Origin: Trebouxia sp. TZW2008
Lineage: Eukaryota; Chlorophyta; Trebouxiophyceae; Trebouxiales; Trebouxiaceae
Direction: 5' to 3'
DNA: 64,000 bases
Assembly (NCBI GenBank): GCA_002118135.1
Contig: BDIU01000211.1
Coordinates: 248,001 to 312,000 of the forward strand
Below the pieces are notes generated by a model, which ran no database searches, was not told where the DNA came from, and saw only the letters and a list, made by a program, of their open reading frames with translations. Made by a program: the position numbers and the translations under genes. Position 1 is the first letter of the stretch; every line of letters begins with the position of its first letter. This document shows, in pieces, positions 1 through 64,000 of this stretch.

Positions 1-776
1 TTGGACATGGCTCGTGCACATCTTGCACAGCTTATTGGACTTGTGGAGACATGCACGCCCAAACATGTGCAGACAAAATGTGGAAACTTCATCACAGTCA
101 TCATCACAGCATTTGGTAAGCTTAGACTTGCAATTGTTATACTTTAGATTGTCATCCCATTTCCTGCATGCAAAGCATCAGCCTGACCTTCTTGACCATC
201 GGCATGGGCTGGGGGCGAGACAGTACAGACATACATAGTCGGTGTCCGTATTTTGTCATTGCTTCAGCATTGATATCACTGCAATGTGTAGCAGTGCAAA
301 ACCAAAAACAAAGCAATCTGCTATGCCACACGACTTTCATGATAGCTAAGCATTCTAATAGAACCACAAGACTTGATAACAACACGAGACACAATCAGGT
401 GTAAGAAAATTCTATAGACAACCCCCACAGGTCTAAAGGTGTCTTATCCAATTGGCTCAGCTTGTCTTGTCAATCTTAAGGATCGTAACAATGCACTCAA
501 GCTTAGTGCCCTGCAACTCCTTCACGCTTCCTCGAGAGTCTGCCAGTCGGTTCGCAGTCTTAGCACAGTCTCCAAGACTGCGCATCTCTGATCAGTCATC
601 AAACTGGTGGTAAATCAAGGATACTAGCACTTGATTAGGCTTGAGCAAGAGCCTGCGATAGTGTGAGCTGGGTTGGTGCCTTCTAGCATCAAACCAACGG
701 TGATCTCTTGTGATCACTGCTGCCCTACAACAAATGTTGTTGCACTTACCATCAAAGCTGGGTCTCAAATCAGCTT
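1..776. other. no confident gene (downstream flank)
   Basis: This stretch lies downstream of the minus-strand DUF2358 gene A and probably holds its 3' untranslated region. The short open frames on both strands have no recognisable domain and no consistent splice structure. Confidence 0.4.
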
Positions 777-1969
777 TCACACCTTACGAGGCGTCAGAGC
801 CAGTTTGATACCCTCCAATGCCGTCATGTTGGTCCAGATCTGCTTGTGGGCACAAACCAGACCAGCATCATTAAGCGTGTACAACTGCAGTTCAGTAAGC
901 AACCAATCAGCATGTCAAAGATTGCTCAAGTTTGGCTTTGTGTACCTGTTGCAGGCTGAGACACAACAGCAACAGAGATGCAGTAGCGTTGCCTGCATCC
1001 AGGCTATTGCCAAGACACTATTTGTAGTTTGCTGCCACGATAGGCGTAACAAGGGCGGGCTTAGTCATTTCACACCCGAACTGCGATCTTGAGCTGCAAA
1101 GAGTAAGGCCAGAATGCACAGGTGCCATGAGTATGCAAGCACTGCAGCTAGCGTACACCGAATGGGGCAAGACAACCGAAGCAGGAACAGGGTATGTTGC
1201 CCAGCAGCTCACTGTTTTGCCTTCCTGTCTTGTCAAATATGGGTTCCAAGGCAATTGCAGGAAACCCTCCTTGGTCCAAACAGCCTCTATGCTAGTTGGA
1301 CCAAGGACTCTGATCTTCTTCAGCTTCACACTGCTGCGCTGGGGGTCGAACAGATTAGCAAGAATGATTTGATAGAGTATTGTGCCCCATATGACACCTG
1401 TTGGATCAGACACCCTGCATAATGTCAATGCTTGCGCACATTCTGGAAACCTGCCTGCAGGTGGGTCTTGACATATTGCCTGCTGCTGACTCGTGTTGAG
1501 AACACTATTAGTGTTTGTGCAGCATGTGCTGGCAGAGATGGTTGTCCTTTGCAGCAAATGCCAAAACGCAGCGCGGATTCAAGTCACACCTGCACCATTT
1601 CGTGTAGATGGCTTCTGTGAGGTTGCCAGTGACCAGATACTGCCGCTGTTTGAAGTCTTGAGTTATGACATCCTGTCAGACCTGAAACAAGAGTCTGGTG
1701 ACGCCATCACTTGTGCCTACACTTCACGCTGCATAGCTCAGACAGACAACCTTGACGTGCTCAGCAGTCTTTCTTCCACGAGATGCTGGCTTTTGCATCG
1801 CCTTGCAGACTATGCATGGGGTGGATTTGTGCGGCCGAGACCTTCTGCTGGCTCTTGCAATATAAGAGGTATGTGCAACACGAGCACGGCATGGTAAGCA
1901 TCCATGCGGAAAGGCGCAGGGCTGAATCAAGCTTGGATTACACCCATGTCCGATGGCAAGCGTGGTCAT
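777..1969 (-). CDS. DUF2358-family plastid protein, gene A (4 exons)
   Basis: Predicted 203-residue protein of the plant/algal DUF2358 family; molecular function unknown. Exons on the minus strand: 1969-1751, 1672-1590, 1414-1213, 884-777, with intron phases 0, 2, 0. The ATG at 1969 is chosen because the frame upstream only offers a TTG. Residues 1-73 are rich in Ser, Arg, Ala and Cys with few acids, which suggests a plastid transit peptide. The conserved domain follows, with QYLVTGNLT (about residue 83), SDPTGVIWG, a LFDPQRSSVKLK stretch, LPWNPYL and LYTLNDAGL near the end. Gene B (21886-23451) has introns at the same three places and identical second and third exon lengths (83 and 202 nt), so the two are paralogs. 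The family name comes from remembered motifs; no search was run. Confidence 0.82.
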
Positions 1970-3005
1970 CGAGAACGCTCCTGAGCTAGCAGATCTAGCT
2001 TGACAGGTGCAGCAGTGATCACTCAAGGCTGCAACCGCAGTTTGGCGCGTCTGCTGTTCGGTTCGACAATGGGCTTCAAACCAGCTCAGCTACTTTCAGA
2101 AAGCAATACGCAGGAGCATAAAGGCTACATCATTGCGCAAGGCCCTGCTTTTAAGCAGAAAGTCCAATTCTGGGTGAACCTGACTAAAGTTTCCACGTGA
2201 AATCGGATTCTGAATCCCTTTACTACTCGAGCAAAACGAAGGCTTTGACAATTTTGCTGTTCAGGCTTGCGCAGAAGTCATATACCGCAATGAAGGCTGT
2301 TATGAATGCGAACAGCCTTGCATAATCGAAAATTGTGCTGTGAAGTCGCGCTTCAGCCTTCAAGCGGGCGGTCATTGCAGCAGGGAAGCTGCTCATCCAG
2401 GCAGCTTCGAACCCTGGTAGTCACAGCTGAACGCAGATGATGTGGCAGGGTACCAGGTATTATGCCCGATAAATCTTTGCGCTGCTTGCTGCATTGCATC
2501 AAGCCATACGACGCACTGAACGGTCCACAATGACAGCAGATATCAGGCATGTACAGCGTGTTGCCGGTCGCTTCTGCTAGTGACGCGAGCTTGTGAAAGC
2601 GAATCACTAATTCGAACTGAGATGCGAATGATCTTGTGTTGTCGTGACGCGACTTGCTGATTGCTGCAGTACAAAGTGAGTTCGGCGGAGCACTACAAGG
2701 CAGTTTTGTTGCATCGCCTAGCCTCAAAACTGCTGAACGAGGTACGACTGTTGCGAAGGACACATCAGCATTCATATCGCTACCTCCGCGTGCGTACTGC
2801 AAACCCAAAGTGCATCCTGTGCGAACTTGCTGAGCTGCAGCCATATGTTACAATGTCTGCTCTTCTATGACGCTCTGCCTCAGCGAAAGTGACAGAGAGC
2901 TCATTGCAAACCCAATCTCAGACGCGTTCAAGTCAAGTGATGATTGCCTTTCGTACTGCAGGGTTGGGGTGAAGTATGCAGGCAGCGTCACCAAGGCACA
3001 CAGCC
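1970..3005. promoter_or_regulatory. divergent intergenic region, DUF2358 A / AP2 gene
   Basis: About 1 kb separates the start of the minus-strand DUF2358 gene A from the ATG of the plus-strand AP2 gene, so it should hold both promoters. A 163-codon minus-strand frame (2353-2844) and short plus-strand frames occur here, but none has a recognisable domain. No defined motif can be called. Confidence 0.4.
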
Positions 3006-6000
3006 ATGGACAAAGATGACGTGCTGAGCTTAGATTTGTCTGCGCTGGCAGCCAGCACAGCTGATGGCTTTGACAGATGCAACAGTGCCCCAATGCCCTT
3101 CATTGCAAGGTAAGCAGCAATTGCTTTCCCCTGGACCAATGCTTGTTGTGAACAATCAACACATGCGCTCATTACAGTGCACGAAAGGGGTCACATGGAT
3201 CCTGTTTACATTTGACAGGAAGACTGCTTCATACAGCTGTATACCTAGCAGGGCATGCTCAGCTGCTGAGCCATCTGCAAACATGTGTTGCACAAGGTGA
3301 TGCAGAGCTGCGTACCACAAGTCTCAAAACACACATGGACATGTTGTGCATGCAAAGTGCGGTTGCTGAACTGTCATGTGGGCGCCAAGATGCATTCATT
3401 CATTTCATTGTGATTGCATGCTAGACAGGCCAAGCAGGTCCAGCTAGGTACATACTTGAGCAATCCACTGTCCCCAACCAGTATGGTCCTGTGGTACCCT
3501 ATAGCATGCATACTGCTTTGTAGGCCTGAACACGTGGGCTCGTCAGGGTCCGTAACTTGAGCATGACAGACTTCTCAATGCGCATCTTGGTATGCTGTGC
3601 TGTTACCACACAATCATTCATTCATTGTTCATGGAAACGCATGTAGGCAGGCTTGGGGTACTCAGCCAGGGATACACACCATAATTATAAGACTGAAATA
3701 CATGCATGTGCCCTGTGGGCTTCAGCATGTGTTTCCATCAGGGTCTCTGTGACAACAGCCTCAACACAGATCACGCCATGCTGTGCTGTCAACACATCAT
3801 TCTGTAAGATTGGGATTGGCCTGCCACCAAGAACCCTGAATGTCAATCTGGACAGCTGCAGGTGGCCAATGCACATCTGCTCATGCTCTGCATGGCAACG
3901 TCCTATGTAATGCTAATCACAAGCATGATGTTAATGCAGTGCATGCATGGTGCTTTGCAGGCCTGAGCATGTGAGTGGATCAGGGCCCCTGAATCTCAAT
4001 CTGAACAAGCTGCAGATGACCAATGCACATGTGCTCATGCTCTGCATGGCAAATACCAAAATCTGACCAAGCTATCTCCACAATTGTGATGTCAACAAAG
4101 TGCGTGCATGTGCCCTGTAGGCCTGAGCATGTGGGTTCTTCAGGGTCCATGAATCTCAACCTGAACAAGCTGCAGATGACCAATCACATGTGCTCATGCT
4201 CTGCAAGACAAATCACAAAATCTGACAAAGCAAGCGCCACAATTGTGATGTCAACAAAGTGCGTGCATGTGCCCTGTAGGCCTGAGCATGTGGGTTCGTC
4301 GGGGTCCCTCAACCTGAACCTGAACAAGCAGCAGATGACCAATGCACGTGTGCTTATGCTCTGCATGGCAAGTCACAAAAACAGACAGACTCCACAACTG
4401 TGATGTCAACAAAGTGCGTGCATGTGCCCTGTAGGCCTGAGCATGTGGGTTCATCAGGGTCCCTGAATCTCAATCTGAACAAGCTGCAGATGGCTAATGG
4501 CGAGCCCAGCACCAGCAATAAGCAGGACAGCCCAAGGACTCAGATGATCAAGGCTAATCTAAAAAAGGTGATCACATGTTCGGCGTTTGACATCAAGAAT
4601 CAAGAGTGACAAGAATGATGTGTAGCAAGCCGTTTTGCATCACTTGGGCAAGCACAGCACCAGCAATGAGCAGGACAGCCCAAGGACCCAAATGATCAAG
4701 GCTAGCCTGAAGGTGACCATCACTTTAGGCATGAGACATCTATAGTACCAGACACTGCTCTGTAGCAAGCCACCTGTGCATGCAGCCCCAAAACTCAGAT
4801 GATCAAGGCTTGCCTGGAAGAAATGACCAGCCATCTTTGCAATCACAACCCACAGTGACATAGCCTAATCTGCAGCAAATATTTCTGCATAACTCGAGCA
4901 TGCATGGTGATGCATAGCAATATGCAGCATAGCCCAACAAGTCAGCTGATCAAAGCTACACTGAAAGGCGAGCGCCTGTTGTTTTTGTTCGAGCATGCAC
5001 ACTGGCACAGGCTAATGTGCAGCATGTCTTTCTGCATAACTTGAGCATGAATGTTGAAGCACCAGCAACAAGCAGGACAGCCCAAGAGCTCAGCTGCTCA
5101 AAGCTGAACTGGAAGGCAACCGCCTATGCTTTTGCCCCAAGCATGCACAGTCGCACAGACTGATCTGTAGTAAATTGTTCTACATCACTCAGGCATGCAC
5201 CAGCAACAAGCAGGACAGCCCAAGGACTCAGGTGATCAATACTAATCTGAAAGAGGTGACCACCAATTTGTCTACCATTCATGCCATGGACTTGTGGTCT
5301 GGTAGAAATGTATATGCTTGTCAGTCTCAGGTGCAAGAAGTGGTCAGATCAGCCAAGTCGGAGCAGTCATGTGGTGGAGACAAGGGGACAAGCAATTTAG
5401 AAACAGCCAATAAGCTATTGTGCTTCACAAGCAGTTGTGTCCCTCTCAGGTGCAAGAAGTGGCCAAGTCAGCCAAGCTGGAGCAGGCACGTGGTAGAGAC
5501 AAAGGGATCAGGATTTCACAAACAGTTAACAAGCAGTTGTGTTCCTCTCAGGTGCATGAAGTGGCCAAGACGGCTGAGTTGGAGCAGGCCTGTGGGGACA
5601 AGGGAAGGGAGGAAGGGAGCTCTTGAGCAGAACCAACATTTGGAAAACAGCTTCAGATCACCACGTATGTGTGTGCTTTGTTTAGGTGCAAGAAGTTGCC
5701 AGGTCAGCCAAGCTGGAGCAAACATGTAGTGGAGACAAGTGAAGGGAGGAAGGCAGCTCTTGAACCGAACCAGCATTTGGAAAACAGCTTCAAACCAGCA
5801 CATATGTGTGCTTTCTTTAGGTGCAAGAAGTGGCCAAGTCAGCCAAGCTGGAGCAGGCATGTGGTGGAGACAAGGGGAGGGAGGAAGGCAGCATGCAACG
5901 CACCAGCACTGCTTTCAAGAACAGATCAGGCTTCAGAGGCGTACGCAGGGTATGCTCCTGGCGCATTTACTGTACGCATCCTCAGTCTATTAGGAATGTG

Positions 6001-9000
6001 TGTATTGCTGTGTCTTGCAGGCGCCTAAAATGACGCCCAACAGCACAGACCTTTCTCTTTTGTCATGGATCCCTGCTTTGCCTTGCACACAACTGCACTC
6101 AGCCAAGTCAAAGATGAAGTGTATCATTTCCTAAAGACAAAGGCTTGTATGGTCTCCTGTTTGCCTAAACATGACCCTGAATGCAGTGGACGTTTGGGCC
6201 TTCCTTTTACTGCCAAACATAGTCCTGCAGTGGACTGTTGTGGTGGTTTCTTTCCCGATTAAAACATGACCCTGAATTGCAGAGGCCGTGGGGCAAGTGG
6301 GCTGCTGAGATAAGGGACCCTAGCCGCACCACCCGCCGATGGCTTGGTACCTTTGATACGCCTGCTGAGGTCAGTCCAAAACATACAGTCTGTCATGCTT
6401 TGCCTGCTGAGGTCAGTTTGAAACATCATGCCTGCCCTGCTGTGCCTGCTCAGGTCACTTCAGGACCATTTGCAAACAGAAACTTCAGCTGGCCTACCCA
6501 ATGATGGCTTGGTACATGTGACATGCCTGCCATGGTGTGCCTGCTGACGTTAAGAAAACTGAACACCACCTGCACCCAACATTGTATCAGCATTGGTCAA
6601 AGCTTGGTGCTACAGGTGGATTGTCGCCTTGAAGTATTGAGCATCAAGCTGCCATGTATTGGGCATCACGAAGCATATGCTTCCATTGTGACATGACAGT
6701 TCGCTGCCGCAGGCTGCCAGACTGTATGATGCTGCAGCCATAGTCATCAGAGGACCAACAGTCAGAATCAACTTCACATATATCCTCACAATGAATATGC
6801 TCATGCCATGCTTTTGCTGCAGGCAGCTAGAGCGTATGATGCTGCAGCCATAGTGATCAGGGGACCAACAGCCAGAACCAACTTCACATATCCCTTGCAG
6901 CTGCTGCACCTCAAACCCAAAAGGGGAAGGGTGAGCCAGCACGACTGCCCATGTGATGACATTTGCTGTTTGTGATGGCATGTGCCGTTTGTCTCAAGGT
7001 CTGCCGTTTTTAATGGCATTTGCCATTGGTGATGACATCTGTTGTCTGTGACGGCATGTGCCGTACGTGCAAAGGTCTGCCGTTTGTCATGGCATTTGCC
7101 ATCTGAGTCAGCATCTACCAGTCGTGACGGGATCTGCCAGTCATTGTGAGATCTGCCACATGTGGTGGCATCTGCCACTTGTGACAGCATGTACGCCTTT
7201 GCTTTCTTGCTGCATCAAGCCAAGTGGAGCACTGAGCTGTCTGAAGTGTGACAATGCAGATGTGCACTGATATTCATCGTGCAGAGATGTCATTCACATG
7301 GGGAAATGGAGGTAGGGCTTTACACACCTAGCACTTATGCCGGCATGTGTAGTCACTGTCACGGTTGTAACAACGAAAGCAATAACAGCAACAGTATTGA
7401 GAATTGTTCATGTGTTGTGCAGAAACATGACCCAGACGGGGAGGTGGAGGTGGGGCTATCGCAGCAACAGCCTCAGCCCACAGTGCCTCCAGCTGTCCTC
7501 AGGCGCGCTCAGCGCTCAGTTGCAAGCCGAGGCTCAGATTTGAGTCAGGCCGAAGGTGAGCAGCACAAACGCTATATATTCAGTATAATTAAGATGTGAT
7601 CTGGTTGACGTAAATCAATGCAGCTCAGCAGTGCAAGCAGTCCTGAGGCGCACTCAGCACTCATCTGCATATCAAGGCTCAGATTTGATTTATGCAATTT
7701 ACACGCACCACATGCGGCGCCCTTAATGAGTCTGATGGCTTCAGAGAACTCAGTACATCCATCACAGAGGTCCTTGTGTTGATGACCTTTGAAGTGGTGA
7801 TGCAAAAAAGCCAGTGAAGAAATGCGTTAATCACTGTATGCAAAATCTCAGCCATCGCGCATCCTGAATCTAGCCACTGCTTGACGTATGTGGTCAGTGT
7901 GCATCTGTTGGCGTCCTGTCTTTTCCTTGTTTCTTTTCGGATATTTGCCTGAGTCGTTGACATTTGCTGGCACACTCATGCACAGCACCAACACAAACAG
8001 CGCAAGGTTCATCGAAGAACTTGTTCTCTTCACAGCGAAGGTGTGACATGATTGACAAGCAAGGAACAATGTCCTGGCCTTATGCAGAAGGTGCAACCAG
8101 GTCACAGTCTTCAGGAGCAGAGGCGACAGCTTCTGCATCAGAACCAGTGGAGGGAATGAGGCACCATGGCATGCTGAGGGCGGGGTATCCCCTGAGTGGC
8201 CAACAGAGCTATGGCAGTCGGCTGGCTTTGAGTCTAGGAGATCTTGACATACCCCAATCCTTAGCAGAAAGGGATGTCTCACAGCAAGAGTTGGCGGGAA
8301 TGTCACCTAGTGTCAGATCAGAACCAGAGACTTTTGGCGGGAGATTGGATGATAGCCTGAGCAGCCTTGGTCATTTTGGCGGGAATGCTCAATTCCCGCC
8401 ACTGAGGATCGTTCCGGCCGGGAACCAGCCTCACATGGTCCACCTGATGCACAACTTGGCGCACTTGTCTGCCAAAGTCAGGCAGCACAGGTCAGACATG
8501 GGTCCTCAGATGAGTCATCCTGCACAGTCACAAGGCGTTCCCATGGTCAGCTTGCCGCAGTTAGATTCTCAGTCTGTCAGCCCCAGCATGCAGCCAAGGG
8601 TGACCCCTGCAGACGGCCTTGGGGTCCCCAGGGCTCAGCAGGGGAAATGTCCCTTCCCAGTTCAATCTCGCTACCCAGCGGGTGCTCAGCATGCACAGCA
8701 GGATGTGAACGTGCACAGGCTTCAGTCACACTCTGGACAACCACACTCTGGACAGCCAGGCTTGATGTTTGAGCAAGTCATGCTGCTGTCAGAAAGCCAT
8801 GCTGCAGAGAGTTGCAGGGTAAGCCTTCTGACAACAGTACTCAGCATAACAGTTTTTATACAGATCTGAGTGGACAAAATGCAATCCACATAATATTACA
8901 CCAAGCTGCTTTACGGGGTTTTCATGTTTGGTCTTTGACCTTGGTGCAACTCATGTTGACCAGTCAAACCGTTGGTTATCAACTTTGCAGCAACCTATGT

Positions 9001-9481
9001 CTGTGGAGGCCAGACATGGTACTACGGTCGCAACATTCACACGCCCAGAGCAGGACCCAGTGGTAGTCACATGTCCATTGAAGCACAGTGATTATTGAGG
9101 AATATGTGCTTTATGGATCCTCATGTACACACACCTGCTCTTCCTTGCCTTCTGTCCTCCACCAAAATCGCCTCAACCCCATCTTTTCCTCCCGCAAGCT
9201 CGGCATCCCTCCCTGATGGCACTGCACGTCTGACATTGTAGTTGATTGGGTTTCAGGCGCTAGAGTTGAAAATCTCTAAGAAGAATTTACGACTGTGACT
9301 TTGTTAGGGGAATTGGCTAGGTTGTAGGGTTGACACTTTTAAGGTCTTGTTGTGCTTTCTGTGGTGGGAATCAAGACCTGATGAGTTTAATGCAGGGTCC
9401 CTGCCCCACCCTGTCTGCTTCTTGCCCGCGGCCCTCAGGGGATGTTGATGTGTACTTACTCACTTACTTGCTGACTGACCA

Positions 9482-9512
<31 letters not shown>

Positions 9513-9535
9513 GACTTACTTACTTACTTACTTAA

Positions 9536-9580
<45 letters not shown>

Positions 9581-12500
9581 CACTCAACAACCCTTACTTA
9601 TTGGGCTCAAAGGCCTTGCTAGGTACATTCACCAAGCAACTGTCTTCAAGCAAATGAGTCTGTTCACGAGCTGAACCACGTCAAAAGCACTGATCCAAGG
9701 GTTGATGTGTGAGCAACTTTAATGCACTTTTACCCATGATGAGACTTCCCCTTGTCATTGATGCCTGCAGAGGTCAGATGCGGCATCATTACATCAGGTG
9801 GTGCAGAGCCCAAAGGTCAAGAACATGAAGCAAGCAACCTCTGCATGTCTTGATTTTGAACAAATCCCTCCAGTAGTAGAACAGATGCCACTCCTGAGCG
9901 CATTCATCTTTGGCATGTGTGCTTGCAGAGGTCAGATGCGCCGTCACTGCATCAAGTGGTACAAAGCCCAAAGGCCAAGAACATGAAGCAAGCAGCCCTG
10001 GCATGTCTTGACGTTGAACAAATGCCAATGAGTTCTGGGTACATTGGATCTTAGTCCTGAGGCCAACGAAAGCCTTAATTTGAAGCAACACCATTGGTTT
10101 TTTGATGTTGACAAGGCTTATGGCTGGCACTGCAGACATGACATGCGCCGTCATGACATCAGGTGCTACAAAGGCCAAAAGCATGAAGCAAGCAGCTCCC
10201 GCATGTCTCAATGTTGAACAAATTCTGGTTTCAACTGCATGAATCTTTGGCATGTGGCCTGCAGAGGCCAGATGCGGCATCATTGCATCAGGTGGTACAG
10301 AGCCCAAAGGCCAAGAACATGAAGCAAGCAGCGCGGCGGCGGCGCAAGAGCATGGACATGATGTTTGGCCAGCTTGACAGAGGTGAACACCCTGCAATGC
10401 ATATTGTGGTGAAGCATACGCTGCAATGCATGTTGTGGCGAAGAATACGCTGCAATGCGTATTGTGGCGAAGCAATGCATGTTGTGGTGAAGATACACTG
10501 CAATGCATGTTATTGCGAAGCATACACTGCAATGCGTGTTGTGGCGAAGCATACGCTGCAAGGCATGTTGTGGCGAAGCATACACTGCAATGCATGATGT
10601 GGTGAAGATACACTGCAATGCATGTTATTGTGAAGCATACACTGCAATGCGTGTTGTGGCGAAGCATACGCTGCAATGCATGTTATTGTGAAGCATACAC
10701 TGCAATGCGTGTTGTGGCGAAGCATACGCTGCAATGCATGTTGTGGCGAAGCATACACTGCAATGCATGTTGTGGTGAAACATACACTGCAATGCATGGT
10801 GTGGTGAAGCATGTTGAATTGTTGATGCCAACACACTGCTGTCCTTTCTTGAGCACATGAAAGAACACAAAGGTTGTGCCTTGTGTAAGACAGTGGTAGC
10901 CTGCGTGAACAGAAGCAGCCTGAAAAGGTCTCTTCTGACTGTTCCTCTGCACTCTTCGTTTGACTCTTCCAGAGGGAGTTTGGCTCAAGCTTGACACCCA
11001 GTCTGGAACTCACTGCTTATGTATCAGTGTTGTACAAGCTATTCAAATCATGCTGGATGATCAGACGTCTGCCGTGCACAAGGCATTTGATGCACACGCT
11101 GACACCCAACATGAAGCTTGCTGCTTGCATAACAATGTTTCAACAATGTGTAATGACCCATGAATGTGTGTCAAGCAGATAGCATGCTTCACGACCTGCT
11201 GGGAAGAGCAAGCAGTGGTCAAGCGCAAGCTGCAGTTGCTTCTGGAGAATGCAAGATGGAGACAGATGAAGCTCAGGCCATGACTAATGGGGCTGGAGCT
11301 GCCTCAGTAGCTGAGATCTCTAGGATGCAACTGCCCAACAGGTTGACGCAACCTGGGCTCAATCTCGCTGCGCCAAGGTACAGGAGCAGAAACGCATGAT
11401 TACATTACGCGTGTGCTTGTAGCCCATTGTATCACATGATCACTAGTGACAGCACCGTTTGACACATGTGAGCACATGAGCCCTTTAAAACAGTACAGCC
11501 TTGCACTCTTATCGCACACTATAGTGCACCACAGAACAAGATGACACATACGACCCTTCTGCAATGCCTCAATTTAGTTCTGGGTCAAATGCACAAGCAG
11601 TCAAGCAATACTGATCTGCAATATGACCTGGATCTGGGTCAAATCTGCACAAGCTGTCAAGCAGTACTGATTTGCAGTATGACTTGGGTGCACAAGAGCA
11701 CACTTAGGCTGCAAAGGACAGCAGTTTGCATTGATATCAAGCCACTAAATGGCATGTTGAGTTATGCTCTGGTGACAATGCCTTCAGTAACAACAGCCTT
11801 GCCAGCCTGAAGCATGCGAGAAGATCAATCTCATGTGTCAGCCCATTGGTCCAGTCTTTCATGTTGCTACACTACAGCTTAGGCAAATTCACATGGAATG
11901 GCCATCATGCATGAACATTCATACTGAGTCAGCAGACCTTGAATCACATCAGCTTTTCTGCTAGCTGGCATCTATTCAAAACAAGTCATGCACAGCATGC
12001 AGCTGATTGATGTTGCTTGGGTGATGTGCCTGTGTGACAAACACCTAATGCTTGCTTTGATCACCTGCAGGGTGCCAACTGTCAAGCTTGAGCCAGCTTC
12101 TCAGTCAACCACCATACATGTGAACACTGAGTCAAGCCCCACCCACCAGCCACATGTCATGTATGACTCACCCATGACTCATGACCTCATCAGCGCAGTG
12201 CACGAGCCAAGCAGTGCGCCTGAGATGCCCAGTCGCGTGGGTCATTTGCCAAGTCACATGGACAGCTCAGCTGTCAGAAGTTCAGTGCCAGAGGGCTTCA
12301 GTTGGGCTCCCCTTGATGAAGGTGTGGGTGGCGTCAAGGGGGGCTACCCTGGGGCCTCCCTTGAGATGGGTCTGGTTGGGGTCAAGGGCATGTACACTGG
12401 GGGCCCAACTTTGGGGCTCATGCCGCAGGCAGATGCACAGGCACTAAGCAAGTTGAGAGGACACCCCGCATGGGACGCACAGGTATTGATTGATTGAATG

Positions 12501-13404
12501 AATGATTGATGTGACACCTGTGCCCGGGCAAATGCAAGGTATTGCAAGAGCAGGGTTGCTACCCCTAATGCAGTAAGAACTTGTTTGCACATGATTCAAC
12601 AACACCAGCAATACTGCCCAGTTGCCTAAAAAGAGGACCAATGCTTGTTCCTGCAAAGTGCTCTTTGTCCAGACGTCTTACAGTTGATAGTCAAGCGACC
12701 ACTGTTGCAGATGCAGCAGTCTACCAAGCATGTGCAAGCCAGGTTCTTATGCAGTCCATTGAACGGTGTTGACAGTCATGTGCACTTGCACTGTCTGAGA
12801 GCTGTCAGGTTGGTGCTGTTTTGTGACATGTTTCAGTGGCAGCCTTAGGATCAATGGATTGCTGCTGCAGCTGCAGCGGCCTGCCATGCATGGGCTGGTG
12901 AATTCATGCACCAGCCCAACCCCGTGTCGATCATCCAGAACTGCTGCTATCAGATGTAGCGCTTGTTCAAAAGTCTGTATGCTGACATTCAAGTGAGTTT
13001 TGCTGCATATGCAGCGGCCTGCACCGCATGTTTCAGTGGAGGTCTTACACCAGCCAGCACTCCCTACAGGGCAGCTCAACACTAGCTGTAACTTTGTTCC
13101 CATAGCTTGTGTGTTCACAGATGATTGATTGCTAATGCAGATGCAGCGGCCTGCTATGCATGTGCCAGTTGAAGCCTTGCACCAGCCAGTCTTTCCTACA
13201 GAGCAGTTGGACGTTGCCAGCTTGAACGCTTTCCTTGACAGCATAAGTTCTGAGGGCCAGGCTGACTGGGCTTCGCACACAGCACAGACCACTGCTGGGG
13301 CCAGCAATGGCCACCACTTGCGCCAGCAGTGGGCTGTGCCACATGCAGCTGCAGCTGGGAGTTCGAATTGGCATCTTGGAGGCGATAACTCTATGCAGCA
13401 GTGA
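3006..13404 (+). CDS. AP2/ERF-domain transcription factor (11 exons, ~805 aa)
   Basis: Nuclear DNA-binding protein with a single AP2/ERF domain. Exons: 3006-3109, 4435-4567, 5821-5949, 6283-6369, 6823-6930, 7423-7555, 8088-8818, 10265-10382, 11179-11377, 12071-12482, 13141-13404; all phases match and give 805 codons plus stop. The AP2 domain (about residues 116-175) is split over exons 3-5: FRGVRR, then [13 protein letters not shown] and WLGTF, then AARAYDAAA and NFTYP. This is ERF-like (WAAEIRDP). The long C-terminal part is rich in Gln, Ser, Met, Pro and Gly and carries a basic [10 protein letters not shown] stretch in exon 8, a possible nuclear localisation signal. Its targets cannot be read from sequence. 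Most introns contain decayed copies of neighbouring exon edges. The start has a good context (CAGCCATGG). The end of exon 9 is the least certain junction (alternative donor after 11341, same phase). Confidence 0.82.
3521..5264 (+). repeat. two-sided array of exon 2 edge copies in the AP2 gene
   Basis: Upstream of exon 2 (4435-4567) are five decayed copies of its first 40-60 bases with the preceding acceptor, starting near 3524, 3711, 3959, 4121 and 4281 (shared core GCCTGAGCATGTGGGTTC). Downstream are five decayed copies of its last 50-60 bases with the donor, near 4650, 4786, 4917, 5060 and 5204 (shared cores GCAGGACAGCCCAAG and CAGATGATCAAGGCT). Confidence 0.85.
5331..5760 (+). repeat. acceptor-edge copies of AP2 exon 3
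   Basis: Four copies of the acceptor and first ~50 bases of exon 3 (real start 5821) begin at 5331, 5450, 5551 and 5686. They share GTGCAAGAAGTGGCCAAG and diverge with small changes. Each keeps CAG or TAG before the exon-like part. Confidence 0.85.
6405..6560 (+). repeat. donor-edge copies of AP2 exon 4
   Basis: Exon 4 ends GCCTGCTGAG with a GTCAG donor at 6370. The same block recurs near 6402-6417, 6445-6460 (CTGCTCAG) and 6530-6545 (CTGACG), with decreasing match. Confidence 0.7.
6713..6780 (+). pseudogene. partial duplicate of AP2 exon 5 without a donor site
   Basis: After a good acceptor at 6712 the sequence encodes [20 protein letters not shown], nearly the same as the functional exon 5 at 6823. 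The match stops after the FTY codons and no usable GT donor follows, while the real copy continues to a GTGAGC donor at 6931. It is therefore read as a truncated duplicate exon rather than a mutually exclusive exon. Confidence 0.75.
7281..7325 (+). repeat. acceptor-edge copy of AP2 exon 6
   Basis: The block after GTGCAG at 7281 (..CATGGGGAAATGGAGGTAGG..) resembles the first 35 bases of exon 6 at 7423 (..GACGGGGAGGTGGAGGTGGG..). One decayed copy. Confidence 0.6.
9453..9583 (+). repeat. TTAC tetranucleotide microsatellite
   Basis: A run of about 130 bases of near-perfect TTAC/CTTA units with a few interruptions, inside intron 7 of the AP2 gene. Confidence 0.95.
9771..10215 (+). repeat. acceptor-edge copies of AP2 exon 8
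   Basis: Three decayed copies of the acceptor plus 60-70 bases of exon 8 (real start 10265) begin at 9771, 9929 and 10136. Shared features are TGCAG then AGGTCAGATGCG and AAGAACATGAAGCAAGCA. Only the real exon continues into the basic Arg stretch and a donor. Confidence 0.85.
10383..10810 (+). repeat. minisatellite starting at the exon 8 donor site
   Basis: About 14 units of ~30 bases built on GTGAAGCATACACTGCAATG plus GTTGTG (variants GCGAAG, ATTGTG). The first unit is the intron start itself (GTGAACACCCTGCAATGC). Several units therefore carry a donor-like GTGAAG. The matching open frames on both strands are repeat translations, not genes. Confidence 0.9.
12711..13070 (+). repeat. acceptor-edge copies of AP2 exon 11
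   Basis: Three decayed copies of the acceptor and start of the last exon (real start 13141, ATGCAGCGGCCTGC) lie at about 12711, 12871 and 13015. The later ones keep CAGCGGCCTGC followed by an ACCAGCCAG block. Confidence 0.8.
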
Positions 13405-14424
13405 TTATCTTTTTGCTTGTCGACGCCGGCCGGGCTTATTTCCGCACAACCACAATGCAGCGGTGTTTTTGGGTTGACAATTACAACAGCGCAGATTTCC
13501 AGAATGTATGCCGCAGCAGCCGTATTGGCATGCTTGAATGATGCTTTACTTATAAGTTTGCGCCTTATTACCAGTGCGCTGAGTACACAAGTATATATAT
13601 GCTTGAGCTTTCTTACAGCTTTGTCATTTGCTTTCAGTAAGTGAGCAGGCCGTTGATTAGCATAGGCAATCAGGGTAGATCAGGCATTTTGTTAAGAAAG
13701 TCTGACATCACGGGGGTGCAGTCAAATCTTTGTGCAAGTCTTGCTTTGTAAGGTGTGCTCAATCAAGTTCCTGCTGCCTGACAAGCTTTTGTGATAGGCT
13801 GAGCATACAGATAATACTATGTTGAGATGAGAGAGCAACCAAGCATTCAATTATGACAAGCGATTTGCCAGCGCTAAAATGGACATGTAAACACTAACTC
13901 AAAGCATGTGTTGCTGTAAAAGCAGCCTTGAACATGGCTGGCTGCCATTCTGCATGAAGTTGTCGGCTGGGTGGGCATGCTTGACACTACCGCTGCACAA
14001 CCCTTGCATGCAGACGATGATTGCGATGCTACCGTCCAGAACAGCTTTGTGCCGAACATGACATGTATATATTTGCATGTCTGATCACTGACCACAGGAC
14101 TTTTTCGGTCATAGTGACAAAAACAGTGTTTGTCATGGTTATGTCAAGTTCAGGGTTCTAAACAGCCGTGTGGTGTGTATACATGTAGATTCTCATTCAA
14201 CTTCAAATGTGATTTACAAGGTCGCCCTGATAGCCCGCATATGTCAGCATTACTCTAGTTACCAGCCTTCCCCAATTCCCGATACTATACTCATAGCCTC
14301 TACATGTGCTGAATCAAGTACTACATCAATGAGTACTGCAGGACGCTACTAGTAGGACAATGAGGAATAGTGATGTCAAGTACATCGGAAGTGATGACAT
14401 CAACCACAAGCTGTCTGGCAATAT
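13405..14424. other. 3' flanks of converging genes
   Basis: Between the stop of the plus-strand AP2 gene and the stop of the minus-strand F-box gene. It should hold both 3' untranslated regions; TGTAA motifs (green-algal type polyadenylation signal) occur near 13747 and 13886. No gene is seen. Confidence 0.45.
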
Positions 14425-15891
14425 CTAGGTGTCTGCGTTGTCCACAGGGAGGCCATGCGGTTTGTGATGCGTTATAACAAAATTAACTTGCGGACGGGCT
14501 GCAAAGGAAGCTGTCAAAGGCAAAAACAAAGCAGCTGCTTCATCAACATTGTCCTCATGCCAGTGCAAATCCAGCCTGAAATGCTTCAACGCCTCTAGCT
14601 CAAGCAAGTCATACAGACCCTTGTTGAATACCAAAGACCCACAGATGGTCACCTCTTGCAAGGCAGGCATGGCTTGCCATGGCATGTCAAGTTCAATACG
14701 CTGAGTATCAGATTCAGAACCTGAATGCAAAACGTCGCCTGCATTCAAGCTAAGCCTTGTGAGACCTGTTAATTCGGCAAAAGCTTCATCAATGACCAAG
14801 GGCATCTCAACACTGCCCAGGGTCAGATCTTGCAAACATGGGAAACCATGAAGTGCCCACCTAGCACCACCGGAAACCCTGTTGTAGCCAGCCTTGGACC
14901 TAATGTCTAAAACTCTCAAACACTTCAGTGCTGAAAAGTCTGCTGGGAACCAAAAACAAAATGGGGAATCATAGTTATATGCTGTGAACTCCGGCCTGTC
15001 ATCATGTTCTGGGTCATGTGTGTAATAGTTGCTCTGATGCAAGTGCAGTTCCTCCAAACCCACATAGGCGATCATTGGTTCGTCATGCTCAACAATAAGT
15101 CGGCTGTCAAAAAGACCCAGTTTCTTGAGCTTGGCATCATGGCTGTCTCTTGTTTCCACAAAAAGCTCCGTGCCGTACAAGCATAGGCTCGTCAAATGAC
15201 TGGGAAGTGCTGTGCAAGAGTATCTTCCTTGATGAAACGGAGTAAAGCCTCCGGCAAGGTATAATGTTTGCAAGCCATGCAAGGCTTGCAATGGATCTAG
15301 GTCGACTGTGTCCTCTGGACCTTCTAGAGCGAGAGTTTGTACTGATGTTAGCAGGGCTATCTCTGACATGGTATGACAATTTTCCATGAGAACGGAGGTC
15401 ACCGCACTCGAAGTTGCCAAGGCATCAACCACGCTCCTGAACACCTCCGAATTTGGACTGTAATCAGAGCTTGCAACAGAAAGCATACGCACACTTTTGC
15501 CATTCTGCTGCACCCATTCCAGCAAGCTTTCCCTGTCAGGGCTCTCCGCGCCAGTTGTCTCGCCAATAGTGAGAGACTGCGAAAGCTGTGGGTGGTCCCG
15601 AAAGACAGCAGCGAACTGTTTGCACACCAGCGGCAACTGCCGTAGGAAAGCTTGGTACTTGGCAAACCCATAAATGCATGGGTTGTTGTAGCTGTCTTTG
15701 TTGTCGCCGTAGGCAGGAAAGCCATCCTGTCCAAACATGAACTGCTGATGCTTGAAGGCATGGTGAACACAGACGTAGGGCTCTGTCCTCTCAAAGTCAT
15801 TCTCTTGATCTGGCAGTAGATGCGAGAGTATCATTGCCCATAGCTCTGGTGTCAGGTTGTGCAACTCGTTTGTTGTCTCGCTTTCTGACAT
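14425..15891 (-). CDS. F-box-like protein with leucine-rich region (intronless)
   Basis: 488-residue protein in one exon. The ATG at 15891 is used because the longer frame begins with GTG. Near the N-terminus an F-box-like motif is visible: LTPELWAMILSHLLPD (about residues 13-28), then, after a ~40-residue insertion, LPLVCKQFAAVFRDHPQL. The rest contains repeated leucine-rich stretches (LQTLYLAGG, LTSLCLYG, LEELHLHQS, LRVLDIRS, LQDLTLG, LTRLSLNAG) typical of LRR folds that present substrates. F-box proteins bind Skp1 and recruit targets to an SCF ubiquitin ligase; that role is inferred from the family. It is intronless while most neighbours have 3-10 introns, which could mean retroposition or simple intron loss. 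Confidence 0.75.
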   Translation of the reverse strand: MSESETTNELHNLTPELWAMILSHLLPDQENDFERTEPYVCVHHAFKHQQFMFGQDGFPAYGDNKDSYNNPCIYGFAKYQAFLRQLPLVCKQFAAVFRDHPQLSQSLTIGETTGAESPDRESLLEWVQQNGKSVRMLSVASSDYSPNSEVFRSVVDALATSSAVTSVLMENCHTMSEIALLTSVQTLALEGPEDTVDLDPLQALHGLQTLYLAGGFTPFHQGRYSCTALPSHLTSLCLYGTELFVETRDSHDAKLKKLGLFDSRLIVEHDEPMIAYVGLEELHLHQSNYYTHDPEHDDRPEFTAYNYDSPFCFWFPADFSALKCLRVLDIRSKAGYNRVSGGARWALHGFPCLQDLTLGSVEMPLVIDEAFAELTGLTRLSLNAGDVLHSGSESDTQRIELDMPWQAMPALQEVTICGSLVFNKGLYDLLELEALKHFRLDLHWHEDNVDEAAALFLPLTASFAARPQVNFVITHHKPHGLPVDNADT

Positions 15892-17765
15892 TGCCCTGCA
15901 TGAAAATTGCACAAGTCAGTCAGCCATGTAAAACTTGCTGTGAAAACAAATTCTTGCTTGAGTTGCTTTCAGCAGTTATTCAATGTAAACAAAGAGAAAA
16001 GAAAAGTGTTGTGATGTGCCCTCTTTATCTGTTAATTTTGCTGCCCTTTTCAACCCTTTCCATCACCCTCGGGCTATGGCCCGAAGGCTTGCCTGGTGCA
16101 ACACCTGAATACTTGCGCAACACTGAGGCATCATGAGATCAACGTGATCCCAAAATTAGCTTGCTTTGCATGCTTGCTGATTTTATCTGCTGGTGCTGCC
16201 ATCCCTTTTTTGTTGCTGTGCAATAAAAAGGCCCTTTACATTTTTGCTACGCTGACAATTTGCAACTGAAGGAGCCAATTGCAGTGCACCCTTCTGCCCT
16301 AAATAGACGCTGAATGCACACGTAAATTCACCCTGAGGGACTCTGCAACCGAAAGTTGCAAACTATAGGTCAGACAACCCTCTTGGACCTCTGAATACAC
16401 AGCTAGCTACTCATGATCAAAACAGTTGGCTGCATGAACCATAGGGGATTCCAGTCCCCTTGATTACCAACACCATGTAGCAGAAAACAGATGTCCGAGA
16501 TTTCAATCACCTGTCGACCTGTGATACACCGGGCTTCAGCGCTGCACCGATGTGCCGAGGACTTGAGACTGCGAACCGAGGTGTGATCAGGAAAATTTTC
16601 CTGAACAAGGCCTTTGCGAACTGCATACCAGGGCCTCGAGGTTGTATGTCTGAACGAACATCACGGCGCTATCGCCAGCGTCGCAGCGTACCTGTTGAAC
16701 TTGATCCTCGTGGCACTAGTGGCAAAACAGCACATGTATCTTCGCGACGTCTTTGCGCCACCCAGTACCTTGCTTCGCTGCCACTTCTACAGTCCTCGAT
16801 CTTTGGCGAGCATCGTGAAAAGAGAGACACCAGCTTGGCGGCTTATACCTGTACTCTCGCGACTGCAGGTCAAGGAGGAAACTGCTAGTGACGCACCTGT
16901 TGACTGACTCGGGTGCCCTCGTCCAGATCAACTTCGCTGCCTTTCGCAATGACATTGCAGCCGGAAGTATTGGCTGATCGTCAGTAGACAGTATGTCATT
17001 GAAGCTGCTGTCTGCTGCTCTGCAGGCATTTTGTCGGCCCGTGGCATCAGACCCCGGATCGAGAGTGTGCAGACACTTACCATCGCTAAGCGGTTGTAGT
17101 GCCCTCCGACGTTGCTCTCAGTCGAAGAGTGACCTTCAGAACAGCACTGATATCTTGAAGTGTGTTAACTGGACGGCTAGTTGTCGAAGTCAACATTGCC
17201 GGTGCGCAATTTGTACATGCCCTGGCCAGGACCGCGCGTGCTGCAGGCAGCCTATTCAGTCTCAACGCGGAGATGCAATGCTGTGCGGCCTGGCCATGTT
17301 ATCTAGATCGCAGCTGAGAGCAAGCGCCAGGTTATCTTGTGCGTTGCAGGGCACTGCACGGCCGGAGCTATGGCTCATCTGCCATGCACAGGTCCGGACC
17401 GGGATCCCGTTTCAGGGCCGTTGTCCCGGGCACTTCTGTTATTTGCAGCGTTTTCCTCTACAGGTGAGCGACTTGTTCACAAGCGGCATGTACATTGCAG
17501 ACCTTTGTTTTCAGCAAACAGCAGCTGCAGAGTTGTAGGCGACCCATGTAGTCTCCAAGCTACAACGTTGTTAACAATTGCAACAGCCACGGTTGACAGG
17601 AGCAGAGTGTCTCACATCGTTTTCGTTTCAAAGAATGTGTCTTCATCCCTGCTGCATCAAAGGACACCCTCATTGCTTCTGCCAGCTCCTGATTGGAAGA
17701 GAAAGCACCATCGTTTATGCTACAAGCATCTCCTACAATATGCAGCTTTTGCAAACATTTTACCC
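15892..17765. other. no confident gene; candidate frames only
   Basis: Upstream of both the minus-strand F-box gene and the plus-strand FAS1 gene. Frames such as 16614-16907 (+) and 16993-17538 (+) are open, but I recognise no domain and could not join them by splicing with matching phase. The second could contain an upstream exon of the FAS1 gene. Confidence 0.3.
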
Positions 17766-20700
17766 ATGATCTGCTATTGCACAGCTCAAAGTTGTTTCCC
17801 ATTGTGCTTTGCAGTCTTGGCGCAAAGCCCAATTTCATACCCAGGATGCACACCCCTACAAGAGTCACAATTTGCAACAGACCCAGATTTCTCAATATTT
17901 TATTCTGTTTTTCAGCAGTATGGCATCAACAGTTTGCTGGAAAATCTGAAAGAACCAGCGACCTTGTTCATTCTTCACAATGATGAGAGATCAGCTCCTG
18001 CTCACAATGTAACACTTCAAGACTTTGCAGACACTGGTGTCTTTCCAGCGGCATTCTACTATCACATTGTTCCCAATCGTGCCTTCCTGGTGAGTCACTC
18101 TGATGAGTTGATGATGACAATTTTAGCAAAAGTGCTAGGTGTGCGTGGCACCAGTCTTTTCTTGCCAGGCTGGCTTGTTCTGAGCATCATGGAATGGACA
18201 TCTAATGTTCAACTTTCAAAGGTCAAACAAAACGTATTGCACATTATTGCACAGCAACGCTCATAGTGACAGACAAGTTGCTTCAAGATTGTCCTCTAAT
18301 ACACAGCTGAACAGCAAGTGAGTCTTGCATACAGCAACCATGCATTGAACAATCTCATTGCAACATACATGGTGCTGTGCGCATTGCAGGAGCCAGATGA
18401 ATTTGAAGATGGCGAAGTGCTGACAACACTGTACCCGGGAGCAAACTTGACTGTTTTTGTGGAGGACTTCAACTCCACAGAAAACATCATTCTTGAAAGC
18501 TATGGCGCTGATGTTGCCATTGACACCCCTCCAATCTATGCCTGCAATGTAAGTACAGCCCAACTTCAAGAGGGCACTGTTGCTTGATGTCGCTGTCAGT
18601 ATGCTCTGTTGAGCCACCATCTTCAAAGGGTTGGCTTGCATTTGCGTGTCATACATCTTCTTGGACCACAGTATAGCAGATGCTGCATTCATTCACACTG
18701 TACGTCGCAGTCAACTGGCAATGTTGCTGAGCTGAAGAGAGCTATGGTTTTGATACTCATCATCACCATCTGTTGTAATTTGTTGTTGTCTTGACACTTT
18801 TGCCGAATGTGATGCGATTGTAAATGTGTGGAAGTGATGGCAGCTTCCTGCCGCCAGCAGCATTGCCCTTTGACAACAGACTTCTGAGGCAAAAGAGTCT
18901 CAGTTCTAATTGGGAATTTTCCATGCATATCGCGTTAGACTTAGATGGTGCATGTGATGCAGTGTATGATGTGCAAAATTGATGGCAGCTTCCAGCCGCC
19001 AGTAGCCTAGCCCTTCGACAACAACGCCTTTGTATATATCTGCGCTAATGTCTTGTTGTTGCTTGAGCACCAACGCTGTCCTGTCATGTATTGAGTGTTG
19101 TCAAAATTGAGAATGTTCGCATGCCTTGCAATGCAGATCCTTGTTGTGCATGCAATGCAGTTGGTGATGTATACGACGGCGCCGTATAGCCGCCAATAGC
19201 ATTGCCCGTTGACAACAGCCTGCTGGGACACAAGACTGAGTTCTGCCTTGGGAACCTTTTCATGCCTGGGGTGCCGGCTTTTGGCGCTTTGTGCAATGCA
19301 ATTGATAATGATCCATGTGGTGCAGTTGGTGATATATTGAACCCATTGCAGCTTCCAGTCGCCAATAGCGCGGCCCTGTGACAACAGCCTGCTGGAACAG
19401 AGATTCCAATGTCACCTTGAGAACCTCCTCACGCATGTTTGTCTAGACTTTGATGGAGCATCTGATGTCGTGAGTGTGCTGCAGTTGACATGAAGTAGCT
19501 CATGATTGTTCTGTCATGCAGTTGGTGATGTATGGAACCGATGGCAGCTTCCGATCACCAGTAGCACTGCCCTTTGACAACAGCCTGCTTGGACAGAAGT
19601 TCCAGTTTTACCTCTGAGAACCTTCTACTGCCTGTTGGTGTAGACTTTGACCGTGCGTCTGGTGCAGTGAGTGTGCTGCAGTCAATATGATGCAGCAGAT
19701 CATTGTTCTGTCACGCAGTTGGTGATGTATGGAACTGATGGCAGCTTTCAGCCGCCAGTAGCACTGCCCTTTGACAACAGCCTGCTGGGGCAGAAGTTTC
19801 AGTTCTACCTTGAGAATCTTCTCATGCCTGGAGGCGCATCGTTGCCTGCCCAACTCGTGATTGATGCTGTGGGTGCTGGGGAGACAAACTCCATTGCAAG
19901 CGCATTTGATGATGCCATCAAAGGCGGATATGAGCAGGAGTTGGTGCCCATACTGCAAAGGGTGAGTCAGCAGATTTTGTTGTGCGCAATGGCACCGACC
20001 AACACGATTTCCCTCCCTCTATACAGCATGAGATCGATGCTATTGCTGCTTGTGATTGATGCTGTTGGTGCTGGGGAGACAAACACCGTTGCAAGCGCAT
20101 TTGATGATGCCATTAGGAATGGAGAAGAGCAGCAGCTAGTCCCCTTGCAAAGAGTAAGTCAGCAGACACTGCAATGCACCTGCCAGTATTCTATTCAACC
20201 CCCCACACAGATTGTGGTTGGTGCTGCTGCTGCTTGTGACTGATGCTGGGGAGACAAACACTATTGCAAGCGCATTTGATGATGCCATTGGGAATGGAGA
20301 CAAGCAGCAGCTAGTGCCCTTGCAAAGGGTAAGTCAGCAGAGCCTTGACACTGCAATGCACTTGCCATTATTCTGTTCAATATTCTGTTCAATCCTCCAC
20401 ACAGCTTGTGGTTGGTGCTGCTGCTGCTTGTGACTGATGCTCAGACAAAGACCAGTGCAAGCGCGGTTGATGATGCCATCAGGGACGGAGATCAGCAACA
20501 GCTGATCCCCATGTTGCAAAGGGTAAGTCAGTAGGGCTGTTGCCCTGGACAATGGCATCTGTCCATGATCTGTCATTGCGCTAGTGCTTTCTGCATACAG
20601 CTTGTGACTAATGTTGTGGGTGCTGGGGAGACAAACACTGTTGCAAGCGCGGTTGATGATGCCATCAGCGAAGGATGTGAGCAACAGTTGGTGGCGCGTG

Positions 20701-21333
20701 CTGGAAAGGGTAAGTTGGCAGTTGTTGTTTTACAACGCAGCACCTGTCATTGCTCTAGTGCTTTCTGCATACAGCTTGTGCTTAATGCCGTGCGTTGTGG
20801 GGAGCTGAGCACTAAGTGAAGCGCTTTGAGTGATGCCAATAAGGGCAAGTCCACAGAGTCTGGTTTGCCATATGACACCTGTCCTTGCTGTGTTTGTTCC
20901 TCCGTATGGCTTATGGTCGATAGCGTTGCTGCTGCGGAACTTAATTCAACAATGCCATGAAGGCTGACACTTCAAGATCCAAGCAGTAGTGATCAAATTA
21001 ACAAGCAGGTTCAATCTCAGCATGTTATAACCTGACCCAAAAAAGCATAGCCAGGAAGAGTTTTGCTGCATCAGGACCTTGCAGCTGTTAATGCTTGACC
21101 TGTGCTCCTGACAAACGCAGGCTGTCACACTGCCTGAAGGCTTTCAAGCTTTGGCATCAGTTGCAAATGCAATGATTGTGCAGACCTCATGCAGCAATCT
21201 GAGGCCTCTCATTCAGTCACTGTACAAAGTCTTCCCAACTGTTGGCAGGCTTGGACTCAGCAATGCTCAGCTTGTGCAAGTGCAGCAAGCAGACCCTCAG
21301 CTGTCATCATGCATCTTGAGCAGCATTGCCTGA
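17766..21333 (+). CDS. fasciclin (FAS1)-like secreted protein, 4 exons
   Basis: Predicted 312 residues. Exons: 17766-18089, 18390-18548, 19719-19961, 21121-21333, all phase 0. The N-terminus (MICYCTAQSCFPLCFAVLAQ) looks like a signal peptide, but an earlier first exon is possible, because TTTGCAG near 17810 could be an acceptor. Residues 20-160 show FAS1-like features: DPDFSIFYSVFQQYG, ATLFILHNDE, LQDFADTG, FYYHIVPNRAF, LTTLYPGANLTVFVED. FAS1 domains act in cell adhesion or the extracellular matrix. The C-terminal part, with TNSIASAFDDAIKGG and a conserved Cys region, is unassigned. Exon 3 is flanked by long arrays of its own decayed edges on both sides. The FAS1 call rests on motif memory; the exon structure is better supported than the name. 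Confidence 0.62.
18840..20830 (+). repeat. two-sided exon 3 edge array in the FAS1-like gene
   Basis: Five decayed copies of the exon 3 start lie upstream (near 18840, 18980, 19170, 19340 and 19525), sharing GATGGCAGCTTCC, CCGCCAGTAGC and TTTGACAACAGCCTGCT. Four to five copies of its end plus donor lie downstream (near 20045, 20225, 20430, 20600 and 20780), sharing GGTGCTGGGGAGACAAACAC and GCATTTGATGATGCCAT. The real exon is 19719-19961. Unit spacing is about 150-190 bases. Confidence 0.88.
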
Positions 21334-21885
21334 GCTGCTGTGACCAACGGCAGTTGCTTTTGACAAGTGTCGGAAAAACAGATTCATTGTACAGCACCAG
21401 CTCAGTGACAGCGCTGCATGTGTAGCTCCGCCATCAATGTCAGCATCAGCATCAGCATCAGCATCAGCTGCTGACATCTGCTTGCTGACAGCAACACGGC
21501 TTTGCAGGCAAACTGTTGCATATTACCAGTGCTTGTCACGTCTTCTTTTGTTTGCTTTTGTTCAGTAGTCCATAGTCCAAATTTCGCGCTCTCTCTCTCT
21601 CTCTGTGGTGATCATGAAGAGGGGGAATGCAGCTGAAGGACGAGTCAGCATTCTAGAGCAGATAATGATGACAAGGTTTTTGTGCTGGATGCTGCTGTGG
21701 ACCAGTGTATATGCAGATGTTGTGAGATGTTTTCAAAGCAGTTAGAGGATACACTGAGAGTCAATACCACAGTTGCAAGTGCTTGCTGTATTGAAGTTAG
21801 TCATTTAAACACTGCATGACTATCTTGCTTTGCTGCATCTCAACTCGCACTCTGCGAAGGACAGCACGATCGAAGGCTTGCACAC
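21334..21885. other. intergenic with simple repeats
   Basis: Holds a CATCAG hexamer run (about 21441-21469) and a short CT run (21590-21605). No gene is seen. It must contain the FAS1 3' end and the DUF2358 B promoter. Confidence 0.5.
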
Positions 21886-23451
21886 ATGGCGATGAGCGGC
21901 ATTTTCTCTCATACGGGTTGCGCGGTAACGAGCTGCTTGACACAACAGCCTGCTGGGCGCTTCTCGTATCGATCAAGGCATCGACTGCCCACTCTCGGTT
22001 ACAGAAGCCCTTGCAGTGTTCATTGTCATCAACTGAGTCGGTCTGCGGAGGATGAAGCCAACATACCTTGCAATGTTACAGTCTGCAGTTCTGCAAGCAC
22101 CGACGACGTCACGATGCTCGACTACAAGAGAATACCTGGCAGACGCATATGCTTACTAGCGCTGGCTGGCTTGTCAAGCAACTTGATGATGAGCCAGCAG
22201 GCCGCAGCAATCCCTTTGGCGCCTCTTGGAAACAGCAGTGATACGATAGGCGGACCCAAGCTGCAACAACCAAGCCTAAAGCAAGTCCAGGTAAATTGCT
22301 TTGCCAGAAGGATTCTGCAAGATCAGATCTGATGTGGCATGTTCCCTGTACGATCAATTGTGCGAAAGCCTCTGAATCTTATTGCCATTCAGACGCTGAG
22401 CCTCTGCAGGAGATTCTGGCTCGAGATCTATCCGAAGGGCAATATTTTGTCACAGGAGATTTGACACCTGAGGTCTTTGCTGATGACTGCAGGCAAACGC
22501 CTGATTGCTGACATTGTGCATCCAAATGCAAGACTGCATGCAATACAAACACATGCCATGCAATGCAATTCAACTGATTGTCATCACAGTGACTGTGAGG
22601 GTCAAAATGTGCAGGTTTGTTGATCCAACAAATGACGTGACAGGCTTGAGCAGATATCGCAAAGCATTGACCATTTTATTTGACTCAAAACGGTCAGAAG
22701 TCAAGCTAAAGCAGATTAAAGTGTCTGGATCAGACACCATAGAGGCAGACTGGACTCTTGGGGGCGTTTTGAAATTGCCTTGGCAACCGCGCATTAGCAC
22801 TATTGATGGGCATACGGTAGGTAGCAGCAAGCACTCATTATTTTGCATGCATTTTGAGCGAGCATTCTGCTGCACGTCCTATCTTGTTTTGCCTGAGCAT
22901 CCATCTAGGGCCCTTTTGCAGACATACTTTTAGTTGACTTTTAGACTTTTAGTTTAGTTTAGTTTAGTTTATGTCCAAAAGCAAGCCAGTGACAGCAGCT
23001 CAATGTCAAGAGCATGTTGTTCACGTCAATATGTGATGCACATTTGCTGGAAATGCTGCTGCAAACTTGCTGAATTGCAGCGCAGTGTCTGTGCAGGCTC
23101 TGAAGCATCACAGCATGTGGACTTCTCTCCAAATGAGTCTCATCAGCTGACTATAATGTGCCGTTTGTGCAAGCATCTGCTCCTGCCTGTGGGCATGCTT
23201 GTTTGCACGTGCCATGCTGAATATGTGATAACCACATGATCGACTCAGCAACAGTCTGCTGTAACAATATGCTATAGCTAGCTAGCAAGCGTTTTTCGAA
23301 TGCGGCCTGAGTTTGAGTGCAATCTTGATTAACCATGCAGGTATACACTGTCAACAAAGCTGGTTTGATCCAGAAGCAAGAGCAACAGTGGAGTATTTCA
23401 GCCTGGACAGCTTTGCGACAGAGTTTTACACCATCATTTGGGCAGAAATGA
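21886..23451 (+). CDS. DUF2358-family plastid (probably lumenal) protein, gene B (4 exons)
   Basis: Predicted 266 residues. Exons: 21886-22290, 22410-22492, 22615-22816, 23341-23451 with phases 0, 2, 0, the same pattern and the same exon 2 and 3 lengths as gene A. The N-terminal ~120 residues look bipartite: a Ser/Arg-rich transit peptide, then GRRICLLALAGL with a hydrophobic stretch and an AAA cleavage-like motif, which suggests thylakoid lumen targeting. The domain shows EGQYFVTGDLT, FVDPTNDVTGLSRY, ILFD, LPWQPRIS and VYTVNKAGL. Intron 2 uses a GC donor (GCAAAC at 22493), whereas gene A uses GT at the same position. Function is unknown. Confidence 0.85.
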
Positions 23452-23786
23452 ATCGACTGACCAGTTTGGCCTTTTTGAGACATGACAAGTGTTTCTGCCT
23501 GCCCAATGTGTATCTGTCCATGATGTGCATGAGCAGCTGATACTACTGAAGACTATTCTGACTGTGACGATCTGAGTGGGTTTTTGACCAGGGCTTTATC
23601 TAGAAACACTACTTGCCTAACAGGCACAGGTACAGTATATGTGGTTCTGTGCAGAGTGCGTCACATGATGACATTCACATGTACATGTACACAGTGTACA
23701 TGTATGGTGAATGGCTTACATTGAGGTGTCAAGAGCGAGACCATGTCCTGAAAAGATCAAAGCCGTTTGTAATCATAGACACTTGC
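23452..23786. other. no gene seen
   Basis: Convergent 3' flanks of DUF2358 gene B (+) and the small minus-strand gene. A short GTACATGTACA palindromic stretch lies near 23680-23705. Confidence 0.4.
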
Positions 23787-24163
23787 TCACTTGTTCAAGT
23801 TGCCTTGCTGATCAGTGCCATGATGCTCATTTGGCTGAGATGTAATGTTGGAATTTGCATTTGGTGTGCGAGCTGGCGGAGCTTCTGAGCCAGCGTGTTT
23901 CTCTGCTTGCTTCCTGGCATGTCTGTCTGAGATCTTGCCGCCGACATACCCCCAACGCTGCTGTGAACGTTCAAGGGGCCCAGGGGGCAAGGGTCCGTTG
24001 GACCTACAGATGCCAAGACGCAGGTCAGATTTAAACAAAACGACGCCAGGACAGCACAGCCATGCAGAGCGTTCCGTTCTTTTTCAGGAGACATTTCAGT
24101 TGAGCCAAACCTGTACAAGCCATTGTCCGAATCGTTCTTTCCGCCAAACAAACCATTGATCAT
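23787..24163 (-). CDS. small protein of unknown function (2 exons, ~89 aa)
   Basis: Proposed exons 24163-24111 and 24003-23787, joined in phase 2 through an AG/GTTTGG donor and a CTGTAG acceptor. The product starts MINGLFGGKNDSDNGLYR and continues with a Pro-rich then basic helix-like stretch (RWGYVGGKISDRHARKQAEK) and a polar Asn/Gln-rich tail. No family is recognised. A single-exon reading of 122 codons over the same DNA is also open, and a further upstream exon ending at the GTAAGT near 24257 is possible. Confidence 0.38.
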
Positions 24164-25140
24164 ACCCCGCCTGCAGGTTCAAAAATTGACACCCTTGAAC
24201 AAAAACTGCTGACGGAGGCATGCAGCAGCAGACAGAATGACAGCAGCGATCGTCGGCGACTTACAGAGGCCCCATCAGCGCGGGTCAAGTCGCTCACGAT
24301 CGCGATCCCGGTCCCGAAGCAAAGCAACGCTGCTTGAATGCAGATGCCGTTGCTCGAACGTCGAGCTTATTGTCAGAGTTGCACAAGATTGCAGCGACAT
24401 TTTGCTCAAACAAGGTTGAAGACCTGTTGCCGTGCAGCGATTGCCTTGAACTGATGTAAGGCCTTGGGGTCTTGGCATTTGCTGTGTTGGGGTCTGTGGG
24501 GGGTCAAGCTGGCTGAGCCAAAAGGAGGCAATTGACTCATGCTTGGCATGTACACGAGACCGCTCAGAGTCTCACTGAATAATATCAGACCGTTCTGGCA
24601 GCTCGGCGTTGCTTGCTTAGCCTAGGATACTGATTAATACTGGTATCCAACATTGTGCGGGATTCTTGAGTACGCACCAAAGAGGTTCCTGTGCAGACAT
24701 GTCATGACAAAATTGCAGTCGACTTGCACAAAGATCAATGTCAATAGCAATCCAGAGCATGCCCGCTCGCCCGTCAAGGAAATCATCAGTTTAGCCATGC
24801 AATTTTGTGACCAGCGGAGCTGATGAGTTGCCGTTGAAACCTGGTAAGAAATCATCGATGGACCAGAGATGAATGGCGTCAAGCTGGATGCAGCATTAAG
24901 AGTGTAAACACAACATGTCAGTGCTGCCTGAATTTGGTCCACATATTGGCTACTTGTCACTAGCAAACCTGACGACGTTAACACTATATCTTGCATCAAA
25001 CTGTGCACATTCTAAATGCATTGCTTAGTCCAGAAGTCACACCATCCTGCACATCTAGAGACATTGTCAAACTTGCACACAACAGATCTATCAATTTTGC
25101 AATGAATAAAATCAGAATGAAAGATGACTGCAACTGCACA
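24164..25140. other. unassigned region
   Basis: A minus-strand frame at 24634-24996 (120 codons from an ATG at 24996) and an Arg/Asp-repeat frame near 24290-24420 are open, but neither has a recognisable domain. Confidence 0.3.
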
Positions 25141-26916
25141 CTAGCGCCTGAGGTTTCTGAAGTTTTTCTTTCTGTCATCCTCTTGAGGAGGTGCAGGCAC
25201 AGGTCGGCCTAGAGTGTAGTCCCCACTGCCATTGTTCAAGCCCTCTGGAGGCATGAAGCGACTTGTAGTGTACCTGACAAAACCTGCAGACAGAGCATGG
25301 CGTTGTCAGTTGATGAGCCCATATATTGTCCTGCGTTTCTACACCCGATGCAGATCCTGCAGACAGAGCATGATGTTGCATGTCAATGACATGTTCTGCA
25401 GACAAAGCATGCTGTTGTCATTTGATAAGTCTACATGTTTGATGTTGCTGTTTACACTCAATGCAGATCCTGCAGGCAAGGCATGATGTTGCTTGTAATG
25501 CACGTGTTGGAAACAGCATGAAGTCACTCATGTGCTCAGCATAATGGGTGGACGCTGAAACACTCCCAAGCTGGACACATGCAGGTGTGACCACAGTGTG
25601 CATCAAAGGTCAAGACGTGCCAAGGACATGCAGACAGAGCAGGTCACCTTCACCTCACACACACAGGCAGCAAGGTGTAGCTACGCGTACATGCCAGACA
25701 CTGCCCAAAATGTTGTGCAGATGATTCTGGTCTAGTGCGCAAGGTCCAGGAGCAATGCAAGATCTGACTTTCTGACAGGCTTGATGTGAATTTCTGTTTG
25801 CATACAAGACATGACTTCAGGCGGTGATGACCGCATATGATGCTAAGGCATGCTGAGGTGCATTGCAGGGTTGGTATGCAGTGATACATGTCACCCATGC
25901 TGCACATATGACTCACATTGCATTGTTAATGCACAAGTGGCACTGCACAAGGTGGCAGTGGAAAACCTGTTGCCAGTTGTACTTGCCACTTGTGCAGTGC
26001 CAATTGTGCTTTGCCAGTAGTGCAGTGCCAACTGCACATTGCTAGATGCACTGTGGACGAGACCCACCTACACCATGACAGATTGTGCAGACATATGATG
26101 CTCGTCGCCTAGCTCTGTGACTGGATGATATAGAACCGCACCCACTGCAGGCTTTGCACTTCCGTTCAATGACATGCATTGGCGTCTGCAGAACACACAT
26201 GTTGTTACACACATTAGCACAGCACAGCAAGCTCAATGCGTTGCCACACACAAAGCACAGCTGTCTCATCTGGTGCGCTAAACAGCAGCGTGTTTTGAAC
26301 TGAACATTACTGTATGTTCTGCTGAGATTTCTGCTATGTCCCACCTGACAGGACCTTTCTTCAGGATTGCATAGCTCTTCTGCTTCCAATCGGGTCTGTA
26401 GCCAGCACAGCACTTCAACAAGCAGTGCAGGCAGCTTGGAAATGATTTGAAACAATCGGGCAGCACGAAGTCGCCGCAGAAAGCAGCAAAGCGCACACCT
26501 TGCCATCAGGTGGCAGATTTTTGTAGGGCCAGTAAAGGCTGACAGGCAGATCTGTATCTCCTTTCCTGCAGATCATGCATTGTAAGCTCAAAAGCAGAAA
26601 CCTGCTCAGCACAGCACATAGCAGCACAGCAGGCCTGACACGGTATGTGGCTGCAAAAAGCCGCTCACCCTTTAATAGCAGCTGTGCTCACGCGCCGTCG
26701 CACAGCAGCATCATTTGCAGAGCGAGATGTGTTTGCAGCGAGGCCCGGCTGGTTGCTTGTCTGTCTACTGGATTGCTGCTGCTCCTGAGGCTGCTTTCCT
26801 GGCCACTTTGGAAGGTGATTACTGGACTGACCTGGCTGTCGACGCTGTGACAGGGGAATGGACAAGCCAGCACTGGACGAGCAGGTTGGTGTAAAGCTGC
26901 CGAAACAATGCACCAT
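25141..26916 (-). CDS. DnaJ-type (CxxCxG) zinc-finger protein 1, 5 exons
   Basis: Predicted 208 residues. Exons: 26916-26669, 26565-26499, 26395-26345, 26185-26068, 25283-25141, with phases 2, 0, 0, 1. Residues 1-80 are Ser/Gln/Arg-rich and look like an organelle targeting or disordered segment. Exons 2-3 give LPVSLYWPYKNLPPDGK. The two CxxCxGxG-like motifs are CKACSGCG (about residue 130) and CTICHGVGF, followed by VRYTTSRFMPPEG and a basic tail. Such cysteine-rich domains, without a J domain, act as thiol or folding factors in plastids (BSD2-type); the exact role here is unknown. If the exon 4 donor (GTGGGT at 26067) is not used, translation stops at 26042, giving a shorter 169-residue form that loses the tail. 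The phase match and the typical GF after the motif favour the longer form. Confidence 0.65.
25285..25490 (-). repeat. repeated acceptor segment in intron 4 of zinc-finger protein 1
   Basis: Read on the minus strand, the intron end CATGCTCTGTCTGCAG recurs at about 25480, 25400, 25360 and 25285 (the real acceptor), each copy followed by similar short blocks. Here mainly the intronic side of the junction is repeated. Confidence 0.75.
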
Positions 26917-27847
26917 CCGTTCCAGAGCAAGAAATACGCGCCTAGGCGTGAAAGTGAGGTGTTGCTGGCAGTCTACTGCATAGTTCTCGGTAATCGATCA
27001 GAGCTGTTGGACTGCCACGACGCCTTCCAGCGACCCTGTTGGTGCTGCCGTCAGATCAGCAAATGGCGATGCTACCACTTGTTGCTCTGCCAGCACGGAA
27101 GTACAGTATCGCACGTTTCGATTGCTGAGTTGTTGACCGCTACTGTTTAGGCCATACAGGGCGTTTGCATTAGCCTTCTATTTCGAACAGCCCTCCTTCT
27201 GGAAGCTGGCCTCACGAATTTGGCAAAGCCCTTCCTGGCATCATCTGATGAGACGGAGCTTGCCATCAGTTCAGCTGGGTTTGAGGCTCCGCCCAATGAT
27301 GCAATTGCGGCTCAATATGCTGAAAATCTAGTCCGACTAATATCAATTAATTAATTAATTAATTAAATAATTAAACAGTCCACCTCCGGATCTACAATGA
27401 AACTGAATCATCATCGATTCATCTATGTGTGTTCATTGTGTTGCTCAATTGCTGCAGTCTCAGCCAGGCCGCAGAAGGCGCCCCTACATGTTGAGGAATC
27501 TGCAGCTTGGCAGGCTGTGCATTCAGAGACAGCTGCTTCTCTGTTGGCTGCCCTAGCTCACAGGGCACAATCAATATCAAGCCTTGTCAGCATGCATGGC
27601 AGAATCAACACCACATCATAATGTGCCTTCACAGCGCGTCTGCTGTTCCTACCTACATACAAACACTCTGGTGCCACGTTCCTATGCCTCAATATGGTTC
27701 AAATTGGTACCTCTTAACAGTTGATAAAAGGCAAGAAGACAGCTTGTCATGAATCCGTGTCAAGCAGGCTTGCTGTAGCACACATTTTTGACCTTTCTAG
27801 ACAAGCTTGAAAGCGTAAGATGACACAGTACCGAACCAGCAAGTTGA
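26917..27847. other. no confident gene; candidate plus-strand frames
   Basis: Contains plus-strand frames at 26908-27150 and 27161-27355 (the latter includes TNLAKPFLASSDETELAISS, preceded by a CAG), and a 74-codon frame at 27397-27621 that begins with a hydrophobic, signal-like stretch. None could be assigned. An AT-rich ATTA repeat lies at about 27344-27373. Confidence 0.3.
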
Positions 27848-29327
27848 TCAAAGCGGTCTTCCTGTGAGGACCTTGAAGGCTGTGAAAACGAGTGCTGCAA
27901 GCACGCCAATCTGTGTGAAGTTGGAGAGTGCAGCTCCTGGAAGCCTCTTGTTTGCATCACCAGTTGAGTATCCAAGGGCATAGATGATGCGGCCTGCAAG
28001 CCAGACAGGAAACCTCGAGGACCGCATGCTTGCCCTGAAGTTATGCTGTCATTTCGACAGCAATTGTTCAGGGTTGAAGCTGCTTGGGCAAAGAGTTATC
28101 TCCGAGTTGTCCCCTGCAAACGCTTGAGACAGGCTGTGTACACATGTAACTGGCAGATTCTGCCTATCATAGAGATGTACAGATGCATGCGCTCAAATCG
28201 TTCTCAGCTGGGCGAACTCCATGTCAGTAGGCAACAAGCTATGATTCTCACGGTGCTCAGGATGGTCAGTGACCAGACCAGACCAGACCAGATCAGTGAT
28301 CTGAAAATAGCTTACCTACAGCCCATACTACACCTAGTGCTGACGCAGTCAAGGGATACGCTTGCGCCAGAAGCAGCTGTGTAATCAAGAAAGTTGGCAG
28401 GTTCTCCATGGTGTTTTGATGCACCCGCTGTGTGCAGTTGAACCTGACTGAGACTGCATTGGTGCCCTCAGCATATAGCTTTGGGTACTCAACACCCCTG
28501 CGTAGATTCACATACTCAACTGATGCTCCATGTTAGGCTACACATAACAAGAGGGCAAGTGAAATGACAGGTGACTGTTTCCTGCTAACAGCAACTGGTT
28601 TCTTATCAGTATAGCAGGCACAGTTTGGCAATACACAGCCGACTCATATAGGACTGTCATGTGACACACAAATACAGCATGATCATCAAGCAGCACATCA
28701 AGCTCAGACACCAGTTTCAAGACCTGACATTGTCTCAGCATTGCATGAGCAAGCACCACACTGCAAAGCTAACCAAACCCTAAACCCTAAATAATCCACA
28801 TGGCACTGTGTGAAAATAAGAGTCAGGCATATAATCAACAGCACCGGGCATGCAGCGTATCCCATCCGACTTGAAAGGTCTTGCAAGCAAAGGACAGAAG
28901 CTTACGCAGCTTTTCGTGCCTTGATTACTCTGAAGACCATCCACTGCACCACAGCTGCTGAAAATGCTACAGATGCCATGAGATACCTGCAAGCTTCAAG
29001 AACTATTTAATCAGGCATGCAAAAGATCAAGAATGCAGCAGTTGTGAAGCAGGAGATTCCTGCATGCATGTCAGTCGACGACGGTCTACATGTTGAAAGC
29101 CATGCTCACCCGGACGATTTCGAGAGGACCGCGGCAGAGCTAGCGGCAGCTGTGGCAGATGCCGTGGCAATACGTCTTCGCTGTACATGTCGTTCTGGGC
29201 GGCTTAGGATGGCTGGAAGACGCCGAGGCAGCGGGCGTGTAAGGGCTGCATCAGCCAAGGCCTGCACGCGGTGCTGCCCAAATGGCGCGCCGACGACACG
29301 GGGCGTGGCACAAGTGCTGTGCATCAT
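27848..29327 (-). CDS. MAPEG-family membrane protein (microsomal GST 3-like)
   Basis: Predicted 208 residues. Exons: 29327-29110, 28986-28906, 28497-28316, 27993-27848, with phases 2, 2, 1. Residues 1-73 (Arg-rich, then Ala/Ser-rich, no acids for long stretches) look like an organelle transit peptide. The MAPEG domain follows with the family signature FNCTQRVHQNTMENLP (about residue 120) and the C-terminal GYSTGD-NKRLPGA block; about four hydrophobic helices are visible. MAPEG proteins are membrane glutathione transferases or peroxidases and leukotriene synthase relatives; the HQN and E residues of the signature are present. Intron 2 (28498-28905) contains an interstitial telomere-type repeat. 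Confidence 0.87.
28775..28791 (-). repeat. interstitial telomere-type repeat (TTTAGGG x2.4)
   Basis: AAACCCTAAACCCTAAA, the complement of the plant-type telomere repeat, inside intron 2 of the MAPEG gene. Short enough to have arisen by chance or by break repair. Confidence 0.7.
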
Positions 29328-29771
29328 CTACTGATGACCCTCCTCGGTCACGCTCAAACGATACGGGCCAGCCAGAAAAACGGGCAAACAGGTTGAGGCC
29401 AGCACAAAGCTAGTCAATCGCACTAGTGGCCTGTGCTTGGCAGGCGCGAGGTGCCAAAACGATACGTCGAAATGACTGTCTTGCGGTGTTTCGGAGCCGA
29501 TGCTGCGCGTGTTTTGTCTCGGCATTTCAAAGCATGCAGCTAAATTTTCGTCTGCCCACTTTGCCCCGTCCAGCTGTTTGTGACATCAAGAAGTGTCTGA
29601 TCTGCGCTTAGTCACCGCGCTGGTTGGCACAAGTCAGATCACCGGACCAGTCCAAAGTCAGCAATACACGCCTGTCAACGCATCGGCGCTACGGGTTTGC
29701 CGGCAAACGCCTTCGCGGATGTCAGAGCTTGTTTTTGAACATGCCTCATTGCATCCTAGTTCTGGGAAAGC
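29328..29771. promoter_or_regulatory. divergent intergenic region, MAPEG / TMEM41-like
   Basis: The 444 bases between two divergent starts. GC is locally higher; no gene with a recognisable product. Probably holds both promoters. Confidence 0.4.
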
Positions 29772-32700
29772 ATGAGCATCGTTGATGCTGCGAAGCAACA
29801 AATCAGCTCTGCTGTATACACTGCTAAAGACAAGGTATCTGGCATGTAGGCAATCATACAAAACTGCGCCTTTCACTCCTTCCATGCAAGTGTCTTTGGT
29901 TATGCAGGCCAACGACCTTTTGACTGCCGCTGCACCTATCAGCGTCAAAAAGCAGGACTTACTAGACCTTGAGTCAGGAGTGAGCTTCGTGCTTGTCATG
30001 CATGCAGAAATGTTTTGCCTCATTGTCTCACAAATCTCATGCGCAGTTTGTCTGAGCAGCCTGTTTCAGCATGGCCTGCTTCTGACATAGCTTTTGACAT
30101 CTTTATTGCTTGTGGCCTGTACACATGCTGACTGTGTCTGTATCGAAAGTGTGCTATGCACTCAGGTCACCAAACATCATTGTATCTCTGATGCACTGTG
30201 ACATGATGTGTCATGGCATGACGTGAAAGAGGCACGTCATGCATGCAAGCTCCTGCAGCAGCTTTGCTGTTCGTCTATGCCCTGCATGCATTGCAGCTAC
30301 CACCAAGTCCCAGCAAGAACAAGCCAACTGCGTGGAGCTACGTTCAGTCCATCAGATGGGTCATGTCAACAGCAGTGCTGGCAGTGATGTTCTGTGTGGC
30401 ATTGTCTCCGCTGCTGTGCTCAGTATCTGTGTGCTGCATGCACTGCAGTTGCCTCCAAGTCCAAGCAAGAACAAGCCAACTGCATGGAGCTACATACAGT
30501 CCTTCAGATGGGTCAGGCCTATAGCAATGCTGGCTGTACTGTACTGTGTGGCGCTGTTGCTGCTGCTGAGCCTGTTTTGGCAACTGCCAAACAAAGACAT
30601 GCTGTCCTCTCAAGCACAGCTGTCAGGTGTGCAGACGTCTTCCTGGAGTGACGTCTTCAAGCCCAATTATTTTCATCTGCAGAAAAGAGTGTGTGATACT
30701 TGTTTATATGCAAACACCGTCAAAACAGATTGCTGTATGCATGCTGCAGCACACCTTTTGTTTCCACAGCATGCCAGTCTGACTAAGCTGTTTCAAAACA
30801 TCTTGTGCATGTCCAGAGCCTAGACTGTCAATGCATCTTCTGCTTTTGAACCCATGACATGGCTGTACAACAGCACCGCCCACTGGTGACCCAACTGGTC
30901 ATTGCCAATTCCATGATTGCTGCAACCAGCAGTCAAGCCCATGTCATGCTCTCACAGTTCTACAAGCTTGAGATTTCATTGAGCTGGTCATACTTGCAGA
31001 AGTCCCATGTTGTCACAAAGATTTCCGCTCAAGTGACCGCAGGGCGCGCTGTGTTTGCTGCAGATGACACAGACTATGTCCTGAAACTACCCACCAACTT
31101 TCAGGAGGCACAAGCGGTGAAGCAGACCCTTGCATTGTATGTGGAGAACTGCAGAGCGCTTGTGATAGCTTTGATGATCTGCTGCTACCTGTTTCTACAG
31201 GTGCAGTGTTGATCATTGCAAGAGCATGCTTGTTTAGCATGACCAATGCAGTTCGTCATTGCCAAAGCTTGCGCATATGTCAGCATGCAAGATTGCAAAC
31301 TCAAGCGGGCAAGGGCCTGCAAACGAGCAGTGATACAACACATGCTGTTTTCACACAGCTGTCAACACCGTCTGTGCAGTGCATGTTGCACTGCTTGCAT
31401 TGATATTGTGTGTACATCAATGTCACATCACTTGCTTGAACCAGCTGCTCATGCTCATGGCGTTTTGACTTGCAGGTATTCACAAGGCTAAGGCCCATCA
31501 ATATGTTATTTCAGCCAGCTGCCTGTGCCACCTGTTTTGACTTGCAGGTGTTTATGATTCCAGGAGCTATTCTCATTGGCATGTTGGCAGGAGCCTTGTT
31601 TGTTCATTTGTGCTCCTTGACATCCATAGCCTGTATTTGCACCACTTGTGTAGTGCATGTTTCACTGCTTGCAGGCAAGAGTCCAACAGTGTACTGGTGG
31701 AGCCAGCTGCTTATGCTGATCCGTTTGTGACTTGCAGGTGTTCATGATTCCAGGAGCCATCTTCATCAACGTGTTGGCGGGGTCCTTGTTTGGCCTGTGG
31801 GGTTCCTTTGCACTGATTGCTTGTGTCAGCACTGTTGGTGCTGGCACCAACTACTGGCTGGCAAGATTGCTTGTACGGGTAGGCTCTGTCTCAACACACA
31901 ATTCTGCTTGTCTCTGAGTTGAAGTGAGTCTTGCGTACTGTCTGTGAGCAGCAACAGTCGTTATGCTTGTAGAATTGCTGTCTGTGCTGGGATGCAAAGT
32001 CATGCATGGCACAGCAAAAATGCCTCAAACCATTCAAATTGGGGTTCAGGTATGCTGCCCTGCACTCTAGCGCTGTCTTTGCTTGAAAGAGTTGCTTATG
32101 CAATGCTTAGCCAAAATGCCACTAAGGCTACTTTGCAAGGATTGCTTGTGTCAGCACTGTTGACACTGACTACTGGCTAGCAAGATTGCTTGTACGGGTA
32201 GGCTTTCCCTCATGTGATCTATGTTTGATTGACTGACCTAGGTGTTGTACGGGTAGGCTTTCCCTCATGTGATCTATGTTTGATTGACTGACCTACGTGT
32301 TGCTCAGCCAGAATGCCACTAGGGCTCATTTGCACTGATTGCTTGTGTCAGTGCTGTTGGCGCTGGCACTGATGACCCACTAGCAAGATTGCTTGTACAG
32401 GTAGGCTGTCCCTTATGCATCTGTGCTTGCATAAGTAAGCCATGACGCCCATGCTCTCAGGACCCTTTGCACTCGTAGCCTGTGTCAGTACTGTTGGCGC
32501 CTGGAGAAACTACTAACTTGCAAATATCCTTGTATGCGCGAGCTCTGCCTGATATAACTTCGCCGACTCGGACCAGTTTCTGTGACTGCTAATGCAAACT
32601 TGAGCTCCAAGGCATCTGAGCTTTGTATCAACGAGACGGCTTTGCCACTTGCCAACCAATGGCAAATTAGGTCATGTTAATATGTCATAGCTTGGCGCGT

Positions 32701-33367
32701 GCTGCTCTTGCAGCAGAGCCATCTCGAAGCTATTTTGTGACTGTGTACACGAATTGTCTCAAAAGAAAGGAGTGTCAAGGGTTCAATGCTGTGCTTCAGG
32801 AAGTTTTGCTTGGGGTTCTCCCAGGCCGAGTAGATGCCTTTGCCAAGACTCTCTTGAAAGCTGCTTCTGCACCATCGCAAATGCATGTCGTCTGATGCTT
32901 CATAACACATGATGGTAAAAAGCTTTTGTTGACTGTTGTCAAAAAGTGTTGCATTGGTTCAGGAAGTCTTGCTTGGGCTGTTCCCAGGCCGAGTGGATGC
33001 GTTTGCAAAGACTCTCTTGAAGCATAAGCAGCACCTGGTCAACTACATGATCTTTCTGCGGGTTACCCCATTTTTGCCGTCCTGGTTCATCAACACTGCT
33101 TCTCCTGTTGTGGGTTTCCCTTTCAGGGAGTATATCATAGGCACAACCGTTGGGCTGCAGCCTCTGAATTTCATATTGGTGCAAGCTGGTCAAACCTTGG
33201 GACAGCTGCATAGCTATAGAGACTTGTACAGTATATGGAACATAAGCAAGCTTGGCCTGTGTGCTGTTTTGGCAGTTAGTCCTGTGCTGTATCAACGATT
33301 GTGCACTAGAGCTCCGACCAGAAAGCGAACTTCTTTCAGAGCTGCTCGAAGGACTAACAGCTTGTGA
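29772..33367 (+). CDS. TMEM41/VMP1-type VTT-domain membrane protein, 6 exons
   Basis: Predicted 331 residues. Exons: 29772-29834, 29908-29979, 30449-30626, 31064-31200, 31738-31878, 32963-33367 with phases 0, 0, 1, 0, 0. The order follows the VTT (SNARE-associated/DedA) family: a first transmembrane helix (AMLAVLYCVALLLLLSLFWQ), a helical luminal stretch (TNFQEAQAVKQTLALY), the VFMIPGAIFINVLAGSLFG helix, LIACVSTVGAGTNYWLARLL, then RVTPFLPSWFINTASPVVG and QAGQTLGQL. A basic cytosolic tail ends the protein. TMEM41B/VMP1 relatives are ER phospholipid scramblases needed for autophagy and lipid traffic; the role here is inferred. Introns 2, 4 and 5 carry decayed copies of adjoining exon edges. Confidence 0.87.
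30297..32890 (+). repeat. exon-edge copies in the TMEM41-like gene
   Basis: Acceptor-edge copies: of exon 3 at 30297-30420 (long, still encoding LPPSPSKNKPTAWSY), of exon 5 at 31549-31620 (VFMIPGAILIGMLAGALF), and of exon 6 at about 32797-32890. Donor-edge copies of exon 5 lie at about 32128-32205, 32325-32405 and 32462-32535, sharing ATTGCTTGTGTCAGCACTGT. A 52-base intron block starting TACGGGTAGGCTTTCCC near 32193 is repeated once directly. Confidence 0.88.
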
Positions 33368-33732
33368 CTTTTGCTATTCAATGTGAATGTGCTACCTGCG
33401 CTATGCTGAATTTCCTGTGCAACTTTATTGTCATACATGCAAGAGGTTCATGCACCATTACAGAAGTGCAAAATTGAAGCACTGAGTGTCTTGTCCTGTC
33501 CGCATGCTATTTTGAATCATGTCGTGCAAATAGATACATGCATATCATGTGCGGGCACAGCTTCGCATCGAGTTGTGATCACTGTGCACATGACCGCGTT
33601 TCGCTGAGCTGTCTTTGACACACTTGTACAACAAAGCAAGACAAGCTGAAAACAATTGAGAAAAGAGCCATTCGTTCTGACAGGCTGTCTGTGGCGTGCA
33701 GTCCAGGCACACTGCCAGCTCAACCAATCAGA

Positions 33733-36700
33733 TCAAATCTCTTTTGTCACTCGTTGTGCAATGTGAGTCCAACCAGGCCTTCTGACATTGCGTGTTGCCC
33801 AGAGTTCCAGAAATTTACCCTTGCCTGTTGGCAACAAGGTTTCAATTGCCACCAAGGTCTCGTCTGGGATTTCTCGAGCTTGACCTGTGCCATTCCAAAT
33901 CGGAGTGAGCTCATAATGTAGTGACCCTTAAATAGCATTGTAAACAAATGCAGCAATAGTGCATCTTCAATATTCAGCGAGGACCAGATAATGTTATGGT
34001 CCTTTGACAAACAATAGGGCACTACAGTATGTGCTAAAGCCATCAAGCCTCCATGCTGCAATGAAAACAAGAAAATCAAGTTTCAGGGCTATCAGTTGAA
34101 GACAAATACCTGGAGAGGCTCTCACACAGTCAAAAGTGACATCAGGATTTCTCTGGTGCCGTAGCTCAATGTCTTTGCCCTTATCTGCATAGCAAATTTA
34201 CCATTACTTTTGATGCAATGCACAGAACGGGCTAATTGCGATTGACAACTTTGATCGACTCATTTTGACAAATATGCATGCTACTGCCAGCACTAGAGGC
34301 AAAGTAACCTTTGTCAAGTTTGTATGCTGCTTACACATTGTGAAAATTCGCCCTTTGATATTTGCACATGCTGCTGTGTTCACAACAACTATACTGTTTG
34401 CCAGTGTTCAGCTATGATGGTGCAGTCTTGCTTGCATACCTTCTTTCCGAAAGATGAACAGGGTGAGATGTGACTTCTGAGCATAGTCTGAAGGAAGAGT
34501 AAGTATTGTGTTGTTGGCATCCATGTAGATCCATGTCAAGTTCTCAACATACTGGTAGCCCCACTTGTACAGCTGCATCCAACCACAGACGTAATGTCAG
34601 GCATCAACATCACTCTTAGCAAAAGTGCTTTGGCTGGGACGCTTTCTGCATGCCAAAGTGGTGCCTATACATCAGGTTTCACAGCAATGAGCTGAGCCTG
34701 AGGCCTCCTATATGCTGCCCAAGGGTTACAACATTTCAAATGCATAGACTCCTTTTGCAGTCGTGGTTTATCAAGATCATTGTGCATGTCAACCAGTATG
34801 CATAGCGACAGCATTAAGCAATGTTTTATCAGCTGTCCCACAAGCTGTTTTGAAACATGAGACATGTGCCACCCAGCACGATGGCAACATTGCGGCAACC
34901 CATTGCAGTCATATCGTTACTGCACAGTTGACATTACAGGTGAAAGAGCAAAAGCATTGTGACTGCATGACAACGCCCTCAGCTACAGCTGTCAGAGCAC
35001 ACCAAAGGTGCCATGCTCTTCAATGTGTGCTGGACAAACGCTGCATCCTGCAAGGGCATGAGAGCTTCCATAAGTTTAACTGACGCAATTTTGATACTAA
35101 CCTGCTTAATGACAATACTGATGTGTTCCTTTTCAGCCCAGATGAAGACAAATCCTGCTGGGCACAACTTGGGTAGGGGCAGGGCTGCCAGGCGGGGCCC
35201 TGGATCACTGTCAGGACTGGGTGCTGGTACCCCAGTCCAGCCTGCAAGAATACAAGAGACTTCGTGGTGATAGAGCGTTAGTCACGGGGAGGGGCAGGGC
35301 TGCTAGGTGGGGCCCTGGATCACTGTCAGGAGATGGCGCTATTACCCCACTTCAGCCTGCAAGAAGAACAGAGACTTAGTGGTGATAGACGGTTAGTCAT
35401 GGGGGAGGGGCAGGGCTGACAGGTGAGGCCCTGGATCACTGTCAGGAGATGGTGCTATTACCCCACTCCAGCCTGCAAGAAGATGAACAGAGACTTAGTG
35501 ATGACAGAGAATCAGTCACAGGGGAGGGGCAGGGCTACTAGGTAGGACCCTGACTCATACACAGAGCTGCTTGAGCTACAGTCTGATCTGCACGTGCACA
35601 CACGTGAACTCGGCAAATTGCAAACTTTGCCTATTGCAAAACAAGCATCGTTGCAGAAACAAGCATGCACCAGGAAGCAAGGGCATGCTAATGTGCAATT
35701 GGTGACTTTTGTGCAACAAAAAGCCCTTGCAAGGGAAAGCAAAGCAGGCTTGGCCACTTTGCAAATGTTGCTCAACTGATGACTGCTGACTGATGTACTG
35801 AAGACAGGCATCAAAAACATGTGACCCAATGTGCTTCTACAGTCGTTGCCTGCTTGCGAGCGCTGGTTTCACGACATGCAGTTCTACACAGTCTTAGAAG
35901 CTTCTGCATGACACCGTCTCAGCTTGTATAGCAGCGGTCTAAGGCAGAAGCCTTATATGCTCACCTGGATTGATCAGAACAGCTTGAAAGGGCTGCTTCA
36001 AGGTCTTGAAGTCTGCCTCCAAAACATCGTTTTCTTCCATGTAAGAGGTGCCCACATGTTGACCGTTGCTGCTGTCCACATTTTCTGCATCAGATTCCAC
36101 TGCTGTTGCCGGCGGCTGCTGCCGTATGGCCTCAGGCACATAGGGCTTCACCGTACGGCCCCAAGACAGAGGCAGGGGGCTGGGCACCTGCAAGCAGTCA
36201 TCATGATCTTTCAGGCAATCATTGAGCCATGCACAAAAGAGCTTCACTGTGCGACCCCATAAAAGATGCAATGGGCTGGGCACCTGCAAGCAGTCACTAA
36301 GCTCTTGGTTTTTGTATTTGCATATTTGTTTTAAAGCACCCATGTAGTCAATGCTTGCACCATGCCAATCGACCACACACAAGAACATGAGTCTGCTGCT
36401 TTTCTCTGACCTTGACATGATATAGCGCATCCTTGTCTAACACCTTGACCTTGCGGCGTATGAGCGCCTGTGTGGTGGCATTGTAGTGGGTCACAATGTG
36501 CTGACGTGGCTTGGCGTAGCTTCCGCCTGGCTGACGTGGTTGGCCTTTTCCCTTGAGCTTCTTCAGCTTCTTCCAATGCTCAGAATAACTGGCATCATCC
36601 TCATCTGTAACAAGAACTGAAGTTGTTGACTTCTATAAATCTACAGAAAGAGTCATCAGTATGTTCTGCATTGTGTTTGATGAAAACTATATGATGAAAA

Positions 36701-37856
36701 TGTGCTGAACATGCTATTGAATAAAAAAAAATACAATCAGCATCATTAGCATCATCCTCATCTGCACAGCATGACAGTGTGATGTGAAGCTTGAAATCTA
36801 GTCGTAGTTTTGTTGCCACTATGCTTTGACAGTGCTTGCTTGCCAACTTCCTTACAAAAGCTCATTTGCATGGCAAAGAAGTTCCATTCTCCAGGAGCTC
36901 CATGGGAGTCTTGTTGCAGCTGCGTTCACAAAGCTGACCTATGGAGATTCTGCACTGTATCTTGCTTCACTGCTAGGCAAAAGCAGTTCATTGCAAGTGC
37001 AGGAATCAACAGCTAGGGCACTGATTCCTCTCAAAGCTCTAGCTGGCTTGAGCAGCCATATAGAGCTGCAGTGCTTAGACCCATGCCAGACGAAAGATAC
37101 AGTCAGACAGGGCCCAGATTCACAGCTTTGCTGAACGCTCTGCATGAAAGCGCTTGTGCTGGTCATTGCACGCATACACGGTCTGATGGATGCAAGAGCT
37201 GTGCAGATTTCAACGTCAGGGACTTGGAGCATTTGGACGTACGTGTAACTGCCATGACGCAGCAGCCGGGATAGTAGATGGCGCGGGCAAATATGAGTTG
37301 TGAACACATGACAACTGTAAGCTACTGACCTGACCAGAAGCCTCTAAGGTAGTCCCATTCATCTGTATCTGAGATGTCAGAATCGCTGAAGAACTCATCA
37401 TTTTGATGTTCCTCAGTCTCATTTTGCATCAGATTCTGGTTGTTGGCCAAAGCGCTTTTCACATTGAAGATGCTCGTCTGCTTGAAGACTTCCATCAGCT
37501 GAGCATCTGTCAACCCAAGCTCTGCTGTAGCGCTCAATCCCGCCTGGTCTGCTTGCTCTCTGTCTGTATCACTGGCAGCTTCAGAAGTGCTGGCTTCATT
37601 CTGCTTGGCCATCACCTTCGGAGCGCAGCAGATGTTGTGACTGTGAAGTGAGACGATGCCAGCAGTAGTTACTGTGTCGTGAAGAGGTTGACTCAGCTTC
37701 TACCTTGTCCAGCTCCTCAAACTTCTTCATGATCGCTTCAGGAGTCTCGTCTTCCTCCACGTACCCGACATAATGCACAGCACTCGGGGCCGCCGATGCC
37801 TTGGAGCGAGATGAGCATCGACGTTTCGGCCTGCCAGCTCCGCCCCGGGACGCCAT
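33733..37856 (-). CDS. MT-A70 (METTL)-like methyltransferase-fold protein, 8 exons
   Basis: Predicted 451 residues. Exons: 37856-37704, 37615-37330, 36604-36411, 36187-35965, 35241-35102, 34572-34440, 34184-34110, 33884-33733; all phases agree. The N-terminal half is charged and basic-rich (GRPKRRCSSRSK, KKLKKLKGKGQPRQP), which suggests a nuclear protein. From about residue 210 an MT-A70 fold is visible: LPLSWGRTVKPY, FKTLKQPFQAVLINPGW, LCPAGFVFIWAEKE, YKWGYQYVENLTWIY, KSHLTLFIFRK, GKDIELRHQRNPDVTFD, AIETLLPTGKGKFLELWAT and PGWTHI. This family makes N6-methyladenosine in RNA or DNA. The usual catalytic DPPW is replaced here by NPGW, so this may be a non-catalytic partner, as METTL14 is for METTL3. 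A longer N-terminus from 37913 is possible. Confidence 0.82.
35275..36775 (-). repeat. acceptor-edge copies in the MT-A70-like gene
   Basis: Upstream (higher coordinates) of exon 5 lie copies of its first ~70 bases near 35290-35358, 35405-35475 and 35520-35550, sharing GGCCCTGGATCACTGTCAGG on the plus strand. A copy of the exon 4 start lies near 36257-36286 (GGGCTGGGCACCTGCAAGCA). A copy of the exon 3 start (CATCATCCTCATCTGCA) lies near 36750-36766. Confidence 0.85.
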
Positions 37857-37942
37857 GCTTCCGGTGATCAGTGTCTGCTGCCTACGAGTCTCGCCCTGAA
37901 CAATCGCGGGCAACCAGTGCAGCCTTGCAAACTTCCAGTATT
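37857..37942. promoter_or_regulatory. 86-bp divergent promoter region
   Basis: Only 86 bases separate the ATG of the minus-strand MT-A70-like gene from the ATG of the plus-strand ankyrin gene, so the 5' untranslated regions and core promoters must be shared or overlapping. No TATA element is obvious. Confidence 0.6.
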
Positions 37943-39301
37943 ATGTTTGCATCAGGGTTTGGGCGGTTGAGGAGTCAAATGCAGAGCAGCGACAGGTAAA
38001 CGCACTTGATCGCAAAGTGCTGCAGACTGTTGCGCTTGCTGTCCGCGACATGTTTGATGTTGCAGACACAAAGCTATGTATTTTGAGACAGTCAAGGCAA
38101 CGCGTGCTACACATCTCGCAAGGCTCGCGCGCCTTGTGCGCAGCGCTCAGCACTGAGCGACTGAACTGAAACGTCCGTGCGTCTGCCTTCAGCCCCACAA
38201 ATTTCCAATCAGCCCTCAGAGTGGCCCCTGAGTCAGGCCTTGACTTTACCGCGCTTTCAGACCTAGCTGCACAGCAAAGAGTTTTTGCCAAAGACCCTCA
38301 GCTCTGCCCACAGCTTCTCCTTTGCGACAAGCGTGGCAGAGACCTTCCCTGACCAGTGTCAACACTGCAGCCAGTTTGATGTCGGGAGCACAGCGAACGC
38401 CGCCCCGCGGCAGACTTTCAGAAGCTGATCAGGACCGTCTTGCCAACTTATACAAAGGGGGGGCAACAATACAAGAAATGGCAACATAAATTCAGGTCTT
38501 TACCACAACGGCCGCCTACGCTAGCGCCTTCTGACAATGCTGCTAACCTAAAAGTTGGTCTGCATTTCTCAGAGAGGATGGTAGCTGACAAGCTCAAGAA
38601 GGATTTGGGAATTGCCAAGCCTTTTCGGGACAGAAGGAGTCCTCAAGGGACTGTCTACAGCACCCTGAGTCAAGCTGAAGATTCGGATGCTGCCGTGAGT
38701 TCCTGGCGTCAGGCAGCAGTCCTGCCTGTGCAGTGTCTTGAATTGGCTGACGGTGGTGCAGCCACAGTCTGCGCTCCATAAAGCGGCCCGCATTGGTGAC
38801 TGTACCAGCTTGACAAGGCTGTTGGAGGATGGCACGCCTGTTGATGATGTGAGCAATGGCTACACAGCTTTGCACTTTGCAGCAGACAGAGGTCAACTGG
38901 AGGTGCAGTACATAAGCATGCGCAATCATGAGGCTGTGACGCAATGTGCTCTACTCTGTTTTCTACACAATGGCTTCTTTGGCGCAGACGGTGAAGCGCC
39001 TCTTGTCCTATGGAGCAGACACAAGGTTCAGAGACTCTGATGGGCTGGATGCGCTGGACCATGCAACATTGAGTGAACACACAGAGGTATGCTGCTGGTG
39101 ACAAATAGACTTCAGCAGGCATTGTGAACCAGTTTGATATCATTGTCATCTTTGCAACATAGTGATACGCACTTTGAGCTCCACTTGCTGTTGACGTTGG
39201 TAATGCTGTGCGCAACACGGCCATTTGTGTGATGTTTGCCTGCTTGCAAGGCATACTGTTTGGTACAGGTATGTCAGGTGATCAGCGAAGCCAGACTTTG
39301 A
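37943..39301 (+). CDS. ankyrin-repeat protein, 5 exons (~174 aa)
   Basis: Exons: 37943-37995, 38496-38694, 38762-38902, 38988-39086, 39269-39301, with phases 2, 0, 0, 0. The first ~84 residues are polar and unassigned (HFSERMVADKLKKDLGIA). Residues 85-174 form about three ankyrin repeats: SALHKAARIGDCTSLTRLLE, GYTALHFAADRGQLETVKRL, and DGLDALDHATLSEHTEVCQV. Such repeats bind proteins; the partner is unknown. The protein is short and ends just after the third repeat. A different frame around 38379-38480 (MSGAQRTPP...) lies inside intron 1 and is not used in this model. Confidence 0.75.
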
Positions 39302-40229
39302 GGTGCTGCAGAAGCCAATGGCAACACTGACAATTCTGATTGACTTGAAAGCTTTGCTCTGCATCTTCAGACCTAAGCTTCCTGTGTTGTGAAACTTTGA
39401 CAGCAGCGTCAGAGGGTTAAACTATATCTGCCAAAAGATTTTGCCGAACTTCTTGCCAATTGCCAGCGTCTCAGCAGTGATGTGGCTTTCTCTGCTTAGT
39501 ATTGTTTGAAGCATATCTTGCACAGTAAGCTTGTCGTCTGCAAATTGAATGCTTTAGATATGCATCCTCATGACTGATGTAATGCTTGCTATGGACAACG
39601 AATGCATGCGCTTCAAGTGGCAAGTGTCATGGTCCACAGTGACCTATAGCTCGCACCCAAGTCAATGCATGTGCTTGAATGCGACCACACAAACATTATG
39701 GAGTATTATAGTCATTGAATGCGGTACTGCTGCGTTTTCTGTTGAGCCATGATGTTGATTCATGCTGTGTGTTGCCCAATTGCATTCCCTGATCAAGAGC
39801 ATTGAATGCAACTCCAAGTCGGTATGATCTGCAAGGAAGTGGTGCAACACACAACAATCACATCATGGCTTCATTTGTCAAGCCAAGTGTTTTGCAGGTA
39901 CACGTCATTTTCAAAAGGCATTACCTGTGAGTTGGCTTTTTATAGCATGCAACATGTTTCCGACAAAAGCCGCTTGAGGCAACATTTAATGCGGATCACT
40001 CTGCTTGCAGAGCTGGAGGTTATGAGCGGCTGCTGAAGCGTTGAGGACATGCAATGGAATGATTTGACAATGCTGCAATTGCATGCCTTGAGCGCTGGCC
40101 CTTGTAGTGGGATGTGCAACAAACAAGCCCTTTGTTAGCCCTGCTCAGTGAGCTGAATTACACAGTTACATAGTGCATGGTAAGCAAGAGCACATCTAGG
40201 TCTTTGCATCATCCTACAGAGTGAGATTC
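39302..40229. other. no gene seen
   Basis: Convergent 3' flanks of the ankyrin gene (+) and the small hydrophilic-protein gene (-). The short frames have no recognisable product. Confidence 0.45.
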
Positions 40230-40594
40230 TCAAGTTTGTCCAGGGTCGGTCATGAGCTTGTCTGCCTTTGTAGCTTCCACTGCGGGCTGCCCGCCAGCAT
40301 TGCCTGCAGCAGACTTGGCCTGATTTCCAATGGTGCCCTCTCCACCACCAGGCTCACTTGATGTCTTGTCTGAAAGTGACTCTTTCTGCAGTGACATATG
40401 CTGTGTCAGCACGTGCATGCATGCATGTATTGAGTTTGGATGTGTGCTTTCTTCTTCTGCAGGGAAAATGCATGAAAGTGTGACAATAGGTTGGGAAATG
40501 TTACCGTGCCACTGATGATTCTGCTTCCAAGTTTGGCTTGATTGTGGTCTTGGGTTGCTTGAGAGCCTGCCTGCATCTTAGCGCTTCTCTGCAT
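40230..40594 (-). CDS. small hydrophilic, disordered protein (2 exons, ~81 aa)
   Basis: Exons 40594-40505 and 40385-40230, phase 0, with a GTAACA donor and CTGCAG acceptor. The product is almost free of hydrophobic residues and rich in Gly, Ala, Lys, Gln, Ser and Thr (GGGEGTIGNQAKSAAGNAGG). That composition is seen in late-embryogenesis-abundant or CsbD-like stress proteins, but no family motif is certain. The start is uncertain, because TTGATGCAG at 40596-40588 could be an acceptor of a further upstream exon. Confidence 0.45.
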
Positions 40595-41081
40595 CAAGCA
40601 AAAGTGCTGTGTCTTGATATGTCGCGATCGACACTTTACGCTGGATTCGATGCGGATTGAGAATTTGAGCGTACAGCTAGTCCAATGTGACGCATGCATA
40701 TGCACCCCTGCATATGCATCCGAGCGAGTTCTACCTGAAGACCGGTCTTACACCACTAGGGAGCGGCGGTTAACTGAAAAAATCCTTTGACGCGACTTTG
40801 CAAGGCAACTTTGCTGCGCGACGTGTCCGCGAAGCTAACGGTTAGGTCACAACATTCTTGACTGCGTTTGTTGCTTTGAAGTCGGTTTGACCGAAAGTCG
40901 TGAAGTTGACCGGATGCCGCACAGCATAAGTGAGCACAGTGCAATGTTTCGCCATTTTGGTGTATGATATTTTAGCTGGCGTAGTGACCAGCAAGCCCTA
41001 CCATCGCGCGCTTGTCCTTTCACGGTCTGCAAGCCGCACATCGACCTCTGTTATTGGCAGACATCAACTGACATGTAGAGC
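40595..41081. promoter_or_regulatory. divergent intergenic region
   Basis: Between the small hydrophilic-protein gene (-) and the cyclo-ligase gene (+). The minus-strand frames here (e.g. 40847-41041) have no recognisable product. It probably holds both promoters. Confidence 0.4.
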
Positions 41082-41793
41082 ATGACACACAGCTTGCTAC
41101 TGACACGCTGGCTACGATACACGCTGATCGTCCGAAGCAGAGCCTTCAGGTGTAGGCCAGCAGCTTCTGCAGTCCAGTCCAGCCAGATGTCACAGGCTGA
41201 TCAGAAAGCAGACTTGAGGCGCACAGTCAAGGAGAGCCTCAGGAAGCAAGCAACTGATGAGATGGTTCGTGAAAGTAGGTTGTGACGATCTCCATAAGTG
41301 GCAAATCAAGCAGCATTTTGCTGAAAGGTGGTCGCCACAGTGCAACCGAGTCAAGATATGAGCAGCTTTCATTCACAAGGAAAATCACCCATGCAGGCCA
41401 GGCCATCGCGCAGCATGTCTTGCAGCTGCCTGTCTTTCAGAGGGCGACAACTCTTGGCGTGTATCTACACTGTGCTAAGCTGAGAGAGGTAGACACCACA
41501 CTTGTGGTTGCAGCAGCTGTGCAAGCTGGTATGCTGTTGCCTGTGCTGCATGTTGTCAGTTCAATGAATTGGCTTCGTGACGACTGCTTTGGTTCCCAAG
41601 AAGATTGTCCTTACTTCAAACTGTCCTCACTCAGAGGTGCCATCACAGAATGCCATGACTGCTTACCAATTGCATTGTCCTTGCATTGAGAATGTGCCCT
41701 ATATCGAGTGTCCTTATGATGGGTGTTCTTATATTGAGAGATCATTGTACTGCGTTTTGTCAGGGCCCATGTCTTGCTGCATGTCATCAAAAG

Positions 41794-41830
<37 letters not shown>

Positions 41831-44688
41831 ATTGATTTTGCAAGTTGCTGCATCTCAGTAGCGTATGTCTTCAGTTGCATCAACACCAGATGGAGAGATG
41901 CAAAACACGTTGTGCTCTGCACAGCATCTGGCAAATGATGTAGCCTGAGCAACGCGCGACATATGCATTATGATCCCATTGTTCGACCACTGAACTATTC
42001 CGCCTTGGTTTTATCCTTTTTTTTTTCTGGTTTTTGCAAGCAGAACTGCACATGCTTTTGTTGCATTACCTGTGAACAAAAAGCATGCTGTGGTGACAAG
42101 ACATGCCACTCTTGTACAGGATCAGGCAAGCAGTGCTTTGTGCCTTTGGTGGAGGATCAGAATGCAAACATGCGGCTGCTTCATCTAGGTATAATTTGGC
42201 TGCAGCTCATGTCTCCCAGCCAGCTATTGAACTCTGTCAACACTCTATACAAACCGTTCACTGTCAACAGCTGAAAGCAAGCCATTTCTTCCGATGAACT
42301 ACACACTGCAAGCTGTCATTGATTGTCCTCACTACAGTGTCATGAGCAAAGCATAGAAGGCCTGACATGCCATCATGCTGCATAATGCCAGCACAGCATT
42401 GACATCCAAAAGGCTCCTTTTGCCAGTCCAGGCCATGTACAGAATGTCTCCACAGCTGGCACAACACTAGTTATACACAAGCGGTATGGGTGCTTGAAAG
42501 CTGTGATGGGCTGCTGCAAGTCTATGTACAGCATGTCTGCACATTGCAGGATCTAAAGAAAGCGCTTTTATATCTTCGGCAAAGCAGAGTCCACAGACAC
42601 TGTTGAACGCCAAAGTCAATGCATATAGATAAGGCCGCAGCAATTTGTTACAGAGTCAATATCATCTGTGGCTGAGAAAGGACTTGGGCGCTCAAGTATT
42701 TGCTGTGACTAACTTACTCTTTACATGTTACGTCCTTTTTGAGACCCAACAGGGGGGCCACAGGACACCACTCAAACTAATAAGTCTTTGGCGTTTGTCA
42801 TCAAAGCACCCAGAGCTGTTATCCAGATAGATGCTAGTGCTGCGTGACCACTAAACCTCTATGTGGTCCTAGCTCTGATCTGCGCAGCGGTGTCCATGCT
42901 GTGAATGTGCTTCTGGACTGCAGACAATTTGGAGGGGCTGGTGGCGGTGCCGCCTTTCAACATTTTGGAGCCTCAACCAACCTACAAAAATGGGACGCCC
43001 AGAGAGAATGGTAGGCTCTTCTTCTCTTCTTTTCGTATTCTTCTTCTTCTCTTCTTCAGTGCAATGCAATGCAATGCAATGCAATGCAATGCAATCCATG
43101 CACAGTCCTCATTTAGTGGTCTGATCGTGCCTTTTCAATGGTGACTAGTAATCAGTCTCACCACAGTGTCTATACTGCACCTGAGGTTGGTATTCAACAA
43201 ATCCATTCAGCATTGATATGCTTGCAAAAACTCAATCAAGTGATATGACCACATGCAACAATGATGCCTAGCAATGCGTCTCGCAATGCACTGAACTGTA
43301 CTGTAGTACAACACTGACATCACAGGATTGCAACAGGGCACACTGCTTTACACTTGTACATGATGCATATGGTAGGCTCTTTCCTCTACTACAATGCAGT
43401 CATTACATCTCATGATTGATGGCTATCAAGGCGTCGCAAACAATGGCATGCTGTACAAGAGCTCTGCATTGAAGTGATGCTGTCCATATGCTTTGCAGTG
43501 CTGAGCATGCAGCGGCCCCGGAGCTGCATCTCATTATGAGCAAATTGAACCAGTCGTGCAGGGCAGTGACAGTTTCTTTTGCTGTGCAGTGCTGAGCATG
43601 CAGCGGCCTCTGTAGCTGCAACTCATCATTAGCAAAGTGCGTACCAAATCTGCAAGGCACTGACTGTTTCTTCTTCTTCTTTGCAGTGCTGAGCATGCAG
43701 CGGCCCCTGGAGCTGCTGTTGATGCCTGGCCTGGCTTTTGATAGACAAGGCCACAGGCTAGGCAGAGGAGGAGGGTAAGTCAGCTCTGCTACACAGCCAT
43801 CTCTCGATATAACGACTGCATGGGTCACCAAGGAACGTGTCCTTACATCAAATTGCCCTTACTCAGAAGTATCACTGTAGTCAGAGTGCAGTGCTTGGTC
43901 TCTAGTTGCATTGTCCTTACATCAAAAATGTCCTTACATCGACTGTCCTCATATTGAGGGATTGCTGTACTGCTTTGTCAGCTTGTGTAAGCTGTTGGCA
44001 GTAGCCTGAGCATCTGTTTGTATGCGTGATTGCACACATTTGTGCAGCGCTTGATGCCAGCTGACCACCTGTATAGTACTCTATTGTTTTGCAGGTACTA
44101 TGACAATTTCATTAGGAAGTTGATAGAAAGAGCAAAAGCTAATGGCTGGGACCCGCCGCTACTTGGTAAGTTTGCCTGTCTCCAATGTCATTACTTGCCA
44201 GAACAATAATAAATGAATTCTTCTTGCATTGATTGTTATGTGATCTGCATGACAAGGCTGCAAGTGCTCAATGCTGCAGACGATGCTCTGCCGAGCTTTG
44301 TGTGACCGCTCAAGTTTCTGATGTGGCAACAAACATGCCCATTCTTGACATGTTCTACTCGATGTATGATCATCACGACAACAGCATTGTTACTCTCCAC
44401 GCTTCACCGCATGTATCATTGTTGTTGTCACAAGTTCATAGACCAGTCGTGCTGTAGCTGTGTCAGGAATCAGCACCTTGCCAAGCGTGTAGTAGGCCAT
44501 TTTATCTATTACACAGTGTACCAAAAGTGTCTGTGCGTGCAGTTGCACTGGCGTTTGAGGCACAGGTGGTGGATGCAGTGCCAACAGCTTCACATGACAT
44601 TGATGTGGACATTCTTGTCGTAGCGACCAACGTCATCGGATGCTCACAACGAGGCCACACTGCTTTGCTTGAAACATCATTAGTGTAG
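41082..44688 (+). CDS. 5-formyltetrahydrofolate cyclo-ligase, 7 exons
   Basis: Predicted 261 residues. Exons: 41082-41274, 41397-41528, 42120-42188, 42924-43010, 43687-43774, 44095-44165, 44543-44688; phases 1, 1, 1, 1, 2, 1 all match. The enzyme converts 5-formyl-THF with ATP to 5,10-methenyl-THF in one-carbon metabolism. Features in order: a basic N-terminus likely to be a mitochondrial presequence (RWLRYTLIVRSRAFRCRPAA), [92 protein letters not shown] (the substrate/ATP loop, split over exons 5 and 6) and VPTASHDIDVDILV. Length is normal for the family plus a targeting peptide. Two decayed copies of the exon 5 start precede it. Confidence 0.92.
41793..41831 (+). repeat. CTG trinucleotide run
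   Basis: About 12-13 CTG units in intron 2 of the cyclo-ligase gene. Not coding in the spliced model. Confidence 0.95.
43061..43095 (+). repeat. GCAAT pentanucleotide run
   Basis: Seven GCAAT units in intron 4 of the cyclo-ligase gene, after a TTCTTCTTCT-rich stretch. Confidence 0.95.
43495..43635 (+). repeat. acceptor-edge copies of cyclo-ligase exon 5
   Basis: Two decayed copies of GCAGTGCTGAGCATGCAGCG plus following bases lie near 43496 and 43588, upstream of the real exon 5 at 43687. Confidence 0.85.
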
Positions 44689-45224
44689 CCTGACTGCAGC
44701 AACACTTGTTGAGGCATGTCAGATCCATTTTTGCTGTACACTGCAAGTTAGACACATGGTGGCCAATGAATTGGCATCTGACCCGTCATTGCACGCCTAT
44801 ATTGCAGCACGCACAGCATGGTCGCAGTTGTGAGTCATGGCGCTCCTGTGTCAGGGCAGCAAGATATGCCAGTACCGTAGGTGTAGTACACCTGGCACTG
44901 GCATGCTCAAGGTTCTGCGCATGTTGCTTGTGCTGCATACATGGTTCATGGCGGCTGTTCTTGCGTAGTACCACGGCATGGCCAAATTGACATCGAAATC
45001 CAGCCACGCGTATTGCAGCACTTTTCATGATACTTTGATCAGTCAGCAAATTTCAAACAAAGTACCTCGCATTAAGACCTTCTGACCTGTTGTTAGTTCC
45101 GTGTTCTAATCGAAATGTGTAAATGGCTATCTCATCAATGAGTCAGTTCTGTTTTCAATGTACCAACACACGATGGGTCGTACACAATAAACACAACGAT
45201 CAGATGTCAGCACAGAGCAACTGT
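44689..45224. other. no gene seen
   Basis: Convergent 3' flanks of the cyclo-ligase gene (+) and zinc-finger protein 2 (-). Confidence 0.45.
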
Positions 45225-46946
45225 CTACAAAATAATAACAGAGTTGTCTTTGCACAGTGGGCACACCATGTGGCCTGTACCAGCACAAACTTGGCATTCT
45301 GCACCCAAATCATTCCGTCCCTCAATTTCAGACTTCTGCAACCAGCCAGATGCCCATCTCTCCCTTTCCTTGAGGTTTTGCAAGTTGACCTGTAATCAAC
45401 AGCAGTATCGAGATGACAGGCTTGATCAACAATGCGATGCTGCACAACGTGCAAACATTAGGTCTACACGATTGACGGATGCAAAATAGCAGACAGAGCT
45501 GTCATGCACGACAAAGCTGCTTGATTCCACAGAGCTCAAGTACTTGGTTGAAGCCGCAGCTGTGAGACTGGCTTTCACCCAAGTGCAGGCACAGTTACCA
45601 AAATACACGTCAAAGCTGCTTGGTCCTACAGATCTTGATTTCCATGTGTAAGACACAGCGTCGCAATCAGCACCCCCTCAAATGCAGGCAGACTGGTTAC
45701 AGGTTTCTACCGCCAAGAGATACAGAACTGTGATGGTGCACATCAGATCTACTTATTAAGTAAGTAAAATCACTGCAGAAGGGGTCGCACTTCCCAAAGT
45801 TAGGCAGAGCTATTAGAGTGCATGTCAAAGCTGTGTGATTCTAGTGACCTTGACTTCCTTGTTCAAAACACGGTATCAGGGGCTGCACTTACCCAGATGC
45901 AAGCAGAATTGTCACAGGTTGCCATCATCAGGACATACACCTGCTTCCCTGCCTTCAGCTTGTGAGTTGCATTGAAGTGGCGCCAGCCCAAGGTGCGCTC
46001 TAGAGCTGTCCAGCTAGACCCTGTATGTCAACAGCAGGCACCATTCAGGTAGTGGGTGACAATGAATTTGAACTTTAAATGCCAGGAGCTGATTGTGGTA
46101 GGCTGCTGGTTCATAAGAAGTCCAAGTGGCTTGTCTCACATGGGCTGTGTCACAAGATTTGTGACACATGATTTGTGACGCGTGGGCTGTGCCACATGAG
46201 TTGTCACACATGTGTTGTCCCACATGTGTCGTTGCACATGATGTAGTGGATGCATGTCAGCAGCTGATGCCTGAACCTGTGTTGATGACTTGCATGCAGT
46301 GGTCGCATTGACCAAAATGCATGTCGTAAGCTGACATTGTTGGGCTAAGATTTCGACAAAAAGCCCGCAGGATCTTGTGGTCTCTGCAGCTCAGCTGATG
46401 ATGCATTGAAGCTTTGTACTCATATGCAAAGTGCTTGTGCACCGTAATGAACAGGACATTCACTGATGCATGCACCATTGCCTCAAGAATTTGAAAGACA
46501 TGTATCTTCAGAAAGGGCATGCAGAGCCTGTGGTCGTGACACAGCCAAAATGTCTTACCTACTACCTTGTTCGCGTTGACATGATTTCTCTTATGATAGC
46601 CAGATGAAGTGAGCCTCCCAGCCCCTTTGCACGCTTTGCAAGGCACCTGTGTGGTGCCGGAGCACACTTGACACTGATCCTCGATCCTTGGACGCTGAAA
46701 AGCTGTGCTTGCGCACGGGGCTGGGCCTCTGAACGCCGGCCGAGACTGACGACGGGCTACTGTAGCAAGGTGATCGCGAAACTGCTGCTGCAAAAGCTTC
46801 TGCGGTGTTGCAGCAGGCAGTCTAACAAGCTTGCGTGACGGTGTGCGTACCGACTTGAGCCTAGCTGGTTGTGTCACGTTGCAGGTAATGTGCGGGATTG
46901 TCGAGGACTTGCTTCGCCCACTTGTGACCCCGGCGCCAGCAATCAT
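45225..46946 (-). CDS. DnaJ-type zinc-finger protein 2, 3 exons (~226 aa)
   Basis: Exons: 46946-46559, 46020-45893, 45389-45225 with phases 1, 0. Residues 1-80 are rich in Arg, Ser, Thr and Ala and look like a plastid or mitochondrial transit peptide. Two cysteine clusters are seen: CQVCSGTTQVPCKACKGAG (about residue 94) and CQVCAGTGHMVCPLCKDNS near the C-terminus. Between them are GYHKRNHVNANKVVG, SSWTALERTLGWRHF, QVYVLMMATCDNSACIW and LKERERWASGWLQKSEI. This arrangement matches plant organellar DnaJ-like cysteine-rich proteins without a J domain. A folding or thiol role is inferred from the family. Intron 2 contains decayed copies of the exon 2 end. Confidence 0.78.
45485..45735 (-). repeat. 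donor-edge copies of zinc-finger protein 2 exon 2
   Basis: On the minus strand, copies of the exon 2 end (real end 45893, encoding CDNSACIW, then GTAAGT) recur near 45710-45680 and 45605-45570, together with the intron block that contains CAAGCAGCTTTG. Confidence 0.7.
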
Positions 46947-47141
46947 GTGCTTCTGCGATGCTGATCTTCGCGCTTGTGATTTGAGCTAAGCGGTGACCTT
47001 AATGACGTTGGCGTTACGTCGGAGTCGGCAGTCAACACTCGAGCTGGCCAGGGACCTTGCAGCGCTGCACGCTTCCATCACCAGCATCACGGTCTTGCCC
47101 TGTGACACTGCAGGGCTGGTAGAAGCGTCCCTAGCCAGGAC
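46947..47141. promoter_or_regulatory. 195-bp divergent promoter region
   Basis: Lies between the starts of zinc-finger protein 2 (-) and uL14 (+), both probable organelle-targeted or organelle-related genes. Relatively GC-rich; no clear TATA. Confidence 0.5.
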
Positions 47142-47495
47142 ATGATCGGTTCTGGTAGCACGCTACAAGTGTCAGACAACTCCGGAGCTAAGATCGTACA
47201 GTGCATCCAGCCCAGCGGCAAGAGCTACACCATCGGAGACATAATCACCGTTGCTGTGAAGTCAGCGGGCAAGGGCAAGGTCGCAGCAGGATCAGTGCAA
47301 AAGGCTGTCATTGTCGAGACCAAGAAGGAGTTCAAGCGTAAAGACGGCAGCCAGTTACGCTTTGACCGGAACTCCTGCGTGCTGCTCGGAACCAAAGGCT
47401 TGCCGATAGGCACAAGAGTGTTGGGATTCGTCACACACGAGCTGAGGGCTCGACAAATGATGAAGGTCTTGTCACTGGCAGCGAGAGTAATCTGA
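47142..47495 (+). CDS. ribosomal protein uL14, bacterial type (mitochondrial, nuclear-encoded)
   Basis: 117 residues in a single exon, close to the usual ~120 residues of bacterial L14. Clear family features: LQVSDNSGAKIVQCI, GDIITVAVKSAGKGKVAAG, KAVIVETKKEFKRKDGSQLR, FDRNSCVLL, PIGTRVLGFVTHELR and KVLSLAARVI. It is a large-subunit protein contacting the small subunit. The nuclear setting and divergence suggest a mitochondrial ribosome protein; no cleavable presequence is obvious. Its stop is only 31 bases before the next ATG on the same strand. Confidence 0.93.
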   Translation: MIGSGSTLQVSDNSGAKIVQCIQPSGKSYTIGDIITVAVKSAGKGKVAAGSVQKAVIVETKKEFKRKDGSQLRFDRNSCVLLGTKGLPIGTRVLGFVTHELRARQMMKVLSLAARVI

Positions 47496-47526
47496 GACAC
47501 GGGTTACTGCTCTTGATTGAACAAAC

Positions 47527-47700
47527 ATGCCCCGGCTCGGAGATACAGCATCATTTGTGGTGATGGGTGGCATTGGCATTGCTACGCTGTACACTGTGCT
47601 GATGACCAGTGCAGCCAAGAAGCAGCTGCAAGGAAGGGATCATGCATCACAATCATTTGAAGACCGCATGAAAGTTTTCGAGCAACCTCCATCAAAGTAG
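47527..47700 (+). CDS. 57-residue single-helix membrane protein downstream of uL14
   Basis: Starts at an ATG 31 bases after the uL14 stop and ends with TAG at 47700. The product begins MPRLGDTASF, then has a hydrophobic helix (VVMGGIGIATLYTVLM) and a polar basic tail (AAKKQLQGRD...). It resembles small inner-membrane subunits or assembly factors of mitochondrial complexes, but I cannot name a family. The tight spacing and shared strand suggest co-transcription with uL14, which is known for some green-algal gene pairs. Alternatively it is a separate gene with a promoter inside uL14. Confidence 0.6.
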   Translation: MPRLGDTASFVVMGGIGIATLYTVLMTSAAKKQLQGRDHASQSFEDRMKVFEQPPSK

Positions 47701-48094
47701 CAAGTCTCAATGAACAGCAGACCGCACCATTGCAAACTACACCTTGCAAAGCTAGCATTGTTATATCAGTGCAGTTTCAGGTTTGCAGATTTCCTGCTTT
47801 TGAAGTGGTGTCCTGAACAGCCATTGCTCAACATTGTCACTAGCAATCCTTTCTCGGATGCAATTGCTTGTGGGTTTTGAAATTTTGGAACTGCATATTC
47901 ACTATGGGACCACTTGCAGCAGCAGAAGTCAGCCTGGCTGCAGACACCTGCGCAAGGCGTTCAGGAGTATGTGGCTGTTGTCCCAATCCTGTTTCTGGAT
48001 GTCTGACTTTTCAAGCTGCACATCATTGCTGGGCATTATGAAGGCAGCAACGGGACATTTGATGCTTTTCAGCAATTGCATTTTCAGCAATACC
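47701..48094. other. no gene seen
   Basis: Convergent flank between the small membrane ORF (+) and the CFAP97-type gene (-). Confidence 0.45.
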
Positions 48095-50401
48095 CTACAG
48101 TGACAGTGTCTCCACGTGGCTGAAAGTGGGCGTTGCTGACCGGAAGTGGCTAGCGTTTTGAGCATATTGTTGATTGATCCTGAAGTCGTGCTCCAGCCTT
48201 TCCTTCCTAATCTCTTTCGATGGCTGGACGGCCTGTCAAAGCACACTTGAAAGTATGATGAAATCCTGCCTCAAGCTAAAGCACCTGGGCACACACAGAG
48301 ACAGCATGCAACAGGAGACGGCCTGTGCATTGAAAAGGGCATATGCATGAGAACATGAGAACGGCAGCATGTACACATGTGCATACCTGTAGCCTCCTGA
48401 AGATTGCAAAGTTTTCCTCATTGATGTGGTCTGCTGCCCGACGTCTGTTGACACCTGCTGAGGCAGCCTGCACACCCAATTGCATTTTGTGATGACTGTT
48501 ATCAGCTTGGACCAATTGCTGATACAGTATTCGGGCTGAAATGCAACATGTTTCCTAGCTGAGCTTTTGATTGCACTTGGTAGAAACATCGAATCGTAAA
48601 CGGCACACTTGCAAAAGGGTTGCTGATGTTTGGCTATGCCCTTGGATGTTTGCTGTGGGCTTGGCTTGATAGAATGCAGACTACAGTAGCTTTCAACTAA
48701 ACTTGGTACAAGTAAATGTGACAAAACTAGTGACCAGACATGCTTGGCATCTTAAGCGTTCTGGTATTCATTTGAAGTAATTCCAGACTGCAAAAGTGGA
48801 ATACATGCATCACACATTGCAGAATTGCATTGATGACAGCATAGTCATGAGATGAAGACAGCAGTGTACTGGGATACAGGGGTTGGGCTTGGGGCTTGCG
48901 CTGATGTGCCCAATAGTTGACCATCAACTTGTTGTCATGGTTATCTTGCATCAGAACATTTTGATGTAAGCACAAGATTCTCAGGAACAATTGCACAATT
49001 GCAGGTGCGACAGCAAAAAACTGTGTACCGGGATGCAGGGAGTGGGCCCTGGGCTTGCGCTGGTGCTGACATGTGCCAAGCGGTTCACCATCATCTTATT
49101 CTCCCGCTTGATCTCCCTCAGGCGTGCATCGCTGTGGCTGTAGTTCTTCGGCTGCAGCTTCTTTGCCTGTCATGCATCCCTTTGTTATGACAATCAAATG
49201 CTTGACTGCAGGTACGCATGCATGCATCGTGATGTTTCACATCACTTGCTGGAAGACTGGAACTGCACAAAAAGGGAGGAGAGCTGAAAGTTGCATGGTG
49301 GCAGCACACCCTATAAAGTTCTGTGAGGGCGGCATTGCAAATGACTGCCTACAGGCTGCTGCCATCAAGTATGGAATGTTGGCGGTAGGTTTGAACGGGT
49401 CTAGTAAGTATGGTGATGATGCTTAAGCTTTGCAGATCTGAATTGCAATTGTCAGGATACAGTTCATGCAAGCAATGCATGTGCATGCTTTGCAGCATGC
49501 TTTTATCATGTCCATGCTGGCGCATAAGCATGCTACATTGTGCATGGCAGAAGAGTGAGCGGGTTGTGAATTGCTCACCATTGGCACATGAGGCGCAGCA
49601 GAGAATGTGAACTTGCCATCAAACTTGGCTCTACGTTCAGGACTGCTGTACGCTCTTGAGCTGCCAACTGCATGAAAAGCAAGTGTCATGGGATAGCAAA
49701 GCCGCTGATCTGGACTGCACATCACTGTTGTGCTTGTGCTATACAGATCTCATTCACAATCAAAGCCCGGATCGTAGCGCAGCAAGCTGACCGATGCTCT
49801 ACTTCAATATGCCAAATCTGTTGGCAGCTTCTGTATGCCTGTAGCCGCATATGTGACTTGAGCTGAAAATGACAGGTGGCGGCAAGCACTGCTCACGGAC
49901 AGCCAAGTGTTGCTGTATACATCTGGCTGGGTGGAGAACCTCGTCGCAAGCATATGAAAGATGCTGCTGATGATAATGATCGCACCTGGCCCTGGGCTAG
50001 TCCTGCCACTGCGGCCTGGACTTAATCTTCCACCTTGCTGTTTGTCTTGCTTGGCTGGCTTACTGAGCCCTGTTTGTGCGCCAGCTGACCTGTCTGCTGC
50101 ATAAGCTTCACCAGATGCAGCTGCAATCTGCTCTGGTGTCTGCTCAGGCGCCTCGTTCACCCCTGGACTGTATACAGCTGCGTGCTGCTGCTCGGATGCA
50201 AGAGTGCCTTGGACCTCGGGCTGACTTTCCAAAGGCGTCTTGCTGTCAAGCAGCGATTCAGACGGGACGTCTGTGAGTGGGATCTCGCCTACCACTATGG
50301 ACTGAATCGCTTCCTTCGCCTCAGAAACCGGCTCAGCCTGCGTAATCTGTAGTCCCTCAGCTCAAGGATCGCAGGCTGTGCTGTGGGACGCTTACCGTCA
50401 T
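48095..50401 (-). CDS. CFAP97-type (cilia/flagella-associated) protein, 6 exons
   Basis: Predicted 248 residues. Exons: 50401-50396 (six coding bases, Met-Thr), 50337-49986, 49667-49579, 49151-49071, 48467-48387, 48232-48095; phases 0, 1, 0, 0, 0. The N-terminal half is low in hydrophobic residues, Glu/Gln/Ala-rich and probably disordered. From about residue 150 the domain reads FDGKFTFSAAPHVPM, SDARLREIKRENKMMVNRL, then NRRRAADHINEENFAIFRRL and IRKERLEHDFRINQQYAQNA. The K/R-I-x-x-E-N...RL pattern is that of CFAP97/Hemingway proteins, linked to ciliary axoneme assembly in other eukaryotes. If correct, the organism has or had flagellate cells. A decayed donor-edge copy of exon 4 is near 48860-48960. 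The family call is from motif memory. Confidence 0.72.
48850..48965 (-). repeat. donor-edge copy of CFAP97-type exon 4
   Basis: On the minus strand a block reading AAGTTGATGGTCAACTATTG.GCACAT and the following CAAGCCC.GGCCC-like sequence repeats the end of exon 4 (49071) and its adjoining intron, about 170 bases further on. Confidence 0.7.
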
Positions 50402-51932
50402 CGCAATGCAGTGCTTTCATTCAGCGAGCAAGGCACGGTTCCGATCGCTCACCTGCCCTTGCGTGGACTCGGCGTCCTGCATGCTTCAGATGAGACCCCA
50501 GGCCAGGCCTATGAAGCCTGGCGATCAACGCAACACTGCTGCCTGGGCTTGGCGAAACTACTTGAATCTAGATTGCTTGTTGCGTCTGCGTTCAGCGTTC
50601 GCCGCGTCGGGTTCTGCCGCGAGATGTTGAGACCTAGTCGGGGAGTGCATGAAGAAGAAGACTTTTTTAATCTGCAAGACTCGAATGGCAGCTGGCAGCT
50701 CAAATTCTGCATTCCTGAATGGTTTTGACACAGGCAACCAGACTTGTTGGCTGGCCAGAGTCTGCAATCTCTCTGAGTTAAAGTGTCTTACGTACGTGCA
50801 GAGAGCTTTCATCAGCTGTATAAGGTGTCAAGCAAAATAGCCTTGGGGTTCTTGCAAGGCATCGTGAAGCAGGGCAAGAGTAAATGCCGGTGACAGTTAC
50901 TGTACTACTGTAGTAACTGTTCAATACAAACATGAAAGTCTATGCATGCAATGTTGTAAAATCAAAGGAACGTGACACAAAGACAAACAACTTTGAACAT
51001 CACTGTCATTCTGTACACCAGCAGCATCACTGTTTGAAAAGAGTTGAAACATGATTTCGGCAGATGTATGGCATTTTGCAATCACTTGGTTCCGTTGGCA
51101 AGGCCAACATGAGTGCTAACCTCCTTCAGAGACTTGCACGAGCATGCTGAGTGGCGACTTCATATTGCATGCCTTAAGGGTGCAGGTATGACAATGCCAA
51201 GTCAAGTGCAGGCTTGTTTCAAGCCTTCTGTAACGTAATAAGGGTCAAAAACGGGTGAGACCCCAGCCTGTGGTAACAGAGTGAGATTGACAACAGTGGC
51301 TTGGTGCTGGAAGGAACGCAAGACCAAGCATGCGCAGCGGAGTCATCAATGGTAAGCCTAAACACATTGGCCTTGGACAGCCGCAGCCTGATAGTATTCA
51401 GAAGCAAGCTATGCTCAGACACCTGTTGTCCTTACCACATCTAGGGTATAGCATGGAGCACACTGCTACACGTAGACCTGATCTGCGTCAAATCAGAAGC
51501 AACACCTGTTTGCAAGCTGATGGCAGCCGATAAAAGGAGTTGCAGCCAAGCACGAATACATCAGCAAGTCAGCTAGTCTAAGATAGGGACATCAACAACC
51601 CATGGCACAAGCGCTCTGTCACAACCCCGCTTGCTATAGTCTCAATTCACAAAACCCTATGAACTTCACTAACTGATCACATATGCTCAGACTTGTACGT
51701 CAGCATTTAGCCAACAGCCCAGATTGTAGCCAACTGACCTGTCACAAACTTTGATCACGGCTCAAAGTTCATGATGCACTGGTTTGACCCATTATCCTCC
51801 TGCACAAGCAAAACAGGATCATATGCATGATAAGTCACGGACATAGACCTACATAGACAAAGGCACTAACACAGATGCAGGTACAGACACAGGCACAGGC
51901 ACAGACAAGGGCACAGGCACAGACAAGGGCAA

Positions 51933-52010
<78 letters not shown>

Positions 52011-52099
52011 TGGCACAGGCACAGGCACAGGCACTGGCACAACCATGCTGTCAGGCACAGTACAGGAAGTAATGTCCATACTGCTTGTTTGTCTGTCAC
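50402..52099. other. no confident gene; includes 3' flank of the FAD gene
   Basis: Upstream of the CFAP97-type gene a GC-richer plus-strand frame (50406-50728) is open but unassigned. Frame 51330-51533 (+) is likewise unassigned. The right part, next to the FAD gene stop, is filled by a hexanucleotide repeat. Confidence 0.35.
51866..52045. repeat. (CAGGCA)n hexanucleotide microsatellite
   Basis: About 165-180 bases of CAGGCA units with ACAAGGG, CGG and CTGG interruptions. It lies about 55 bases beyond the FAD gene stop codon, so it is probably in the 3' untranslated region, read there as (TGCCTG)n. The Val-Pro and Gln-Ala repeat frames over it are artefacts. Confidence 0.95.
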
Positions 52100-55000
52100 T
52101 TACAGTGATTGCAGATGCATACAGTAAACAAGGGTACAAAGCCCACCAGCATGCTGCCACAATGCCACACTAGCTGCTAAGGGCTCATCAAGGACCTTAA
52201 CTCCAAAGTGCTGACAACTGCATGCGACCATGTGTTTACGACGCAGGCTCAATAACAACTCTACGGAGTCAGCCATCTGATTTGATGTCTGCCTGAAGGC
52301 AAAGACAAAGGCACTGAAGCATGGTGAAGTGAGAGTCTCGGTGTGAGACACCTTGTCATGTGATCCCACCTGAGGATTTGGGCTCTGACTGTCTTGCCAC
52401 AAAGACTTGAAGGTGGGCTTGTAGATATATCGCTCCTTGTCTGCAGCTGGAGCATTGTCATTGGCTTTTGCATGCATCACCTTCACACGCAGCGGCCGCT
52501 CCTTTTCATACCTGCAGACTACAAAATTCTTGTCGAGGCAACACGCAGCGGGAGAAATGCAAAAATTCAAGGCCAAAATATGAGTCAAGTTCTGGATGTC
52601 ATGAACTGTTCTCTTGTGAATTGTTCTATGTCTGGAGCTGGAGCATCGACATAGGCTTTTGCATGCACCACCTTCACACGCAACGGCCGCTCCTTGTCAT
52701 AACTGCAGCAAGCAAGCAATCAAGCTTATAGGTCACTCAGAACTGGCAGCAAATCAGTCTATGAACCCCATACATATAAGTATGGACCCCATATATATAA
52801 GTGCATCAGACATGAGCGGGCTTGTAGATGTGCTCTTGGTTAATGTGACGATGCATGTGGCCTGCTACGCTGCATGTACTTGTGTGCGCTTCTTCACGTC
52901 GACACTTTCATTGAATGGGTAGACATATTGCGTGATGGGTATACCAACCTTCTCAGCGCTGCTTCACAGACTCCCTGCTGCTTGAGATGCCACGCAAGCA
53001 CGACAGCATCCTCTACAGCCAAGCACAGTCCCTGACCTGCAGAAGCATTGCAAATGTGAAATGGACCATGCATTCATCAGTGCCAATGTGCTCTCTGAAA
53101 GATTACAGGAGCCCCCGATGCCATCCAAGCATCAATGCATCTTCTACACTCAAGCACAGGCCCTGACCTACAGAGGCATCACAAATGCGAGGTGGACAAC
53201 CTCTGCGTGTCAAACTGCAATGGCCAACATCAATCCTGCTCAGGATTTTCAAAGGCACTGTCCTACATAAACCTTGGCATGACCTGGTGTTCTCACGGGC
53301 ATAACAAATGTGGTTCCTGTTTCCAAACTAGCATTCATACTTCTGATGCTGACTCAGAAGTATGATGTGACTGGATGCCGGGTGACTATATGCATGTTTA
53401 GAGCACTAACAGTGACAGCACAGGCTGTGGGTATGTGTTTGACTTGAAGATGCATATCAAATATAGGTCAGCAGATTCTAGAAGGTTTACATGAGCAATG
53501 AACATCCTCTTAGGTGGGGCTGTAATGTTCAATGTGGTTGCGGAACTGTTCACAGGCAGAGGGTTGCAGTTGCAGCTGCCTCGATGGAGGTTTTGAGATA
53601 GCACTGATCACGCTAAAGCTGACTGACAAATTCTGAGCAGCATGGCATCATGGCGTGGGCAGGAATGCAGAGAACAGAAGCCCACAGAGCATACAAGCAG
53701 TTGCATGCTGTTCAAGATCAAAGGAATGACATTACGTTTGGAAACAGGATCTTTGGGCACATTCACGTGTTGAGCGGCGCATGAAGCCCAAAGAACTGAC
53801 CGTTTGGTATGGTTGCATGAGCCGCGTCGCCCAGAAGCGTCACTCTTCCTCTTCCCCAAGCAATGTCTGAACTCTGATCACCAGCGCCTGATGTTTCACC
53901 AGAAGTGGATTCTGAAGGTTGATTGCCTCCCTCTGCCGCTTGACCAGCATCAGCTGCTTGAGTGTGTCCATCTGGTGTGTCTTGCTGGGCTAACAGGTCC
54001 CCATTACTAGCTGTGCTGCCTCCAGCTGGGTTGAATTTTGCACCTTTGCCGTCCATATCTAGATTGCTTTGATCTGAGCTGAAGCCTGCCAGCTTGTTGT
54101 TTTTATTGTGCTCAGACTCATCACCTGCCTTTTGCTTGAGTTTCAGCTCAGCAAGCTTATCTGGCAAGCTGTTCCTCGTCTGATTCTCCTTTTGATCATT
54201 CTGCTCCTCAGTTTGACTTGCCTGTTGGTCACTATCAGTCTGATCATTCTTGGGCTGATTGGCCGTTTGAATTGGCTCTGCTGCTTTGCGCATTTTAAGT
54301 TCAGCCACCCTTGCTATAGGATTCAGCGCCTCTGCGCTAGGGTCTGACTCACCCGCCCTCCCAGTAGTGCCATTGGTGCTAGTTCCAGCGCCTCCATTGC
54401 TTTTTTTGGCTGTGTTTTTGTGACGATGTGTGAACAAAGGATTGTGACCCAAAGGGCGCATGTACAGGCCATGCTGGGTGACTGTGGAAGGCTCAGTGTC
54501 TCGCACAATATCCATCAAGCTCGCAGGGAAATCAGCAAACACCTTGGCTGCATTCTGCAAGCAAGACATGAAATCACAGTCAAAAACCTAGACCTGCCAA
54601 GTGTACAAGATGTGTGTTGTCAATGTCATGAGATTCTGTTCTGTGGGTCGATGTAAAACCCAGCAGCCGCGCTAGCTTTGACAGAGACAGACAAAACCCA
54701 ATTCAAGTGGATAAACAGACAAACGCCTAGTGAAAGAAAGCAGAATTGCCACCAAAAGCCATCGAGACTAATTACCTGCAGCGCTGAGGTCTTTCCCTCT
54801 GTGTCTCCTTGCACACATTTGACGCTTCTGCAATCTGGATCAAAATCAATGCCAGCAGCTTTCACAAATTCAATAGGAGCAGATAAGACCCAGCTCCAGG
54901 GTCTGTCCTTGGTTTCTTCTACTGTCCCCATTCTAAACAGCATGCCAAAGCGCTTGTTGTTGTCCAATGGCCAGGGCTTGCCATACAACCTTGCACACCT

Positions 55001-56255
55001 GCATGCAAAATATGAATGGTTGCAGAAGGACAGGGAACATGGTACAGTACGTGTACTGAAAAGTACTGGCTCCAGGGTCTGTTCTTGAGGTGTCCTCGTC
55101 TTGAACAGCAGGCCCAAGCGCTTGTTGTTGTCCAATGGCCATGGCTTACCACACAACCTTGCACCCCTGCCTGCAAAACATGGTCTGGTCAGAAAAGCAC
55201 AGGGAAGGTTCTGTAGTGGTGACATTCAGGATACTGGTTCCAGGGTCTGTCCCTAGTTTCTTCCACTGTTCCCATTGTAGACAGCATGCCAAAGCGCTTG
55301 TTGTTGTTCAGTGGCCATGGCTTGCCATACAGTGTATTGGCTCCAGGGTCTGTTCTCGGTTGCTCATCTATTGTTCACATGTTGAAAAGCATGCCAAAGC
55401 GTTTGTTCTTGTCCAACGGCCAGGGGTTGCCGTACAACCCGGCAGGCCGGCATGCAAAGTGTAAAGTGTTGCAGAAAAGCAGCTATTGTGTGACAGGATT
55501 TCCCGTGGACACTGCTGCTTCAGGGTCTTGAGCTTGGTTTCTACCAATGCCACCGTGATGTTGAACAGCACATCAAAGAAATTGTTGTTGTCCAATGGCC
55601 TGGGGTCGCCAGATAAACTTGCAGGCCTGCATGCAAACAGGGAATGTTGCCTTATAGCAGTTAAAACCCTGCAGACTAACTGGACATATTGTGACAGCAA
55701 TAAAAGTTCTTGGTAGCAAGTCTAGCTGCAACCAGGCCTGCAATTGGGTAAGAAGACAACACGACAGGCCATAATGATGCCCGCAAAACAATTTGAGGAT
55801 TTCAGAGAAAATGGCAGTGTGACAAATTATTGAAACTGGAGCAGAACACTCACATCAATGCTGGTGATTGAACCTTTGCTACAGTGTCAGTCAGGCTGCT
55901 CTAGAAAGGAAGAAAGGTAAGAACAAAATGTCTATGTCTTCAGGCGTCATAGCAGGAGCATCTATGAGTAGAAGCAGCTTGGGATTGCTGCTCTGAAAGC
56001 ATCAGATAGAAAGGGACTTACCCAGTTGTGGGGTGTGGCATGCCTTCACGCCATGCAATCCTAGCACGCCACATCACGCTCCCCTGGACAACACAAGTGC
56101 TACTTACACAGCTGTACAACACTAAATACGACAATGACAACAGCAATGATAACAACAGTGACCCCCATCACGCTCCCCTGCACAACACGAGTGCTGTTTA
56201 CACAGCTGTACAAACACTAAATACAACAATGACAACAGCAACAGCAACAATAACA

Positions 56256-56294
<39 letters not shown>

Positions 56295-59267
56295 AATTTC
56301 ATGTTCTGGTATAGGTGGCAGGTGGGACTGGCACAAGTCTGGTGTTGAGGCTGGAGTACTTTTGGTGTTGCAGTGAGGACATGTGATGTTTAAATTTTGA
56401 GCTTTAGATACAACACTGTCATTTTTTATGCCATGTTCTGCAGGCTTCAAGTGTGATTAGCTGGGCAGCTGCATTTCTGCCATGCTCGGAATCAAGAATG
56501 TGGATGTGACTCAGCTGTAAGTTTGCACACCAGCCAAATTTATAGCTGAGTCAAATTGGTGGTGAGCAGAGTCAGAACTCACCACGAAGTCAGGTGGGCC
56601 ATCATTCAAGCATTGGGTGCGCACTTTGGAAAAGTAGCCGTCAGCTCCAACTAGCAGCTTTGCACGCACAGGCGCTTGACCATCCACAAAGTGCACAGTG
56701 ACACCTGTGCTATCCTCCTCATAATGGCTCATCTACACAAAAATGCAAAATTGTCTGGTGTTGTGGCATAATATCATCGCTGTCTTCTTGCCATTCGCTC
56801 ATTGAATCACACAAAACAAACCAATAATCAGCTCCAACTAGCAGCTTTGCACATACAGGCGCCTGCCATCTGTGAAAGGCACAGTGACGCCTCTGCTGTC
56901 CTCCTCATAATAGCTCATCTACACAAAAATGCAAAACTGTCTGGTGTTGTGGCATAATATCATCGCTGTCTTCTTCCCATTCGCTCATTGAATCAAACAA
57001 AACAAACCAAAAATCAGCTCCAACTAGCAGCTTTGCACATACAGGCGCCTGTCCATCTGTAAAAGGCACAGTGACGCATCTGCTGTCCACCTCATAGTGG
57101 CTCATCTGCACAGAGAATGCAAGGTAGGAGGAAACTGCATATCCAAGCACAGCACCTTGGTTGTGCTCCTGTGACTACGTGAAGCACAACAGTGAAATTG
57201 GAACATTTTCACATGTATGGAAGGAGGTATCATCTTTGAAGTGGAATCAGAACTCAGCATCTTTGCATATGCAGGCGCTCGACAATCTGTGAAGTGTACA
57301 GTAACGCCTTTGCTGTCCTCTTTGTAATGACTCATCTAACAAAACAGCACAAACGGATATACGTCACCGCAATCAAAGTCTGGTTTGACAGATTATCAGC
57401 ATCTTTGCACGCACAGGGAGCTTGGCTAGAGTTTGTGACTGGCCATGATGTAGTGCAAAAAACCACAACTATGACTCACCTGTCTGCCAAATTGGACTGT
57501 GTCTTGAGGCAAGTGGCAATGCAAGATGGCATGAAAGATGGATTGCCTACCAGCTGGGCAAAAAATCATGACTGGCCATGAAATCGCGCAAGAGCTTTTG
57601 GCTGCAACCCCGTGTCTGCCAAATTGGGCTGTGTCTTGAGGCAAGTGCTGACGGAGCAGGTGCCAATTTCTATGCCAGCCAGCTTGGCCAAATCAATCAC
57701 TGGCCATGTTGTAGTGCAGAAAAGCTCAACTGTGACCCACCTGTCTGCCAAACTGGACTGTATCTTAAGGCATATGGCAATGCGAGATGGCTTGAAAGAT
57801 GGGTTGCCTGCCAGCTTGGCAGAACCTCAATGACTGGCCGTGATTGAGAGCCATTTCTTTGGATGTAACTTACCTGTCTACCAAATTGGACTGTGTCTTC
57901 AGGCAAATACTCATGGAGCAGGTGCCGGATTTCATGCCATCCAAGCACAACAGCACGTTTCCCATACTTCTTCTCCAAGGCGTTGATTTCAGGCTGTCCG
58001 CCTGCAGGGTATGATGCCACCAACGTCCCATCCTCGTCAATTATTTCAGCCCCTCTGCTTGTGATTCCTTTCTCTTTGCACCTGCAGTTGTACTGACACA
58101 TTGAGGACTCAGGACTGCTGAGGGGAAAGGTAGTTCCTTGCTATTTGCCTGCATGATACGATGCAAACAATACCCCGTCCTTGTCGATTGGCTCTACTCC
58201 TCTGCTTGTGGATCCTTCCTCTCTGCACCTGCACTGTACTGACATATAGAGATCAAGGTATCAGCACTATTTGGGGGCGAGATGATCTCTTGCTGCTTGC
58301 CTGGAGGGTACGATGCAACCAGCGTGCCATCCTCGACAATCAAGTTTACCCCTGTAAGGACTCCTTTCTCCCTGCAGTGCACTGAAACGTTCAGGTATCA
58401 GGACTGTTGATGGGCTTGAAGAGTTTGATATCTTTTTCAATTCTTTGTATGCAATCAACAACGTGTACAATCCTGATAAATCATTTTTGTCTCTTTTTGG
58501 AAAAACGGAAAAGAAAAAAGTGCAGCCGGGATGCGGTTTTCACAAATGACTCTGAGCCTCTGCTTGCGACTCTGTTCTCCCTGCACCTGCAGTGCACTGA
58601 CATGTTGAGATACAGGGGCTGTCAAAAGACAGGTTGTTCCTTGCTTGCTCACAGTCAACTCTGCGACTAGACCTGCCTAGCACTGATGCAAAAGCGACAA
58701 CATAGATGAGCACATTGGGCTCATGCTTCAGATATAGTCCTATGATGTAGGGGCTGGAAGACTCTAGCAGTGGCTGCAGAGAGCACAGCATTTTGGAGTG
58801 GGAAAAGCTTCAGCTTGACTTTCCTGACTGCAAATGTTTCGGTCTGCCTCTTGCCGCAACTCAGCTCGCTCAGAAAAGAACATTGGGCTTTATTCTGACT
58901 AGCAGTATGTGGCGATCTCGTTCAAGTGCATTGCGAAATACCTTTCGAGAAGTTCGGGGTCGATGGCCTCCATGGCATGCTGAACGTTCGCGTGCATCAA
59001 CACGCCTGAACCTTGCAGCTTGTAGCGGCGAAGACTTTCAAAGACCTGCAGACGCCATTGCAGACTCGCCATGTCGTCTTGGCGTCCTCGCGCTGGCTGT
59101 AGCGGGCACTGCAAGTATGCGCGAGCAGCTTGCTGTTGCTGGCATACCTGAACCTTGACCTGTCCCTTGAACGCCGATTGCACTGCAGCGGCAACTGCGA
59201 GGCCACCAGGGCCACCTCCGATGACTGCGACGTCAGTGCCACACGGAGTTTGCTCCTCGATCGCCAT
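52100..59267 (-). CDS. FAD-dependent monooxygenase (UbiH/zeaxanthin-epoxidase-like), 10 exons
   Basis: Predicted 653 residues. Exons: 59267-59148, 59045-58942, 58081-57874, 56732-56583, 56083-56022, 54998-54776, 54554-53801, 53036-52949, 52511-52370, 52210-52100; every phase matches. Motifs of class A flavin monooxygenases in order: VAVIGGGPGGLAVAAA (dinucleotide binding, residues 14-29), RHLLHEYLPEDTVQFG, SHYEEDSTGVTVHF with LLVGADGYFSKVR (DG motif), SVMWRARIAW, GRVTLLGDAAHATIPNGQG (GD motif, FAD ribose/pyrophosphate) and LAVEDAVVLAWHL then RRYEKERPLR. The reaction is an NAD(P)H- and O2-dependent hydroxylation or epoxidation; the substrate is unknown. No clear transit peptide. Between the central part and the GD motif sits an unusual ~194-residue polar insert. 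Almost every intron carries decayed exon-edge copies. Confidence 0.86.
52640..53170 (-). repeat. acceptor-edge copies of FAD exons 8 and 9
   Basis: A copy of the exon 9 start (plus-strand GCATGCACCACCTTCACACG, then CGGCCGCTCCTTGTCATA, CTGCAG) lies near 52658-52711, upstream of the real exon 9 at 52511. A copy of the exon 8 start (CAAGCACAGGCCCTGACCTA) lies near 53110-53175. Confidence 0.85.
55080..55660 (-). repeat. acceptor-edge copies of FAD exon 6
   Basis: Upstream of exon 6 (54998-54776) are four decayed copies of its first 60-80 bases, near 55175-55100, 55335-55245, 55460-55380 and 55635-55560. All contain the block encoding PWPLDNNKRFGML or a close variant, and most follow a GCATGCAG-like acceptor. 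Some carry a TGTTCTTGAGGT or CAGGGTCTG block that also matches the exon interior. Confidence 0.88.
56155..57335 (-). repeat. acceptor-edge copies of FAD exons 4 and 5
   Basis: Exon 4 (real start 56732) has three decayed upstream copies near 56920-56840, 57105-57015 and 57335-57255, each encoding MSHY-DS--VTV-F and then a KLLVGAD-like block. One copy of the exon 5 start (CATCACGCTCCCCTG) lies near 56160-56185. Confidence 0.88.
56229..56290. repeat. CAA/CAG-rich trinucleotide run
   Basis: ACAACAGCAACAGCAACAAT followed by about ten CAG units, in an intron of the FAD gene. Confidence 0.9.
57465..58610 (-). repeat. two-sided exon 3 edge array in the FAD gene
   Basis: Around the real exon 3 (58081-57874): three acceptor-edge copies upstream, near 58236-58140, 58376-58265 and 58596-58500, with cores GTGCAGAGAGGAAGGATCC and GGATGGCACGCTGGTTGCAT. 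Three donor-edge copies lie downstream, near 57765-57735, 57640-57610 and 57515-57475, with the core AGACACAGTCCAATTTGG and GACAG followed by GTGGGT or GTGAGT. Confidence 0.88.
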
Positions 59268-59869
59268 CTCTGGTCGTTAGCGCACCCCAGTGTCTCTGAT
59301 CGACCAACGCAGCTGCGACCCCAGTGACGAGTGCTGACTACACTGCGTGCAAGAAAGCGCAGCAGAAACGGTCTGTGATGCAAAGTAGCGAAAAGCCTCT
59401 TGGACAAAACGCGACAGGATGGGGTTGCAGCGGGTTGTACGTAAGTGGGAGTGCTTTGATGTCAACAACTTCGTCTGTAACATTGTTACAGTAACAATGC
59501 ATCGTTACATATCATATGACCCACACCCTTCTTCTTGTTCTCAACCATCATTTGACAACTTCACTTTGTAGAACCGATCATGGCTAGGAGAGGAAAGCGT
59601 GAGGTAGACACAAATAGCTGCCTCTGCATCATGTGCCTGTCATGCATGCATGCATGCATATACTGTAGGGATGTAGTGTGAGGTTTCTCAACTTGCTGGT
59701 GTTGCGTGAGGTCACGTCTTGAGCTCACCATCAACCTGCAGCTGCATGCTGCAGAAGAAGAAGATGAGAGTGTTCCTGCAAGCTTAGACAACAAAGTGTT
59801 CAAGAACAATGCCCCATGCGCCGGATACTGCTGCCTGACGCTAACATTGCGTTCTGATCAGCTGCATGT
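59268..59869. promoter_or_regulatory. divergent intergenic region, FAD gene / histone H4
   Basis: About 600 bases between two divergent starts. Contains a CATG run (about 59641-59658). The H4 5' side shows no paired histone gene. Confidence 0.45.
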
Positions 59870-60292
59870 ATGTCTGGACGTGGCAAGGGAGGCAAAGGTC
59901 TCGGAAAGGGTGGAGCCAAGCGGCACAGGAAAGTACTTCGTGACAACATCCAAGGCATAACAAAGCCTGCCATCCGTCGGTTGGCTCGTCGTGGAGGTGT
60001 CAAGCGTATTTCTGGTCTGATCTACGAGGAGACACGAGGGGTGTTGAAGGTAAGTCACCATTGCAGTCGTAATATGCAGATCACACTTGCAGCAAGTGTA
60101 CTTGTGAAAATGGCAGCAGCAGAGCTTGACTTCGCTGAAGACCACGCCTGCTGTACACAGGTGTTCCTCGAAAATGTAATCAGGGATGCAGTTACCTACA
60201 CCGAGCATGCACGCCGCAAGACTGTGACTGCTTTTGATGTTGTGTATGCTTTGAAGAGACAGGGCCGTACCCTTTACGGCTTTGGAGGCTGA
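59870..60292 (+). CDS. histone H4, with one intron
   Basis: Exons 59870-60049 and 60161-60292 give the full 103-residue H4, starting [20 protein letters not shown] and ending RTLYGFGG, apparently identical or nearly so to plant H4. It forms the nucleosome core with H3. Unlike typical S-phase histone genes, it has an intron after Lys-60 (GVLK), and no neighbouring H3 gene or canonical 3' stem-loop (GGC-CTTTT-AG-GCC type) is seen. This suggests a polyadenylated, constitutively expressed copy. The 111-base intron is a multiple of three with no in-frame stop. Confidence 0.97.
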
Positions 60293-60832
60293 TTGCTGCT
60301 GTAAGTATGCACCGCAAAGGTCTTATCTTAAGATCACCACCAGATGGGGCCGCTCCAAGGCTTGATAGCAAAGTCAAAGCACTTCTTAATCAAAATACAG
60401 ACATGCATGTAAATTGCTTATATAGCTGCAAGCAGTGGATTGTGCAGTCTACAAGAATTCCTGAAGCTTTGTGCAGATTTAGTATCAGGGCTCTATGAGA
60501 CAAACCCTGTCTTGCCAACTTCAGTACTTTTTCTCCTTGCTGTAGTCATCATGTTCTTCTCTTCTAATGTTGTACAATGAGATGAAGATTCTTCTGAAGC
60601 AAAGCATTGCATTTGTTGAGTGCTCCCTTATATCACACCAAAGTGTCGGCACAGGCAAAGATGAGAAACTGAACTGAGCGTCATCAGTCACAACCTTTGA
60701 ATTGAAGGCAAAACAGTTGACACAAGGCAATTCAGTAGGATTCAGTGCTGGCATGCATCAGAGGACACAGACAGAATGCGAGTCATGGCATGGGCTCACA
60801 GCAGCTGCTGCACATCTAATCACTGCCTTGCG
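60293..60832. other. convergent 3' flanks
   Basis: Between histone H4 (+) and the QWRF-type gene (-). A TGTAA motif lies just after the H4 stop (60300) and again near 60407. No gene is seen. Confidence 0.45.
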
Positions 60833-63800
60833 TTACAGCTGCTGCATGTTGCTCATTTGAACAAGTTGAGCTGCAAGGCTCTGAACGTGCAGCAATTCAT
60901 GCGAGTAGCGCTCCAGCAAAGTGCTATTCAGCTTCAGGCGATGCTTCAACTCCTGTGAGGTGTCTGTCAGCTCGGTGGTAAGCCTTGCAGTGGCGCCAAT
61001 ATTGCCTGAGCTGATGGCTAATGCTGCCTGTTCTGACTCATTATCCTGCAGAACCATGCTGCAACTCAAGAACAGCAACATGGTGCCAAAGTATGTCTTT
61101 CAATGGCACTCATGATGATACAATCTGTAGTGCGGTCCTGACCTGCCAAATGACTTTCCTTCAGCACAATGAACATGCAGGAGAGTCTGCAGACGTGGAC
61201 TGATTGCAGGCTTAGCATGCATCAAAGATATAATCAGAAGCAGCACATTGTCAAGGGCTGCGGATTGCTGAAGAGTTTGCTGTAGACTTGATGGCTACAC
61301 CCAGCTTGCAGTTCTTTTGCATATCATGGTCTTCAATACGGTGGAGTGCAAGTTGCGCACCGAAAAGCCAGCAGCATGCTAGGCACAAGGCAAAGGCGCC
61401 AACACACCTGTGAAGCAGCCGCAGTATGGGCATGACCCATAAGGCTGCCCACATGCTGCTCAGACCTTCTGAGGGCGCCCCTGAGCTTCGTGAGTTCCTC
61501 AGCTACAGCGCTTGCTGCCTCATCCTGCAGAGAAGACAATGTGTGTCAGGAAAAAGAAAGCAATGCAGTCACTGTCAGCATGCTGTATGCTGCAAACAAT
61601 TGTTGTCACCCTCTATGTGCTGATACAGCACCTATTGCAGCAAGCTCATGTAGCTCACGGCTTGCTGTGAGGCTTGAGGTACAGTCTGCTGAAGCGGACG
61701 GCTGCACTGCGTGACAAGAACAATGCTGACAGATGAAGTATGCAACTCATGGAGGCAAACACTGCAACAGCCTACATTGCAACATCCGATTATCGCTGAA
61801 CGTCAAGCATTGAGAATCTGCTGGCGCATGCACTGCTACACAGTAATAGCATGCAACATTGCTGTCGGGAAGCAGAAGAAGCTGGACAGCTGCAAGAGAT
61901 GCTTTGCAGAACAAAGACATTTACACTCCAGTTCAAAGTGCAAGTGCATTGCTTTAGCCAATCAACATAAACAAAAAATACGAGTCACACCTGACTGCAG
62001 GTGTCCCCCACGAATGCTCCATTCACCATTGGCACATACTGCAAGGCGTTGCTCAGCGCTGACTCAAGCGCTGCTGTGCTGCTCTGTTGAGAAGCCTGCA
62101 GACAGCACATCCATGGTTTGACAACAGTATGCTACACGGTATCAGTGCTATCTGATTGCTGCGTTTGCTTGCTGGAGACATGTTTTATGTCAGGGTCTGC
62201 AGAAAAGCACGCAGGTTGATTCACAGCTGGTAGCCACTACATGTGTGGGGACCTGAGCCTTTCTTGCCAGGCTGGCCTTGTTGAGAATCGCCATGAGGAT
62301 GTCTTGTATACGACAAACACCATTAGCACTTGTGTTGTCTCTGCTTCTGGTGCCCGTAACAGCAAAATGTGGTTGAACATGCAGATTACTACCTGCATGC
62401 TCTGCCACTGCTGCAGACGGGGCATCTGCCCAGCAAGGGCGGCTTCAACTCGGCGCTGGCGCTCAGCAGCTTGCAGCTCACACTCACGCTGCTTCACCTC
62501 ATTGTGCATTTGAGCAACGTGCAAGGAAACGTTTGCCAGCCCCTGCTCTGCCTGCATGCAGCAACATTCTGCAATGTTGTGACTGTGGTGGCCAGGTAGT
62601 AACAGCATGCCAGCATCAATATGTCCTCACAAGCAGCACATGCTGAAAAACTTTGCAATTACACAGATCAGGTCAGAGGTTGCAAGTGAGCAATGCACAG
62701 TCCCTCAAAGCAATTGCCTGAATGCAGGGTCAAGCGTACTAACGGCTACAGCAACGGCACCATCAGTGGGCTGAAGAATTGACTAAGCTACTCAGCTACT
62801 AAAGTCATTCATCCCTGCTTGCCAGGCTTGATGTGAAAGTTTTGCCTTCTGGAAATACCGATATGATGACAGAAACAATATGTTACACATTGCTGCACAC
62901 GTGCCAATTGTATGGGCGCCAAAGTTCTGTCTTGTCAAGGTGGCGGTCTACATGCTTAGGTGACTGCAATACCTTAGGCTTAGCAGCACGCATAGCATCC
63001 TCCAGCTTCTGGTTTAAGCACTGCCACTGCAAGTGCCGCCATCGCTCACACTGCAGCTGAAGATTCAGCTCCTGCAAGCATTTAAAATGTCACAAACAAC
63101 CCATCCACACACATGTTGCTTGACATCACACACTTTGCACTTTCCTCAGATAAAGACAAAGCAGGCTTTGCGCTACATGTGCAATCAGCATTTGCTGCAA
63201 TGCAGTGTGCATGCGTTGCAGTCATGCAGCATTCTTTGTGCAATTCAGAGTATAATTCAGCATCATAAGCTATCAGATGCTCATAGAGCATGGGTTTAAT
63301 GAGTTGTTATGCAGGCATGTGGTGTCACACTATACTTTGCAGTATGGGCTTCTTGATGTCACTATGTTACAGACAAACTTGATCGCGCAAGTCAAGAGTC
63401 ACACAGTGAAGCATGCTGCAACCCAAGACTGGGCAGGCTTCACGACTGTACCTATAAGGTGGGCATTGACACTTGCAGAGTGGGCATGCGTGCAGTGCAT
63501 AACTGCTTGTCATGCAATTGATGATTTGCATTGGTATGCTATATCAAAAATTGGCATCTGCTCAAGTGTATGAGGCTGTTGAACAGAAGCAGGGTACCTC
63601 CTGCGTCGGTCCCTTGCTTTTAATCTGCTTACTTCCTCTGCCCAAGCCAGACTTGGTTTTTGCCTTTGCAGGCCTAGTGGGTATGTCCTGCCCAGCATTG
63701 GCTTGCTGTGCATTTGTAGCTTGGTTTTGTGACACGGTCGATCTTTGTGGACAGTCTGAACTGCCTATTCCAAGGGGTTTGGCAGAGCTGCTAGCGCCTT

Positions 63801-64000
63801 TCTGATGCTCAGACGCAGCAGTCCTGTGAGCAGTGCTGTTGTCCCAAGGCATTGCTGCAGCACTTGAGGAAGCAGCAGGCCTATGAGAACTGCTGCTGCT
63901 GTCCTTGTCCCTCACTGCAGCACTAGATGAGACAGAAGGCCTGTGAGCAGTGCTGTTGTCCCAGGGCGTTGCTGCAGCACTGAATGAAGCACTAGTTCTG
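60833..64000 (-). CDS. QWRF/AUG8 (HAUS8)-type microtubule protein, 3' part, 5' end outside window
   Basis: Exons seen: >64000-63598, 63071-62973, 62551-62393, 62095-61991, 61701-61627, 61524-61408, 61045-60833, all phase 0. The first visible exon is a Ser/Ala-rich disordered basic region with an imperfect internal repeat (TPWDNSTAHRP / MPWDNSTAHRT). Then comes the conserved block: ERWRHLQWQCLNQKLEDAM, where plants have LLQWRF-NAR-EA; LANVSLHVAQMHNEVKQREC, with GQMPRLQQWQSMQ matching the plant EQMPYLEEWSLLE; and TAALESALSNALQYVPMVNG. Coiled-coil-like helices end the protein. QWRF proteins (AUG8, EDE1, SCO3) bind microtubules and the augmin complex to nucleate spindle and phragmoplast microtubules. 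The assignment comes from the order of several motifs; the QWRF signature itself is changed to QWQC. Confidence 0.75.

Follow-up and report, generated by a model that had tools for sequence, protein, structure and literature searches.

Genomes differ in intron length by orders of magnitude, and, to our knowledge, the sources of added intron length other than transposons are poorly known. The locus examined here poses this question in a concrete form: several of its genes have introns that carry arrays of partial copies of the adjoining exon, and it may be asked how such copies arise, whether they have lengthened the introns that hold them, and whether duplication is directed to splice junctions. 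The window, i.e., the whole stretch of 64,000 nucleotides analyzed, corresponds to bases 248001-312000 of contig C203 in an assembly of Trebouxia sp. TZW2008 (68.5 Mb, 527 contigs). Its GC content is 49%, and the nearest named protein relatives of its FAD, TMEM41-like, and AP2 genes belong to Trebouxia spp. For six published Trebouxia genomes, sizes of 63-74 Mb and GC contents of 49.6-51% are given in PMC11523091. An earlier note on this DNA had described more than 40 copies of exon edges, on both strands and of different ages, and had proposed that repeated local duplication across splice junctions enlarges introns and leaves decoy splice sites behind.

The self-comparison proposed in that note was run as a self-BLAST of the window (E up to 1e-4). 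It returned 84 same-strand pairs, every one within 3 kb, with no same-strand pair in the window lying farther apart; the only two inverted pairs both correspond to a CAG/TGC run. Exon positions in FAD, TMEM41-like, and AP2 were located by tblastn with proteins of relatives, and exact edges were set by hand. The queries were two Trebouxia proteins for AP2 (eleven exons used, 3006-13398, with exon 11236-11341 taken from the gene finder alone) and Trebouxia, Coccomyxa, and Myrmecia proteins for FAD (nine exons between 59269 and 52370, minus strand); the TMEM41-like gene has six exons at 29772-33364. On these homology-fixed exons, 17 of 20 local arrays straddle a splice junction (7/7 in FAD, 4/4 in TMEM41-like, and 6/9 in AP2), bearing out the earlier claim that introns of these three genes hold arrays of partial exon copies.

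In the AP2 gene (plus strand), exon 4435-4568 is flanked on both sides: six decayed copies of its acceptor and start lie in the upstream intron (3504..4499, unit of ~153-159 bp), and five copies of its end and donor lie downstream (4499..5269). Four copies of the acceptor and start of exon 5821-5949 occupy 5319..5908 with a unit of 119-135 bp, three copies of the same kind belong to exon 10265-10382 (9762..10332), a spaced copy of the acceptor and start of exon 6823-6930 is found at 6705..6891, and the end of exon 7423-7555 has one copy downstream (7491..7688), all on exons fixed by homology. The same arrangement is seen in the TMEM41-like gene (plus strand), where the acceptor and start of exon 30449-30625 were copied once at an offset of 152 bp (30274..30571). 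Exon 31738-31878 has one copy of its acceptor and start (31373..31792) and three copies of its end and donor (31800..32550), and a spaced copy of the acceptor and start of exon 32960-33364 (32792..33021) is separated by a 96-bp spacer without clear similarity to the flanks.

The FAD gene (minus strand) contributes seven such features. Three copies of the acceptor and start of exon 57874-58083 (57984..58645) are accompanied by three copies of its end and donor (57438..57943); three copies of the acceptor and start of exon 56583-56732 form an array with a 187-bp unit (56641..57352); and four copies of the start of exon 54776-54997 lie at 54893..55637. Single copies of the acceptor and exon start belong to exons 56018-56083 (56069..56241) and 52946-53031 (52986..53197). 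The seventh is a spaced copy of the acceptor and start of exon 52370-52513 (52438..52708), in which homology runs from the CTGCAG of the acceptor; it is 90% identical to the real edge, and the 111 bp separating the copies resemble neither flank.

Altogether, 42 decoys could be aligned to a real edge in these three genes (16 + 6 + 20; decayed and partial), so that the earlier figure of more than 40 is reached in the window genes alone, and their occurrence on both strands and at different ages was likewise borne out. Four genes encoding CCT subunits, fetched from other contigs without knowledge of their array content, added 12 further aligned decoys, giving 54 in a homology-fixed set of seven genes, three of them nominated by the earlier note. 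In one of the CCT genes (L020, a TCP1/CCT gene that we take to be CCT5-like), two upstream copies in a 114-bp unit keep CAG|GTGGA and a third is more decayed; a fifth CCT gene (L024) had no array at the threshold used. At least one copy accompanies 14 of 50 acceptor edges and 9 of 50 donor edges in the seven genes, three of which were chosen because the note had named them, and 41% of intron bases lie inside arrays in this set, again with three genes nominated for having arrays.

A search for exon-edge copies covering each of the seven genes ±1.5 kb placed all 33 copies of exon starts in the intron immediately upstream and all 17 copies of exon ends in the intron immediately downstream on the coding strand; three additional hits are short inverted matches of 16-24 bp. 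The strict placement rule stated in the earlier note therefore holds in 50 of 50 same-strand copies. It is no sign of a special process: in a tandem series the remainder of the exon follows the last copy alone (with the mirror situation for donors), so that every other acceptor copy ends up upstream of the real exon and every other donor copy downstream of it. As tandem geometry forces the rule, it provides no independent evidence; it supports tandem duplication and nothing more special, and its use as proof of a special process was rejected. No array joining two neighboring exons was found in the homology-fixed genes. At one locus chosen by place (L008, 7460-7731), an array joins two gene-finder exons around a predicted intron of 92 bp, a candidate case.

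Beyond the three main genes, Pfam confirmed the families of three others named in the earlier note, each with a gene-finder array on an exon edge: an MT-A70 gene (PF05063; array 36133..36296 on the acceptor edge of gene-finder exon 35965-36187, minus strand), a 5-FTHF cyclo-ligase gene (PF01812; array 43489..43716 on the acceptor edge of exon 43687-43774, plus strand), and a CFAP97 gene (PF13879; array 48864..49103 on the donor edge of gene-finder exon 49071-49166, minus strand). The low-scoring cyclo-ligase exon (10.1) falls below the gene-finder cut of 12 used for the straddler count and was not among the straddlers counted. In the region termed FAS1-like (18807..20838, plus strand), the two large arrays (18807-19831 and 19851-20838) are present on edges of one gene-finder exon; the family assignment found no Pfam match on a rough exon join.

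Exon-edge arrays are genome-wide and occur on many contigs. In a set of 18 unselected loci chosen by place, 17 on other contigs and one elsewhere on C203, local same-strand repeats make up as much as 35% of a locus; 4 of the 18 have none at the threshold used. Where tested, the genes proved recognizable: glutamate dehydrogenase and ribosomal protein uL5, joined in a single model, together with ABC_tran, a methyltransferase, and EMP70. Matches between loci numbered 50 on the same strand and 46 inverted. Exons in these loci were predicted by a supervised gene finder whose training set consisted of long open frames and CCT exons, so its agreement with the CCT exons is not independent; a self-trained version was discarded after it collapsed onto tiny false exons. 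Of the exons shown by homology, the supervised finder misses four (of six) in TMEM41 and three in FAD, so that straddle counts are low there; it also fused two genes into one model at L005 and calls some decoys exons, and exons wholly within an array were dropped before counting. Counting the window and the CCT genes, ~252 kb yielded 91 arrays, and the junction-straddling ones have a median offset of 141 bp (10th-90th percentile 92-207 bp, gene-finder set).

The comparison of junction overlap with random placement, also proposed in the earlier note, was run in the sampled loci by placing units at random in the array-collapsed gene, leaving out events confined to an exon or spanning a whole one. 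Introns have the length of only a few units, so that a high rate of straddling is expected by chance, and random placement predicts 33% (gene-finder set) to 44% (homology-fixed genes). Of 41 genic arrays in the unselected loci, 26 straddle a junction where 13.5 would be expected (P<1e-4), or 25 of 40 without L017 4866-7149, which was scored as a straddler and is actually a coding repeat that runs 6 bp beyond its exon. All genic arrays with gene-finder exons give 47 of 73 against 24.4 (46 of 72 without L017), and the homology-fixed genes, including the nominated ones, 24 of 30 against 13.1 (P=4.5e-5); the CCT genes alone give 7 of 10 against 4.9, which is not significant. An excess at junctions thus exists, about two-fold over random placement before correction, and part of it is detection bias: a constrained real exon slows the divergence of the pair, which stays detectable longer. 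With the odds of straddling doubled, P rises to 0.024 in the unselected loci and 0.014 in the homology-fixed genes, and with tripled odds to 0.22 and 0.12, respectively.

Whether duplication is aimed at exon-intron junctions or gene bodies, as in a mutational hot spot, depends on what survives such corrections. Candidate causes would be transcription, R-loops, exon nucleosomes, splicing intermediates, or microhomology at the TGCAG acceptor motif. With exons masked, 27 of 53 arrays still straddle a junction (16.0 expected), as do 14 of 20 in the homology-fixed genes (8.0 expected); in the unselected loci, however, the figure is 14 of 29 against 8.6 (P=0.02), and significance is lost once the odds are doubled (P=0.38) or tripled (P=0.76). 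Among arrays whose best identity is at least 85%, 22 of 28 straddle against 8.2 expected in the gene-finder set (21 of 27 without L017), and 12 of 14 against 4.2 in the unselected loci (P=0.0016 with doubled odds; 11 of 13 without L017), although identity classes are biased, as exon constraint also raises the identity of straddling pairs. With exons masked, arrays occupy a two to three times larger share of introns than of intergenic DNA (13.5% versus 4.7% of bases; 9.9% versus 4.2% in the unselected loci), but gene models are incomplete, and the intergenic class, which still includes genes that were missed, may itself be constrained. The exonic fraction of the unit departs from uniformity (KS P=0.006) and is not clearly different from the placement-based expectation (KS P=0.19); shares of 0.4-0.7 are held by 59% of units versus 35% expected by placement, and a claim of clustering near one half was dropped on the latter KS test. 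Some copies do begin at the acceptor or within a few bases of it. Such targeting appears rather unlikely on balance, with the nonsignificant CCT result also counting against it. It is similarly doubtful that a hot-spot process linked to transcription, splicing, or TGCAG microhomology transfers 60-150 bp of exon edge with its splice site to the neighboring intron, sometimes as spaced copies starting right at the 3' splice site, and so drives intron length across the lineage. Of the earlier proposal, repeated local duplication across junctions is supported; the excess at junctions is in part bias, and a mutational preference for them is plausible but unproven.

An opposite simplification would treat the arrays as ordinary intronic minisatellites that arise at random, with those touching exons being noticed since their exon part stays recognizable. 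The straddling already predicted by random placement fits this account, as do the 6 of 30 arrays in homology-fixed genes that are purely intronic and the longer visibility of straddlers held back by a constrained exon copy. Nevertheless, the observed straddling of 63-80% exceeds the prediction, the enrichment persists with exons masked at unadjusted odds, and association with junctions is strongest among the most similar arrays, although constraint itself raises straddler identity. This account is likewise considered rather unlikely.

The earlier note had named as a possible refutation that most copies might be ordinary internal exons of longer proteins, and a related possibility is that they serve as alternative or tandem exons, supplying additional protein segments or giving mutually exclusive isoforms. 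For the TMEM41-like gene, this is contradicted by a 331-aa protein, P0121, encoded on a 1,260-bp contig, in which every exon of the gene occurs once and the decoys, including the copy at exon 30449-30625, are absent. Its pieces are 84-100% identical to the window exons (92-100% in five of six), and the contig is too short for a 3.6-kb gene with introns, so that P0121 appears to derive from a transcript of this strain or of one very close to it; its source code 'lgn' presumably denotes the Logan assemblies of sequencing runs. Similarly, the AP2 protein P0136 of Trebouxia C0004 has every segment once. The copies consist of exon edges only, the rest of the exon lying outside the array, and no whole-exon copies with a conserved reading frame were encountered among edge copies that carry stops and frame-breaking indels.

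The decay of the copies points in the same direction. They diverge from the real edge by 5-34%, and in 47 decoys there are 448 differences in 3,092 aligned exon bases, distributed over codon positions 1/2/3 as 134/91/223. The resulting rate at the third position (0.217 versus 0.089 at position 2) is slightly above the two-fold excess expected for neutral decoys. Stops occur in 8 of 998 decoy codons, with ~10 expected under neutral change by our own estimate, and 24 of 26 indels are not a multiple of three. Single changes comprise 149 synonymous and 149 non-synonymous ones, as compared with 26% synonymous for random change, an excess ascribed mainly to the constrained real exon. The decoy AG is kept in 36 of 44 copies covering the site (32.5 expected from identity) and the GT in 27 of 35 (25.2 expected; both gene-finder set), i.e., at about the neutral rate, and purging of splice dinucleotides from decoys was accordingly rejected. 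Judged from their sequence, the decoys look like near-neutral non-coding DNA. A coding role was rejected on the stops and frame-breaking indels, which extend the contradiction beyond TMEM41. Real exons would account for the frequent retention of AG or GT and for L009 (ABC_tran, ABCF-like), where the gene finder reads three extra in-frame 63-bp copies, yet as a general explanation they are very improbable. An assembly artefact, with collapsed or mis-joined repeats in a draft of 527 contigs, can be practically dismissed, given copies that differ from the real edge by 5-34% and in frame, lie on many contigs, and obey tandem geometry throughout seven genes.

The explanation considered likely is that recurrent local duplication is tolerated on the intron side of junctions, producing both intron growth and neutral decoys. 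The genome would keep making short local duplications, with offsets of ~80-230 bp, presumably by slippage or template switching. A duplication within an exon would break the protein and be mostly lost by selection, and one across a junction would do little harm if splicing kept using the copy continuous with the rest of the exon, a choice possibly made by exon definition, in which acceptor and donor are recognized across the exon. The surplus exon edge and splice site would then turn into intron, lengthening it, and the duplication could be fixed as a near-neutral change; decoy acceptors would pile up upstream of the exon and decoy donors downstream, decaying as neutral sequence. The earlier suggestion of decoy splice sites and intron growth from duplicated exon edges is supported in this form.

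Several observations fit recurrent tandem duplication poorly. Multi-copy arrays are head-to-tail units, but 10 of 13 hand-picked two-copy pairs with a spacer of at least 15 bp lack a tandem signal (z<2 on both flanks); a pair in L004 is clearly tandem. The non-matching spacers include those of high-identity pairs with 33-111 bp, and the TMEM41 exon at 32960 and AP2 exon at 6823 have spaced copies comparable to that of FAD exon 52370-52513. Such pairs count against plain tandem duplication, which predicts no unmatched spacers, and those of high identity suggest that templated insertion, filler DNA, or the replacement of intron sequence at a later time was involved. Beyond the splice signals, the intron is homologous in 32 of 72 decoys (z>=3) and not in 34 (z<2), with 10 of 31 decoys of at least 88% exon identity lacking such homology, and intron-side extents are bimodal, a pattern that resembled copying bounded by the junction; part of this probably reflects register within multi-copy arrays and short intron parts. 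The two- to three-fold array richness of introns over intergenic DNA likewise counts against uniform neutral duplication, which does not predict it.

In these arrays, intron growth can be followed across many ages, and the neighboring exon shows where each added piece came from. They also raise a question about splicing, namely how one real acceptor is chosen behind several similar decoys, most of which keep AG (36 of 44), and as natural arrays they render the rules of splice-site choice testable.

Among known systems, intronic minisatellites are composed of head-to-tail units, grow by local duplication, and decay neutrally. The Trebouxia arrays share growth by local duplication and neutral decay and, where multi-copy, the head-to-tail order; they differ in that their units hold an exon edge and a splice site and that some copies are spaced. 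Introner elements are interspersed and create introns; they resemble the present case as a systematic change of intron content across a genome, whereas the exon-edge copies found in Trebouxia are all local to their own junction. No introner-like interspersion was seen, in that the window holds no same-strand match beyond 3 kb and exon-edge copies were found only in the adjacent intron within each gene ±1.5 kb. Introners are also named in the introduction of PMC4974935.

Searches of open full-text literature turned up no description of a systematic enlargement of existing introns by junction duplications. As far as their available main texts go, the Trebouxia genome papers PMC12712428 and PMC11523091 contain the word 'tandem' 0 times and 'intron' only in one reference title, and 'tandem repeat' occurs 0 times in the available text of the Asterochloris paper PMC6652019. 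The building blocks are known; it is the scale and the systematic intron enlargement that were not found described in the open literature. According to the pertinent passages of PMC3443670 and PMC4974935, tandem duplication is an accepted model for the source of new introns, and intron gain from an exonic AGGT segment was reported for ATP2A1 by Hellsten et al. 2011 and treated by Gao and Lynch 2009. Two further cases appear in the passages of PMC4974935 on such duplications. In the potato RdRp gene, one duplication across an intron-exon boundary produced one new intron with a cryptic donor; the duplicated segment spans a boundary as in Trebouxia, but this is a single case that yielded a new intron, whereas Trebouxia shows many genes, multi-copy arrays, and the same intron kept. 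In fission yeast, multiple 24-bp exonic duplications are spanned by an intron (Zhu and Niu 2013), so that several tandem copies have likewise been swallowed, although these are exonic AGGT units in two genes and those of Trebouxia are ~80-230 bp long and straddle existing junctions. The AGGT-duplication model, as outlined in those sources, shares with the present arrays the principle that splice signals come from a local tandem duplication whose surplus is turned into intron. The two diverge in their outcome: under that model a new intron arises from exonic AGGT, whereas in Trebouxia the units straddle an existing junction, include part of the intron, and have apparently lengthened existing introns repeatedly, at either end.

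Spaced copies of exon starts were found in the FAD (window:52438-52708, minus strand), TMEM41-like (window:32792-33021, plus strand) and AP2 (window:6705-6891, plus strand) genes. These copies exhibit high identity and begin at the acceptor or no more than about 10 bases from it, with unrelated sequence lying between each copy and the real exon start. Plain tandem duplication does not account for this spacer. The AP2 gene also carries a 2.3-copy array of a 42-bp unit (window:6360-6457, plus strand) on the donor edge of exon 6283-6369, repeating the exon end and donor, GCCTGCTGAG followed by GTCAG; this array falls outside the BLAST-based array list and was hence left out of the array counts. 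Simple repeats in the window comprise TACT x33 (window:9453-9584), TGC x12 (window:41795-41830) and a CAGGCA-type array (window:51851-52041).

In comparison loci outside the window, a 147-bp-offset array (L008:7460-7731) links two gene-finder exons over a predicted 92-bp intron; it is either a candidate case of an intron gained through duplication or an error of the gene finder. Three upstream copies in an ABCF-like gene (L009:7702-8253), predicted as in-frame 63-bp exons with gaps of 50-55 bp, are possibly nascent tandem mini-exons, or merely young decoys (decayed exon-edge copies). A long exon, coiled-coil-like by eye (L017:4866-7149), carries a coding repeat with a period of 84 bp that preserves the reading frame; here local duplication within an exon is tolerated as long as it stays in frame.

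In a histone H4-like gene, recognized by eye (window:59858-60289, plus strand), the reading frame stays open across what looks like an intron separating ...GVLK from VFLENV.... A 496-aa open frame (window:14428-15915, minus strand) is intronless among intron-rich neighbours. At L002, a gene-finder protein resembles a retroelement polyprotein, with reverse-transcriptase-like sequence by eye.

At a CCT gene on another contig, a repeat of 84% identity (L022:747-924 and 1205-1384) places one arm in each intron flanking one exon; this repeat is inverted, whereas the arrays have same-strand orientation.
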